Source of the DNA: Rhea pennata
Lineage: Eukaryota; Chordata; Aves; Rheiformes; Rheidae
Reading direction: 5' to 3'
DNA: 64,000 nt
NCBI RefSeq assembly: GCF_028389875.1
Contig: NW_026907702.1
Span: 365,860 to 429,859, forward strand
Positions within the stretch are counted from its first letter, which is position 1; the number at the start of each line of letters is the position of its first letter. The notes below the pieces were generated by a model that was not told where the DNA came from, did no database searches, and saw nothing but the letters and a program-made list of their open reading frames with translations. Positions 1 to 64,000 of the stretch are shown piece by piece. Both the position numbers and the translations under genes were made by a program.

Positions 1-226
1 CAACATCTTCCGTCGCTACAGTTACAGTCGGCAGACATTAACCACCTTTAAAGCAGTGTTCTGCCTTGGGAAATCGCCCTTCCCAAGAAAACATTATTAC
101 AGCTGCACAGATACCTTGCTAATCTTCCCACCAGTGAAATCGGCAAATCTTTTCAGGGCTATGGTGAGAACGTTGGAAGAGCGATGAATTGTAAACCTCT
201 TGGACGCAGCAACCGTCTTCTCACAC
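1..226 (-). pseudogene. USP42-like copy 0, 5'-truncated (only exon 9 in window)
   Basis: Exon 9 lies at 115-226 and encodes the segment from [11 protein letters not shown] to TGGKISK, with acceptor and donor intact and the sequence identical to copy A. The rest of the gene's 3' half should lie left of the window. On the 5' side the sequence breaks at about 621-625 and continues into spacer DNA, so exons 2-8, including the exon with the catalytic Cys, and the normal promoter are gone. It cannot encode a complete protease from its own promoter. Whether the spacer CpG island now about 1.3 kb upstream drives a shortened transcript is unknown. I infer a pseudogene. Confidence 0.8.
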
Positions 227-625
227 CTTCAAAGAAAGCACAGGCAATTGTTTCAAGGCATCTTCACACCTCCCCCCTCACGCCAAAACTCAAACAGCTT
301 TCCACGCTCATCCGAGCAGAATGACGTTTCCTTGTCTAAGGTGGTGCTTCTTCTCTGCAAGACACACACGGCATTTCAACCGTGCTCGTGCAGCAAACCT
401 ACTAGGATGGACGAGGGCCGCTCGATACACATTGGGAACGTTGTCTTCTGGTAGCCAAACAAATGCCTGAGCACCTATCTTTGCTGCGCCCAAAAGTAAG
501 CCTCGCCAGCAACTCAAAAGGCAGCAAGAGCGTAACTCTCTCCCCAGAGCGCAGTTCCCGAAGGCAACGCAAGGCTGCTGTTGCCTGGTAGGCAGAAGTG
601 GCTGTTTCCAACTCGGGGCCTGCTA

Positions 626-1069
626 GCACGTGGTGCTAGCTTCGGCTTGCACAAAGCTGGTCGTGCTAACGCTCACAGTTCTGGCATGGTCGAGCTGTTA
701 CTGCGTGGGGCACGCTGTGAGGGTGGACCAGGTGTTTCCTGGGAGCTCGATAATGGAGACTGTCACTCGGCTGGGGATGTAGTCCAAGTGCTTAGGAGGT
801 AGGAAAGGCAACTCCCTCCCTCAAGCTGGGGGCTGACCTACTGGAAAGCAGCTCTGCAGGGAGCCTCCTCCTGCCTCCACGTGCCTCCCTGCTCAGACCT
901 GAAGACTGCATTTCACAGCTGGGCTGTGAAACAGAGCAAAAAAGTCACCATGTCTGTGAACTCTGTCAGTAGGATGTGGGCAAAAGGCCTTCTGGAGCAC
1001 GAACCTCATGCCTAATGTGACCGTACAGGAAAGCATGCTTTATCAGGCATAACCTGGAAGAAATTGCCT
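626..1069. other. Unassigned spacer DNA, unit 0
   Basis: Matches spacer sequence from 12,884 onward plus the part missing in A|B. No gene, RNA or repeat recognised. Confidence 0.5.
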
Positions 1070-1480
1070 TCCCTTGAACACTGCCATTAACTCAGAACAC
1101 GGAGTGCTACAGCGCGCGTGCTTTACTCGGTCCAGAGGAAACCAGGAGAGGGTTAGTGTTTCAGGTTGGACTTTGGGGTTCTGGTTAGGGCCTAGTGTTT
1201 TGGCCATGGCCTGTGGGTTGCTGCTTGCCTTTTCGGGGTTTGGGATCGGGGGAGGCTTGAGGGAGGGGTCAGAGCTCTGCTCAGCGTTGCGGGCAAGCGG
1301 CTGGGCATGGGCTGCCTTCTTGGGTCCAGGCGAGGGCTCCGGGCGAGCACCACACGGCTGGGAACTGGGCTGAGGGCTCAGGTGAGGGCTGGGGTGAGAG
1401 GCAGGCTAAGGGGCGCTCGACTTGGGCTCGGGCTGGGCGGTGAGGGTGTGGGGCTGGGTGTTAGGGCAGGGGCTTGGGTT
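1070..1480. repeat. G-rich degenerate block, unit 0
   Basis: The plus strand is strongly G-rich, with many GGGCTNGGG, GGTTAGGG and GGGGTT-like words and few long C runs. It has the look of a degenerate minisatellite or telomere-like sequence and could form G-quadruplexes. No fixed period was found. Confidence 0.45.
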
Positions 1481-2040
1481 GCGAACGAGCAGCAGCGTTG
1501 GGGTCGGGGCAGGGCTTCAGGGCAGTGGTGGGAGTTAGAGCGGGGGCCAAACCCAAGGGCTCTCACCGGCCCCATGCCAGCCGCAAGGCCCTCGCCCGAG
1601 GGCCTCTCTCGGCCCCCAGCTTGGTCGACTCCGCGGGCGCAGCTCGCCGGAGGGCAGGATGCCCGCTGTGTCCTGGCGCGCCTGCCTCCAGCGCCGGCGG
1701 GCAGCGCGGGCAGCTGGCGCGTGGAACCCAGGGCCGGCGCCAGGCTCCGGGCTGGCGGCTGCCGCTGAGAGGGCGGCGGCGAGCAAGTGCTGCGCCGCCC
1801 CGCCAGGCTGCCCAGCCCGCGGGCTGCTGCCGGGCCCCGCCCACCTCCGCGCTGGCTGGCTGAGCGGCAGGCCAGGTGGGGGCAGAGAGCCAATCGGGGC
1901 GCGGGAGGGGCGGGGAGCGCCGTGAGCGACGCGCGGCGTGCCCAGTGACCTTCGCTGGCGCTGCTGCCCCGCCCCGCCGCAGCCTCCGGGGCCTCGGGCG
2001 GGCCCGGCTAGGCCCGCGCCCGGGCCGAGCGGTCGCAGAA
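1480..2040. promoter_or_regulatory. Spacer CpG island, unit 0
   Basis: Very GC- and CpG-rich block with GC boxes (GGGGCGGGG near 1,908; CCCGCCCCGCC near 1,970) and a CCAAT box in AGCCAATCGG near 1,890. It looks like a housekeeping-type promoter, but no gene is recognised on either side. In this unit it lies about 1.3 kb upstream, in the minus-strand sense, of the truncated copy 0. Confidence 0.5.
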
Positions 2041-2738
2041 CTGCGGAATCGGTGGGGTGGGAAGGGACCTCTGGAGATCATTGAGACCAACGCCCCTGCT
2101 CAAGCCGCGTCCCCTGGAGCATGTTAGACAGGGCTGCATCCAGGCAGGCTTTGAATGGCTCCAGAGAAGGAGACTCCACAACTTCTCTGGGCAACCTGTT
2201 GCAGCGCTCTGTCACTCTCACGGGGAAGAAATTCCTCCTCACGTTCAGGCGGACCTTCCGGTGCTTCGGTTTGTGCCCATTGCGTCTTGTCCTGTCACCT
2301 GGCACAACTGAAAAGAGTTTGTCCCTGTCCCCTTGACACCCTCCCTTCAGGTACTTAGAGACGTTGGTAAGATCCCCTCTCAGTCGTCTCTTCTCCAGGC
2401 TCAACAGGGGCAGCTCTCGCAGCCGTTCCTCAGGGGGCAGATGCTCCAGCCCCCGACCATCCTCGTAGCCCTACGCTGGACGCTCTCTGCAGTAGCTCCA
2501 CGTCTCTGTTGTACTGGGGAGCCCAGACCTGGACGCAGTAGTCGAGATGAGGCCTCAGCAGGGCTGAGCAGAGGGGCACGATCACCTCCCTCGACGTGCT
2601 GGCAACACTCTTCCTAAGGCACCCCAGGATACCATTGGCCTTCCTGGCCACAAGGGCACGTTGCTACCTCGTGGTCAGCTTGTCGTCCACCAGCATTCGC
2701 AGATCCTTCCCTGCAGAGCTGCTTTCGAGCAGGTCAGC
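2041..2738 (-). mobile_element. CR1 LINE fragment (3' end), unit 0
   Basis: The minus strand encodes CR1 reverse-transcriptase C-terminal segments ([34 protein letters not shown]) and the typical CR1 tail segment ([20 protein letters not shown]). It breaks at about 2,738, where the sequence jumps past the rest of the CR1 and the LTR. The reading frames are interrupted, so the element is dead. Confidence 0.85.
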
Positions 2739-2904
2739 CCCCAGCCACTGCCAGGCACTGTGCGCCAGCGGAATCTCCACCACCCGTCGGCATTACTGGC
2801 ACCTGCTATAAAAGGACGCCTTCGGGAAAAGAACTGTGAAAAAAAAGCCTTCTTCTCTTGCTGCAATTCCGTACAGAAGGCTGAAGCACCACCAAGCACT
2901 GGGT

Positions 2905-3665
2905 TTGGTTTTGACAGTACTTTTATTGTTCTAGTGTTTGAACAATTTTCAAGCTTGGATTGGTTAGCGTTGTTTGGAGAATGGCTACCTGTTGGGGCTG
3001 ATGGTAAGCTGTGCCCTTGATGGTAAGCTTAGTCAGAGTCTTCAAGGCTGCTGGCCGCAAGCTCTGCATCTGAACGACAAAAGGAAGCGGGCTCACTCCC
3101 TGGCATGACATTCAGCACAAACCCATCTGCTCAGCGGTTTGCTTTCTAGAGAGCAAAGACCTGAGCCTGCCCACAGCTTGACGTGCGCTGGGACTCCGGG
3201 CCTGAACCCACCTTGAGGGGGAGGCTTCCAAAAGCCTTCCTGGCAAAGCCACTGTATTTCAGTTGCCTGCTAAGACGCGGGTACTGTGCAGAAAGCAGGA
3301 CGTGGCTACCTGCTTTCCTGGCACATCGTAGACCTTAGGGACGTGACATTTGGTGGTGCTTTTGCCTTCTGTCCTAGTAGCCACTCAAAACTGGAAACAA
3401 ACAAGCATAGCAACTAACCTCGCATCTTTCTTTTAATTAAGGCAGAGTATTTGGAAGCCAGGGCATACCGCACAGCCTTCCTCACGCAAGCATTTAGAAA
3501 GCATTTAAAAGAATATGCTCTGCTCGAATGAAAAGGAATCCCGCACACTTCCTCTGGCCCCTTACCTTGCAGCTCCCCGCGGGATGCGATGGAGCTCTAT
3601 TTCTGGCTGCCAGCTGCACGGGAAGGCTGCCCGTCCCCTTGGAGCTCTTCACTGCCACTGTTCCT
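2905..3665 (-). other. 3' UTR of copy A
   Basis: The stop codon TAG of the last exon is at 3,666-3,668. About 740 bases further on the minus strand is an AATAAA signal (plus-strand TTTATT at 2,922-2,927). No other long conserved reading frame was recognised between them. A further 3' intron cannot be excluded. The same layout recurs in copies B to E. Confidence 0.55.
2922..2927 (-). terminator. Poly(A) signal AATAAA, copy A
   Basis: TTTATT on the plus strand reads AATAAA on the minus strand, at the expected place downstream of the copy A stop codon. It is the landmark used to define the units. Confidence 0.6.
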
Positions 3666-6600
3666 CTACTGCTCCCATAGAGAGCCGCCTGCAGGATGGG
3701 CTTCTTCCTTCTCCTCCCACGGGCACTTCTGCAAATGAGGATCTGAGCATTCCAAGCAGCTTTTCAGCTTCTTCATGGGTCTCCTCTTTTTCTTCTTCTC
3801 CTTATGCTTGCCGCTGTCAACATGGAGCACAGAGAAATCCAGATCATACTGTCGGAAGGAAAGAGGCAAGGACAGACAACAGAGAGGTGCTGCTTGATGC
3901 CTCTAAGGGACTGCATTTTAGCAGGTCTGCTGCAGGCGGTGATTTGCAGCTGCTCTGTGGTCATTTCTGAACGTCTGCCTTCCTAAGACACGGACACCCT
4001 CAGAGGTCGAGTGGACATTAGGTCCTGGCTGGCACACAAACCAGTAAGCAAGGCTAGTTCTTGCCTTGTTCTATGCCTCATATGAAACCTCTGGGGTTCG
4101 GCATTTTATGCCTTTTAGTTTTCTACACCACTCTTTGTAAAAGCTCCGGGTGTCTAGTTATCCTCTGTGCATATGACAAATCTATGATTCTGCAGTCATA
4201 GATTTCATGCATGAGAACAAGCATTCTTGTAGCCTTATCAAGAACCGTGTGCAGACGTGATTCTAAGGTCTAACACAGCTCCCCTAGCTTCACTTGATCA
4301 ACCTACCTACGTGATCTCCAGAGAGACTCTGCACTACTCAGAGTTCTTCAAAGCCAACTGGGAGCACCAGAGGATCAGCCAGAGAAGAACGAGGAGCGCA
4401 CTGCTGAAATCTCTTTTCTCCACCCTTCGCCGTTTCCCTTCCGTTTTGATGTCGCTCCCTTCTGCACGCGGATGGCCTCTTTTTCTGCTTCCTGGCTTTC
4501 CAGTCTTCCAGGTAGGGCCCTCAAAACCCACAGGAACTGACACAGCTGGAGGTGCTCGTCTTTGATGAGAACATTTTCCAGGCTGCTGCTCCTGCACTGG
4601 ACAGCGGTGCCAGTCTGCTCGGTGCCTGCTGAAGCGATGCCCATCCTGCCCTCTGGAGAGTGACGACTCGGGGAGCCTCTTGCTTTTGCAAGAATGCTCC
4701 TGTGACCTGTCTGGCTCTGTTTGTCCTCTGCTTTGGGGTCTGTAACGAGGACATTGGGCGGAGCTTCTGCCCTTGCCCCAGCAGCTCCTCTCACGACGGG
4801 AAGCTGTGCGCCAACTGCCGTTGCGATACTGCTGCTGGTGGCAGTTTTGCCTGTTTTGGTGCAGCCTCTGAGAGCACCTCCTCTTGAGAGAATGACTGAC
4901 CGTTTCTGGGACACCAGCGCTATCTGCATCCTCTTTCAGGGCTCGCTTTCTCTCTAAATGACCTGAGCTCTGTATTGCAACAGAGGAGACTGTAAGATGG
5001 CCATATGCAAACACACAGCTTTGCAAAGCCCCAAACACAATCCCCTCCTACTGCCCCAGTAGTCCTACAGATTGCCTCAGGAGCCTTACACACAAAAAAC
5101 ACTCTGCTTTAACTCTACGTGCAAGGCCGGCAAGTATTTCTCATCCCTACTTTTGGTTTTTGGATATTGGAAGTAAAACAGCATCATTTTTGGAAGCCCT
5201 TCCAGACAGCTGAACACGGATCAAAGCTCTTCCCAAATGTCTCTCTGTCTCTCTCTCTCTCTCTCCCTTTACATATATGTGCGTATGTTTGTGCCTCCAT
5301 TCCCCCACCTCACACCCCTCACACTTTCCCTGAAAACCCTAGCATAATTGTGCCAGCACTCTGGAAGAAGCCATTCTGGTTTTGCTGGCTCAGCTGAAGT
5401 GACAGCACTACAAATAAACCAAGCAATCTTCCCTTTTTTTCATGATTTGCACAGGCCTGGGCTCTACTTGCAATGTCTCGCAGTGCTTCAGGAAGCAGAG
5501 CTGCAAGAAAACAAGCAGCGGGGCTGACACACGATTTAGCATTAGGCACTGTTTGAGTGATTCTGGCTGCAGCAGGAGAGCTGTGAAGAAAGCTGCAGTG
5601 TGGGAGGGAAAAAACAATGCAGACGTGACCACCACCCACCTCCCTAAAAAAAATAAGGAGAAAAGAAGGAAGGGAGGATGGGAATGAAGAAGGGAGGAAG
5701 GGAGGAAGGGAGGGAGGGAGGGAGGACGGAAGAGAGAGAATAATCCCACTATCAATTTGATGCCTTTCTCCTTCTCTCTCTTCACCCACATTTACCTTCA
5801 TCATATGAGGAGGATGCTGTGGTCCCAGAAATCCGGCCTGCTTATTATTAGCCTCCTGCTGACCAAGGAACGAAGGGGCAGGGGATGGCACAGGTGCGTA
5901 AGAAGTGCCTTCTCCAAGTGTCTCCTCACAGCACCTTGGGAAACAACAGAGATCGCAGCTGAGACGTGGTCTGTCAGCCTCCTCTTGGGCTGAATCGCAT
6001 CCTATCACTTTCCTGCAGCAGCTGATCCGTCCTACTGAAAACGTAACCAAGACTACAAGCTGAACATTAGATGCTGGTCTTGCTACCACGGCTGTCCCTT
6101 GCAGGGGACTCATCCTTACACCACCTCCGGCCTCAATTTCTCCTTGCTGGCGTTGGACAGCTCCCGAGAGCACCTACGTAACAAGTTACGCAAGTGCAGC
6201 AGGTGAAGGCCAAGCAATGAAGGACAACACACGGCACGGGGAATAGCACGCTGGACAGAACTGATTTCTACCAACAGTCCTTTCCTCCCAGGACAGAAAG
6301 AAAAACACGTCAGAGGACAAGAAGTTTCAGTAGCGCAAAATTACCCTGAACCCCTTTGAATACTTGCTCTTACCTGATATAAAAAAGTAAATACGCCTGC
6401 TGACTGAGAACGGTGTTGATGTCGCAAAGGACTACCGAGGCATCATTCATCTCATACCATAGTCCATTACTGGCCTGCAAACAAAGGCACCGATGCCTTT
6501 ACAGCAACTGCGTGCTTTCTGCGGGAAATCCCAGACAGCACACTCCCGGACAAAGGATACACCAAGACTCGTCAAAGCAGACATGCGGCGAGCCCTTTCC

Positions 6601-9600
6601 CCTTAACAACAGTGGTTGCCAGCAACATGCTGCGGCAAGTTTCTCTTCACCAGCACAGATTTTACCCCGCAAGAAATGAAGTTGATGCTTACCTTGACGA
6701 AGCAGAAATAGTGCCCTGCACGACCGCTGGCACCTCTGTGCACCAGCACGGCGTACAAGGCGTAGCGGACTGGCTCTCCAGCTGACTCAGACATGTACGC
6801 TCGAAGGTCCAAATACTCTGGATAGTTCACGTCCTGAAGACAGAGCAAGGGCATTCTAAACTCATCTGGGAACACTTGACGGAAGAGCCGGAGAAAAGCA
6901 CCTCTAAGAACATGGGCTGCGAGTTTAGACAGACGTTGTTGGGTTCCTCAGAAATCGGTCTTCCCTGGCACAACATTCGGTCCTTTCAGTTGCAGAGAAC
7001 TAGCTGCTCAGGGCAAAACCAGCTCTTCAAGAGCAGGGCAAACGCTCATCGTCACATGGGAACTTTGCTGCTGCCGGAAGGAGAAAGAGGAAGACCTGCT
7101 TCTTGGGCTGATTTTTCCTCAACATCTTCCGTCGCTACAGTTACAGTCGGCAGACATTAACCACCTTTAAAGCAGTGTTCTGCCTTGGGAAATCGCCCTT
7201 CCCAAGAAAACATTATTACAGCTGCACAGATACCTTGCTAATCTTCCCACCAGTGAAATCGGCAAATCTTTTCAGGGCTATGGTGAGAACGTTGGAAGAG
7301 CGATGAATTGTAAACCTCTTGGACGCAGCAACCGTCTTCTCACACCTTCAAAGAAAGCACAGGCAATTGTTTCAAGGCATCTTCACACCTCCCCCCTCAC
7401 GCCAAAACTCAAACAGCTTTCCACGCTCATCCGAGCAGAATGACGTTTCCTTGTCTAAGGTGGTGCTTCTTCTCTGCAAGACACACACGGCATTTCAACC
7501 GTGCTCGTGCAGCAAACCTACTAGGATGGACGAGGGCCGCTCGATACACATTGGGAACGTTGTCTTCTGGTAGCCAAACAAATGCCTGAGCACCTATCTT
7601 TGCTGCGCCCAAAAGTAAGCCTCGCCAGCAACTCAAAAGGCAGCAAGAGCGTAACTCTCTCCCCAGAGCGCAGTTCCCGAAGGCAACGCAAGGCTGCTGT
7701 TGCCTGGTAGGCAGAAGTGGCTGTTTCCAACTCGGGGCCTGGCTCCCCTCTTTCTGCTGGAATGCCAACAGTGAAAGAGAGCTGGAGAAAGGGAGCCTCA
7801 GTCCTCCGGACCAGGAACGGCAAAGCGCTTCCCAGTCGGATCAGTTCTCAGCATCACAAATACAAGATGCCAACAGTCACCTGAAAAGAGACTGAGCCGT
7901 CTGAAATCCTTGGAAACCAACCGCTAAATTTGCTCCGTGGCTCGCTCAAAGGCAGGACATACACGGTAATGCTCTCTGACATAGCCTCCTTCCCAATTCT
8001 GAGGTCAAAATACAAGGCAGAGAGTTCCAAACCCATCCACAGAATGCCTGGCTGCAGTTTTTGCCATTCAACAACTGCGCAAGCTGTCCTGCTAGCGAGC
8101 CAGCAGAGCTTGCTCACGTTCATTATCAGGCAGCCAGCTGAGAGTCACCTAGGCCCCCAGCTGCCTTCCACAGGGAACACCAGGACCTTCTGGAAGCTGT
8201 TGTCGCCTCCCACCCCAAATCCCTCTGCGCAGCTCCTTCCTGCTTGAGCTCACTGCTACACAGAGGACACGGCTTTTAACTCCTGGCCGTCGGGATAGGT
8301 CCGTGCGCAGCTTCACAGTTAGCAAGGCTGACCACTGCCAGGGAAAACAACACTGAAAGCTATAAAAAACATGAAAAAGCTAAAGCTGCCTCTCGTGCTC
8401 TCCTTTGTCTTTCTCAATTAAGTCCAAGGACAGCTTCTGCTCTGAGACGGACAGCACGTTCAGCCAGTAGCTCCCACTCCAATGGCGGGAGGAGGAACCT
8501 TACTTGCTGCATTTGTAGCAATTCTCACCATCCAGCAGTTCAGGTCTCACAAATTCTTCCAGCGCTCCAGAGACCGAGGAGGCTGCCTGGATGAGGAAGA
8601 AAGTAGGACACCTCAGCTCCCGCACACTCAAATCCAAACCTGCGACTACGCTTTGGCCGGAGGGCCTCCCTCCTTCACACGTGGCACACCTACTGCGAAG
8701 CAGCAAACACTCTGAAAGCAGGAGGCAGGAGCGGAGCGTGCTGAACACCGACCTTGTTTGAAAATGATTGTACTTTGACACAAAGAGCGACCTGCCTGTG
8801 GCAGCACACAACTACGTAACCTGTGGTTTGCCTTTGCACAAACAACAAAAGCAAAACAAATGCCAATCACAAGTGTAGGAGAGATGCTCATTGCTCTCTC
8901 TCCAGCTTAAACCCCACACCCCACACGTACACGGAGACCATTCACGGGGCTTCCAGAGCAGGACCGAGTCCAAGCCGCTTCCCAGCCACCACCACCACCA
9001 AGCCCTTTTGCCGTGAACAGCGGGCATTCCTAAGGGAACTCCGTGGAGCTTAGAAAGCCACAGAAAGCAAGAACAAACCCCAAAAGCTCGGCGCCTTCCA
9101 CCGCCCCTTCTGCCACACTTCTAAAACCTCTCACCGTTATCTCCAAAGGGATATCAAGGAACGCCTCATAGGAGTCCGAAACTGCTTGGCAGCTCAAGCA
9201 CGTCACTGCAATTCAAACAGAAGCACCTCACCAACTGCCAAGGAGACTCACTTTGCTCGTTTACATTGCTGGGACCCGCTACTTCAGTCACACTGCAAGC
9301 TCTTTGTGACAAACGGGCACAAAGGCACAGGCCAGTTCTAAGGACAGTATCAGTTTCAAAATGTACGACAGTATCAGTTTCAAAACGTACCTCTGGATCG
9401 TAGAAACCCTCCAAATATTTGGTGAATGACCGTGGTGGCTTGCGACGAGCTGTCCAAGCTGGAAACAAATGAGCAGCAGCACTCAGAAGAGCTGAGGCAG
9501 AGACTCAGCTCTTTGTTTAAAGAGCTCATCTCTTCTACAAAAACCCCGGACAAAGGTTTTCACGTAGGGTAGGAAACAAAGGTGCCAGCAGCGCTAGAGA

Positions 9601-11374
9601 ACACTTAAAGGTTAACCGGGTTCTGCTTACTCGGTGCTTCCGCTCAAACAAGCTGTCTGCATAGCAGCCACGGTGTAACGTAAGAATTCATGAGCATCTT
9701 CCTGTCTGCCAAAACAGAAGTGCTCCCCTATCCCTAAGAAATACAAAGAGTACAATGCTTATCTCAGAAGAAGGGACAGGACAGAAACGCTGCTTTTCTC
9801 AAAGCACTCTTCCTGAAAACATTCCACTCGCCAAACCCTTGGCACCCGTGACATAACCCGCTGGAAATTCACACCTTGCTACAAAGAATGCCGTCTGAAA
9901 TGACTTACGTCTAAGGTCACTGAAGACAGCCGTAGGCTCGATGGCACTGGCAGAGCAGAACAGGACCTGGTTAACGTGCGTCTCCATTGTGCACAGCATG
10001 CAGAAGCCTTGCGCACGACCTGTCCAGAGACAAGGAAGAAAGCACCTCAGTCGAGGGAAAGGTACCGACGTACCTGTGGAAAACCTTGAGCAACAACAAC
10101 CCCAAAGTTCTAAGTGCGGTCTCTGCTCTCCATTCCACGCTCTCGTCTCCAAAGGCGCCAACAGCCCAGCCTGTGGGCATAAGCATTAACCACCAAGTCT
10201 GTACTAGCACCCATTTCCTGAGCAAACCCCGGAACGACCACTGCCAGGCCCTCTTTTGCAGGCAGCTGCACAGGAAGAGCCAGACTAGCTCATACGGCTT
10301 TCACGGTGCTCTTTGGGAGTCTTACTCTTCTCACGGTTCAACAGCGACTCTGTCAGTTCTCACAGTGCTCGTGCAGGATGGAAAGCCGGCTGTGAAGGAA
10401 CACTGAACACGTGGGATGCCCTCCTCCAAAATGTTGTCATCTTCCTACCAGCCAGAAAGCCAGAGGCCAACGATTCATCAAGTGCCTTACTTCCCAATGC
10501 CCTCGATCATTCGTTCACCTCAGGGACCAAAGAACCACCACCCCCCTGCACGACGTGTGACCACAGGCCATTAACTGAACACAAGCACTCCATCAGCTGT
10601 CCTGACTGGGATAGCTCAGGATATCCTGCGCTAGTAAAAGCCAGCGCCTACAGGGAAAACAGGACAGCTCAGAGTTTGCTTCACATAGTCATTCTTCTTC
10701 TTTCACCTGCAGAGCTGTCCAGAGGGTCACAAGGAACATGTTCACAAGTACTCACACGACTGGCTGTGTTCCCCGGAAAGCATGTAATTGGCCAGAGGGG
10801 GAGTGTAGGTCAAACACTGCAGAACAGAGTTGAGGAAACACGTGTTGCCCAGGTTGTGGAGTCCAGCTCCAACACTTTGCCTTTGCCGCCAAGCCACAGA
10901 AATCTTCTCGGGTGGGAAAAGCATCCTTTGTGGCGGAGCGATTCCATCCGTAATGACTGCAAGGAAACGAGATTGCAAAAGAGACTGCCGGCCTTCGTTC
11001 CTTTTCCTATTCTGTTCCTTTTCCTCATCCTAACCTTAACCCTTCACCTCAGGCCTCCAATTACACACTAACAAAGGGAACAGCCAAGACCCCCAGATAA
11101 GCCAGCAACCCTCTGAGCAGCAGGTCTTTTGCTAGGCAATGCTGTCGTCAACTGTCGCGCACAGCGGAGGGAGTCGATGCATTCTCAGAAAACTCTCCAG
11201 CATCCCCCGCAGCTTGTCAACCCGTAAAGCCTTGCAACACTAGCCACTTGCGGTGCCTTTGGCCAGGCACAAAATTAACCTTTACTCTTGAGGTCTTTAC
11301 TCACAGCAGTAGCTGCTTTCTAGGCCAGATCCTGCAGGTGGTACCGGACCCCAGCTTGCAGAGTGGGACTCCAT
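3666..11374 (-). CDS. USP42-like ubiquitin carboxyl-terminal hydrolase, copy A
   Basis: Predicted cysteine protease that removes ubiquitin from proteins. Coding exons (minus): 11305-11374 (exon 2, coding part), 10756-10956, 9909-10019, 9631-9733, 9391-9458, 9135-9205, 8504-8586, 7234-7345, 6693-6833, 6374-6474, 5796-6012, 4424-4969, 3666-3848. All introns are GT-AG and phases agree, giving about 668 residues. Visible motifs: Cys box [12 protein letters not shown] (Cys63), CxxC pairs at 187/190 and 234/237, QEDAHEFL, His box GRAGHYFC (His314), and MND (Asp331). The tail is Lys/Arg-rich ([10 protein letters not shown]). The SASWG and DGIAPPQ segments and the tail fit USP42 better than USP36 or USP17. 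The start ATG has A at -3 and G at +4. Exons through the Asp motif are firm. The boundaries of exons 12 and 13, and the reading frame of 13, are less certain. The C-terminal half is much shorter than in mammalian USP42. Confidence 0.85.
5240..5266 (+). repeat. (CT)n tract in intron 12, copy A
   Basis: Short CT microsatellite in the intron between exons 12 and 13. It is a few repeats shorter in copies B to E (for example about 18,706-18,730). Confidence 0.85.
5656..5740 (+). repeat. Purine-rich (GGGA/GGAA)n tract, intron 12, copy A
   Basis: Polypurine tract of about 85 bases, which is polypyrimidine on the transcribed sense, close to the donor of exon 12. Length varies slightly among copies: about 19,118-19,203 (B), 33,204-33,289 (C), 47,282-47,368 (D), 61,366-61,451 (E). 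Confidence 0.85.
7346..8503 (-). other. Intron 8 of copy A
   Basis: The longest intron, about 1.16 kb, between the exons encoding the two halves of the second CxxC. Open frames in it, on both strands, match nothing I recognise. This is where the copy 0 deletion begins (7,741 equivalent). Confidence 0.6.
9343..9390 (-). repeat. 24-bp tandem duplication spanning the exon 6 splice donor, copy A
   Basis: Two adjacent 24-bp copies (9,343-9,366 and 9,367-9,390) cover the GTACGT donor of exon 6. In A the outer copy has GTACAT instead. B (about 22,805-22,852) and D (about 50,970-51,017) have two matching donors. C has a single copy. Confidence 0.85.
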
Positions 11375-11395
11375 TTTCACCACACGCAGCTCCAG
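11305..11395 (-). other. Exon 2 of copy A (start-codon exon)
   Basis: A strong acceptor (polypyrimidine followed by CAG) ends at 11,396 and a GTGAGT donor begins at 11,304. The exon holds 21 bases of 5' UTR and then ATG at 11,374. It encodes [20 protein letters not shown] plus three residues and ends in phase 1, which joins in frame to the DGIAPPQ exon. An alternative reading is an unspliced frame starting at ATG 11,548 inside the CpG island. I prefer 11,374 because of the acceptor, the Kozak context and the SASWG similarity to USP42. Equivalent exons: 24767-24857 (B), 38838-38928 (C), 52932-53022 (D). Confidence 0.7.
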
Positions 11396-11439
11396 CTGGA
11401 AGAGGAATGAGCCCAGTGATCCAGCAGGCTCGCTCAGCC

Positions 11440-11860
11440 CGCCTTCGCTTGGGCCAGCGCGACTGCAAGCGCCGGGGCAGAGAGCGCGCGAGGAGCTGCT
11501 GCGCCGCCGCCCTCTCTGCTGCAGAGCGACCCCAGCCCTGCGGGCCATTGTGACGGGGGCACCTCAGCCAATGAGCAGGCGCCTGCCAGCCCAGTGGGAC
11601 GGCCCTGCTGTGGTGCAACCAATCGGACCGCAGTGTGTCTGTGACGGGCGTGTGTCGGGGCAGCATGGCCCTGCCCCCTTTCGGCCCCGCGGCCCCGGCA
11701 GAGACGCGCTCAGCCGGCGCCCGGGGCCACCGGGCACCGTCCGCAGCCGGCAGCCGCTGCGCTGACCCCCGCTCGTGGCGGGGGTGGGGACCGTGCTCCC
11801 TCCCCGGGCAGAATAAGCCTGCTAAGAAAAAAAGGCACGCTGCTGTCACCGCAGCTGTGG
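11440..11860 (-). promoter_or_regulatory. CpG-island promoter of copy A
   Basis: GC- and CpG-rich block directly upstream of the start-codon exon. It has two CCAAT boxes (11,568-11,572 and 11,619-11,623) about 50 bp apart and TGACG motifs nearby (about 11,551 and 11,642). Untranslated exon 1 probably lies here, but I could not fix its donor. Both CCAAT boxes read forward on the plus strand, opposite to the gene, so bidirectional activity is possible. Confidence 0.65.
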
Positions 11861-11949
11861 GGCAGTTTGGGCCGCCAGGCCCACATTGCTGCAAATGGTC
11901 TTTCCCCCTCTTCGGCCGTCCGTCACGCTGTCCCAAAGGCTTCTAGAGC

Positions 11950-13117
11950 ACAACGGGGTCCTTTTCAAGGAATTCTCTCCAGGTCCGGAGGAAAAGCAAT
12001 CGGTGGATTTTGCACTACTGCTACCAGAGAAACACAGCCCTTCAGTGGCCCTTACGAGCAAGCCTCTGTGAAGAAAGACACCGGCACTCCAGAAAGCTTC
12101 TAAGTCGTTCTGGGAGCCTCTGCACAAGCTCACCTGTCTCCAGGAATTAGCAGAGAAACCTGACGCTCGTACGCATTCGTCATAGCATGTGTCCTCATCG
12201 TTGCGAGCATGCTTTGACCTGCTCTCTCCAGAAGGCTTCCCAGCAACAGGGCTGCTCTCTCCCTTTGCGCGCCGTGAGCAAACTTAGTGCTGCAGGATTA
12301 AAGCATAAGAGAGTCTTCACTGAACTAGTGAAAGCAGCTGATTGACAAGTGCCTAGTGGGGGATGCTTTTCTCAATTTCTTTGGCAACCTCTGGGCTATG
12401 CGCACAGGCGTGTGGCCAAAGCGGCTTGCTTGGGACGGTCTTTTCAGACGGCATTGGGTGGTTCCTCCGTTTCCTTCCGCAAACGGTACTCCAGCTCAAC
12501 CTTGTCTCTCTGAGCTGCTCTGAGGGAAGGGTCTGCACCTGGAAGGGCAAAGCAATGCTTCCGGAGCCAGCCAGCATTTCCTTCCTAACAGAAGACGAGG
12601 AAGAGGAAGAGGAAGAAAAGAGGAAGGAGGCTGTTTAAAGGCGCAAAGGCGCATTGTGTGAAGTCTTACTACGAGCTTCGGAGACTATGGACAAATGCCT
12701 GCTTTTAAGCGTGCCAGCTGAACTTGTTAGCCCCCTCGTATTTGTGGCAGTGGGGAGCATAATCTGCCATCTCTCCAGAAGAGAGATGTTAACAGATTAC
12801 TGGTGGGAAGGCTCTGCTTTAATTGGATGGAGCTCTGAGGAGAGCGAACGGCCCTCAGAGACACACAGCCCTTCTTCTTCTAAGCACGTGGTGCTAGCTT
12901 CGGCTTGCACAAAGCTGGTCGTGCTAACGCTCACAGTTCTGGCATGGTCGAGCTGTTACTGCGTGGGGCACGCTGTGAGGGTGGACCAGGTGTTTCCTGG
13001 GAGCTCGATAATGGAGACCGTCACTCGGCTGGGGATGTAGTCCAAGTGCTTAGGAGGCAGGAAAGGCAACTCCCTCCCTCAAGCTGGGGGCTGACCTACT
13101 GGAAAGCAGCTCTGCAG
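11950..13117. other. Unassigned spacer DNA upstream of copy A
   Basis: About 1.2 kb between the copy A promoter and the spacer CpG island. It holds a short (GAGGAA)n purine stretch near 12,592-12,630. A plus-strand 128-codon frame at 12,654-13,040 matches no family I know, and in the C|D spacer it is cut by a stop. I see no supported gene. Confidence 0.5.
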
Positions 13118-13681
13118 GGTTGCGAACGAGCAGCAGCGTTGGGGTCGGGGCAGGGCTTCAGGGCAGTGGTGGGAGTTAGAGCGGGGGCCAAACCCAAGGG
13201 CTCTCACCGGCCCCATGCCAGCCGCAAGGCCCTCGCCCGAGGGCCTCTCTCGGCCCTCAGCTTGGTCGACTCCGCGGGCGCAGCTCGCCGGAGGGCAGGA
13301 TGCCCGCTGTGTCCTGGCGCGCCTGCCTCCAGCGCCGGCGGGCAGCGCGGGCAGCTGGTGCGTGGAGCCCAGGGCCGGCGCCAGGCTCCGGGCTGGCGGC
13401 TGCCGCTGAGAGGGCGGCGGCGAGCAAGTGCCGCGCCGCCCCGCCAGGCTGCCCAGCCCGCGGGCTGCTGCCGGGCCCCGCCCACCTCCGCGCTGGCTGG
13501 CTGAGCGGCAGGCCAGGTGGGGGCAGAGAGCCAATCGGGGCGCGGGAGGGGCGGGGAGCGCCGTGAGCGACGCGCGGTGTGCCCAGTGACCTTCGCTGGC
13601 GCTGCTGCCCCGCCCCGCCGCAGCCTCCGGGGCCTCGGGCGGGCCCGGCTAGGCCCGCGCCCGGGCCGAGCGGTCGCAGAA
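13118..13681. promoter_or_regulatory. Spacer CpG island, A|B
   Basis: Same GC-box and CCAAT-containing block. It is reached directly from 13,117 because the upstream G-rich 620 bp is missing here. Confidence 0.5.
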
Positions 13682-14990
13682 CTGCGGAATCGGTGGGGTG
13701 GGAAGGGACCTCTGGAGATCATTGAGACCAACGCCCCTGCTCAAGCCGCGTCCCCTGGAGCATGTTAGACAGGGCTGCATCCAGGCAGGCTTTGAATGGC
13801 TCCAGAGAAGGAGACTCCACAACTTCTCTGGGCAACCTGTTGCAGCGCTCTGTCACTCTCACGGGGAAGAAATTCCTCCTCACGTTCAGGCGGACCTTCC
13901 GGTGCTTCGGTTTGTGCCCATTGCGTCTTGTCCTGTCACCTGGCACAACTGAAAAGAGTTTGTCCCCGTCCCCTTGACACCCTCCCTTCAGGTACTTAGA
14001 GACGTTGGTAAGATCTCCTCTCAGTCGTCTCTTCTCCAGGCTCAACAGGGGCAGCTCTCGCAGCCGTTCCTCAGGGGGCAGATGCTCCAGCCCCCTGACC
14101 ATCCTCGTAGCCCTACGCTGGACGCTCTCTGCAGTAGCTCCACGTCTCTGTTGTACTGGGGAGCCCAGACCTGGACGCAGTAGTCGAGATGAGGCCTCAG
14201 CAGGGCTGAGCAGAGGGGCACGATCACCTCCCTCAACGTGCTGGCAACACTCTTCCTAAGGCACCCCAGGATACCATTGGCCTTCCTGGCCACAAGGGCA
14301 CGTTGCTACCTCGTGGTCAGCTTGTCGTCCACCAGCATTCGCAGGTCCTTCCCTGCAGAGCTGCTTTCGAGCAGGTCAGCCCCCAGCCTGTGCTGGTGCC
14401 TGGGGTTATTTCTCCCTAGGTGCAGGACCGTGCACATGCCCTTGTTGAACCTCCTGAGGTTCCTCTCCGCCCAGCTCTGCGGCCTCTCCAGGTCTCTCTG
14501 AACGGCAGCACAGCCCTCAGGTGTATCAGCCACTGCTCCCAGCTTGGTGTCATCGGCAAACTTGCAGAGCAGGCACTCTGTCCCTTCATCCAGGTCTTGG
14601 ATGAAGAAGCTGACCAGCACGGGACCCAGTCCTGAGCCCTGGGGGACTCCACTAGCCACAGGCCTCCAGCTAGACTCCGCGCCACTGATGACGACCCTCT
14701 GAGCTCTGCCATTCAGCCAGCTCTCAATCCACCTCACTGTCCACTCGTCTAACCCACACATCCTGCGGGCGTACCCAGGAGGATGTTATGGGAGACAGTG
14801 TCAAAAGCCTGGCTGAAGTCAAGGTACATACTGTCCACTGCTCTCCCCTCCTCTACCCAGCCAGTCATTCCATCATAGAGGGCTGTCAGATTGGTTAAGC
14901 AGGAGTTCCCCTTGGTGAATCCACGCTGACTACTCCTCATCACCTTCTTTTCCTCCATATGCCTGGAGATGACATCCAGATGACATCCAG
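13682..14990 (-). mobile_element. CR1 LINE fragment, A|B spacer
   Basis: The 5'-truncated CR1 is read from right to left. Reverse-transcriptase motif A (YLDFSQAFDTVSH) lies near 14,800, SGVPQGSGLGP near 14,650 and the FADD motif (CKFADDTKLG) near 14,560, followed by the C-terminal segments. Frameshifts split the frame, so it is not active. The same insertion occurs in every unit. Confidence 0.9.
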
Positions 14991-15187
14991 GGCCCCGGCA
15001 CGGCTGCCTGCTCCAGGGCCGCACACGGTGCCGCCCGGCTCCACTGCCCAGTGCCGGCCCTGGCGCGGCCCGCCTGCTCCGCACCCCTGCGCCAGGCCGT
15101 GGCACGGCCCCTGTGGCCCCGCTGCGCCCTGCTTGGCTGCAGCCCTTCCCCACGTTGCTGGCGCTGGCACCTCTGCCTTGGCTGCTG
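14991..15187. other. GC-rich block next to CR1, A|B
   Basis: C-rich sequence of about 200 bp between the CR1 5' end and the 50-bp tandem duplication. It contains imperfect repeats of GGCACGGC-type words. No coding or RNA feature recognised. Present also at about 29,069-29,265, 43,143-43,339 and 57,235-57,431. Confidence 0.4.
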
Positions 15188-15287
15188 TATCCCTACTACA
15201 TGATCCTTGGTGGGAACTGTCCGTGTTGTAACTTTTGTATCCGTACTACCTGATACTTGGTGAGAATGTCCGTGTTGTAACTTTTGG
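15188..15287 (+). repeat. Imperfect 50-bp tandem duplication
   Basis: Two copies of a 50-bp segment, each beginning TATCC and ending GTTGTAACTTTTG, lie side by side at the edge of the LTR-like sequence. Also at 29,266-29,365, 43,340-43,439 and 57,432-57,531. Confidence 0.75.
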
Positions 15288-15882
15288 GTGTCTACAACAG
15301 TACTGTTGTGTTAAGCGGAATACAAATAACTAACAAGGTCTTGGAAATCTGTGAGAAAGAACAGCAGTTGGTTACATATAAGTTCTGTGGCTTCCAGCCA
15401 CAAAATAACCATGAGAAGCAGTCAACCTGAAGGTCAGAAGTTGAAGAGTAATGAAATAGCGACCCCCAGAGTCAATGTGGCCCCCGGAATAAGTCTGCAC
15501 ACCTGCGCAGTATCATAGCCCGGTTATGCAACCGGGCCGGAGTTGGGCTAGGCTCCCTGCACTTGTTGGCCCCAGGTGCCGGGACTCCCGCCTACCGCGA
15601 ATCATCAGAAATACCGGAATTTTTCCAAAGGAGAGGGAGGCTGCTACACAACAGAGGACCATGTTGCCTCCTCGGGGACGCCCAAAAAGATTGTGCCTGA
15701 CGACTCTCTCTCTCACCATGCAGACGATCGGGACAAGCATGGGAGTGGTCCTTCTCGAGATTACCATCAGGTCGGTCTGTTTGTAAGTATTTACTAATAA
15801 ACTGCTTGCTGCTGAAGAGTATTTGGGGGGGTGTGTGTGTCTGTGTGTGTATGTGTGTGTGTGTTTGTGCTGGCTTGCCACA
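15288..15882 (+). mobile_element. LTR-like sequence (probable solo LTR of an endogenous retrovirus), A|B
   Basis: Non-coding sequence of about 600 bp with a TATA-like word (ACATATAAG near 15,374), AATAAA at 15,796-15,801 and a GT-rich tract just after it, ending in a CA dinucleotide. This order resembles the U3-R-U5 layout of an LTR on the plus strand. No gag, pol or env frame is beside it. The family and the exact ends are not determined. A 7-bp perfect stem with a 4-base loop lies at 15,519-15,536. Confidence 0.5.
15829..15867 (+). repeat. (GT)n microsatellite, A|B
   Basis: Interrupted GT repeat inside the LTR-like sequence, just after its AATAAA. Length and interruptions differ among the four spacers. 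Translated, it gives false His-Thr repeats. Confidence 0.9.
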
Positions 15883-16387
15883 CTGGACGTTTGGCCCCCG
15901 GGAATCTAACTGGAACAGCTGCAATGGACGCACATGGCTGTCTTGTCAGGACCAGCCGCGTGTGTGTGGCTGTGCACCCCAAAACACCCCCTCATTCTCC
16001 ACAGGGGCCTCCTGGGCTTTCCCTTTACCTTACACAGTTGCCAGGCATCATCAGTTCCCCTTAGCCTCGCTTCCACACACCCACCCAGTCCCAGGCAAGC
16101 ACTAGCAGCTGCTCATCAGCTCTGCTGACGCTCCACCTGCCCGACCAGCACAGCCCCTTGCTTCCTGCACTCCCGCTGGGCGCTCCCGCTGCACCCCATT
16201 CGGACCTTGGCTACTGCCAGGCACTGTGCACCAGCAGAATCTCCACCACCCGTCGGCATTACTGGCACCTGCTATAAAAGGACGCCTACGGGAAAAGAAC
16301 TGTGAAAAAAAAGCCTTCTTCTCTTGCTGCAATTCCATACAGAAGGCTGAAGCACCACCAAGCACTGGGTTTGGTTTTGACAGTACT
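15883..16387. other. Spacer DNA between the LTR-like block and the copy B 3' end
   Basis: About 500 bp with no recognised coding or repeat content. Also at about 29,967-30,471, 44,045-44,549 and 58,133-58,637. In unit 0 only the last part (about 2,739-2,921) is present. Confidence 0.5.
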
Positions 16388-16393
16388 TTTATT
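16388..16393 (-). terminator. Poly(A) signal AATAAA, copy B
   Basis: Minus-strand AATAAA about 740 bases past the copy B stop at 17,132. Confidence 0.6.
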
Positions 16394-17131
16394 GTTCTAG
16401 TGTTTGAACAATTTTCAAGCTTGGATTGGTTAGCGTTGTTTGGAGAATGGCTACCTGTTGGGGCTGATGGTAAGCTGTGCCCTTGATGGTAAGCTTAGTC
16501 AGAGTCTTCAAGGCTGCTGGCCGCAAGCTCTGCATCTGAACGACAAAAGGAAGCGGGCTCACTCCCTGGCATGACATTCAGCACAAACCCATCTGCTCAG
16601 CGGTTTGCTTTCTAGAGAGCAAAGACCTGAGCCTGCCCACAGCTTGACGTGCGCTGGGACTCCGGGCCTGAACCCACCTTGAGGGGGAGGCTTCCAAAAG
16701 CCTTCCTGGCAGAGCCACTGTATTTCAGTTGCCTGCTAAGACGCAGGTACTGTGCAGAAAGCAGGACGTGGCTACCTGCTTTCCTGGCACATCGTAGACC
16801 TTAGGGACGTGACATTTGGTGGTGCTTTTGCCTTCTGTCCTAGTAGCCACTCAAAACTGGAAACAAACAAGCATAGCAGCTAACCTCGCGTCTTTCTTTT
16901 AATTAAGGCAGAGTATTTGGAAGCCAGGGCATACCGCACAGCCTTCCTCACGCAAGCATTTAGAAAGCATTTAAAAGAATATGCTCTGCTCGAATAAAAA
17001 GGAATCCCGCACACTTCCTCTGGCCCCTTACCTTGCAGCTCCCCGCGGGATGCGATGGAGCTCTATTTCTGGCTGCCAGCTGCACAGGAAGGCTGCCCGT
17101 CCCCGTGGAGCTCTTCACTGCCACTGTTCCT

Positions 17132-20100
17132 CTACTGCTCCCATAGAGAGCCGCCTGCAGGACGGGCTTCTTCCTTCTCCTCCCACGGGCACTTCTGCAA
17201 ACGAGGATCTGAGCATTCCAAGAAGCTTTTCAGCTTCTTCATGGGTCTCCTCTTTTTCTTCTTCTCCTTATGCTTGCCGCTGTCAACATGGAGCACAGAG
17301 AAATCCAGATCATACTGTCGGAAGGAAAGAGGCAAGGACAGACAACAGAGAGGTGCTGCTTGATGCCTCTAAGGGACTGCATTTTAGCAGGTCTGCTGCA
17401 GGCGGTGATTTGCAGCTGCTCTGTGGTCATTTCTGAACGTCTGCCTTCCTAAGACACGGACACCCTCAGAGGTCGAGTGGACATTAGGTCCTGGCTGGCA
17501 CACAAACCAGTAAGCAAGGCTAGTTCTTGCCTTGTTCTATGCCTCATATGAAACCTCTGGGGTTCGGCATTTTATGCCTTTTAGTTTTCTACACCACTCT
17601 TTGTAAAAGCTCCGGGTGTCTAGTTATCCTCTGTGCATATGACAAATCTATGATTCTGCAGTCATAGATTTCATGCATGAGAACAAGCATTCTTGTAGCC
17701 TTATCAAGAACCGTGTGCAGACGTGATTCTAAGGTCTAACACAGCTCCCCTAGCTTCACTTGATCAACCTACCTACGTGATCTCCAGAGAGACTCTGCAC
17801 TACTCAGAGTTCTTCAAAGCCAACTGGGAGCACCAGAGGATCAGCCAGAGAAGAACGAGGAGCGCACTGCTGAAATCTCTTTTCTCCACCCTTCGCCGTT
17901 TCCCTTCCGTTTTGATGTCGCTCCCTTCTGCACACGGATGGCCTCTTTTTCTGCTTCCTGGCTTTCCAGTCTTCCAGGTAGGGCCCTCAAAACCCACAGG
18001 AACTGACACAGCTGGAGGTGCTCGTCTTTGATGAGAACATTTTCCAGGCTGCTGCTCCTGCACTGGACAGCGGTGCCAGTCTGCTCGGTGCCTGCTGAAG
18101 CGATGCCCATCCTGCCCTCTGGAGAGTGACGACTCGGGGAGCCTCTTGCTTTTGCAAGAATGCTCCTGTGACCTGTCTGGCTCTGTTTGTCCTCTGCTTT
18201 GGGGTCTGTAACGAGGACATTGGGCGGAGCTTCTGCCCTTGCCCCAGCAGCTCCTCTCACGACGGGAAGCTGTGCGCCAACTGCCGTTGCGATACTGCTG
18301 CTGGTGGCAGTTTTGCCTGTTTTGGTGCAGCCTCTGAGAGCACCTCCTCTTGAGAGAATGACTGACCGTTTCTGGGACACCAGCGCTATCTGCATCCTCT
18401 TTCAGGGCTCGCTTTCTCTCTAAATGACCTGAGCTCTGTATTGCAACAGAGGAGACTGTAAGATGGCCATATGCAAACACACAGCTTTGCAAAGCCCCAA
18501 ACACAATCCCCTCCTACTGCCCCAGTAGTCCTACAGGTTGCCTCAGGAGCCTTACACACAAAAAACACTCTGCTTTAACTCTACGTGCAAGGCCGGCAAG
18601 TATTTCTCATCCCTACTTTTGGTTTTTGGATATTGGAAGTAAAACAGCATCATTTTTGGAAGCCCTTCCAGACAGCTGAACACGGATCAAAGCTCTTCCC
18701 AAATGTCTCTCTGTCTCTCTCTCTCTCTCCCTTTACATATATGTGCGTATGTTTGTGCCTCCATTCCCCCACCTCACACCCCTCACACTTTCCCTGAAAA
18801 CCCTAGCATAATTGTGCCAGCACTCTGGAAGAAGCCATTCTGGTTTTGCTGGCTCAGCTGAAGTGACAGCACTACAAATAAACCAAGCAATCTTCCCTTT
18901 TTTTCATGATTTGCACAGGCCTGGGCTCTACTTGCAATGTCTCGCAGTGCTTCAGGAAGCGGAGCTGCAAGAAAACAAGCAGCGGGGCTGACACACGATT
19001 TAGCATTAGGCACTGTTTCAGTGATTCTGGCTGCAGCAGGAGAGCTGTGAAGAAAGCTGCAGTGTGGGAGGGAAAATACAATGCAGACGTGACCACCACC
19101 CACCCCCCTAAAAAAATAAGGAGAAAAGAAGGAAGGGAGGATGGGAATGAAGAAGGGAGGAAGGGAGGAAGGGAGGGAGGGAGGGAGGACGGAAGAGAGA
19201 GAATAATCCCACTATCAATTTGATGCCTTTCTCCTTCTCTCTCTTCACCCACATTTACCTTCATCATATGAGGAGGATGCTGTGGTCCCAGAAATCCGGC
19301 CTGCTTATTATTAGCCTCCTGCTGACCAAGGAACGAAGGGGCAGGGGATGGCACAGGTGCGTAAGAAGTGCCTTCTCCAAGTGTCTCCTCACAGCACCTT
19401 GGGAAACAACAGAGATCGCAGCTGAGACGTGGTCTGTCAGCCTCCTCTTGGGCTGAATCGCATCCTATCACTTTCCTGCAGCAGCTGATCCGTCCTACTG
19501 AAAACGTAACCAAGACTACAAGCTGAACATTAGATGCTGGTCTTGCTACCACGGCTGTCCCTTGCAGGGGACTCATCCTTACACCACCTCCGGCCTCAAT
19601 TTCTCCTTGCTGGCGTTGGACAGCTCCCGAGAGCACCTACGTAACAAGTTACGCAAGTGCAGCAGGTGAAGGCCAAGCAATGAAGGACAACACACGGCAC
19701 GGGGAATAGCACGCTGGACAGAACTGATTTCTACCAACAGTCCTTTCCTCCCAGGACAGAAAGAAAAACACGTCAGAGGACAAGAAGTTTCAGTAGCGCA
19801 AAATTACCCTGAACCCCTTTGAATACTTGCTCTTACCTGATATAAAAAAGTAAATACGCCTGCTGACTGAGAACGGTGTTGATGTCGCAAAGGACTACCG
19901 AGGCATCATTCATCTCATACCATAGTCCATTACTGGCCTGCAAACAAAGGCACCGATGCCTTTACAGCAACTGCGTGCTTTCTGCAGGAAATCCCAGACA
20001 GCACACTCCCGGACAAAGGATACACCAAGACTCGTCAAAGCAGACATGCGGCGAGCCCTTTCCCCTTAACAACAGTGGTTGCCAGCAACATGCTGCGGCA

Positions 20101-23100
20101 AGTTTCTCTTCACCAGCACAGATTTTACCCCGCAAGAAATGAAGTTGATGCTTACCTTGACGAAGCAGAAATAGTGCCCTGCACGACCGCTGGCACCTCT
20201 GTGCACCAGCACGGCGTACAAGGCGTAGCGGACTGGCTCTCCAGCTGACTCAGACATGTACGCTCGAAGGTCCAAATACTCTGGATAGTTCACGTCCTGA
20301 AGACAGAGCAAGGGCATTCTAAACTCATCTGGGAACACTTGACGGAAGAGCCGGAGAAAAGCACCTCTAAGAACATGGGCTGCGAGTTTAGACAGACGTT
20401 GTTGGGTTCCTCAGAAATCGGTCTTCCCTGGCACAACATTCGGTCCTTTCAGTTGCAGAGAACTAGCTGCTCAGGGCAAAACCAGCTCTTCAAGAGCAGG
20501 GCAAACGCTCATCGTCACATGGGAACTTTGCTGCTGCCGGAAGGAGAAAGAGGAAGACCTGCTTCTTGGGCTGATTTTTCCTCAACATCTTCCGTCGCTA
20601 CAGTTACAGTCGGCAGACATTAACCACCTTTAAAGCAGTGTTCTGCCTTGGGAAATCGCCCTTCCCAAGAAAACATTATTACAGCTGCACAGATACCTTG
20701 CTAATCTTCCCACCAGTGAAATCGGCAAATCTTTTCAGGGCTATGGTGAGAACGTTGGAAGAGCGATGAATTGTAAACCTCTTGGACGCAGCAACCGTCT
20801 TCTCACACCTTCAAAGAAAGCACAGGCAATTGTTTCAAGGCATCTTCACACCTCCCCCCTCACGCCAAAACTCAAACAGCTTTCCACGCTCATCCGAGCA
20901 GAATGACATTTCCTTGTCTAAGGTGGTGCTTCTTCTCTGCAAGACACACACGGCATTTCAACCGTGCTCGTGCAGCAAACCTACTAGGATGGACGAGGGC
21001 CGCTCGATACACATTGGGAACGTTGTCTTCTGGTAGCCAAACAAATGCCTGAGCACCTATCTTTGCTGCGCCCAAAAGTAAGCCTCGCCAGCAACTCAAA
21101 AGGCAGCAAGAGCGTAACTCTCTCACCAGAGCGCAGTTCCCGAAGGCAACGCAAGGCTGCTGTTGCCTGGTAGGCAGAAGTGGCTGTTTCCAACTCGGGG
21201 CCTGGCTCCCCTCTTTCTGCTGGAATGCCAACAGTGAAAGAGAGCTGGAGAAAGGGAGCCTCAGTCCTCCGGACCAGGAACGGCAAAGCGCTTCCCAGTC
21301 GGATCAGTTCTCAGCATCACAAATACAAGATGCCAACAGTCACCTGAAAAGAGACTGAGCCGTCTGAAATCCTTGGAAACCAACCGCTAAATTTGCTCCG
21401 TGGCTCGCTCAAAGGCAGGACATACACGGTAATGCTCTCTGACATAGCCTCCTTCCCAATTCTGAGGTCAAAATACAAGGCAGAGAGTTCCAAACCCATC
21501 CACAGAATGCCTGGCTGCAGTTTTTGCCATTCAACAACTGCGCAAGCTGTCCTGCTAGCGAGCCAGCAGAGCTTGCTCACGTTCATTATCAGGCAGCCAG
21601 CTGAGAGTCACCTAGGCCCCCAGCTGCCTTCCACAGGGAACACCAGGACCTTCTGGAAGCTGTTGTCGCCTCCCACCCCAAATCCCTCTGCGCAGCTCCT
21701 TCCTGCTTGAGCTCACTGCTACACAGAGGACACGGCTTTTAACTCCTGGCCGTCGGGATAGGTCCGTGCGCAGCTTCACAGTTAGCAAGGCTGACCACTG
21801 CCAGGGAAAACAACACTGAAAGCTATAAAAAACATGAAAAAGCTAAAGCTGCCTCTCGTGCTCTCCTTTGTCTTTCTCAATTAAGTCCAAGGACAGCTTC
21901 TGCTCTGAGACGGACAGCACGTTCAGCCAGTAGCTCCCACTCCAATGGCGGGAGGAGGAACCTTACTTGCTGCATTTGTAGCAATTCTCACCATCCAGCA
22001 GTTCAGGTCTCACAAATTCTTCCAGCGCTCCAGAGACCGAGGAGGCTGCCTGGATGAGGAAGAAAGTAGGACACCTCAGCTCCCGCACACTCAAATCCAA
22101 ACCTGCGACTACGCTTTGGCCGGAGGGCCTCCCTCCTTCACACGTGGCACCCTACTGCGAAGCAGCAAACACTCTGAAAGCAGGAGGCAGGAGCAGAGCG
22201 TGCTGAACACTGACCTTGTTTGAAAATGATTGTACTTTGACACAAAGAGCGACCTGCCTGTGGCAGCACACAGCTACGTAACCTGTGGTTTGCCTTTGCA
22301 CAAACAACAAAAGCAAAACAAATGCCAATCACAAGTGTAGGAGAGATGCTCATTGCTCTCTCTCCAGCTTAAACCCCACACCCCACACGTACACGGAGAC
22401 CATTCACGGGGCTTCCAGAGCAGGACCGAGTCCAAGCCGCTTCCCAGCCACCACCACCACCAAGCCCTTTTGCCGTGAACAGCGGGCATTCCTAAGGGAA
22501 CTCCGTGGAGCTTAGAAAGCCACAGAAAGCAAGAACAAACCCCAAAAGCTCGGCGCCTTCCACCGCCCCTTCTGCCACACTTCTAAAACCTCTCACCGTT
22601 ATCTCCAAAGGGATATCAAGGAACGCCTCATAGGAGTCCGAAACTGCTTGGCAGCTCAAGCACGTCACTGCAATTCAAACAGAAGCACCTCACCAACTGC
22701 CAAGGAGACTCACTTTGCTCGTTTACATTGCTGGGACCCGCTACTTCAGTCACACTGCAAGCTCTTTGTGACAAACGGGCACAAAGGCACAGGCCAGTTC
22801 TAAGGACAGTATCAGTTTCAAAACGTACGACAGTATCAGTTTCAAAACGTACCTCTGGATCGTAGAAACCCTCCAAATATTTGGTGAATGACCGTGGTGG
22901 CTTGCGACGAGCTGTCCAAGCTGGAAACAAATGAGCAGCAGCACTCAGAAGAGCTGAGGCAGAGACTCAGCTCTTTGTTTAAAGAGCTCGTCTCTTCTAC
23001 AAAAACCCCGGACAAAGGTTTTCACGTAGGGTAGGAAACAAAGGTGCCAGCAGCGCTAGAGAGCACTTAAAGGTTAACCGGGTTCTGCTTACTCGGTGCT

Positions 23101-24836
23101 TCCGCTCAAACAAGCTGTCTGCATAGCAGCCACGGTGTAACGTAAGAATTCATGAGCATCTTCCTGTCTGCCAAAACAGAAGTGCTCCCCTATCCCTAAG
23201 AAATACAAAGAGTACAATGCTTATCTCAGAAGAAGGGACAGGACAGAAACGCTGCTTTTCTCAAAGCACTCTTCCTGAAAACATTCCACTCGCCAAACCC
23301 TTGGCACCCGTGACATAACCCGCTGGAAATTCACACCTTGCTACAAAGAATGCCGTCTGAAATGACTTACGTCTAAGGTCACTGAAGACAGCCGTAGGCT
23401 CGATGGCACTGGCAGAGCAGAACAGGACCTGGTTAACGTGCGTCTCCATTGTGCACAGCATGCAGAAGCCTTGCGCACGACCTGTCCAGAGACAAGGAAG
23501 AAAGCACCTCAGTCGAGGGAAAGGTACCGACGTACCTGTGGAAAACCTTGAGCAACAACAACCCCAAAGTTCTAAGTGCGGTCTCTGCTCTCCATTCCAC
23601 GCTCTCGTCTCCAAAGGCGCCAACAGCCCAGCCTGTGGGCATAAGCATTAACCAGCAAGTCTGTACTAGCACCCATTTCCTGAGCAAACCCCGGAACGAC
23701 CACTGCCAGGCCCTCTTTTGCAGGCAGCTGCACAGGAAGAGCCAGACTAGCTCATACGGCTTTCACGGTGCTCTTTGGGAGTCTTACTCTTCTCACGGTT
23801 CAACAGCGACTCTGTCAGTTCTCACAGTGCTCGTGCAGGACGGAAAGCCGGCTGTGAAGGAACACTGAACACGTGGGATGCCCTCCTCCAAAATGTTGTC
23901 ATCTTCCTACCAGCCAGAAAGCCAGAGGCCAACGATTCATCAAGTGCCTTACTTCCCAATGCCCTCGATCATTCGTTCACCTCAGGGACCAAAGAACCAC
24001 CACCCCCCTGCACGACGTGTGACCACAGGCCATTAACTGAACACAAGCACTCCATCAGCTGTCCTGACTGGGATAGCTCAGGATATCCTGCGCTAGTAAA
24101 AGCCAGCGCCTACAGGGAAAACAGGACAGCTCAGAGTTTGCTTCACATAGTCATTCTTCTTCTTTCACCTGCAGAGCTGTCCAGGGGGTCACAAGGAACA
24201 TGTTCACAAGTACTCACACGACTGGCTGTGTTCCCCGGAAAGCATGTAATTGGCCAGAGGGGGAGTGTAGGTCAAACACTGCAGAACAGAGTTGAGGAAA
24301 CACGTGTTGCCCAGGTTGTGGAGTCCAGCTCCAACACTTTGCCTTTGCCGCCAAGCCACAGAAATCTTCTCGGGTGGGAAAAGCATCCTTTGTGGCGGAG
24401 CGATTCCATCCGTAATGACTGCAAGGAAACGAGATTGCAAAAGAAACTGCCGGCCTTCGTTCCTTTTCCTATTCTGTTCCTTTTCCTCATCCTAACCTTA
24501 ACCCTTCACCTCAGGCCTCCAATTACACACTAACAAAGGGAACAGCCAAGACCCCCAGATAAGCCAGCAACCCTCTGAGCAGCAGGTCTTTTGCTAGGCA
24601 ATGCTGTCATCAACTGTCGCGCACAGCGGAGGGAGTCGATGGATTCCCAGAAAACTCTCCAGCATCCCCCGCAGCTTGTCAACCCGTAAAGCCTTGCAAC
24701 ACTAGCCACTTGCGGTGCCTTTGGCCAGGCACAAAATTAACCTTTACTCTTGAGGTCTTTACTCACAGCAGTAGCTGCTTTCTAGGCCAGATCCTGCAGG
24801 TGGTACCGGACCCCAGCTTGCAGAGTGGGACTCCAT
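17132..24836 (-). CDS. USP42-like ubiquitin carboxyl-terminal hydrolase, copy B
   Basis: Same exon plan as copy A: 24767-24836, 24218-24418, 23371-23481, 23093-23195, 22853-22920, 22597-22667, 21967-22049, 20697-20808, 20156-20296, 19837-19937, 19259-19475, 17890-18435, 17132-17314. The Cys, His and Asp motifs and both CxxC pairs are unchanged. No stop or frameshift was seen in any exon. The last exon has a His-to-Arg change (DPRLQK) and another in the tail. In intron 6 the first repeat of the 24-bp duplication matches the second, so the exon 6 donor is perfectly duplicated. Likely a functional protease if transcribed. Confidence 0.85.
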
Positions 24837-24899
24837 TTTCACCACACGCAGCTCCAGCTGGAAGAGGAATGAATCCAGCAATCCAGCAGGCTCGCTCAG

Positions 24900-25290
24900 C
24901 CCGCCTTCGCTTGGGCCAGCGCGACTGCAAGCGCCGGGGCAGAGAGCGCGCGAGGAGCTGCTGCGCTGCCGCCCTCTCTGCTGCAGAGCGACCCCAGCCC
25001 TGCGGGCCATTGTGACGGGGGCACCTCAGCCAATGAGCAGGCGCCCGCCAGCCCAGTGGGACGGCCCTGCTGTGGTGCAACCAATCGGACCGCAGTGTGT
25101 CTGTGACGGGCGTGTGTCGGGGCCCTGGGCATGGCCCTGCCCCCTTTCGGCCCCGCGGCCCCGGCAGAGACGCGCTCAGCCGGCGCCTGGGGCCACCGGG
25201 CACCGTCCACAGCCGGCAGCCGCTGCACTGCCCGGCTCGTGGCGGGGGTGGGGACCGTGCTCCCTCCCCGGGCAGAATAAGCCTGCTAAG
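24900..25290 (-). promoter_or_regulatory. CpG-island promoter of copy B
   Basis: Same block with CCAAT boxes at 25,030-25,034 and 25,081-25,085. At about 25,117 it carries the GGCCCTGGGCATGG variant shared with copy C. Copies A and D have a shorter GGCAGCATGG form there. Confidence 0.65.
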
Positions 25291-25399
25291 AAAAAAAGGC
25301 ACGCTGCTGTCACCGCAGCTGTGGGGCAGTTTGGGCTGCCAGGCCCACATTGCTGCAAATGGTCTTTCCCCCTCTTCGGCCGTCCGTCACGCTGTCCCA

Positions 25400-26788
25400 A
25401 AGGCTTCTAGAGCACAACGGGGTCCTTTTCAAGAAATTCTCTCCAGGTCTGGAGGGAAAGCAATCGGTGGATTTTGCACTACTGCTACCAGAGAAACACA
25501 GCCCTTCAGTGGCCCTTACGAGCAAGCCTCTGTGAAGAAAGACACCGGCACTCCAGAAAGCTTCTAAGTCGTTCTGGGAGCCTCTGCACAAGCTCACCTG
25601 TCTCCAGGAATTAGCAGAGAAACCTGACGCTCCTACGCATTCGTCATAGCGTGTGTCCTCATCGTTGCGAGCATGCTTTGACCTGCTCTCTCCAGAAGGC
25701 TTCCCAGCAACAGGGCTGCTCTCTCCCTTTGCGCGCCGTGAGCAAACTTAGTGCTGCAGGATTAAAGCATAAGAGAGTCTTCACTGAACTAGTGAAAGCA
25801 GCTGATTGACAAGTGCCTAGTGGGGGATGCTTTGCTCAATTTCTTTGGCAACCTCTGGGCTATGCGCACAGGCGTGTGGCCAAAGCGGCTTGCTTGGGAC
25901 GGACTTTTCAGACGGCATTGGGTGGTTCCTATCATTACCGCAAACGGTACTCCAGCTCAACCTTGTCTCTCTGAGCTGCTCTGAGGGAAGGGTCTGCACC
26001 TGGAAGGGCAAAGCAATGCTTCCGGAGCCAGCCAGCATTTCCTTCCTAACAGAAGACGAGGAAGAGGAAGAGGAAGAAAAGAGGAAGGAGGCTGTTTAAA
26101 GGCGCAAAGGCGCATTGTGTGAAGTCTTACTACGAGCTTCGGAGACTATGGACAAATGCCTGCTTCTAAGCGTGCCAGCTGAACCTGTTAGCCCCCTCGT
26201 ATTTGTGGCAGTGGGGAGCATAATCTGCCATCTCTCCAGAAGAGAGATGTTAACAGATTACTGGTGGGAAGGCTCTGCTTTAATTGGATGGAGCTCTGAG
26301 GAGAGCGAACGGCCCTCAGAGACACACAGCCCTTCTTCTTCTAAGCACGTGGTGCTAGCTTCGGCTTGCACAAAGCTGGTCGTGCTAACGCTCACAGTTC
26401 TGGCATGGTCGAGCTGTTACTGCGTGGGGCACGCTGTGAGGGTAGACCAGGTGTTTCCTGGGAGCTCGATAATGGAGACCGTCACTCGGCTGGGGATGTA
26501 GTCCAAGTGCTTAGGAGGCAGGAAAGGCAACTCCCTCCCTCAAGCTGGGGGCTGACCTACTGGAAAGCAGCTCTGCAGGGAGCCTCCTCCTGCCTCCACG
26601 TGCCTCCCTGCTCAGACCTGAAGACTGCATTTCACAGCTGGACTGTGAAACGGAGCAAAAAAGTCACCATGTCTGTGAACTCTGTCAGTAGGATGTGGGC
26701 AAAAGGCCTTCTGGAGCACGAACCTCGTGCCTAATGTGACCGTACAGGAAAGCATGCTTTATCAGGCATAACCTGGAAGAAATTGCCT
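25400..26788. other. Unassigned spacer DNA upstream of copy B
   Basis: Counterpart of 11,950-13,117 plus the extra segment leading into the G-rich block. No supported gene. Confidence 0.5.
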
Positions 26789-27196
26789 TCCCTTGAACAC
26801 TGCCATTAACTCAGAACACGGAGTGCTACAGCGCGCGTGCTTTACTCGGTCCAGAGGAAACCAGGAGAGGGTTAGTGTTTCAGGTTGGACTTTGGGGTTC
26901 TGGTTAGGGCCTAGTGTTTTGGCCATGGCCTGTGGGTTGCTGCTTGCCTTTTCGGGGTTTGGGATCGGGGGAGGCTTGAGGGAGGGGTCAGAGCTCTGCT
27001 CAGCGTTGCAGGCAAGCGGCTGGGCATGGGCTGCCTTCTTGGGTCCAGGCGAGGGCTCCGGGTGAGCACCACACGGCTGGGAACTGGGCTGAGGGCTCAG
27101 GTGAGGGCTGGGGTGAGAGGCAGGCTAAGGGGCGCTCGACTTGGGCTCGGGCTGGGCGGTGAGGGTGTGGGGCTGGGTGTTAGGGCAGGGGCTTGG
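26789..27196. repeat. G-rich degenerate block, B|C spacer
   Basis: Same G-rich block as in unit 0, present in full. It is absent from the A|B spacer. Confidence 0.45.
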
Positions 27197-27759
27197 GTTG
27201 CGAACGAGCAGCAGCGTTGGGGTCGGGGCAGGGCTTCAGGGCAGTGGTGGGAGTTAGAGCAGGGGCCAAACCCAAGGGCTCTCACCGGCCCCATGCCAGC
27301 CGCAAGGCCCTCGCCCGAGGGCCTCTCTCGGCCCCCAGCTTGGTCGACTCCGCGGGCGCAGCTCGCCGGAGGGCAGGATGCCCGCTGTGTCCTGGCGCGC
27401 CTGCCTCCAGCGCCGGCGGGCAGCGCGGGCAGCTGGTGCGTGGAGCCCGGGGCCGGCGCCAGGCTCCAGGCTGGCGGCTGCCGCTGAGAGGGCGGCGGCG
27501 AGCAAGTGCCGCGCCGCCCCGCCAGGCTGCCCAGCCCGCGGGCTGCTGCCGGGCCCCGCCCACCTCCGCGCTGGCTGGCTGAGCGGCAGGCCAGGTGGGG
27601 GCAGAGAGCCAATCGGGGCGCGGGAGGGGCGGGGAGCGCCGTGAGCGACGCGCGGCATGCCCAGTGACCTTCGCTGGCGCTGCTGCCCCGCCCCGCCGCA
27701 GCCTCCGGGGCCTCGGGCGGGCCCGGCTAGGCCCGCGCCCGGGCCGAGCGGTCGCAGAA
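27197..27759. promoter_or_regulatory. Spacer CpG island, B|C
   Basis: Same block, preceded by the G-rich segment and followed at once by the CR1 3' end. Confidence 0.5.
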
Positions 27760-29068
27760 CTGCGGAATCGGTGGGGTGGGAAGGGACCTCTGGAGATCAT
27801 TGAGACCAACGCCCCTGCTCAAGCCGCGTCCCCTGGAGCATGTTAGACAGGGCTGCATCCAGGCAGGCTTTGAATGGCTCCAGAGAAGGAGACTCCACAA
27901 CTTCTCTGGGCAACCTGTTGCAGCGCTCTGTCACTCTCACGGGGAAGAAATTCCTCCTCACGTTCAGGCGGACCTTCCGGTGCTTCGGTTTGTGCCCATT
28001 GCGTCTTGTCCTGTCACCTGGCACAACTGAAAAGAGTTTGTCCCCGTCCCCTTGACACCCTCCCTTCAGGTACTTAGAGACGTTGGTAAGATCTCCTCTC
28101 AGTCGTCTCTTCTCCAGGCTCAACAGGGGCAGCTCTCGCAGCCGTTCCTCAGGGGGCAGATGCTCCAGCCCCCGACCATCCTCGTAGCCCTACGCTGGAC
28201 GCTCTCTGCAGTAGCTCCACGTCTCTGTTGTACTGGGGAACCCAGACCTGGACGCAGTAGTCGAGATGAGGCCTCAGCAGGGCTGAGCAGAGGGGCACGA
28301 TCACCTCCCTCAGCGTGCTGGCAACACTCTTCCTAAGGCACCCCAGGATACCATTGGCCTTTCTGGCCACAAGGGCACGTTGCTACCTCGTGGTCAGCTT
28401 GTCGTCCACCAGCATTCGCAGGTCCTTCCCTGCAGAGCTGCTTTCGAGCAGGTCAGCCCCCAGCCTGTGCTGGTGCCTGGGGTTATTTCTCCCTAGGTGC
28501 AGGACCGTGCACATGCCTTTGTTGAACCTCCTGAGGTTCCTCTCCGCCCAGCTCTGCGGCCTCTCCAGGTCTCTCTGAACAGCAACACAGCCCTCAGGTG
28601 TATCAGCCACTGCTCCCAGCTTGGTGTCATCGGCAAACTTGCAGAGCAGGCACTCTGTCCCTTCATCCAGGTCTTGGATGAAGAAGCTGACCAGCACGGG
28701 ACCCAGTCCTGAGCCCTGGGGGACTCCACTAGCCACAGGCCTCCAGCTAGACTCCGCGCCACTGATGACGACCCTCTGAGCTCTGCCATTCAGCCAGCTC
28801 TCAATCCACCTCACTGTCCACTCGTCTAACCCACACATCCTGCGGGCTTACCCAGGAGGATGTTATGGGAGACAGTGTCAAAAGCCTGGCTGAAGTCAAG
28901 GTACGTACTGTCCACTGCTCTCCCCTCCTCTACCCAGCCAGTCATTCCATCATAGAGGGCTGTCAGATTGGTTAAGCAGGAGTTCCCCTTGGTGAATCCA
29001 TGCTGACTACTCCTCATCACCTTCTTTTCCTCCATATGCCTGGAGATGACATCCAGATGACATCCAGG
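27760..29068 (-). mobile_element. CR1 LINE fragment, B|C spacer
   Basis: Same insertion with the same 5' truncation point and motifs (FADDTKLG, YLDFSQAFD). The frame is broken between the motif A part and the FADD part. Confidence 0.9.
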
Positions 29069-29365
29069 GCCCCGGCACGGCTGCCTGCTCCAGGGCCGCA
29101 CACGGTGCCGCCCGGCTCCACTGCCCAGTGCCGGCCCTGGCACGGCCCGCCTGCCGCCGCACCCCTGCGCCAGGCCGTGGCACGGCCCCTGTGGCCCCGC
29201 TGCGCCCTGCTTGGCTGCAGCCCTTCCCCACGTTGCTGGCGCTGGCACCTCTGCCTTGGCTGCTGTATCCCTACTACATGATCCTTGGTGGGAACTGTCC
29301 GTGTTGTAACTTTTGTATCCGTACTACCTGATACTTGGTGAGAATGTCCGTGTTGTAACTTTTGG

Positions 29366-29914
29366 GTGTCTACAACAGTACTGTTGTGTTAAGCGGAATA
29401 CAAATAACTAACAAGGTCTTGGAAATCTGTGAGAAAGAACAGCAGTTGGTTACATATAAATTCTGTGGCTTCCAGCCACAAAATAACCATGAGAAGCAGT
29501 CAACCTGAAGGTCAGAAGTTGAAGAGTAATGAAATAGCGACCCCCAGAGTCAATGTGGCCCCCGGAATAAGTCTGCACACCTGCGCAGTATCATAGCCCG
29601 GTTATGCAGCCGGGCCGGAGTTGGGCTAGGCTCCCTGCACTTGTTGGCCCCAGGTGCCGGGACTCCCACCTACTGCGAATCATCAGAAATACCGGAATTT
29701 TTCCAAAGGAGAGGGAGGCTGCTACACAACAGAGGACCACGTTGCCTCCTCGGGGACGCCCAAAAAGATTGTGCCTGACGACTCTCTCTCTCACCATGCA
29801 GACGATCGGGACAAGCATGGGAGTGGTCCTTCTCGAGATTACCATCAGGTCGGTCTGTTTGTAAGTATTTACTAATAAACTGCTTGCTGCTGAAGAGTGT
29901 TTGGGTGTGTGTGT

Positions 29915-29951
<37 letters not shown>

Positions 29952-29966
29952 TGCTGGCTTGCCACA
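29366..29966 (+). mobile_element. LTR-like sequence, B|C
   Basis: Same element, AATAAA at 29,874-29,879 and a longer (GT)n tract. The 7-bp stem near 29,600 has one mismatch. Confidence 0.5.
29904..29950 (+). repeat. (GT)n microsatellite, B|C
   Basis: GT repeat at the same site, longer than in A|B and with a single CT interruption. Confidence 0.9.
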
Positions 29967-30471
29967 CTGGACGTTTGGCCCCCGGGAATCTAACTGGAAC
30001 AGCTGCAATGGACGCACATGGCTGTCTTGTCAGGACCAGCCGCGTGTGTGTGGCCGTGCACCCCAAAACACCCCCTAATTCTCCAAAGGGGCCTCCTGGG
30101 CTTTCCCTTTACCTTACACAGTTGCCAGGCATCATCAGTTCCCCTTAGCCTCGCTTCCACACACCCACCCAGTCCCAGGCAAGCACTAGCAGCTGCTCAT
30201 CAGCTCTGCTGACGCTCCACCTGCCCGACCAGCACAGCCCCTTGCTTCCTGCACTCCCGCTGGGCGCTCCCGCTGCACCCCATTCGGACCTTGGCTACTG
30301 CCAGGCACTGTGCGCCAGCGGAATCTCCACCACCCGTCGGCATTACTGGCACCTGCTATAAAAGGACGCCTACGGGAAAAGAACTGTGAAAAAAAAGCCT
30401 TCTTCTCTTGCTGCAATTCCGTACAGAAGGCTGAAGCACCACCAAGCACTGGGTTTGGTTTTGACAGTACT

Positions 30472-30477
30472 TTTATT
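30472..30477 (-). terminator. Poly(A) signal AATAAA, copy C
   Basis: Minus-strand AATAAA about 740 bases past the copy C stop at 31,216. Confidence 0.6.
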
Positions 30478-31215
30478 GTTCTAGTGTTTGAACAATTTTC
30501 AAGCTTGGATTGGTTAGCGTTGTTTGGAGAATGGCTACCTGTTGGGGCTGATGGTAAGCTGTGCCCTTGATGGTAAGCTTAGTCAGAGTCTTCAAGGCTG
30601 CTGGCCGCAAGCTCTGCATCTGAACGACAAAAGGAAGCGGGCTCACTCCCTGGCATGACATTCAGCACAAACCCATCTGCTCAGCGGTTTGCTTTCTAGA
30701 GAGCAAAGACCTGAGCCTGCCCACAGCTTGACGTGCGCTGGGACTCCGGGCCTGAACCCACCTTGAGGGGGAGGCTTCCAAAAGCCTTCCTGGCAAAGCC
30801 ACTGTATTTCAGTTGCCTGCTAAGACGCGGGTACTGTGCAGAAAGCAGGACGTGGCTACCTGCTTTCCTGGCACATCGTAGACCTTAGGGACGTGACATT
30901 TGGTGGTGCTTTTGCCTTCTGTCCTAGTAGCCACTCAAAATTGGAAACAAACAAGCATAGCAGCTAACCTCGCGTCTTTCTTTTAATTAAGGCAGAGTAT
31001 TTGGAAGCCAGGGCATACCACACAGCCTTCCTCACGCAAGCATTTAGAAAGCATTTAAAAGAATATGCTCTGCTCGAATGAAAAGGAATCCCGCACACTT
31101 CCTCTGGCCCCTTACCTTGCAGCTCCCCGCGGGATGCGATGGAGCTCTATTTCTGGCTGCCAGCTGCACAGGAAGGCTGCCCGTCCCCGTGGAGCTCTTC
31201 ACTGCCACTGTTCCT

Positions 31216-34200
31216 CTACTGCTCCCATAGAGAGCAGCCTGCAGGATGGGCTTCTTCCTTCTCCTCCCACGGGCACTTCTGCAAATGAGGATCTGAGCAT
31301 TCCAAGAAGCTTTTCAGCTTCTTCATGGGTCTCCTCTTTTTCTTCTTCTCCTTATGCTTGCCGCTGTCAACATGGAGCACAGAGAAATCCAGATCATACT
31401 GTCGGAAGGAAAGAGGCAAGGACAGACAACAGAGAGGTGCTGCTTGATGCCTCTAAGGGACTGCATTTTAGCAGGTCTGCTGCAGGCGGTGATTTGCAGC
31501 TGCTCTGTGGTCATTTCTGAACGTCTGCCTTCCTAAGACACGGACACCCTCAGAGGTCGAGTGGACATTAGGTCCTGGCTGGCACACAAACCAGTAAGCA
31601 AGGCTAGTTCTTGCCTTGTTCTATGCCTCATATGAAACCTCTGGGGTTCGGCATTTTATGCCTTTTAGTTTTCTACACCACTCTTTGTAAAAGCTCCGGG
31701 TGTCTAGTTATCCTCTGTGCATATGACAAATCTATGATTCTGCAGTCATAGATTTCATGCATGAGAACAAGCATTCTTGTAGCCTTATCAAGAACCGTGT
31801 GCAGACGTGATTCTAAGGTCTAACACAGCTCCCCTAGCGTCACTTGATCAACCTACCTACGTGATCTCCAGAGAGACTCTGCACTACTCAGAGTTCTTCA
31901 AAGCCAACTGGGAGCACCAGAGGATCAGCCAGAGAAGAACGAGGAGCGCACTGCTGAAATCTCTTTTCTCCACCCTTCGCCGTTTCCCTTCCGTTTTGAT
32001 GTCGCTCCCTTCTGCACGCGGATGGCCTCTTTTTCTGCTTCCTGGCTTTCCAGTCTTCCAGGTAGGGCCCTCAAAACCCACAGGAACTGACACAGCTGGA
32101 GGTGCTCGTCTTTGATGAGAACATTTTCCAGGCTGCTGCTCCTGCACTGGACAGCGGTGCCAGTCTGCTCGGTGCCTGCTGAAGCGATGCCCATCCTGCC
32201 CTCTGGAGAGTGACGACTCGGGGAGCCTCTTGCTTTTGCAAGAATGCTCCTGTGACCTGTCTGGCTCTGTTTGTCCTCTGCTTTGGGGTCTGTAACGAGG
32301 ACATTGGGTGGAGCTTCTGCCCTTGCCCCAGCAGCTCCTCTCACGACGGGAAGCTGTGTGCCAACTGCCGTTGCGATACTGCTGCTGGTGGCAGTTTTGC
32401 CTGTTTTGGTGCAGCCTCTGAGAGCACCTCCTCTTGAGAGAATGACTGACCGTTTCTGGGACACCAGCGCTATCTGCATCCTCTTTCAGGGCTCGCTTTC
32501 TCTCTAAATGACCTGAGCTCTGTATTGCAACAGAGGAGACTGTAAGATGGCCATATGCAAACACACAGCTTTGCAAAGCCCCAAACACAATCCCCTCCTA
32601 CTCCCCCAGTAGTCCTACAGGTTGCCTCAGGAGCCTTACACACAAAAAACACTCTGCTTTAACTCTACGTGCAAGGCCGGCAAGTATTTCTCATCCCTAC
32701 TTTTGGTTTTTGGATATCGGAAGTAAAACAGCATCATTTTTGGAAGCCCTTCCAGACAGCTGAACACGGATCAAAGTTCTTCCCAAATGTCTCTCTGTCT
32801 CTCTCTCTCTCTCCCTTTACATATATGTGCGTATGTTTGTGCCTCCATTCCCCCACCTCACACCCCTCACACTTTCCCTGAAAACCCTAGCATAATTGTG
32901 CCAGCACTCTGGAAGAAGCCATTCTGGTTTTGCTGGCTCAGCTGAAGTGACAGCACTACAAATAAACCAAGCAATCTTCCCTTTTTTTTCATGATTTGCA
33001 CAGGCCTGGGCTCTACTTGCAATGTCTCGCAGTGCTTCAGGAAGCGGAGCTGCAAGAAAACAAGCAGCGGGGCTGACACACGATTTAGCATTAGGCACTG
33101 TTTGAGTGATTCTGGCTGCAGCAGGAGAGCTGTGAAGAAAGCTGCAGTGTGGGAGGGAAAATACAATGCAGACGTGACCACCACCCACCTCCCTAAAAAA
33201 AATAAGGAGAAAAGAAGGAAGGGAGGATGGGAATGAAGAAGGGAGGAAGGGAGGGAGGGAGGGAGGGAGGGAGGACGGAAGAGAGAGAATAATCCCACTA
33301 TCAATTTGATGCCTTTCTCCTTCTCTCTCTTCACCCACATTTACCTTCATCATATGAGGAGGATGCTGTGGTCCCAGAAATCCGGCCTGCTTATTATTAG
33401 CCTCCTGCTGACCAAGGAACGAAGGGGCAGGGGATGGCACAGGTGCGTAAGAAGTGCCTTCTCCAAGTGTCTCCTCACAGCACCTTGGGAAACAACAGAG
33501 ATCGCAGCTGAGACGTGGTCTGTCAGCCTCCTCTTGGGCTGAATCGCATCCTATCACTTTCCTGCAGCAGCTGATCCATCCTACTGAAAACGTAACCAAG
33601 ACTACAAGCTGAACATTAGATGCTGGTCTTGCTACCACGGCTGTCCCTTGCAGGGGACTCATCCTTACACCACCTCCGGCCTCAATTTCTCCTTGCTGGC
33701 GTTCGACAGCTCCCGAGAGCACCTACGTAACAAGTTACGCAAGTGCAGCAGGTGAAGGCCAAGCAATGAAGGACAACACACGGCACGGGGAATAGCACGC
33801 TGGACAGAACTGATTTCTACCAACAGTCCTTTCCTCCCAGGACAGAAAGAAAAACACGTCAGAGGACAAGAAGTTTCAGTAGCGCAAAATTACCCTGAAC
33901 CCCTTTGAATACTTGCTCTTACCTGATATAAAAAAGTAAATACGCCTGCTGACTGAGAACGGTGTTGATGTCGCAAAGGACTACCGAGGCATCATTCATC
34001 TCATACCATAGTCCATTACTGGCCTGCAAACAAAGGCACCGATGCCTTTACAGCAACTGCGTGCTTTCTGCGGGAAATCCCAGACAGCACACTCCCGGAC
34101 AAAGGATACACCAAGACTCGTCAAAGCAGACATGCGGCGAGCCCTTTCCCCTTAACAACAGTGGTTGCCAGCAACATGCTGCGGCAAGTTTCTCTTCACC

Positions 34201-37200
34201 AGCACAGATTTTACCCCGCAAGAAATGAAGTTGATGCTTACTTTAACGAAGCAGAAATAGTGCCCTGCACGACCGCTGGCACCTCTGTGCACCAGCACGG
34301 CGTACAAGGCGTAGCGGACTGGCTCTCCAGCTGACTCAGACATGTACGCTCGAAGGTCCAAATACTCTGGATAGTTCACGTCCTGAAGACAGAGCAAGGG
34401 CATTCTAAACTCATCTGGGAACACTTGACGGAAGAGCCGGAGAAAAGCACCTCTAAGAACATGGGCTGCGAGTTTAGACAGACGTTGTTGGGTTCCTCAG
34501 AAATTGGTCTTCCCTGGCACAACATTCGGTCCTTTCAGTTGCAGAGAACTAGCTGCTCAGGGCAAAACCAGCTCTTCAAGAGCAGGGCAAACGCTCATCG
34601 TCACATGGGAACTTTGCTGCTGCCGGAAGGAGAAAGAGGAAGACCTGCTTCTTGGGCTGATTTTTCCTCAACATCTTCCGTCGCTACAGTTACAGTCGGC
34701 AGACATTAACCACCTTTAAAGCAGTGTTCTGCCTTGGGAAATCGCCCTTCCCAAGAAAACATTATTACAGCTGCACAGATACCTTGCTAATCTTCCCACC
34801 AGTGAAATCGGCAAATCTTTTCAGGGCTATGGTGAGAACGTTGGAAGAGCGATGAATTGTAAACCTCTTGGACGCAGCAACCGTCTTCTCACACCTTCAA
34901 AGCAAGCACAGGCAATTGTTTCAAGGCATCTTCACACCTCCCCCCTCACGCCAAAACTCAAACAGCTTTCCACGCTCATCCGAGCAGAATGACGTTTCCT
35001 TGTCTAAGGTGGTGCTTCTTCTCTTCAAGACACACACTGCATTTCAGCCGTGCTCGTGCAGCAAACCTACTAGGATGGACGAGGGCCGCTCGATACACAT
35101 TGGGAACATTGTCTTCTGGTAGCCAAACAAATGCCTGAGCACCTATCTTTGCTGCACCCAAAAGTAAGCCTCACCAGCAACTCAAAAGGCAGCAGGAGCG
35201 TAACTCTCTCACCAGAGCGCAGTTCCCAAAGGCAACGCAAGGCTGCTGTTGCCTGGTAGGCAGAAGTGGCTGTTTCCAAGTCGGGGCCTGGCTCCCCTCT
35301 TTCTGCTGGAATGCCAACAGTGAAAGAGAGCTGGAGAAAGGGAGCCTCAGTCCTCCGGACCAGGAACGGCAAAGCGCTTCCCAGTCGGATCAGTTCTCAG
35401 CATCACAAATACAAGATGCCAACAGTCACCTGAAAAGAGACTGAGCCGTCTGAAATCCTTGGAAACCAACCGCTAAATTTGCTCCGTGGCTCGCTCAAAG
35501 GCAGGACATACACGGTAATGCTCTCTGACATAGCCTCCTTCCCAATTCTGAGGTCAAAATACAAGGCAGAGAGTTCCAAACCCATCCACAGAATGCCTGG
35601 CTGCAGTTTTTGCCATTCAACAACTGCGCAAGCTGTCCTGCTAGCGAGCCAGCAGAGCTTGCTCACGTTCATTATCAGGCAGCCAGCTGAGAGTCACCTA
35701 GGCCCCCAGCTGCCTTCCACAGGGAACACCAGGACCTTCTGGAAGCTGTTGTCGCCTCCCACCCCAAATCCCTCTGCGCAGCTCCTTCCTGCTTGAGCTC
35801 ACTGCTACACAGAGGACACGGCTTTTAACTCCTGGCCGTCGGGATAGGTCCGTGCGCAGCTTCACAGTTAGAAAGGCTGACCACTGCCAGGGAAAACAAC
35901 ACTGAAAGCTACAAAAAACATGAAAAAGCTAAAGCTGCCTCTCGTGCTCTCCTTTGTCTTTCTCAATTAAGTCCAAGGACAGCTTCTGCTCTGAGACGGA
36001 CAGCACGTTCAGCCAGTAGCTCCCACTCCAATGGCGGGAGGAGGAACCTTACTTGCTGCATTTGTAGCAATTCTCACCATCCAGCAGTTCAGGTCTCACA
36101 AATTCTTCCAGCGCTCCAGAGACCGAGGAGGCTGCCTGGATGAGGAAGAAAGTAGGACACCTCAGCTCCCGCACACTCAAATCCAAACCTGCGACTACGC
36201 TTTGGCCGGAGGGCCTCCCTCCTTCACACGTGGCACACCTACTGCGAAGCAGCAAACACTCTGAAAGCAGGAGGCAGGAGCAGAGCGTGCTGAACACCGA
36301 CCTTGTTTGAAAATGATTGTACTTTGACACAAAGAGCGACCTGCCTGTGGCAGCACACAGCTACGTAACCTGTGGTTTGCCTTTGCACAAACAACAAAAG
36401 CAAAACAAATGCCAATCACAAGTGTAGGAGAGATGCTCATTGCTCTCTCTCCAGCTTAAACCCCACACCCCACACGTACACGGAGACCATTCACGGGGCT
36501 TCCAGAGCAGGACCGAGTCCAAGCCGCTTCCCAGCCACCACCACCACCAAGCCCTTTTGCCGTGAACAGCGGGCATTCCTAAGGGAACTCCGTGGAGCTT
36601 AGAAAGCCACAGAAAGCAAGAACAAACCCCAAAAGCTCGGCGCCTTCCACCGCCCCTTCTGCCACACTTCTAAAACCTCTCACCGTTATCTCCAAAGGGA
36701 TATCAAGGAACGCCTCATAGGAGTCCGAAACTGCTTGGCAGCTCAAGCACGTCACTGCAATTCAAACAGAAGCACCTCACCAACTGCCAAGGAGACTCAC
36801 TTTGCTCGTTTACATTGCTGGGACCCGCTACTTCAGTCACACTGCAAGCTCTTTGTGACAAACGGGCACAAAGGCACAGGCCAGTTCTAAGGACAGTATC
36901 AGTTTCAAAACGTACCTCTGGATCGTAGAAACCCTCCAAATATTTGGTGAATGACCGTGGTGGCTTGCGACGAGCTGTCCAAGCTGGAAACAAATGAGCA
37001 GCAGCACTCAGAAGAGCTGAGGCAGAGACTCAGCTCTTTGTTTAAAGAGCTCGTCTCTTCTACAAAAACCCCGGACAAAGGTTTTCACGTAGGGTAGGAA
37101 ACAAAGGTGCCAGCAGCGCTAGAGAACACTTAAAGGTTAACCGGGTTCTGCTTACTCGGTGCTTCCGCTCAAACAAGCTGTCTGCATAGCAGCCACGGTG

Positions 37201-38907
37201 TAACGTAAGAATTCATGAGCATCTTCCTGTCTGCCAAAACAGAAGTGCTCCCCTATCCCTAAGAAATACAAAGACAAAGAGTACAATGCTTATCTCAGAA
37301 GAAGGGACAGGACAGAAACACTGCTTTTCTCAAAGCACTCTTCCTGAAAACATTCCACTCGCCAAACCCTTGGCACCCGTGACATAACCCGCTGGAAATT
37401 CACACCTTGCTACAAAGAATGCCGTCTGAAATGACTTACGTCTAAGGTCACTGAAGACAGCCGTAGGCTCGATGGCACTGGCAGAGCAGAACAGGACCTG
37501 GTTAACGTGCGTCTCCATTGTGCACAGCATGCAGAAGCCTTGCGCACGACCTGTCCAGAGACAAGGAAGAAAGCACCTCAGTCGAGGGAAAGGTACCGAC
37601 GTACCTGTGGAAAACCTTGAGCAACAACAACCCCAAAGTTCTAAGTGCGGTCTCTGCTCTCCATTCCACGCTCTCGTCTCCAAAGGCGCCAACAGCCCAG
37701 CCTGTGGGCATAAGCATTAACCAGCAAGTCTGTACTAGCACCCATTTCCTGAGCAAACCCCGGAACGACCACTGCCAGGCCCTCTTTTGCAGGCAGCTGC
37801 ACAGGAAGAGCCAGACTAGCTCATACGGCTTTCACGGTGCTCTTTGGGAGTCTTACTCTTCTCACGGTTCAACAGCGACTCTGTCAGTTCTCACAGTGCT
37901 CGTGCAGGACGGAAAGCCAGCTGTGAAGGAACACTGAACACGTGGGATGCCCTCCTCCAAAATGTTGTCATCTTCCTACCAGCCAGAAAGCCAGAGGCCA
38001 ACGATTCATCAAGTGCCTTACTTCCCAATGCCCTCGATCATTCGTTCACGTCAGGGACCAAAGAACCACCACCCCCCTGCACGACGTGTGACCACAGGCC
38101 ATTAACTGAACACAAGCACTCCATCAGCTGTCCTGACTGGGATAGCTCAGGATATCCTGTGCTAGTAAAAGCCAGCGCCTACAGGGAAAACAGGACAGCT
38201 CAGAGTTTGCTTCACATAGTCATTCTTCTTCTTTCACCTGCAGAGCTGTCCAGGGGGTCACAAGGAACATGTTCACAAGTACTCACACGACTGGCTGTGT
38301 TCCCCGGAAAGCATGTAATTGGCCAGAGGGGGAGTGTAGGTCAAACACTGCAGAACAGAGTTGAGGAAACACGTGTTGCCCAGGTTGTGGAGTCCAGCTC
38401 CAACACTTTGCCTTTGCCGCCAAGCCACAGAAATCTTCTCGGGTGGGAAAAGCATCCTTTGTGGCGGAGCGATTCCATCCGTAATGACTGCAAGGAAACG
38501 AGATTGCAAAAGAGACTGCCGGCCTTCGTTCCTTTTCCTATTCTGTTCCTTTTCCTCATCCTAACCTTAACCCTTCACCTCAGGCCTCCAATTGCAAACG
38601 CTAACAAAGGGAACAGCCAAGACCCCCAGATAAGCCAGCAACCCTCTGAGCAGCAGGTCTTTTGCTAGGCAATGCTGTCGTCAACTGTAACGCACAGTGG
38701 AGGGAGTCGATGGATTCTCAGAAAACTCTCCAGCATCCCCCGCAGCTTGTCAACCCGTAAAGCCTTGCAACACTAGCCACTTGCGGTGCCTTTGGCCAGG
38801 CACAAAATTAACCTTTACTCTTGAGGTCTTTACTCACAGCAGTAGCTGCTTTCTAGGCCAGATCCTGCAGGTGGTACCGGACCCCAGCTTGCAGAGTGGG
38901 ACTCCAT
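31216..38907 (-). CDS. USP42-like ubiquitin carboxyl-terminal hydrolase, copy C
   Basis: Exons: 38838-38907, 38287-38487, 37440-37550, 37156-37258, 36916-36983, 36684-36754, 36053-36135, 34783-34894, 34242-34382, 33923-34023, 33345-33561, 31974-32519, 31216-31398. The catalytic triad motifs and zinc-ribbon cysteines are intact. The end of exon 10 has two synonymous changes (Val-Lys still encoded) and its donor remains usable. Only one copy of the 24-bp intronic repeat follows exon 6, so the splice donor is single here. A Gly-to-Cys change is present in the last few residues. No disabling change was seen. Confidence 0.85.
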
Positions 38908-38969
38908 TTTCACCACACGCAGCTCCAGCTGGAAGAGGAATGAGCCCAGCGATCCAGCAGGCTCGCTCA

Positions 38970-39350
38970 GCCCGCCTTCGCTTGGGCCAGCGCGACTGCA
39001 AGCGCCGGGGCAGAGAGCGCGCGAGGAGCTGCTGCGCTGCCGCCCTCTCTGCCGCAGAGCGACCCCAGCCCTGCGGGCCATTGTGACGGGGGCACCTCAG
39101 CCAATGAGCAGGCGCCCGCCAGCCCAGTGGGACGGCCCTGCTGTGGTGCAACCAATCGGACCGCAGTGTGTCTGTGACGGGCGTGTGTCGGGGCCCTGGG
39201 CATGGCCCTGCCCCCTTTTGGCCCCGCGGCCCCGGCAGAGACGCGCTCAGCCGGCGCCCGGGGCCACCGGGCACCGTCCGCAGCCGGCGGCTGCTGCGCT
39301 GCCCCGCTCGTGGCGGGGGTGGGGACCGTGCTCCCTCCCCGGGCAGAATA
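38970..39350 (-). promoter_or_regulatory. CpG-island promoter of copy C
   Basis: CCAAT boxes at 39,101-39,105 and 39,152-39,156, with the longer GGCCCTGGGCATGG variant at about 39,188. CpG-rich throughout. Confidence 0.65.
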
Positions 39351-39479
39351 AGCCTGCTAAGAAAAAAAGGCACGCTGCTGTCACCGCAGCTGTGGGGCAG
39401 TTTGGGCCGCCAGGCCCACGTTGCTGCAAATGGTTTTTCCCCCTCTTCGGCCGTCCGTCACGCTGTCCCAAAGGCTTCT

Positions 39480-40862
39480 AGAGCACAACGGGGTCCTTTT
39501 CAAGGAATTCTCTCCAGGTCCGGAGGGAAAGCAATCGGTGGATTTTGCACTACTGCTACCAGAGAAACACAGCCCTTCAGTGGCCCTTACGAGCAAGCCT
39601 CTGTGAAGAAAGACACCGGCACTCCAGAAAGCTTCTAAGTCGTTCTGGGAGCCTCTGCACAAGCTCACCTGTCTCCAGGAATTAGCAGAGAAACCTGACA
39701 CTCCTACGCATTCGTCATAGAGTGTGTCCTCATCGTTGCGAGCATGCTTTGACCTGCTCTCTCCAGAAGGCTTCCCAGCAACAGGGCTGCTCTCTCCCTT
39801 TGCGCGCCGTGAGCAAACTTAGTGCTGCAGGATTAAAGCATAAGAGAGTCTTCACTGAACTAGTGAAAGCAGCTGATTGACAAGTGCCTAGTGGGGGATG
39901 CTTTGCTCAATTTCTTTGGCAACCTCTGGGCTATGTGCACAGGCGTGTGGCCAAAGCGGCTTGCTTGGGACGGTCTTTTCAGACGGCATTGGGTGGTTCC
40001 TCCGTTTCCTTCCGCAAACGGTACTCCAGCTCAACCTTGTCTCTCTGAGCTGCTCTGAGGGAAGGGTCTGCACCTGGAAGGGCAAAGCAATGCTTCCGGA
40101 GCCAGCCAGCATTTCCTTCCTAACAGAAGACGAGGAAGAGGAAGAGGAAGAAAAGAGGAAGGAGGCTGTTTAAAGGCGCAAAGGCGCATTGTGTGAAGTC
40201 TTACTACGAGCTTCGGAGACTATGGACAAATGCCTGCTTCTAAGCGTGCCAGCTGAACCTGTTAGCCCCCTCGTATTTGTGGCAGTGGGGAGCATAATCT
40301 GCCATCTCTCCAGAAGAGAGATGTTAACAGATTACTGGTGGGAAGGCTCTGCTTTAATTGGATGGAGCTCTGAGGAGAGCGAACGGCCCTCAGAGACACA
40401 CAGCCCTTCTTCTTCTAAGCACGTGGTGCTAGCTTTGGCTTGCACAAAGCTGGTCGTGCTAACGCTCACAGTTCTGGCATGGTCGAGCTGTTACTGAGTG
40501 GGGCACGCTGTGAGGGTGGACCAGGTGTTTCCTGGGAGCTCGATAATGGAGACCGTCACTCGGCTGGGGATGTAGTCCAAGTGCTTAGGAGGCAGGAAAG
40601 GCAACTCCCTCCCTCAAGCTGGGGGCTGACCTACTGGAAAGCAGCTCTGCAGGGAGCCTCCTCCTGCCTCCACGTGCCTCCCTGCTCAGACGTGAAGACT
40701 GCATTTCACAGCTGGACTGTGAAACGGAGCAAAAAAGTCACCATGTCTGTGAACTCTGTCAGTAGGATGTGGGCAAAAGGCCTTCTGGAGCACGAACCTC
40801 GTGCCTAATGTGACCGTACAGGAAAGCATGCTTTATCAGGCATAACCTGGAAGAAATTGCCT
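39480..40862. other. Unassigned spacer DNA upstream of copy C
   Basis: Same spacer. The plus-strand frame is interrupted by TGA near 40,495, which argues against it being a gene. Confidence 0.5.
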
Positions 40863-41270
40863 TCCCTTGAACACTGCCATTAACTCAGAACACGGAGTGC
40901 TACAGCGCGCGTGCTTTACTCGGTCCAGAGGAAACCGGGAGAGGGTTAGTGTTTCAGGTTGGACTTTGGGGTTCTGGTTAGGGCCTAGTGTTTTGGCCAT
41001 GGCCTGTGGGTTGCTGCTTGCCTTTTCGGGGTTTGGGATCGGGGGAGGCTTGAGGGAGGGGTCAGAGCTCTGCTCAGCGTTGCGGGCAAGCGGCTGGGCA
41101 TGGGCTGCCTTCTTGGGTCCAGGCGAGGGCTCCGGGCAAGCACCACACGGCTGGGAACTGGGCTGAGGGCTCAGGTGAGGGCTGGGGTGAGAGGCAGGCT
41201 AAGGGGCGCTCGACTTGGGCTCGGGCTGGGCGGTGAGGGTGTGGGGCTGGGTGTTAGGGCAGGGGCTTGG
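40863..41270. repeat. G-rich degenerate block, C|D spacer
   Basis: Same G-rich block, nearly identical to D|E. Confidence 0.45.
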
Positions 41271-41833
41271 GTTGCGAACGAGCAGCAGCGTTGGGGTCGG
41301 GGCAGGGCTTCAGGGCAGTGGTGGGAGTTAGAGCAGGGGCCAAACCCAAGGGCTCTCACCGGCCCCATGCCAGCCGCAAGGCCCTCGCCTGAGGGCCTCT
41401 CTCGGCCCCCAGCTTGGTCGACTCCGCGGGCGCAGCTCGCCGGAGGGCAGGATGCCCGCTGTGTCCTGGCGCGCCTGCCTCCAGCGCCGGCGGGCAGCGC
41501 GGGCAGCTGGTGCGTGGAGCCCGGGGCCGGCGCCAGGCTCCGGGCTGGCGGCTGCCGCTGAGAGGGCGGCGGCGAGCAAGTGCCGTGCCGCCCCGCCAGG
41601 CTGCCAAGCCCACGGGCTGCTGCCGGGCCCCGCCCACCTCCGCGCTGGCTGGCTGAGCGGCAGGCCAGGTGGGGGCAGAGAGCCAATCGGGGCGCGGGAG
41701 GGGCGGGGAGCGCCGTGAGCGACGCGCGGCATGCCCAGTGACCTTCGCTGGCGCTGCTGCCCCGCCCCGCCGCAGCCTCCGGGGCCTCGGGCGGGCCCGG
41801 CTAGGCCCGCGCCCGGGCCGAGCGGTCGCAGAA
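41271..41833. promoter_or_regulatory. Spacer CpG island, C|D
   Basis: Same block, with several CpG-losing substitutions (for example near 41,586 and 41,607) shared with the D|E spacer. Confidence 0.5.
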
Positions 41834-43142
41834 CTGCGGAATCGGTGGGGTGGGAAGGGACCTCTGGAGATCATTGAGACCAACGCCCCTGCTCAAGCCG
41901 CGTCCCCTGGAGCATGTTAGACAGGGCTGCATCCAGGCAGGCTTTGAATGGCTCCAGAGAAGGAGACTCCACAACTTCTCTGGGCAACCTGTTGCAGCGC
42001 TCTGTCACTCTCACGGGGAAGAAATTCCTCCTCACGTTCAGGCGGACCTTCCGGTGCTTCGGTTTGTGCCCATTGCGTCTTGTCCTGTCACCTGGCACAA
42101 CTGAAAAGAGTTTGTCCCCGTCCCCTTGACACCCTCCCTTCAGGTACTTAGAGACGTTGGTAAGATCTCCTCTCAGTCGTCTCTTCTCCAGGCTCAACAG
42201 GGGCAGCTCTCGCAGCCGTTCCTCAGGGGGCAGATGCTCCAGCCCCCGACCATCCTCATAGCCCTATGCTGGATGCTCTCTGCAGTAGCTCCACGTCTCT
42301 GTTGTACTGGGGAGCCCAGACCTGGACGCAGTAGTCGAGATGAGGCCTCAGCAGGGCTGAGCAGAGGGGCACGATCACCTCCCTCGACGTGCTGGCAACA
42401 CTCTTCCTAAGGCACCCCAGGATACCATTGGCCTTCCTGGCCACAAGGGCACGTTGCTACCTCGTGGTCAGCTTGTCGTCCACCAGCATTCGCAGGTCCT
42501 TCCCTGCAGAGCTGCTTTCGAGCAGGTCAGCCCCCAGCCTGTGCTGGTGCCTGGGGTTATTTCTCCCTAGGTGCAGGACCGTGCACATGCCTTTGTTGAA
42601 CCTCCTGAGGTTCCTCTCCGCCCAGCTCTGCGGCCTCTCCAGGTCTCTCTGAACGGCAGCACAGCCCTCAGGTGTATCAGCCACTGCTCCCAGCTTGGTG
42701 TCATCGGCAAACTTGCAGAGCAGGCACTCTGTCCCTTCATCCAGGTCTTGGATGAAGAAGCTGACCAGCACAGGACCCAGTCCTGAGCCCTGGGGGACTC
42801 CACTAGCCACAGGCCTCCAGCTAGACTCCGCACCACTGATGACGACCCTCTGAGCTCTGCCATTCAGCCAGCTCTCAATCCACCTCACTGTCCACTCGTC
42901 TAACCCACACATCCTGCGGGCTTACCCAGGAGGATGTTATGGGAGACAGTGTCAAAAGCCTGGCTGAAGTCAAGGTACGTACTGTCCACTGCTCTCCCCT
43001 CCTCTACCCAGCCAGTCATTCCATCATAGAGGGCTGTCAGATTGGTTAAGCAGGAGTTCCCCTTGGTGAATCCATGCTGACTACTCCTCATCACCTTCTT
43101 TTCCTCCATATGCCTGGAGATGACATCCAGATGACATCCAGG
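41834..43142 (-). mobile_element. CR1 LINE fragment, C|D spacer
   Basis: Same insertion. It carries a cluster of changes near 42,257-42,275 that is found again in D|E but not in A|B or B|C. Confidence 0.9.
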
Positions 43143-43439
43143 GCCCCGGCACGGCTGCCTGCTCCAGGGCCGCACACGGTGCCGCCCGGCTCCACTGCCC
43201 AGTGCCGGCCCTGGCGCGGCCTGCCTGCCGCCGCACCCCTGCGCCAGGCCGTGGCACGGCCCCTGTGGCCCCGCTGCGCCCTGCTTGGCTGCAGCCCTTC
43301 CCCACGTTGCTGGCGCTGGCACCTCTGCCTTGGCTGCTGTATCCCTACTACATGATCCTTGGTGGGAACTGTCCGTGTTGTAACTTTTGTATCTGTACTA
43401 CCTGATACTTGGTGAGAATGTTCCTGTTGTAACTTTTGG

Positions 43440-43992
43440 GTGTCTACAACAGTACTGTTGTGTTAAGCGGAATACAAATAACTAACAAGGTCTTGGAAAT
43501 CTGTGAGAAAGAACAGCAGTTGGTTACATATAAGTTCTGTGGCTTCCAGCCACAAAATAACCATGAGAAGCAGTCAACCTGAAGGTCAGAAGTTGAAGAG
43601 TAATGAAATAGCGACCCCCAGAGTCAATGTGGCCCCCGGAATAAGTCTGCACACCTGCGCAGTATCATAGCCCGGTTATGCAACCGGGCCGGAGTTGGGC
43701 TAGGCTCCCTGCACTTGTTGGCCCCAGGTGCCGGGACTCCCACCTACCGCGAATCATCAGAAATACCGGAATTTTTCCAAAGGAGAGGGAGGCTGCTACA
43801 CAACAGAGGACCACGTTGCCTCCTCGGGGACGCCCAAAAAGATTGTGCCTGACGACTCTCTCTCTCACCATGCAGACGATCGGGACAAGCATGGGAGTGG
43901 TCCTTCTCGAGATTACCATCAGGTCGGTCTGTTTGTAAGTATTTACTAATAAACTGCTTGCTGCTGAAGAGTGTTTGGGGGTGTGTGTGTGT

Positions 43993-44029
<37 letters not shown>

Positions 44030-44044
44030 TGCTGGCTTGCCACA
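43440..44044 (+). mobile_element. LTR-like sequence, C|D
   Basis: Same element, AATAAA at 43,948-43,953. The stem at 43,671-43,688 is perfect. Confidence 0.5.
43980..44028 (+). repeat. (GT)n microsatellite, C|D
   Basis: GT repeat at the same site with one AT interruption. Confidence 0.9.
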
Positions 44045-44549
44045 CTAGACGTTTGGCCCCTGGGAATCTAACTGGAACAGCTGCAATGGACGCACATGGC
44101 TGTCTTGTCAGGACCAGCCGCGTGTGTGTGGCCGTGCACCCCAAAACACCCCCTCATTCTCCACAGGGGCCTCCTGGGATTTCCCTTTACCTTACACAGT
44201 TGCCAGGCATCATCAGTTCCCCTTAGCCTCGCTTCCACACACCCACCCAGTCCCAGGCAAGCACTAGCAGCTGCTCATCAGCTCTGCTGACGCTCCACCT
44301 GCCCGACCAGCACAGCCCCTTGCTTCCTGCACTCCCGCTGGGCGCTCCCGCTGCACCCCATTCGGACCTTGGCTACTGCCAGGCACTGTGCGCCAGCGGA
44401 ATCTCCACCACCCGTCGGCATTACTGGCACCTGCTATAAAAGGACGCCTACGGGAAAAGAACTGTGAAAAAAAAGCCTTCTTCTCTTGCTGCAATTCCAT
44501 ACAGAAGGCTGAAGCACCACCAAGCACTGGGTTTGGTTTTGACAGTACT

Positions 44550-44555
44550 TTTATT
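44550..44555 (-). terminator. Poly(A) signal AATAAA, copy D
   Basis: Minus-strand AATAAA about 740 bases past the copy D stop at 45,294. Confidence 0.6.
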
Positions 44556-45293
44556 GTTCTAGTGTTTGAACAATTTTCAAGCTTGGATTGGTTAGCGTTG
44601 TTTGGAGAATGGCTACCTGTTGGGGCTGATGGTAAGCTGTGCCCTTGATGGTAAGCTTAGTCAGAGTCTTCAAGGCTGCTGGCCGCAAGCTCTGCATCTG
44701 AACGACAAAAGGAAGCGGGCTCACTCCCTGGCATGACATTCAGCACAAACCCATCTGCTCAGCGGTTTGCTTTCTAGAGAGCAAAGACCTGAGCCTGCCC
44801 ACAGCTTGACGTGCACTGGGACTCCGGGCCTGAACCCACCTTGAGGGGGAGGCTTCCAAAAGCCTTCCTGGCAAAGCCACTGTATTTCAGTTGCCTGCTA
44901 AGACGCGGGTACTGTGCAGAAAGCAGGACGTGGCTACCTGCTTTCCTGGCACATCGTAGACCTTAGGGACGTGACATTTGGTGGTGCTTTTGCCTTCTGT
45001 CCTAGTAGCCACTCAAAACTGGAAACAAACAAGCATAGCAGCTAACCTTGCATCTTTCTTTTAATTAAGGCAGAGTATTTGGAAGCCAGGGCATACCGCA
45101 CAGCCTTCCTCACGCAAGCATTTAGAAAGCATTTAAAAGAATATGCTCTGCTCAAATGAAAAGGAATCCCGCACACTTCCTCTGGCCCCTTACCTTGCAG
45201 CTCCCCGCGGGATGCGATGGAGCTCTATTTCTGGCTGCCAGCTGCACGGGAAGGCTGCCCGTCCCCGTGGAGCTCTTCACTGCCACTGTTCCT

Positions 45294-48200
45294 CTACTGC
45301 TCCCATAGAGAGCCGCCTGCAGGATGGGCTTCTTCCTTCTCCTCCCACGGGCACTTCTGCAAATGAGGATCTGAGCATTCCAAGCAGCTTTTCAGCTTCT
45401 TCATGGGTCTCCTCTTTTTCTTCTTCTCCTTATGCTTGCCGCTGTCAACATGGAGCACAGAGAAATCCAGATCATACTGTCGGAAGGAAAGAGGCAAGGA
45501 CAGACAACAGAGAGGTGCTGCTTGATGCCTCTAAGGGACTGCATTTTAGCAGGTCTGCTGCAGGCGGTGATTTGCAGCTGCTCTGTGGTCATTTCTGAAC
45601 GTCTGCCTTCCTAAGACACGGACACCCTCAGAGGTCGAGTGGACATTAGGTCTTGGCTGGCACACAAACCAGTAAGCAAGGCTAGTTCTTGCCTTGTTCT
45701 ATGCCTCATATGAAACCTCTGGGGTTCGGCATTTTATGCCTTTTAGTTTTCTACACCACTCTTTGTAAAAGCTCCGGGTGTCTAGTTATCCTCTGTGCAT
45801 ATGACAAATCTATGATTCTGCAGTCATAGATTTCATGCATGAGAACAAGCATTCTTGTAGCCTTATCAAGAACCGTGTGCAGACATGATTCTAAGGTCTA
45901 ACACAGCTCCCCTAGCTTCACTTGATCAACCTACCTACATGATCTCCAGAGAGACTCTGCACTACTCAGAGTTCTTCAAAGCCAACTGGGAGCACCAGAG
46001 GATCAGCCAGAGAAGAACGAGGAGCGCACTGCTGAAATCTCTTTTCTCCACCCTTCGCCGTTTCCCTTCCGTTTTGATGTCGCTCCCTTCTGCACGCGGA
46101 TGGCCTCTTTTTCTGCTTCCTGGCTTTCCAGTCTTCCAGGTAGGGCCCTCAAAACCCACAGGAACTGACACAGCTGGAGGTGCTCGTCTTTGATGAGAAC
46201 ATTTTCCAGGCTGCTGCTCCTGCACTGGACAGCGGTGCCAGTCTGCTCGGTGCCTGCTGAAGCGATGCCCATCCTGCCCTCTGGAGAGTGACGACTCGGG
46301 GAGCCTCTTGCTTTTGCAAGAATGCTCCTGTGACCTGTCTGGCTCTGTTTGTCCTCTGCTTTGGGGTCTGTAACGAGGACATTGGGTGGAGCTTCTGCCC
46401 TTGCCCCAGCAGCTCCTCTCACGACGGGAAGCTGTGCGCCAACTGCCGTTGCGATACTGCTGCTGGTGGCAGTTTTGCCTGTTTTGGTGCAGCCTCTGAG
46501 AGCACCTCCTCTTGAGAGAATGACTGACCGTTTCTGGGACACCAGCGCTATCTGCATCCTCTTTCAGGGCTCGCTTTCTCTCTAAATGACCTGAGCTCTG
46601 TATTGCAACAGAGGAGACTGTAAGATGGCCATATGCAAACACACAGCTTTGCAAAGCCCCAAACACAATCCCCTCCTACTGCCCCAGTAGTCCTACAGGT
46701 TGCCTCAGGAGCCTTACACACAAAAAACACTCTGCTTTAACTCTACGTGCAAGGCCGGCAAGTATTTCTCATCCCTACTTTTGGTTTTTGGATATCGGAA
46801 GTAAAACAGCATCATTTTTGGAAGCCCTTCCAGACAGCTGAACACGGATCAAAGCTCTTCCCAAATGTCTCTCTGTCTCTCTCTCTCTCTCCCTTTACAT
46901 ATATGTGCGTATGTTTGTGCCTCCATTCCCCCACCTCACACCCCTCACACTTTCCCTGAAAACCCTAGCATAATTGTGCCAGCACTCTGGAAGAAGCCAT
47001 TCTGGTTTTGCTGGCTCAGCTGAAGTGACAGCACTACAAATAAACCAAGCAATCTTCCCTTTTTTTTCATGATTTGCACAGGCCTGGGCTCTACTTGCAA
47101 TGTCTCGCAGTGCTTCAGGAAGCGGAGCTGCAAGAAAACAAGCAGCGGGGCTGACACACGATTTAGCATTAGGCACTGTTTGAGTGATTCTGGCTGCAGC
47201 AGGAGAGCTGTGAAGAAAGCTGCAGTGTGGGAGGGAAAATACAATGCAGACGTGACCACCACCCACCCCCCTAAAAAAAATAAGGAGAAAAGAAGGAAGG
47301 GAGGATGGGAATGAAGAAGGGAGGAAGGGAGGAAGGGAGGGAGGGAGGGAGGATGGAAGAGAGAGAATAATCCCACTATCAATTTGATGCCTTTCTCCTT
47401 CTCTCTCTTCACCCACATTTACCTTCATCATATGAGGAGGATGCTGTGGTCCCAGAAATCCGGCCTGCTTATTATTAGCCTCCTGCTGACCAAGGAACGA
47501 AGGGGCAGGGGATGGCACAGGTGCGTAAGAAGTGCCTTCTCCAAGTGTCTCCTCACAGCACCTTGGGAAACAACAGAGATCGCAGCTGAGACGTGGTCTG
47601 TCAGCCTCCTCTTGGGCTGAATCGCATCCTATCACTTTCCTGCAGCAGCTGATCCGTCCTACTGAAAACGTAACCAAGACTACAAGCTGAACATTAGATG
47701 CTGGTCTTGCTACCACAGCTGTCCCTTGCAGGGGACTCATCCTTACACCACCTCCGGCCTCAATTTCTCCTTGCTGGCGTTCGACAGCTCCCGAGAGCAC
47801 CTACGTAACAAGTTACGCAAGTGCAGCAGGTGAAGGCCAAGCAATGAAGGACAACACACGGCACGGGGAATAGCACGCTGGACAGAACTGATTTCTACCA
47901 ACAGTCCTTTCCTCCCAGGACAGAAAGAAAAACACGTCAGAGGACAAGAAGTTTCAGTAGCGCAAAATTACCCTGAACCCCTTTGAATACTTGCTCTTAC
48001 CTGATATAAAAAAGTAAATACGCCTGCTGACTGAGAACGGTGTTGATGTCGCAAAGGACTACCGAGGCATCATTCATCTCATACCATAGTCCATTACTGG
48101 CCTGCAAACAAAGGCACCGATGCCTTTACAGCAACTGCGTGCTTTCTGCAGGAAATCCCAGACAGCACACTCCCGGACAAAGGATACACCAAGACTCGTC

Positions 48201-51200
48201 AAAGCAGACATGCGGCGAGCCCTTTCCCCTTAACAACAGTGGTTGCCAGCAACATGCTGCGGCAAGTTTCTCTTCACCAGCACAGATTTTACCCCGCAAG
48301 AAATGAAGTTGATGCTTACCTTGACGAAGCAGAAATAGTGCCCTGCACGACCGCTGGCACCTCTGTGCACCAGCACGGCGTACAAGGCGTAGCAGACTGG
48401 CTCTCCAGCTGACTCAGACATGTACGCTCGAAGGTCCAAATACTCTGGATAGTTCACGTCCTGAAGACAGAGCAAGGGCATTCTAAACTCATCTGGGAAC
48501 ACTTGACGGAAGAGCCGGAGAAAAGCACCTCTAAGAACATGGGCTGCGAGTTTAGACAGACGTTGTTGGGTTCCTCAGAAATCGGTCTTCCCTGGCACAA
48601 CATTCGGTCCTTTCAGTTGCAGAGAACTAGCTGCTCAGGGCAAAACCAGCTCTTCAAGAGCAGGGCAAACGCTCATCGTCACATGGGAACTTTGCTGCTG
48701 CCGGAAGGAGAAAGAGGAAGACCTGCTTCTTGGGCTGATTTTTCCTCAACATCTTCCGTCGCTACAGTTACAGTCGGCAGACATTAACCACCTTTAAAGC
48801 AGTGTTCTGCCTTGGGAAATCGCCCTTCCCAAGAAAACATTATTACAGCTGCACAGATACCTTGCTAATCTTCCCACCAGTGAAATCGGCAAATCTTTTC
48901 AGGGCTATGGTGAGAACGTTGGAAGAGCGATGAACTGTAAACCTCTTGGACGCAGCAACCGTCTTCTCACACCTTCAAAGAAAGCACAGGCAATTGTTTC
49001 AAGGCATCTTCACACCTTCCCCCTCACGCCAAAGCTCAAACAGCTTTCCACGCTCATCCGAGCAGAATGACGTTTCCTTGTCTAAGGTGGTGCTTCTTCT
49101 CTTCAAGACACACACTGCATTTCAGCCGTGCTCGTGCAGCAAACCTACTAGGATGGACGAGGGCAGCTCGATACACATTGGGAACGTTGTCTTCTGGTAG
49201 CCAAACAAATGCCTGAGCACCTATCTTTGCTGTGCCCAAAAGTAAGCCTCGCCAGCAACTCAAAAGGCAGCAGGAGCGTAACTCTCTCGCCAGAGCGCAG
49301 TTCCCGAAGGCAACGCAAGGCTGCTGTTGCCTGGTAGGCAGAAGTGGCTGTTTCCAACTCGGGGCCTGGCTCCCCTCTTTCTGCTGGAATGCCAACAGTG
49401 AAAGAGAGCTGGAGAAAGGGAGCCTCAGTCCTCCGGACCAGGAACGGCAAAGCGCTTCCCAGTCGGATCAGTTCTCAGCATCACAAATACAAGATGCCAA
49501 CAGTCACCTGAAAAGAGACTGAGCCGTCTGAAATCCTTGGAAACCAACCGCTAAATTTGCTCCGTGGCTCGCTCAAAGGCAGGACATACACGGTAATGCT
49601 CTCTGACATAGCCTCCTTCCCAATTCTGAGGTCAAAATACAAGGCAGAGAGTTCCAAACCCATCCACAGAATGCCTGGCTGCAGTTTTTGCCATTCAACA
49701 ACTGCGCAAGCTGTCCTGCTAGCGAGCCAGCAGAGCTTGCTCACGTTCATTATCAGGCAGCCAGCTGAGAGTCACCTAGGCCCCCAGCTGCCTTCCACAG
49801 GGAACACCAGGGCCTTCTGGAAGCTGTTGTCGCCTCCCACCCCAAATCCCTCTGCGCAGCTCCTTCCTGCTTGAGCTCACTGCTACACAGAGGACACGGC
49901 TTTTAACTCCTGGCCGTCGGGATAGGTCCGTGCGCAGCTTCACAGTTAGAAAGGCTGACCACCGCCAGGGAAAACAACACTGAAAGCTACAAAAAACATG
50001 AAAAAGCTAAAGCTGCCTCTCGTGCTCTCCTTTGTCTTTCTCAATTAAGTCCAAGGACAGCTTCTGCTCTGAGACGGACAGCACGTTCAGCCAGTAGCTC
50101 CCACTCCAATGGCGGGAGGAGGAACCTTACTTGCTGCATTTGTAGCAATTCTCACCATCCAGCAGTTCAGGTCTCACAAATTCTTCCAGCGCTCCAGAGA
50201 CCGAGGAGGCTGCCTGGATGAGGAAGAAAGTAGGACACCTCAGCTCCCGCACACTCAAATCCAAACCTGCGACTACGCTTTGGCCGGAGGGCCTCCCTCC
50301 TTCACACGTGGCACACCTACTGCGAAGCAGCAAACACTCTGAAAGCAGGAGGCAGGAGCAGAGCGTGCTGAACACCGACCTTGTTTGAAAATGATTGTAC
50401 TTTGACACAAAGAGCGACCTGCCTGTGGCAGCACACAGCTACGTAACCTGTGGTTTGCCTTTGCACAAACAACAAAAGCAAAACAAATGCCAATCACAAG
50501 TGTAGGAGAGATGCTCATTGCTCTCTCTCCAGCTTAAACCCCACACCCCACACGTACACGGAGACCATTCACGGGGCTTCCAGAGCAGGACCGAGTCCAA
50601 GCCGCTTCCCAGCCACCACCACCACCAAGCCCTTTTGCCGTGAACAGCGGGCATTCCTAAGGGAACTCCGTGGAGCTTAGAAAGCCACAGAAAGCAAGAA
50701 CAAACCCCAAAAGCTCGGCGCCTTCCACCGCCCCTTCTGCCACACTTCTAAAACCTCTCACCGTTATCTCCAAAGGGATATCAAGGAACGCCTCATAGGA
50801 GTCCGAAACTGCTTGGCAGCTCAAGCACGTCACTGCAATTCAAACAGAAGCACCTCACCAACTGCCAAGGAGACTCACTTTGCTCGTTTACATTGCTGGG
50901 ACCCGCTACTTCAGTCACACTGCAAGCTCTTTGTGACAAACGGGCACAAAGGCACAGGCCAGTTCTAAGGACAGTATCAGTTTCAAAACGTACGACAGTA
51001 TCAGTTTCAAAACGTACCTCTGGATCGTAGAAACCCTCCAAATATTTGGTGAATGACCGTGGTGGCTTGCGACGAGCTGTCCAAGCTGGAAACAAATGAG
51101 CAGCAGCACTCAGAAGAGCTGAGGCAGAGACTCAGCTCTTTGTTTAAAGAGCTCGTCTCTTCTACAAAAACCCCGGACAAAGGTTTTCATGTAGGGTAGG

Positions 51201-53001
51201 AAACAAAGGTGCCAGCAGCGCTAGAGAACACTTAAAGGTTAACCGGGTTCTGCTTACTCGGTGCTTCCGCTCAAACAAGCTGTCTGCATAGCAGCCACGG
51301 TGTAACGTAAGAATTCATGAGCATCTTCCTGTCTGCCAAAACAGAAGTGCTCCCCTATCCCTAAGAAATACAAAGAGTACAATGCTTATCTCAGAAGAAG
51401 GGACAGGACAGAAACGCTGCTTTTCTCAAAGCACTCTTCCTGAAAACATTCCACTCGCCAAACCCTTGGCACCCGTGACATAACCCGCTGGAAATTCACA
51501 CCTTGCTACAAAGAATGCCGTCTGAAATGACTTACGTCTAAGGTCACTGAAGACAGCCGTAGGCTCGATGGCACTGGCAGAGCAGAACAGGACCTGGTTA
51601 ACGTGCGTCTCCATTGTGCACAGCATGCAGAAGCCTTGCGCACGACCTGTCCAGAGACAAGGAAGAAAGCACCTCAGTCGAGGGAAAGGTACCGACGTAC
51701 CTGTGGAAAACCTTGAGCAACAACAACCCCAAAGTTCTAAGTGCGGTCTCTGCTCTCCATTCCACGCTCTCGTCTCCAAAGGCGCCAACAGCCCAGCCTG
51801 TGGGCATAAGCATTAACCAGCAAGTCTGTACTAGCACCCATTTCCTGAGCAAACCCCGGAACGACCACTGCCAGGCCCTCTTTTGCAGGCAGCTGCACAG
51901 GAAGAGCCAGACTAGCTCATACGGCTTTCACGGTGCTCTTTGGGAGTCTTACTCTTCTCACGGTTCAACAGCGACTCTGTCAGTTCTCACAGTGCTAGTG
52001 CAGGACGGAAAGCCGGCTGTGAAGGAACACTGAACACGTGGGATGCCCTCCTCCAAAATGTTGTCATCTTCCTACCAGCCAGAAAGCCAGAGGCCAACGA
52101 TTCATCAAGTGCCTTACTTCCCAATGCCCTCGATCATTCGTTCACCTCAGGGACCAAAGAACCACCACCCCCCTGCACGACGTGTGACCACAGGCCATTA
52201 ACTGAACACAAGCACTCCATCAGCTGTCCTGACTGGGATAGCTCAGGATATCCTGCGCTAGTAAAAGCCAGCGCCTACAGGGAAAACAGGACAGCTCAGA
52301 GTTTGCTTCACATAGTCATTCTTCTTCTTTCACCTGCAGAGCTGTCCAGAGGGTCACAAGGAACATGTTCACAAGTACTCACACGACTGGCTGTGTTCCC
52401 CGGAAAGCATGTAATTGGCCAGAGGGGGAGTGTAGGTCAAACACTGCAGAACAGAGCTGAGGAAACACATGTTGCCCAGGTTGTGGAGTCCAGCTCCAAC
52501 ACTTTGCCTTTGCCGCCAAGCCACAGAAATCTTCTCGGGTGGGAAAAGCATCCTTTGTGGCGGAGCGATTCCATCCGTAATGACTGCAAGGAAACGAGAT
52601 TGCAAAAGAGACTGCCGGCCTTCGTTCCTTTTCCTATTCTGTTCCTTTTCCTCATCCTAACCTTAACCCTTCACCTCAGGCCTCCAATTACACACTAACA
52701 AAGGGAACAGCCAAGACCCCCAGATAAGCCAGCAACCCTCTGAGCAGCAGGTCTTTTGCTAGGCAATGCTGTCGTCAACTGTCGCGCACAGCGGAGGGAG
52801 TCGATGGATTCTCAGAAAACTCTCCAGCATCCCCCGCAGCTTGTCAACCCGTAAAGCCTTGCAACACTAGCCACTTGCGGTGCCTTTGGCCAGGCACAAA
52901 ATTAACCTTTACTCTTGAGGTCTTTACTCACAGCAGTAGCTGCTTTCTAGGCCAGATCCTGCAGGTGGTACCGGACCCCAGCTTGCAGAGTGGGACTCCA
53001 T
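45294..53001 (-). CDS. USP42-like protease, copy D, with altered Cys box
   Basis: Exons: 52932-53001, 52383-52583, 51536-51646, 51258-51360, 51018-51085, 50762-50832, 50131-50213, 48861-48972, 48320-48460, 48001-48101, 47423-47639, 46052-46597, 45294-45476. The reading frame is open throughout. The Cys box reads [10 protein letters not shown] instead of [10 protein letters not shown]. The catalytic Cys63 is kept, but the adjacent Thr62 is Met (codon 52,468-52,470) and Asn66 is Ser. Thr before the Cys is strongly conserved in USP enzymes, so activity may be reduced; this is inference. Other changes are Ile to Val in exon 9 and Arg to Cys in exon 10 (GEPVCYALY). Confidence 0.82.
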
Positions 53002-53059
53002 TTTCACCACACGCAGCTCCAGCTGGAAGAGGAATGAATCCAGCAATCCAGCAGGCTCG

Positions 53060-53450
53060 CTCAGCCCGCCTTCGCTTGGGCCAGCGCGACTGCAAGCGCC
53101 GGGGCAGAGAGCGCGCGAGGAGCTGCTGCGCTGCCGCCCTCTCTGCTGCAGAGCGACCCCAGCCCTGCGGGCCATTGTGACGGGGGCACCTCAGCCAATG
53201 AGCAGGCGCCCGCCAGCCCAGTGGGACGGCCCTGCTGTGGTGCAACCAATCGGACCGCAGTGTGTCTGTGACGGGCGTGTGTCGGGGCAGCATGGCCCTG
53301 CCCCCTTTCGGCCCCGCGGCCCCGGCAGAGACGCGCTCAGCCGGCGCCCGGGGCCACCGGGCACCGTCCGCAGCCGGCGGCCGCTGCGCTGACCCCCGCT
53401 CGTGGCGGGGGTGGGGACCGTGCTCCCTCCCCGGGCAGAATAAGCCTGCT
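53060..53450 (-). promoter_or_regulatory. CpG-island promoter of copy D
   Basis: CCAAT boxes at 53,195-53,199 and 53,246-53,250. It has the short promoter variant of copy A at about 53,283 but the exon 2 flank of copy B at about 53,031, so it is a mosaic. Confidence 0.65.
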
Positions 53451-53569
53451 AAGAAAAAAAGGCACGCTGCTGTCACCGCAGCTGTGGGGCAGTTTGGGCC
53501 GCCAGGCCCATGTTGCTGCAAATGGTCTTTCCCCCTCTTCGGCCGTCCGTCACGCTGTCCCAAAGGCTT

Positions 53570-54954
53570 CTAGAGCACAACGGGGTCCTTTTCAAGGAAT
53601 TCTCTCCAGGTCCGGAGGGAAAGCAATCGGTGGATTTTGCACTACTGCTACCAGAGAAACACAGCCCTTCAGTGGCCCTTACGAGCAAGCCTCTGTGAAG
53701 AAAGACACCGGCACTCCAGAAAGCTTCTAAGTCGTTCTGGGAGCCTCTGCACAAGCTCACCTGTCTCCAGGAATTAGCAGAGAAACCTGACACTCCTACG
53801 CATTCGTCATAGAGTGTGTCCTCATCGTTGCGAGCATGCTTTGACCTGCTCTCTCCAGAAGGCTTCCCAGCAACAGGGCTGCTCTCTCCCTTTGCGCGCC
53901 GTGAGCAAACTTAGTGCTGCAGGATTAAAGCATAAGAGAGTCTTCACTGAACTAGTGAAAGCAGCTGATTGACAAGTGCCTAGTGGGGGATGCTTTGCTC
54001 AATTTCTTTGGCAACCTCTGGGCTATGTGCACAGGCGTGTGGCCAAAGCGGCTTGCTTGGGACGGTCTTTTCAGACGGCATTGGGTGGTTCCTCCGTTTC
54101 CTTCCGCAAACGGTACTCCAGCTCAACCTTGTCTCTCTGAGCTGCTCTGAGGGAAGGGTCTGCACCTGGAAGGGCAAAGCAATGCTTCCGGAGCCAGCCA
54201 GCATTTCCTTCCTAACAGAAGACGAGGAAGAGGAAGAGGAAGAAAAGAGGAAGGAGGCTGTTTAAAGGCGCAAAGGCGCATTGTGTGAAGTCTTACTACG
54301 AGCTTCGGAGACTATGGACAAATGCCTGCTTCTAAGCGTGCCAGCTGAACCTGTTAGCCCCCTCGTATTTGTGGCAGTGGGGAGCATAATCTGCCATCTC
54401 TCCAGAAGAGAGATGTTAACAGATTACTGGTGGGAAGGCTCTGCTTTAATTGGATGGAGCTCTGAGGAGAGCGAACGGCCCTCAGAGACACACAGCCCTT
54501 CTTCTTCTAAGCACGTGGTGCTAGCTTCGGCTTGCACAAAGCTGGTCGTGCTAACGCTCACAGTTCTGGCATGGTCGAGCTGTTACTGCGTGGGGCACGC
54601 TGTGAGGGTAGACCAGGTGTTTCCTGGGAGCTCGATAATGGAGACCGTCACTCGGCTGGGGATGTAGTCCAAGTGCTTAGGAGGCAGGAAAGGCAACTCC
54701 CTCCCTCAAGCTGGGGGCTGACCTACTGGAAAGCAGCTCTGCAGGGAGCCTCCTCCTGCCTCCACGTGCCTCCCTGCTCAGACGTGAAGACTGCATTTCA
54801 CAGCTGGACTGTGAAACGGAGCAAAAAAGTCACCATGTCTGTGAACTCTGTCAGTAGGATGTGGGCAAAAGGCCTTCTGGAGCACGAACCTCGTGCCTAA
54901 TGTGACCGTACAGGAAAGCATGCTTTATCAGGCATAACCTGGAAGAAATTGCCT
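53570..54954. other. Unassigned spacer DNA upstream of copy D
   Basis: Same spacer. No supported gene. Confidence 0.5.
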
Positions 54955-55362
54955 TCCCTTGAACACTGCCATTAACTCAGAACACGGAGTGCTACAGCGC
55001 GCGTGCTTTACTCGGTCCAGAGGAAACCGGGAGAGGGTTAGTGTTTCAGGTTGGACTTTGGGGTTCTGGTTAGGGCCTAGTGTTTTGGCCATGGCCTGTG
55101 GGTTGCTGCTTGCCTTTTCGGGGTTTGGGATCGGGGGAGGCTTGAGGGAGGGGTCAGAGCTCTGCTCAGCGTTGCGGGCAAGCGGCTGGGCATGGGCTGC
55201 CTTCTTGGGTCCAGGCGAGGGCTCCGGGCAAGCACCACACGGCTGGGAACTGGGCTGAGGGCTCAGGTGAGGGCTGGGGTGAGAGGCAGGCTAAGGGGCG
55301 CTCGACTTGGGCTCTGGCTGGGCGGTGAGGGTGTGGGGCTGGGTGTTAGGGCAGGGGCTTGG
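54955..55362. repeat. G-rich degenerate block, D|E spacer
   Basis: Same G-rich block with a few substitutions. Confidence 0.45.
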
Positions 55363-55925
55363 GTTGCGAACGAGCAGCAGCGTTGGGGTCGGGGCAGGGC
55401 TTCAGGGCAGTGGTGGGAGTTAGAGCAGGGGCCAAACCCAAGGGCTCTCACCGGCCCCATGCCAGCCGCAAGGCCCTCGCCTGAGGGCCTCTCTCGGCCC
55501 CCAGCTTGGTCGACTCCGCGGGCGCAGCTCGCCGGAGGGCAGGATGCCCGCTGTGTCCTGGCGCGCCTGCCTCCAGCGCCGGCGGGCAGCGCGGGCAGCT
55601 GGTGCGTGGAGCCCGGGGCCGGCGCCAGGCTGTGGGCTGGCGGCTGCCGCTGAGAGGGCGGCGGCGAGCAAGTGCCGTGCCGCCCCGCCAGGCTGCCAAG
55701 CCCACGGGCTGCTGCCGGGCCCCGCCCACCTCCGCGCTGGCTGGCTGAGCGGCAGGCCAGGTGGGGGCAGAGAGCCAATCGGGGCGCGGGAGGGGCGGGG
55801 AGCGCCGTGAGCGACGCGCGGCATGCCCAGTGACCTTCGCTGGCGCTGCTGCCCCGCCCCGCCGCAGCCTCCGGGGCCTCGGGCGGGCCCGGCTAGGCCC
55901 GCGCCCGGGCCGAGCGGTCGCAGAA
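55363..55925. promoter_or_regulatory. Spacer CpG island, D|E
   Basis: Same block and nearly identical to the C|D version, with a private change near 55,632. Confidence 0.5.
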
Positions 55926-57234
55926 CTGCGGAATCGGTGGGGTGGGAAGGGACCTCTGGAGATCATTGAGACCAACGCCCCTGCTCAAGCCGCGTCCCCT
56001 GGAGCATGTTAGACAGGGCTGCATCCAGGCAGGCTTTGAATGGCTCCAGAGAAGGAGACTCCACAACTTCTCTGGGCAACCTGTTGCAGCGCTCTGTCAC
56101 TCTCACGGGGAAGAAATTCCTCCTCACGTTCAGGCGGACCTTCCGGTGCTTCGGTTTGTGCCCATTGCGTCTTGTCCTGTCACCTGGCACAACTGAAAAG
56201 AGTTTGTCCCCGTCCCCTTGACACCCTCCCTTCAGGTACTTAGAGACGTTGGTAAGATCTCCTCTCAGTCGTCTCTTCTCCAGGCTCAACAGGGGCAGCT
56301 CTCGCAGCCGTTCCTCAGGGGGCAGATGCTCCAGCCCCCGACCATCCTCATAGCCCTATGCTGGATGCTCTCTGCAGTAGCTCCACGTCTCTGTTGTACT
56401 GGGGAGCCCAGACCTGGACGCAGTAGTCGAGATGAGGCCTCAGCAGGGCTGAGCAGAGGGGCACGATCACCTCCCTCGACGTGCTGGCAACACTCTTCCT
56501 AAGGCACCCCAGGATACCATTGGCCTTCCTGGCCACAAGGGCACGTTGCTACCTCGTGGTCAGCTTGTCGTCCACCAGCATTCGCAGGTCCTTCCCTGCA
56601 GAGCTGCTTTCGAGCAGGTCAGCCCCCAGCCTGTGCTGGTGCCTGGGGTTATTTCTCCCTAGGTGCAGGACCGTGCACATGCCTTTGTTGAACCTCCTGA
56701 GGTTCCTCTCCGCCCAGCTCTGCGGCCTCTCCAGGTCTCTCTGAACGGCAGCACAGCCCTCAGGTGTATCAGCCACTGCTCCCAGCTTGGTGTCATCGGC
56801 AAACTTGCAGAGCAGGCACTCTGTCCCTTCATCCAGGTCTTGGATGAAGAAGCTGACCAGCACAGGACCCAGTCCTGAGCCCTGGGGGACTCCACTAGCC
56901 ACAGGCCTCCAGCTAGACTCCGCACCACTGATGACGACCCTCTGAGCTCTGCCATTCAGCCAGCTCTCAATCCACCTCACTGTCCACTCGTCTAACCCAC
57001 ACATCCTGCGGGCTTACCCAGGAGGATGTTATGGGAGACAGTGTCAAAAGCCTGGCTGAAGTCAAGGTACGTACTGTCCACTGCTCTCCCCTCCTCTACC
57101 CAGCCAGTCATTCCATCATAGAGGGCTGTCAGATTGGTTAAGCAGGAGTTCCCCTTGGTGAATCCATGCTGACTACTCCTCATCACCTTCTTTTCCTCCA
57201 TATGCCTGGAGATGACATCCAGATGACATCCAGG
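55926..57234 (-). mobile_element. CR1 LINE fragment, D|E spacer
   Basis: Same insertion, with the derived changes near 56,349-56,367 shared with the C|D element. Confidence 0.9.
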
Positions 57235-57531
57235 GCCCCGGCACGGCTGCCTGCTCCAGGGCCGCACACGGTGCCGCCCGGCTCCACTGCCCAGTGCCGG
57301 CCCTGGCGCGGCCTGCCTGCCGCCGCACCCCTGCGCCAGGCCGTGGCACGGCCCCTGTGGCCCCGCTGCGCCCTGCTTGGCTGCAGCCCTTCCCCACGTT
57401 GCTGGCGCTGGCACCTCTGCCTTGGCTGCTGTATCCCTACTACATGATCCTTGGTGGGAACTGTCCGTGTTGTAACTTTTGTATCTGTACTACCTGATAC
57501 TTGGTGAGAATGTTCCTGTTGTAACTTTTGG

Positions 57532-58132
57532 GTGTCTACAACAGTACTGTTGTGTTAAGCGGAATACAAATAACTAACAAGGTCTTGGAAATCTGTGAGA
57601 AAGAACAGCAGTTGGTTACATATAAGTTCTGTGGCTTCCAGCCACAAAATAACCATGAGAAGCAGTCAACCTGAAGGTCAGAAGTTGAAGAGTAATGAAA
57701 TAGCGACCCCCAGAGTCAATGTGGCCCCCGGAATAAGTCTGCACACCTGCGCAGTATCATAGCCCGGTTATGCAACCGGGCCGGAGTTGGGCTAGGCTCC
57801 CTGCACTTGTTGGCCCCAGGTGCCGGGACTCCCACCTACCGCGAATCATCAGAAATACCGGAATTTTTCCAAAGGAGAGGGAGGCTGCTACACAACAGAG
57901 GACCACGTTGCCTCCTCGGGGACGCCCAAAAAGATTGTGCCTGACGACTCTCTCTCTCACCATGCAGACGATCGGGACAAGCATGGGAGTGGTCCTTCTC
58001 GAGATTACCATCAGGTCGGTCTGTTTGTAAGTATTTACTAATAAACTGCTTGCTGCTGAAGAGTGTTTGGGGGTGTGTGTGTGTGTGTATGTGTGTGTGT
58101 GTGTGTGTGTGTGTTTGTGCTGGCTTGCCACA
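57532..58132 (+). mobile_element. LTR-like sequence, D|E
   Basis: Same element, AATAAA at 58,040-58,045. The stem at 57,763-57,780 is perfect. Confidence 0.5.
58073..58117 (+). repeat. (GT)n microsatellite, D|E
   Basis: GT repeat at the same site with one AT interruption, slightly shorter than C|D. Confidence 0.9.
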
Positions 58133-58637
58133 CTAGACGTTTGGCCCCTGGGAATCTAACTGGAACAGCTGCAATGGACGCACATGGCTGTCTTGTCAGG
58201 ACCAGCCGCGTGTGTGTGGCCGTGCACCCCAAAACACCCCCTCATTCTCCACAGGGGCCTCCTGGGATTTCCCTTTACCTTACACAGTTGCCAGGCATCA
58301 TCAGTTCCCCTTAGCCTCGCTTCCACACACCCACCCAGTCCCAGGCAAGCACTAGCAGCTGCTCATCAGCTCTGCTGACGCTCCACCTGCCCGACCAGCA
58401 CAGCCCCTTGCTTCCTGCACTCCCGCTGGGCGCTCCCGCTGCACCCCATTCGGACCTTGGCTACTGCCAGGCACTGTGCGCCAGCGGAATCTCCACCACC
58501 CGTCGGCATTACTGGCACCTGCTATAAAAGGACGCCTACGGGAAAAGAACTGTGAAAAAAAAGCCTTCTTCTCTTGCTGCAATTCCATACAGAAGGCTGA
58601 AGCACCACCAAGCACTGGGTTTGGTTTTGACAGTACT

Positions 58638-58643
58638 TTTATT
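58638..58643 (-). terminator. Poly(A) signal AATAAA, copy E
   Basis: Minus-strand AATAAA about 740 bases past the copy E stop at 59,382. Confidence 0.6.
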
Positions 58644-59381
58644 GTTCTAGTGTTTGAACAATTTTCAAACTTGGATTGGTTAGCGTTGTTTGGAGAATGG
58701 CTACCTGTTGGGGCTGATGGTAAGCTGTGCCCTTGATGGTAAGCTTAGTCAGAGTCTTCAAGGCTGCTGGCCGCAAGCTCTGCATCTGAACGACAAAAGG
58801 AAGCGGGCTCACTCCCTGGCATGACATTCAGCACAAACCCATCTGCTCAGCGGTTTGCTTTCTAGAGAGCAAAGACCTGAGCCTGCCCACAGCTTGACGT
58901 GCACTGGGACTCCGGGCCTGAACCCACCTTGAGGGGGAGGCTTCCAAAAGCCTTCCTGGCAAAGCCACTGTATTTCAGTTGCCTGCTAAGACGCGGGTAC
59001 TGTGCAGAAAGCAGGACGTGGCTACCTGCTTTCCTGGCACATCGTAGACCTTAGGGACGTGACATTTGGTGGTGCTTTTGCCTTCTGTCCTAGTAGCCAC
59101 TCAAAACTGGAAACAAACAAGCATAGCAGCTAACCTTGCGTCTTTCTTTTAATTAAGGCAGAGTATTTGGAAGCCAGGGCATACCGCACAGCCTTCCTCA
59201 CGCAAGCATTTAGAAAGCATTTAAAAGAATATGCTCTGCTCAAATGAAAAGGAATCCCGCACACTTCCTCTGGCCCCTTACCTTGCAGCTCCCCGCGGGA
59301 TGCGATGGAGCTCTATTTCTGGCTGCCAGCTGCACGGGAAGGCTGCCCGTCCCCGTGGAGCTCTTCACTGCCACTGTTCCT

Positions 59382-62300
59382 CTACTGCTCCCATAGAGAG
59401 CCGCCTGCAGGATGGGCTTCTTCCTTCTCCTCCCACGGGCACTTCTGCAAATGAGGATCTGAGCATTCCAAGCAGCTTTTCAGCTTCTTCATGGGTCTCC
59501 TCTTTTTCTTCTTCTCCTTATGCTTGCCGCTGTCAACATGGAGCACAGAGAAATCCAGATCATACTGTCGGAAGGAAAGAGGCAAGGACAGACAACAGAG
59601 AGGTGCTGCTTGATGCCTCTAAGGGACTGCATTTTAGCAGGTCTGCTGCAGGCGGTGATTTGCAGCTGCTCTGTGGTCATTTCTGAACGTCTGCCTTCCT
59701 AAGACACGGACACCCTCAGAGGTCGAGTGGACATTAGGTCCTGGCTGGCACACAAACCAGTAAGCAAGGCTAGTTCTTGCCTTGTTCTATGCCTCATATG
59801 AAACCTCTGGGGTTCGGCATTTTATGCCTTTTAGTTTTCTACACCACTCTTTGTAAAAGCTCCGGGTGTCTAGTTATCCTCTGTGCATATGACAAATCTA
59901 TGATTCTGCAGTCATAGATTTCATGCATGAGAACAAGCATTCTTGTAGCCTTATCAAGAACCGTGTGCAGACGTGATTCTAAGGTCTAACACAGCTCCCC
60001 TAGCTTCACTTGATCAACCTACCTACATGATCTCCAGAGAGACTCTGCACTACTCAGAGTTCTTCAAAGCCAACTGGGAGCACCAGAGGATCAGCCAGAG
60101 AAGAACGAGGAGCGCACTGCTGAAATCTCTTTTCTCCACCCTTCGCCGTTTCCCTTCCGTTTTGATGTCGCTCCCTTCTGCACGCGGATGGCCTCTTTTT
60201 CTGCTTCCTGGCTTTCCAGTCTTCCAGGTAGGGCCCTCAAAACCCACAGGAACTGACACAGCTGGAGGTGCTCGTCTTTGATGAGAACATTTTCCAGGCT
60301 GCTGCTCCTGCACTGGACAGCGGTGCCAGTCTGCTCGGTGCCTGCTGAAGCGATGCCCATCCTGCCCTCTGGAGAGTGACGACTCGGGGAGCCTCTTGCT
60401 TTTGCAAGAATGCTCCTGTGACCTGTCTGGCTCTGTTTGTCCTCTGCTTTGGGGTCTGTAACGAGGACATTGGGTGGAGCTTCTGCCCTTGCCCCAGCAG
60501 CTCCTCTCACGACGGGAAGCTGTGCGCCAACTGCCGTTGCGATACTGCTGCTGGTGGCAGTTTTGCCTGTTTTGGTGCAGCCTCTGAGAGCACCTCCTCT
60601 TGAGAGAATGACTGACCGTTTCTGGGACACCAGCGCTATCTTCATCCTCTTTCAGGGCTCGCTTTCTCTCTAAATGACCTGAGCTCTGTATTGCAACAGA
60701 GGAGACTGTAAGATGGCCATATGCAAACACACAGCTTTGCAAAGCCCCAAACACAATCCCCTCCTACTCCCCCAGTAGTCCTACAGGTTGCCTCAGGAGC
60801 CTTACACACAAAAAACACTCTGCTTTAACTCTACGTGCAAGGCCGGCAAGTATTTCTCATCCCTACTTTTGGTTTTTGGATATCGGAAGTAAAACAGCAT
60901 CATTTTTGGAAGCCCTTCCAGACAGCTGAACACGGATCAAAGCTCTTCCCAAATGTCTCTCTGTCTCTCTCTCTCTCTCCCTTTACATATATGTGCGTAT
61001 GTTTGTGCCTCCATTCCCCCACCTCACACCCCTCACACTTTCCCTGAAAACCCTAGCATAATTGTGCCAGCACTCTGGAAGAAGCCATTCTGGTTTTGCT
61101 GGCTCAGCTGAAGTGACAGCACTACAAATAAACCAAGCAATCTTCCCTTTTTTTTCATGATTTGCACAGGCCTGGGCTCTACTTGCAATGTCTCGCAGTG
61201 CTTCAGGAAGCGGAGCTGCAAGAAAACAAGCAGCGGGTGACACACGATTTAGCATTAGGCACTGTTTGAGTGATTCTGGCTGCAGCAGGAGAGCTGTGAA
61301 GAAAGCTGCAGTGTGGGAGGGAAAATACAATGCAGACGTGACCACCACCCACCTCCCTAAAAAAATAAGGAGAAAAGAAGGAAGGGAGGATGGAATGAAG
61401 AAGGGAGGAAGGGAGGAAGGGAGGGAGGGAGGGAGGATGGAAGAGAGAGAATAATCCCACTATCAATTGATGCTTTCTCCTTCTCTCTCTTCACCCACAT
61501 TTACCTTCATCATATGAGGAGGATGCTGTGGTCCCAGAAATCCGGCCTGCTTATTATTAGCCTCCTGCTGACCAAGGAACGAAGGGGCAGGGGATGGCAC
61601 AGGTGCGTAAGAAGTGCCTTCTCCAAGTGTCTCCTCACAGCACCTTGGGAAACAACAGAGATCGCAGCTGAGACGTGTCTGTCAGCCTCCTCTTGGGCTG
61701 AATCGCATCCTATCACTTTCCTGCAGCAGCTGATCCGTCCTACTGAAAACGTAACCAAGACTACAAGCTGAACATTAGATGCTGGTCTTGCTACCACAGC
61801 TGTCCCTTGCAGGGGACTCATCCTTACACCACCTCCGGCCTCAATTTCTCCTTGCTGGCGTTCGACAGCTCCCGAGAGCACCTACGTAACAAGTTACGCA
61901 AGTGCAGCAGGTGAAGGCCAAGCAATGAAGGACAACACACGGCACGGGGAATAGCACGCTGGACAGAACTGATTTCTACCAACAGTCCTTTCCTCCCAGG
62001 ACAGAAAGAAAAACACGTCAGAGGACAAGAAGTTTCAGTAGCGCAAAATTACCCTGAACCCCTCTTGAATACTTGCTCTTACCTGATATAAAAAAGTAAA
62101 TACGCCTGCTGACTGAGAACGGTGTTGATGTCGCAAAGGACTACCGAGGCATCATTCATCTCATACCATAGTCCATTACTGGCCTGCAAACAAAGGCACC
62201 GATGCCTTTACAGCAACTGCGTGCTTTCTGCAGAAATCCCAGACAGCACACTCCCGGACAAAGGATACACCAAGACTCGTCAAAGCAGACATGCGGCGAG

Positions 62301-63045
62301 CCCTTTCCCTTAACAACAGTGGTTGCCAGCAACATGCTGCGGCAAGTTTCTCTTCACCAGCACAGATTTTACCCCGCAAGAAATGAAGTTGATGCTTACC
62401 TTGACGAAGCAGAAATAGTGCCCTGCACGACCGCTGGCACCTCTGTGCACCAGCACGGCGTACAAGGCGTAGCGGACTGGCTCTCCAGCTGACTCAGACA
62501 TGTACGCTCGAAGGTCCAAATACTCTGGATAGTTCACGTCCTGAAGACAGAGCAAGCATTCTAAACTCATCTGGGAACACTTGACGGAAGAGCCGGAGAA
62601 AAGCACCTCTAAGAACATGGGCTGCGAGTTTAGACAGACGTTGTTGGGTTCCTCAGAAATCGGTCTTCCCTGGCACAACATTCGGTCCTTTCAGTTGCAG
62701 AGAACTAGCTGCTCAGGGCAAAACCAGCTCTTCAAGAGCAGGCAAACGCTCATCGTCACATGGGAACTTGCTGCTGCCGGAAGGAGAAAGAGGAAGACCT
62801 GCTTCTTGGGCTGATTTTTCCTCAACATCTTCCGTCGCTACAGTTACAGTCGGCAGACATTAACCACTTTAAAGCAGTGTTCTGCCTTGGGAAATCGCCT
62901 TCCCAAGAAAACATTATTACAGCTGCACAGATACCTTGCTAATCTTCCCACCAGTGAAATCGGCAAATCTTTTCAGGGCTTGGTGAGAACGTTGAAAGAG
63001 CGATGAACTGTAAACCTCTTGGACGCAGCAACCGTCTTCTCACAC
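59382..63045 (-). CDS. USP42-like protease, copy E (3' part; frameshifted as assembled)
   Basis: Only exons 9 to 14 fall inside the window: 62935-63045, 62400-62540, 62083-62183, 61505-61720, 60140-60685, 59382-59564. The exon with the catalytic Cys lies beyond the right end. The His box (GRAGHYFC) and MND motif are present. Exon 9 is one base short (near 62,980), giving an early stop, and exon 12 is one base short (near 61,677). Both fall in a cluster of homopolymer indels at 61,230-63,570 that covers introns and exons alike, so I think sequencing error is more likely than decay. Exons 13 and 14 are open and match the other copies. Confidence 0.7.
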
Positions 63046-64000
63046 CTTCAAGGCAAGCACAGGCAATTGTTTCAAGGCATCTTCACACCTCCCCCCTCAC
63101 GCCAAAGCTCAAACAGCTTTCCACGCTCATCCGAGCAGAATGACGTTTCCTTGTCTAAGGTGGTGCTTCTTCTCTGCAAGACACACACTGCATTTCAGCC
63201 GTGCTCGTGCAGCAAACCTACTAGGATGGACGAGGGCCGCTCGATACACATTGGGAACGTTTGTCTTCTGGTAGCCAAACAAATGCCTGAGCACCCAGCT
63301 TTGCTGCGCCCAAAAGTAAGCCTCGCCAGCAACTCAAAAGGCAGCAGGAGCGTAACTCTCTCGCCAGAGCGCAGTTCCCGAAGGCAACGCAAGGCTGCTG
63401 TTGCCTGGTAGGCAGAAGTGGCTGTTTCCAACTCGGGGCCTGGCTCCCCTCTTTCTGCTGGAATGCACAGTGAAAGAGAGCTGGAGAAAGGGAGCCTCAG
63501 TCCTCCAGACCAGGAACGGCAAAGCGCTTCCCAGTCGGATCAGTTCTCAGCATCACAAATACAAGATGCAACAGTCACCTGAAAAGAGACTGAGCCGTCT
63601 GAAATCCTTGGAAACCAACCGCTAAATTTGCTCCGTGGCTCGCTCAAAGGCAGGACATACACGGTAATGCTCTCTGACATAGCCTCCTTCCCAATTCTGA
63701 GGTCAAAATACAAGGCAGAGAGTTCCAAACCCATCCACAGAATGCCTGGCTGCAGTTTTTGCCATTCAACAACTGCGCAAGCTGTCCTGCTAGCGAGCCA
63801 GCAGAGCTTGCTCACGTTCATTATCAGGCAGCCAGCTGAGAGTCACCTAGGCCCCCAGCTGCCTTCCACAGGGAACACCAGGGCCTTCTGGAAGCTGTTG
63901 TCGCCTCCCACCCCAAATCCCTCTGCGCAGCTCCTTCCTGCTTGAGCTCACTGCTACACAGAGGACACGGCTTTTAACTCCTGGCCGTCGGGATAGGTCC

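Follow-up and report, generated by a model that had tools for sequence, protein, structure and literature searches.

A tandem array of intron-containing USP42-like deubiquitinase genes in the genome of Rhea pennata

At one end of an unplaced contig from Rhea pennata lies a 14-kb repeat, which raises the question of whether it is a family of genes or satellite DNA, and from which gene it is descended. The window analysed here, 64,000 nucleotides at positions 365860-429859 of contig C165 (429859 bases) in the 1.27-Gb assembly, ends where the contig ends. It contains four complete and two partial USP42-like gene copies on the minus strand, arranged head to tail. The original prediction, made from the letters of the window, was of at least six copies, two of them partial, and this is what we find: four complete exon sets, one set of exons G, H and I, and a lone exon G. 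Throughout, A to I denote the nine exons of the catalytic domain, and J, K and L denote pieces of the tail. Comparison of the window with itself revealed collinear blocks at a lag of 14078, which amount to 36,867 bases at 99.06% identity, and further collinear lags of 28152 and 42244 at ~99% identity. Hence, the predicted repeat length of 14.08 kb holds for these lags, but the spacing is not uniform, since one interval is 13466 (13.46 kb) and ~612 bp are absent at 13117-13119, adjacent to the CpG-rich stretch upstream of copy 1. Exon A of the four complete sets starts at 10956, 24418, 38487 and 52583, and positions 1-624 form a rearranged, broken unit. The features of the window are as follows.

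6374..10956, minus strand: copy 1, nine USP-domain exons A-I, open, GT-AG borders
19837..24418, minus strand: copy 2, nine USP-domain exons A-I, open, GT-AG borders
33923..38487, minus strand: copy 3, nine USP-domain exons A-I, open, GT-AG borders
48001..52583, minus strand: copy 4, nine USP-domain exons A-I, open, GT-AG borders
62083..63045, minus strand: partial copy 5, exons G-H-I, with G one base short; the contig ends before A-F
115..226, minus strand: exon G of the rearranged partial copy; its exons H and I are just outside the window, to the left
52932..53001, minus strand: N-terminal coding stretch of copy 4, from ATG to a GT donor, in phase with exon A
47423..47561, minus strand: exon J of copy 4, resembling the USP42 exon that follows the domain
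45962..46666, minus strand: open frame of copy 4 with K, resembling the Arg/Lys-rich USP42 tail
4334-5038, 17800-18504, 31884-32588 and 60050-60754: frames of 234 amino acids, the same length as the K frame of copy 4
45294..45476, minus strand: exon L of copy 4 with the stop codon, resembling part of the kiwi USP42 C-terminus
1501..2150, strand not applicable: CpG-rich stretch of a unit
13101..13800, strand not applicable: CpG-rich stretch upstream of copy 1
27201..27900, strand not applicable: CpG-rich stretch upstream of copy 2
41351..41950, strand not applicable: CpG-rich stretch upstream of copy 3
55401..56050, strand not applicable: CpG-rich stretch upstream of copy 4
42457..42912, minus strand: reverse-transcriptase fragment (PF00078, E 4.8e-8; one frame scanned)
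14306-14761, 28383-28838 and 56549-57004: frames of like length to the reverse-transcriptase fragment

Each unit has one CpG-rich stretch of 600-700 bases, and both ATTAAA and AATAAA occur 3′ of the last coding exon in the one unit that was checked; this fits the expectation that every copy has its own CpG promoter and poly(A) signal. The reverse-transcriptase fragment of the unit presumably derives from a CR1-type LINE. A scan against Rfam gave no family above its gathering score. In three of the window's four complete copies, exon D is followed immediately by a direct duplication of 24 bases (9343-9390, 22805-22852 and 50970-51017), which doubles the splice-donor region.

The product of exons A-I is a 329-residue ubiquitin-specific protease domain; it is complete and matches PF00443 (UCH) over the whole model (1-254 of 254) with 188.3 bits against a cut-off of 23.9. 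The array retains C39, H290 and D307, which we take to be the Cys-His-Asp catalytic triad, and C163, C166, C210 and C213, presumably zinc-type CxxC pairs; all seven residues are likewise present in 21/21 proteins of the bird 'USP42-like' clade that includes the array, hereafter 42L.

To locate further copies, we searched the assembly for exon A and found 19 places: 5 on C165, 12 on the 6.58-Mb scaffold C27 (6575671 bases), and one each on C15 and C19, which group with annotated USP42 and annotated USP36, respectively. The array thus comprises 17 complete copies, 12 on C27 and 5 on C165, together with three partial ones. The C27 array spans 6268402 to 6444538; its 12 complete copies and single partial copy lie between a unique flank and satellite. 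Units of kilobase scale in tandem, which characterise a macrosatellite, are therefore found on both contigs, bearing out the suggestion of a megasatellite-like array in a bird. In all 17 complete copies the 991-base domain sequence is open and the exon borders are GT-AG. Full-length matches to the tail pieces on the two contigs also have an open frame throughout (J, 20/20; K, 18/18, not counting two further K matches that are not full length; L, 18/18), and the N-terminal stretch is full length in 10 of 12 matches on C27 and 5 of 5 on C165. Among annotated proteins, the most similar by identity (99%, second by E-value, among the best 120 of 1032 matches) is from Rhea pennata itself, and two further annotated Rhea pennata array proteins, on C165, were among the best 120 of 2217 matches. 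The first 1500 bases of C27 contain no G or C but one repeated character, probably N.

The gene from which the array derives is indicated by several lines of evidence. The domain shares 80% amino-acid identity with rhea USP42 and 62% with rhea USP36, and its nine exons equal those of the single-copy rhea USP42 on C15 in their lengths and splice sites (AG/GT). This equality shows that copying was at the DNA level, as predicted, and not by retroposition. The tail pieces J, K and L are similar to USP42, and when the unit is aligned to bird USP42, K and L, the C-terminal exons, match the tail of the kiwi protein. Unlike rhea USP42, the array genes are multicopy; they are also richer in GC, and for most of the USP42 tail (kiwi residues 389-856) the unit contains no match. 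Gene models in databases disagree on the tail, joining J to L, reading K in another frame, or continuing into the neighbouring copy. We predict a tail of exons J and L and probably also K. In addition, past the stop codon in exon L, 44471-44635 shows similarity (47%, E 2.6e-9) to the final residues of an annotated kiwi USP42.

Consistent with a USP42 origin, a tree of 68 proteins placed the array with five kiwi and tinamou '42-like' proteins, as sister to 15 neognath ones (99.8/100), and this 42L clade falls inside the bird USP42 group, with USP36 outside. The family assignment made at the outset is thereby upheld. The kiwi, tinamou and neognath relatives were compared as protein sequences. 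Seven positions separate 42L from canonical USP42 at an 80% threshold, and at one of them, position 58, the rhea keeps the canonical residue. AU tests rejected the hypothesis that the palaeognath copies arose independently from palaeognath USP42 (p=0.0006), whereas a single clade of canonical bird USP42 without 42L was not rejected (p=0.30), so that 42L may be nested within USP42 or sister to it. Going by this tree, we conclude that the 42L clade predates the palaeognath/neognath split. These tests were run under JTT+G4 with fast constrained searches, and their 5000 resamplings fall short of the program's recommendation; the groups were defined with the trees already in view, and long branches or gene conversion between paralogues could mislead. 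Proteins came from the best 120 of 1032, 2217 and 3464 matches and were hand-picked for the trees (86 of 161 and 65 of 269, plus three rhea sequences each), with no row dropped for coverage.

Other birds also have extra genes of this type. Anseriform and parrot '42-like' proteins are likewise USP42-derived, but they lie outside 42L and group with the USP42 of their own lineages; placing the anseriform copies inside the 42L clade was rejected (AU p=4e-5). These genes appear to have arisen separately from 42L. The '42-like' proteins of Anas, Anser and Melopsittacus look like separate USP42 amplifications, and the Anas cluster stands for 75 sequences. Within 42L, nearby locus tags on one contig each in Mycteria americana (QYF61_016244 to 016264) and Columba guinea (Q9233_008168 to 008180), at least five per species among the matches listed, suggest gene clusters in both birds.

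We then considered whether the copies are maintained by selection or whether the array consists largely of satellite DNA that is decaying or selfish, its copies spread by unequal exchange and intact in appearance through youth and homogenisation. Between the array consensus and the rhea USP42 domain, dN is 0.098, dS 0.83 and dN/dS 0.118, where dS is uncertain because GC3 differs between the two (0.59 in the array, 0.36 in USP42). The 17 copies differ from one another by nine nonsynonymous and ten synonymous changes, against an expectation of 71.5% nonsynonymous under assumed weights (p=0.023). Gaps among the copies fall into six runs in introns, with none in exons. However, a circular-shift test found exons not significantly depleted in variable sites (0.28) or in gaps (0.23). 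Earlier permutation p-values of 0.0064 and 0.0024 were discarded, because the flank of one copy runs into satellite. Stop codons make up 3.1% of changes, and 19 changes are too few for one to be expected by chance.

Some copies are damaged. Relative to the consensus of the 17 copies, copy 4 carries T38M, N42S and R272C; T38M and N42S, both in the Cys box (52383-52583), are found in this copy alone among the complete copies, and in the 68-protein alignment N42 is invariant and T38 nearly so. The copy 4 enzyme is, judging by these substitutions, probably impaired. This damage, that of the three partial copies, the satellite block bordering the array, and an exon diversity not significantly below that of introns by circular shifts are all as expected of decaying or selfish DNA. 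Nevertheless, the low dN/dS against USP42, the triad retained in every 42L protein from palaeognaths and neognaths, and the shortage of nonsynonymous changes argue against that explanation, and we regard it as rather unlikely. We conclude that long-term constraint on the USP42-like copies is well supported by the sequence comparisons, and that constraint at the present day is weakly supported.

The two contigs could represent one locus or two. On C27 a 336-bp satellite adjoins the array; it was read to 6455000 and was present at 4/4 points sampled from there to the scaffold end. On C165 it again adjoins the array and was present at 7/7 points sampled to the left. The two contigs have the same border between array and satellite: matches to the unit stop at its positions 1764 and 1773, and a 6-kb segment spanning the border aligns between them at 96.2%. 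In a tree of units, the five from C165 and the four satellite-proximal ones from C27 split from the other eight C27 units (98-100). Within this one assembly, the two contigs show differences close to the satellite of a sort that two alleles might have. C165 is probably the other haplotype of the C27 array locus; if so, the haploid copy number is at least 12, and the 17 copies found may count one locus twice. Alternatively, the two contigs could flank a single satellite block in an inverted arrangement, since C27 ends in satellite, C165 begins in it, and the arrays are mirror-ordered with the same border. The resemblance of C165 units to satellite-proximal C27 units would be expected on either reading, but two haplotypes account for the same facts with fewer events, and we consider an inversion quite improbable. 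As side observations, the 336-base satellite also occurs at C8:36018952-36094082 and C107:7081-7416, and the last C27 unit before the satellite (C27:6440916-6444538) is without a large internal part that the last C165 unit keeps. Finally, although C165 breaks inside the array, it is extremely improbable that the assembly made a tandem array out of a single gene, since units diverge from one another by 0.4-1.1% and vary in structure, some changes being specific to single units, and on C27 the array lies between a unique flank and satellite.

We think it likely that the array is a protein-coding macrosatellite of shortened USP42 paralogues, whose copies would be transcribed and would provide a dosage-amplified deubiquitinase, most likely in germ cells. 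Every ~14-kb unit carries one such paralogue, whole but shortened, together with a CpG-rich 5′ region of its own and a fragment of reverse transcriptase, and the predicted protein would consist of the N-terminal stretch, the nine-exon USP domain and the tail exons J, L and probably K. Divergence between C27 units grows with distance along the array, neighbours differing by 0.41% and units at lag 11 by 1.11%, from which we infer that unequal crossing-over and gene conversion gain, lose and homogenise copies. Seemingly complete enzymes with CpG-rich 5′ regions would mean many active genes and a raised dosage, and transcribed copies would then act together. The site of action and the substrates are suggested by analogy: mouse Usp42 is expressed in testis, with a peak at round spermatids, and acts on p53 and histone H2B, according to a review (PMC12938806), so that the germ-cell targets of the array enzymes might be substrates of the USP42 type, ubiquitinated histone H2B among them. 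The speculation that the array belongs to a germline-restricted chromosome has no support, because the 6.58-Mb scaffold that carries the array belongs to an ordinary assembly.

Among known systems, the closest is the human megasatellite RS447, likewise a tandem array of deubiquitinase genes of the USP36/USP42 group. RS447/USP17 units are not known to contain introns. By contrast with RS447 units, which are 4.7 kb and encode USP17 (PMC3599962), the rhea unit is ~14 kb with introns; the array would work like RS447 without belonging to it. USP17/DUB had been set aside as a different USP lineage, which our tree does not support: USP17-like proteins group with mammalian USP42 (84/77), while a grouping with USP36 was not rejected (AU p=0.22). 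According to Burrows and others (PMC2874809), USP36 and USP42 are the closest relatives of USP17, which expanded independently in distantly related mammals, and insertion of an mRNA is proposed as its origin. Mammalian USP17 may be another offshoot of USP42.

Single genes named 'USP42-like' were already known from databases; in the open-licence literature on USP42 in birds, no paper on a USP42-like array was found by title or start of abstract. The rhea array adds a bird protein-coding macrosatellite, made of intron-containing deubiquitinase genes with the catalytic domain open in every complete copy found, and the paralogue lineage to which it belongs is older than the palaeognath/neognath split. 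Together, 42L, the anseriform and parrot copies, and mammalian USP17 suggest several amplifications of USP42-type genes in amniotes, the cause of which can be tested through copy number and expression across birds. Tentatively, USP42 could be a recurrent seed of amplified deubiquitinases in amniotes, giving rise to 42L, to the anseriform and parrot genes and, by retroposition, to USP17/RS447; we see this as possible, though on the doubtful side. If true, recurrent amplification of USP42 would indicate a recurring conflict in germ cells, for example drive or an arms race over the deubiquitination of histones or p53, that favours copy numbers which are high and can change.
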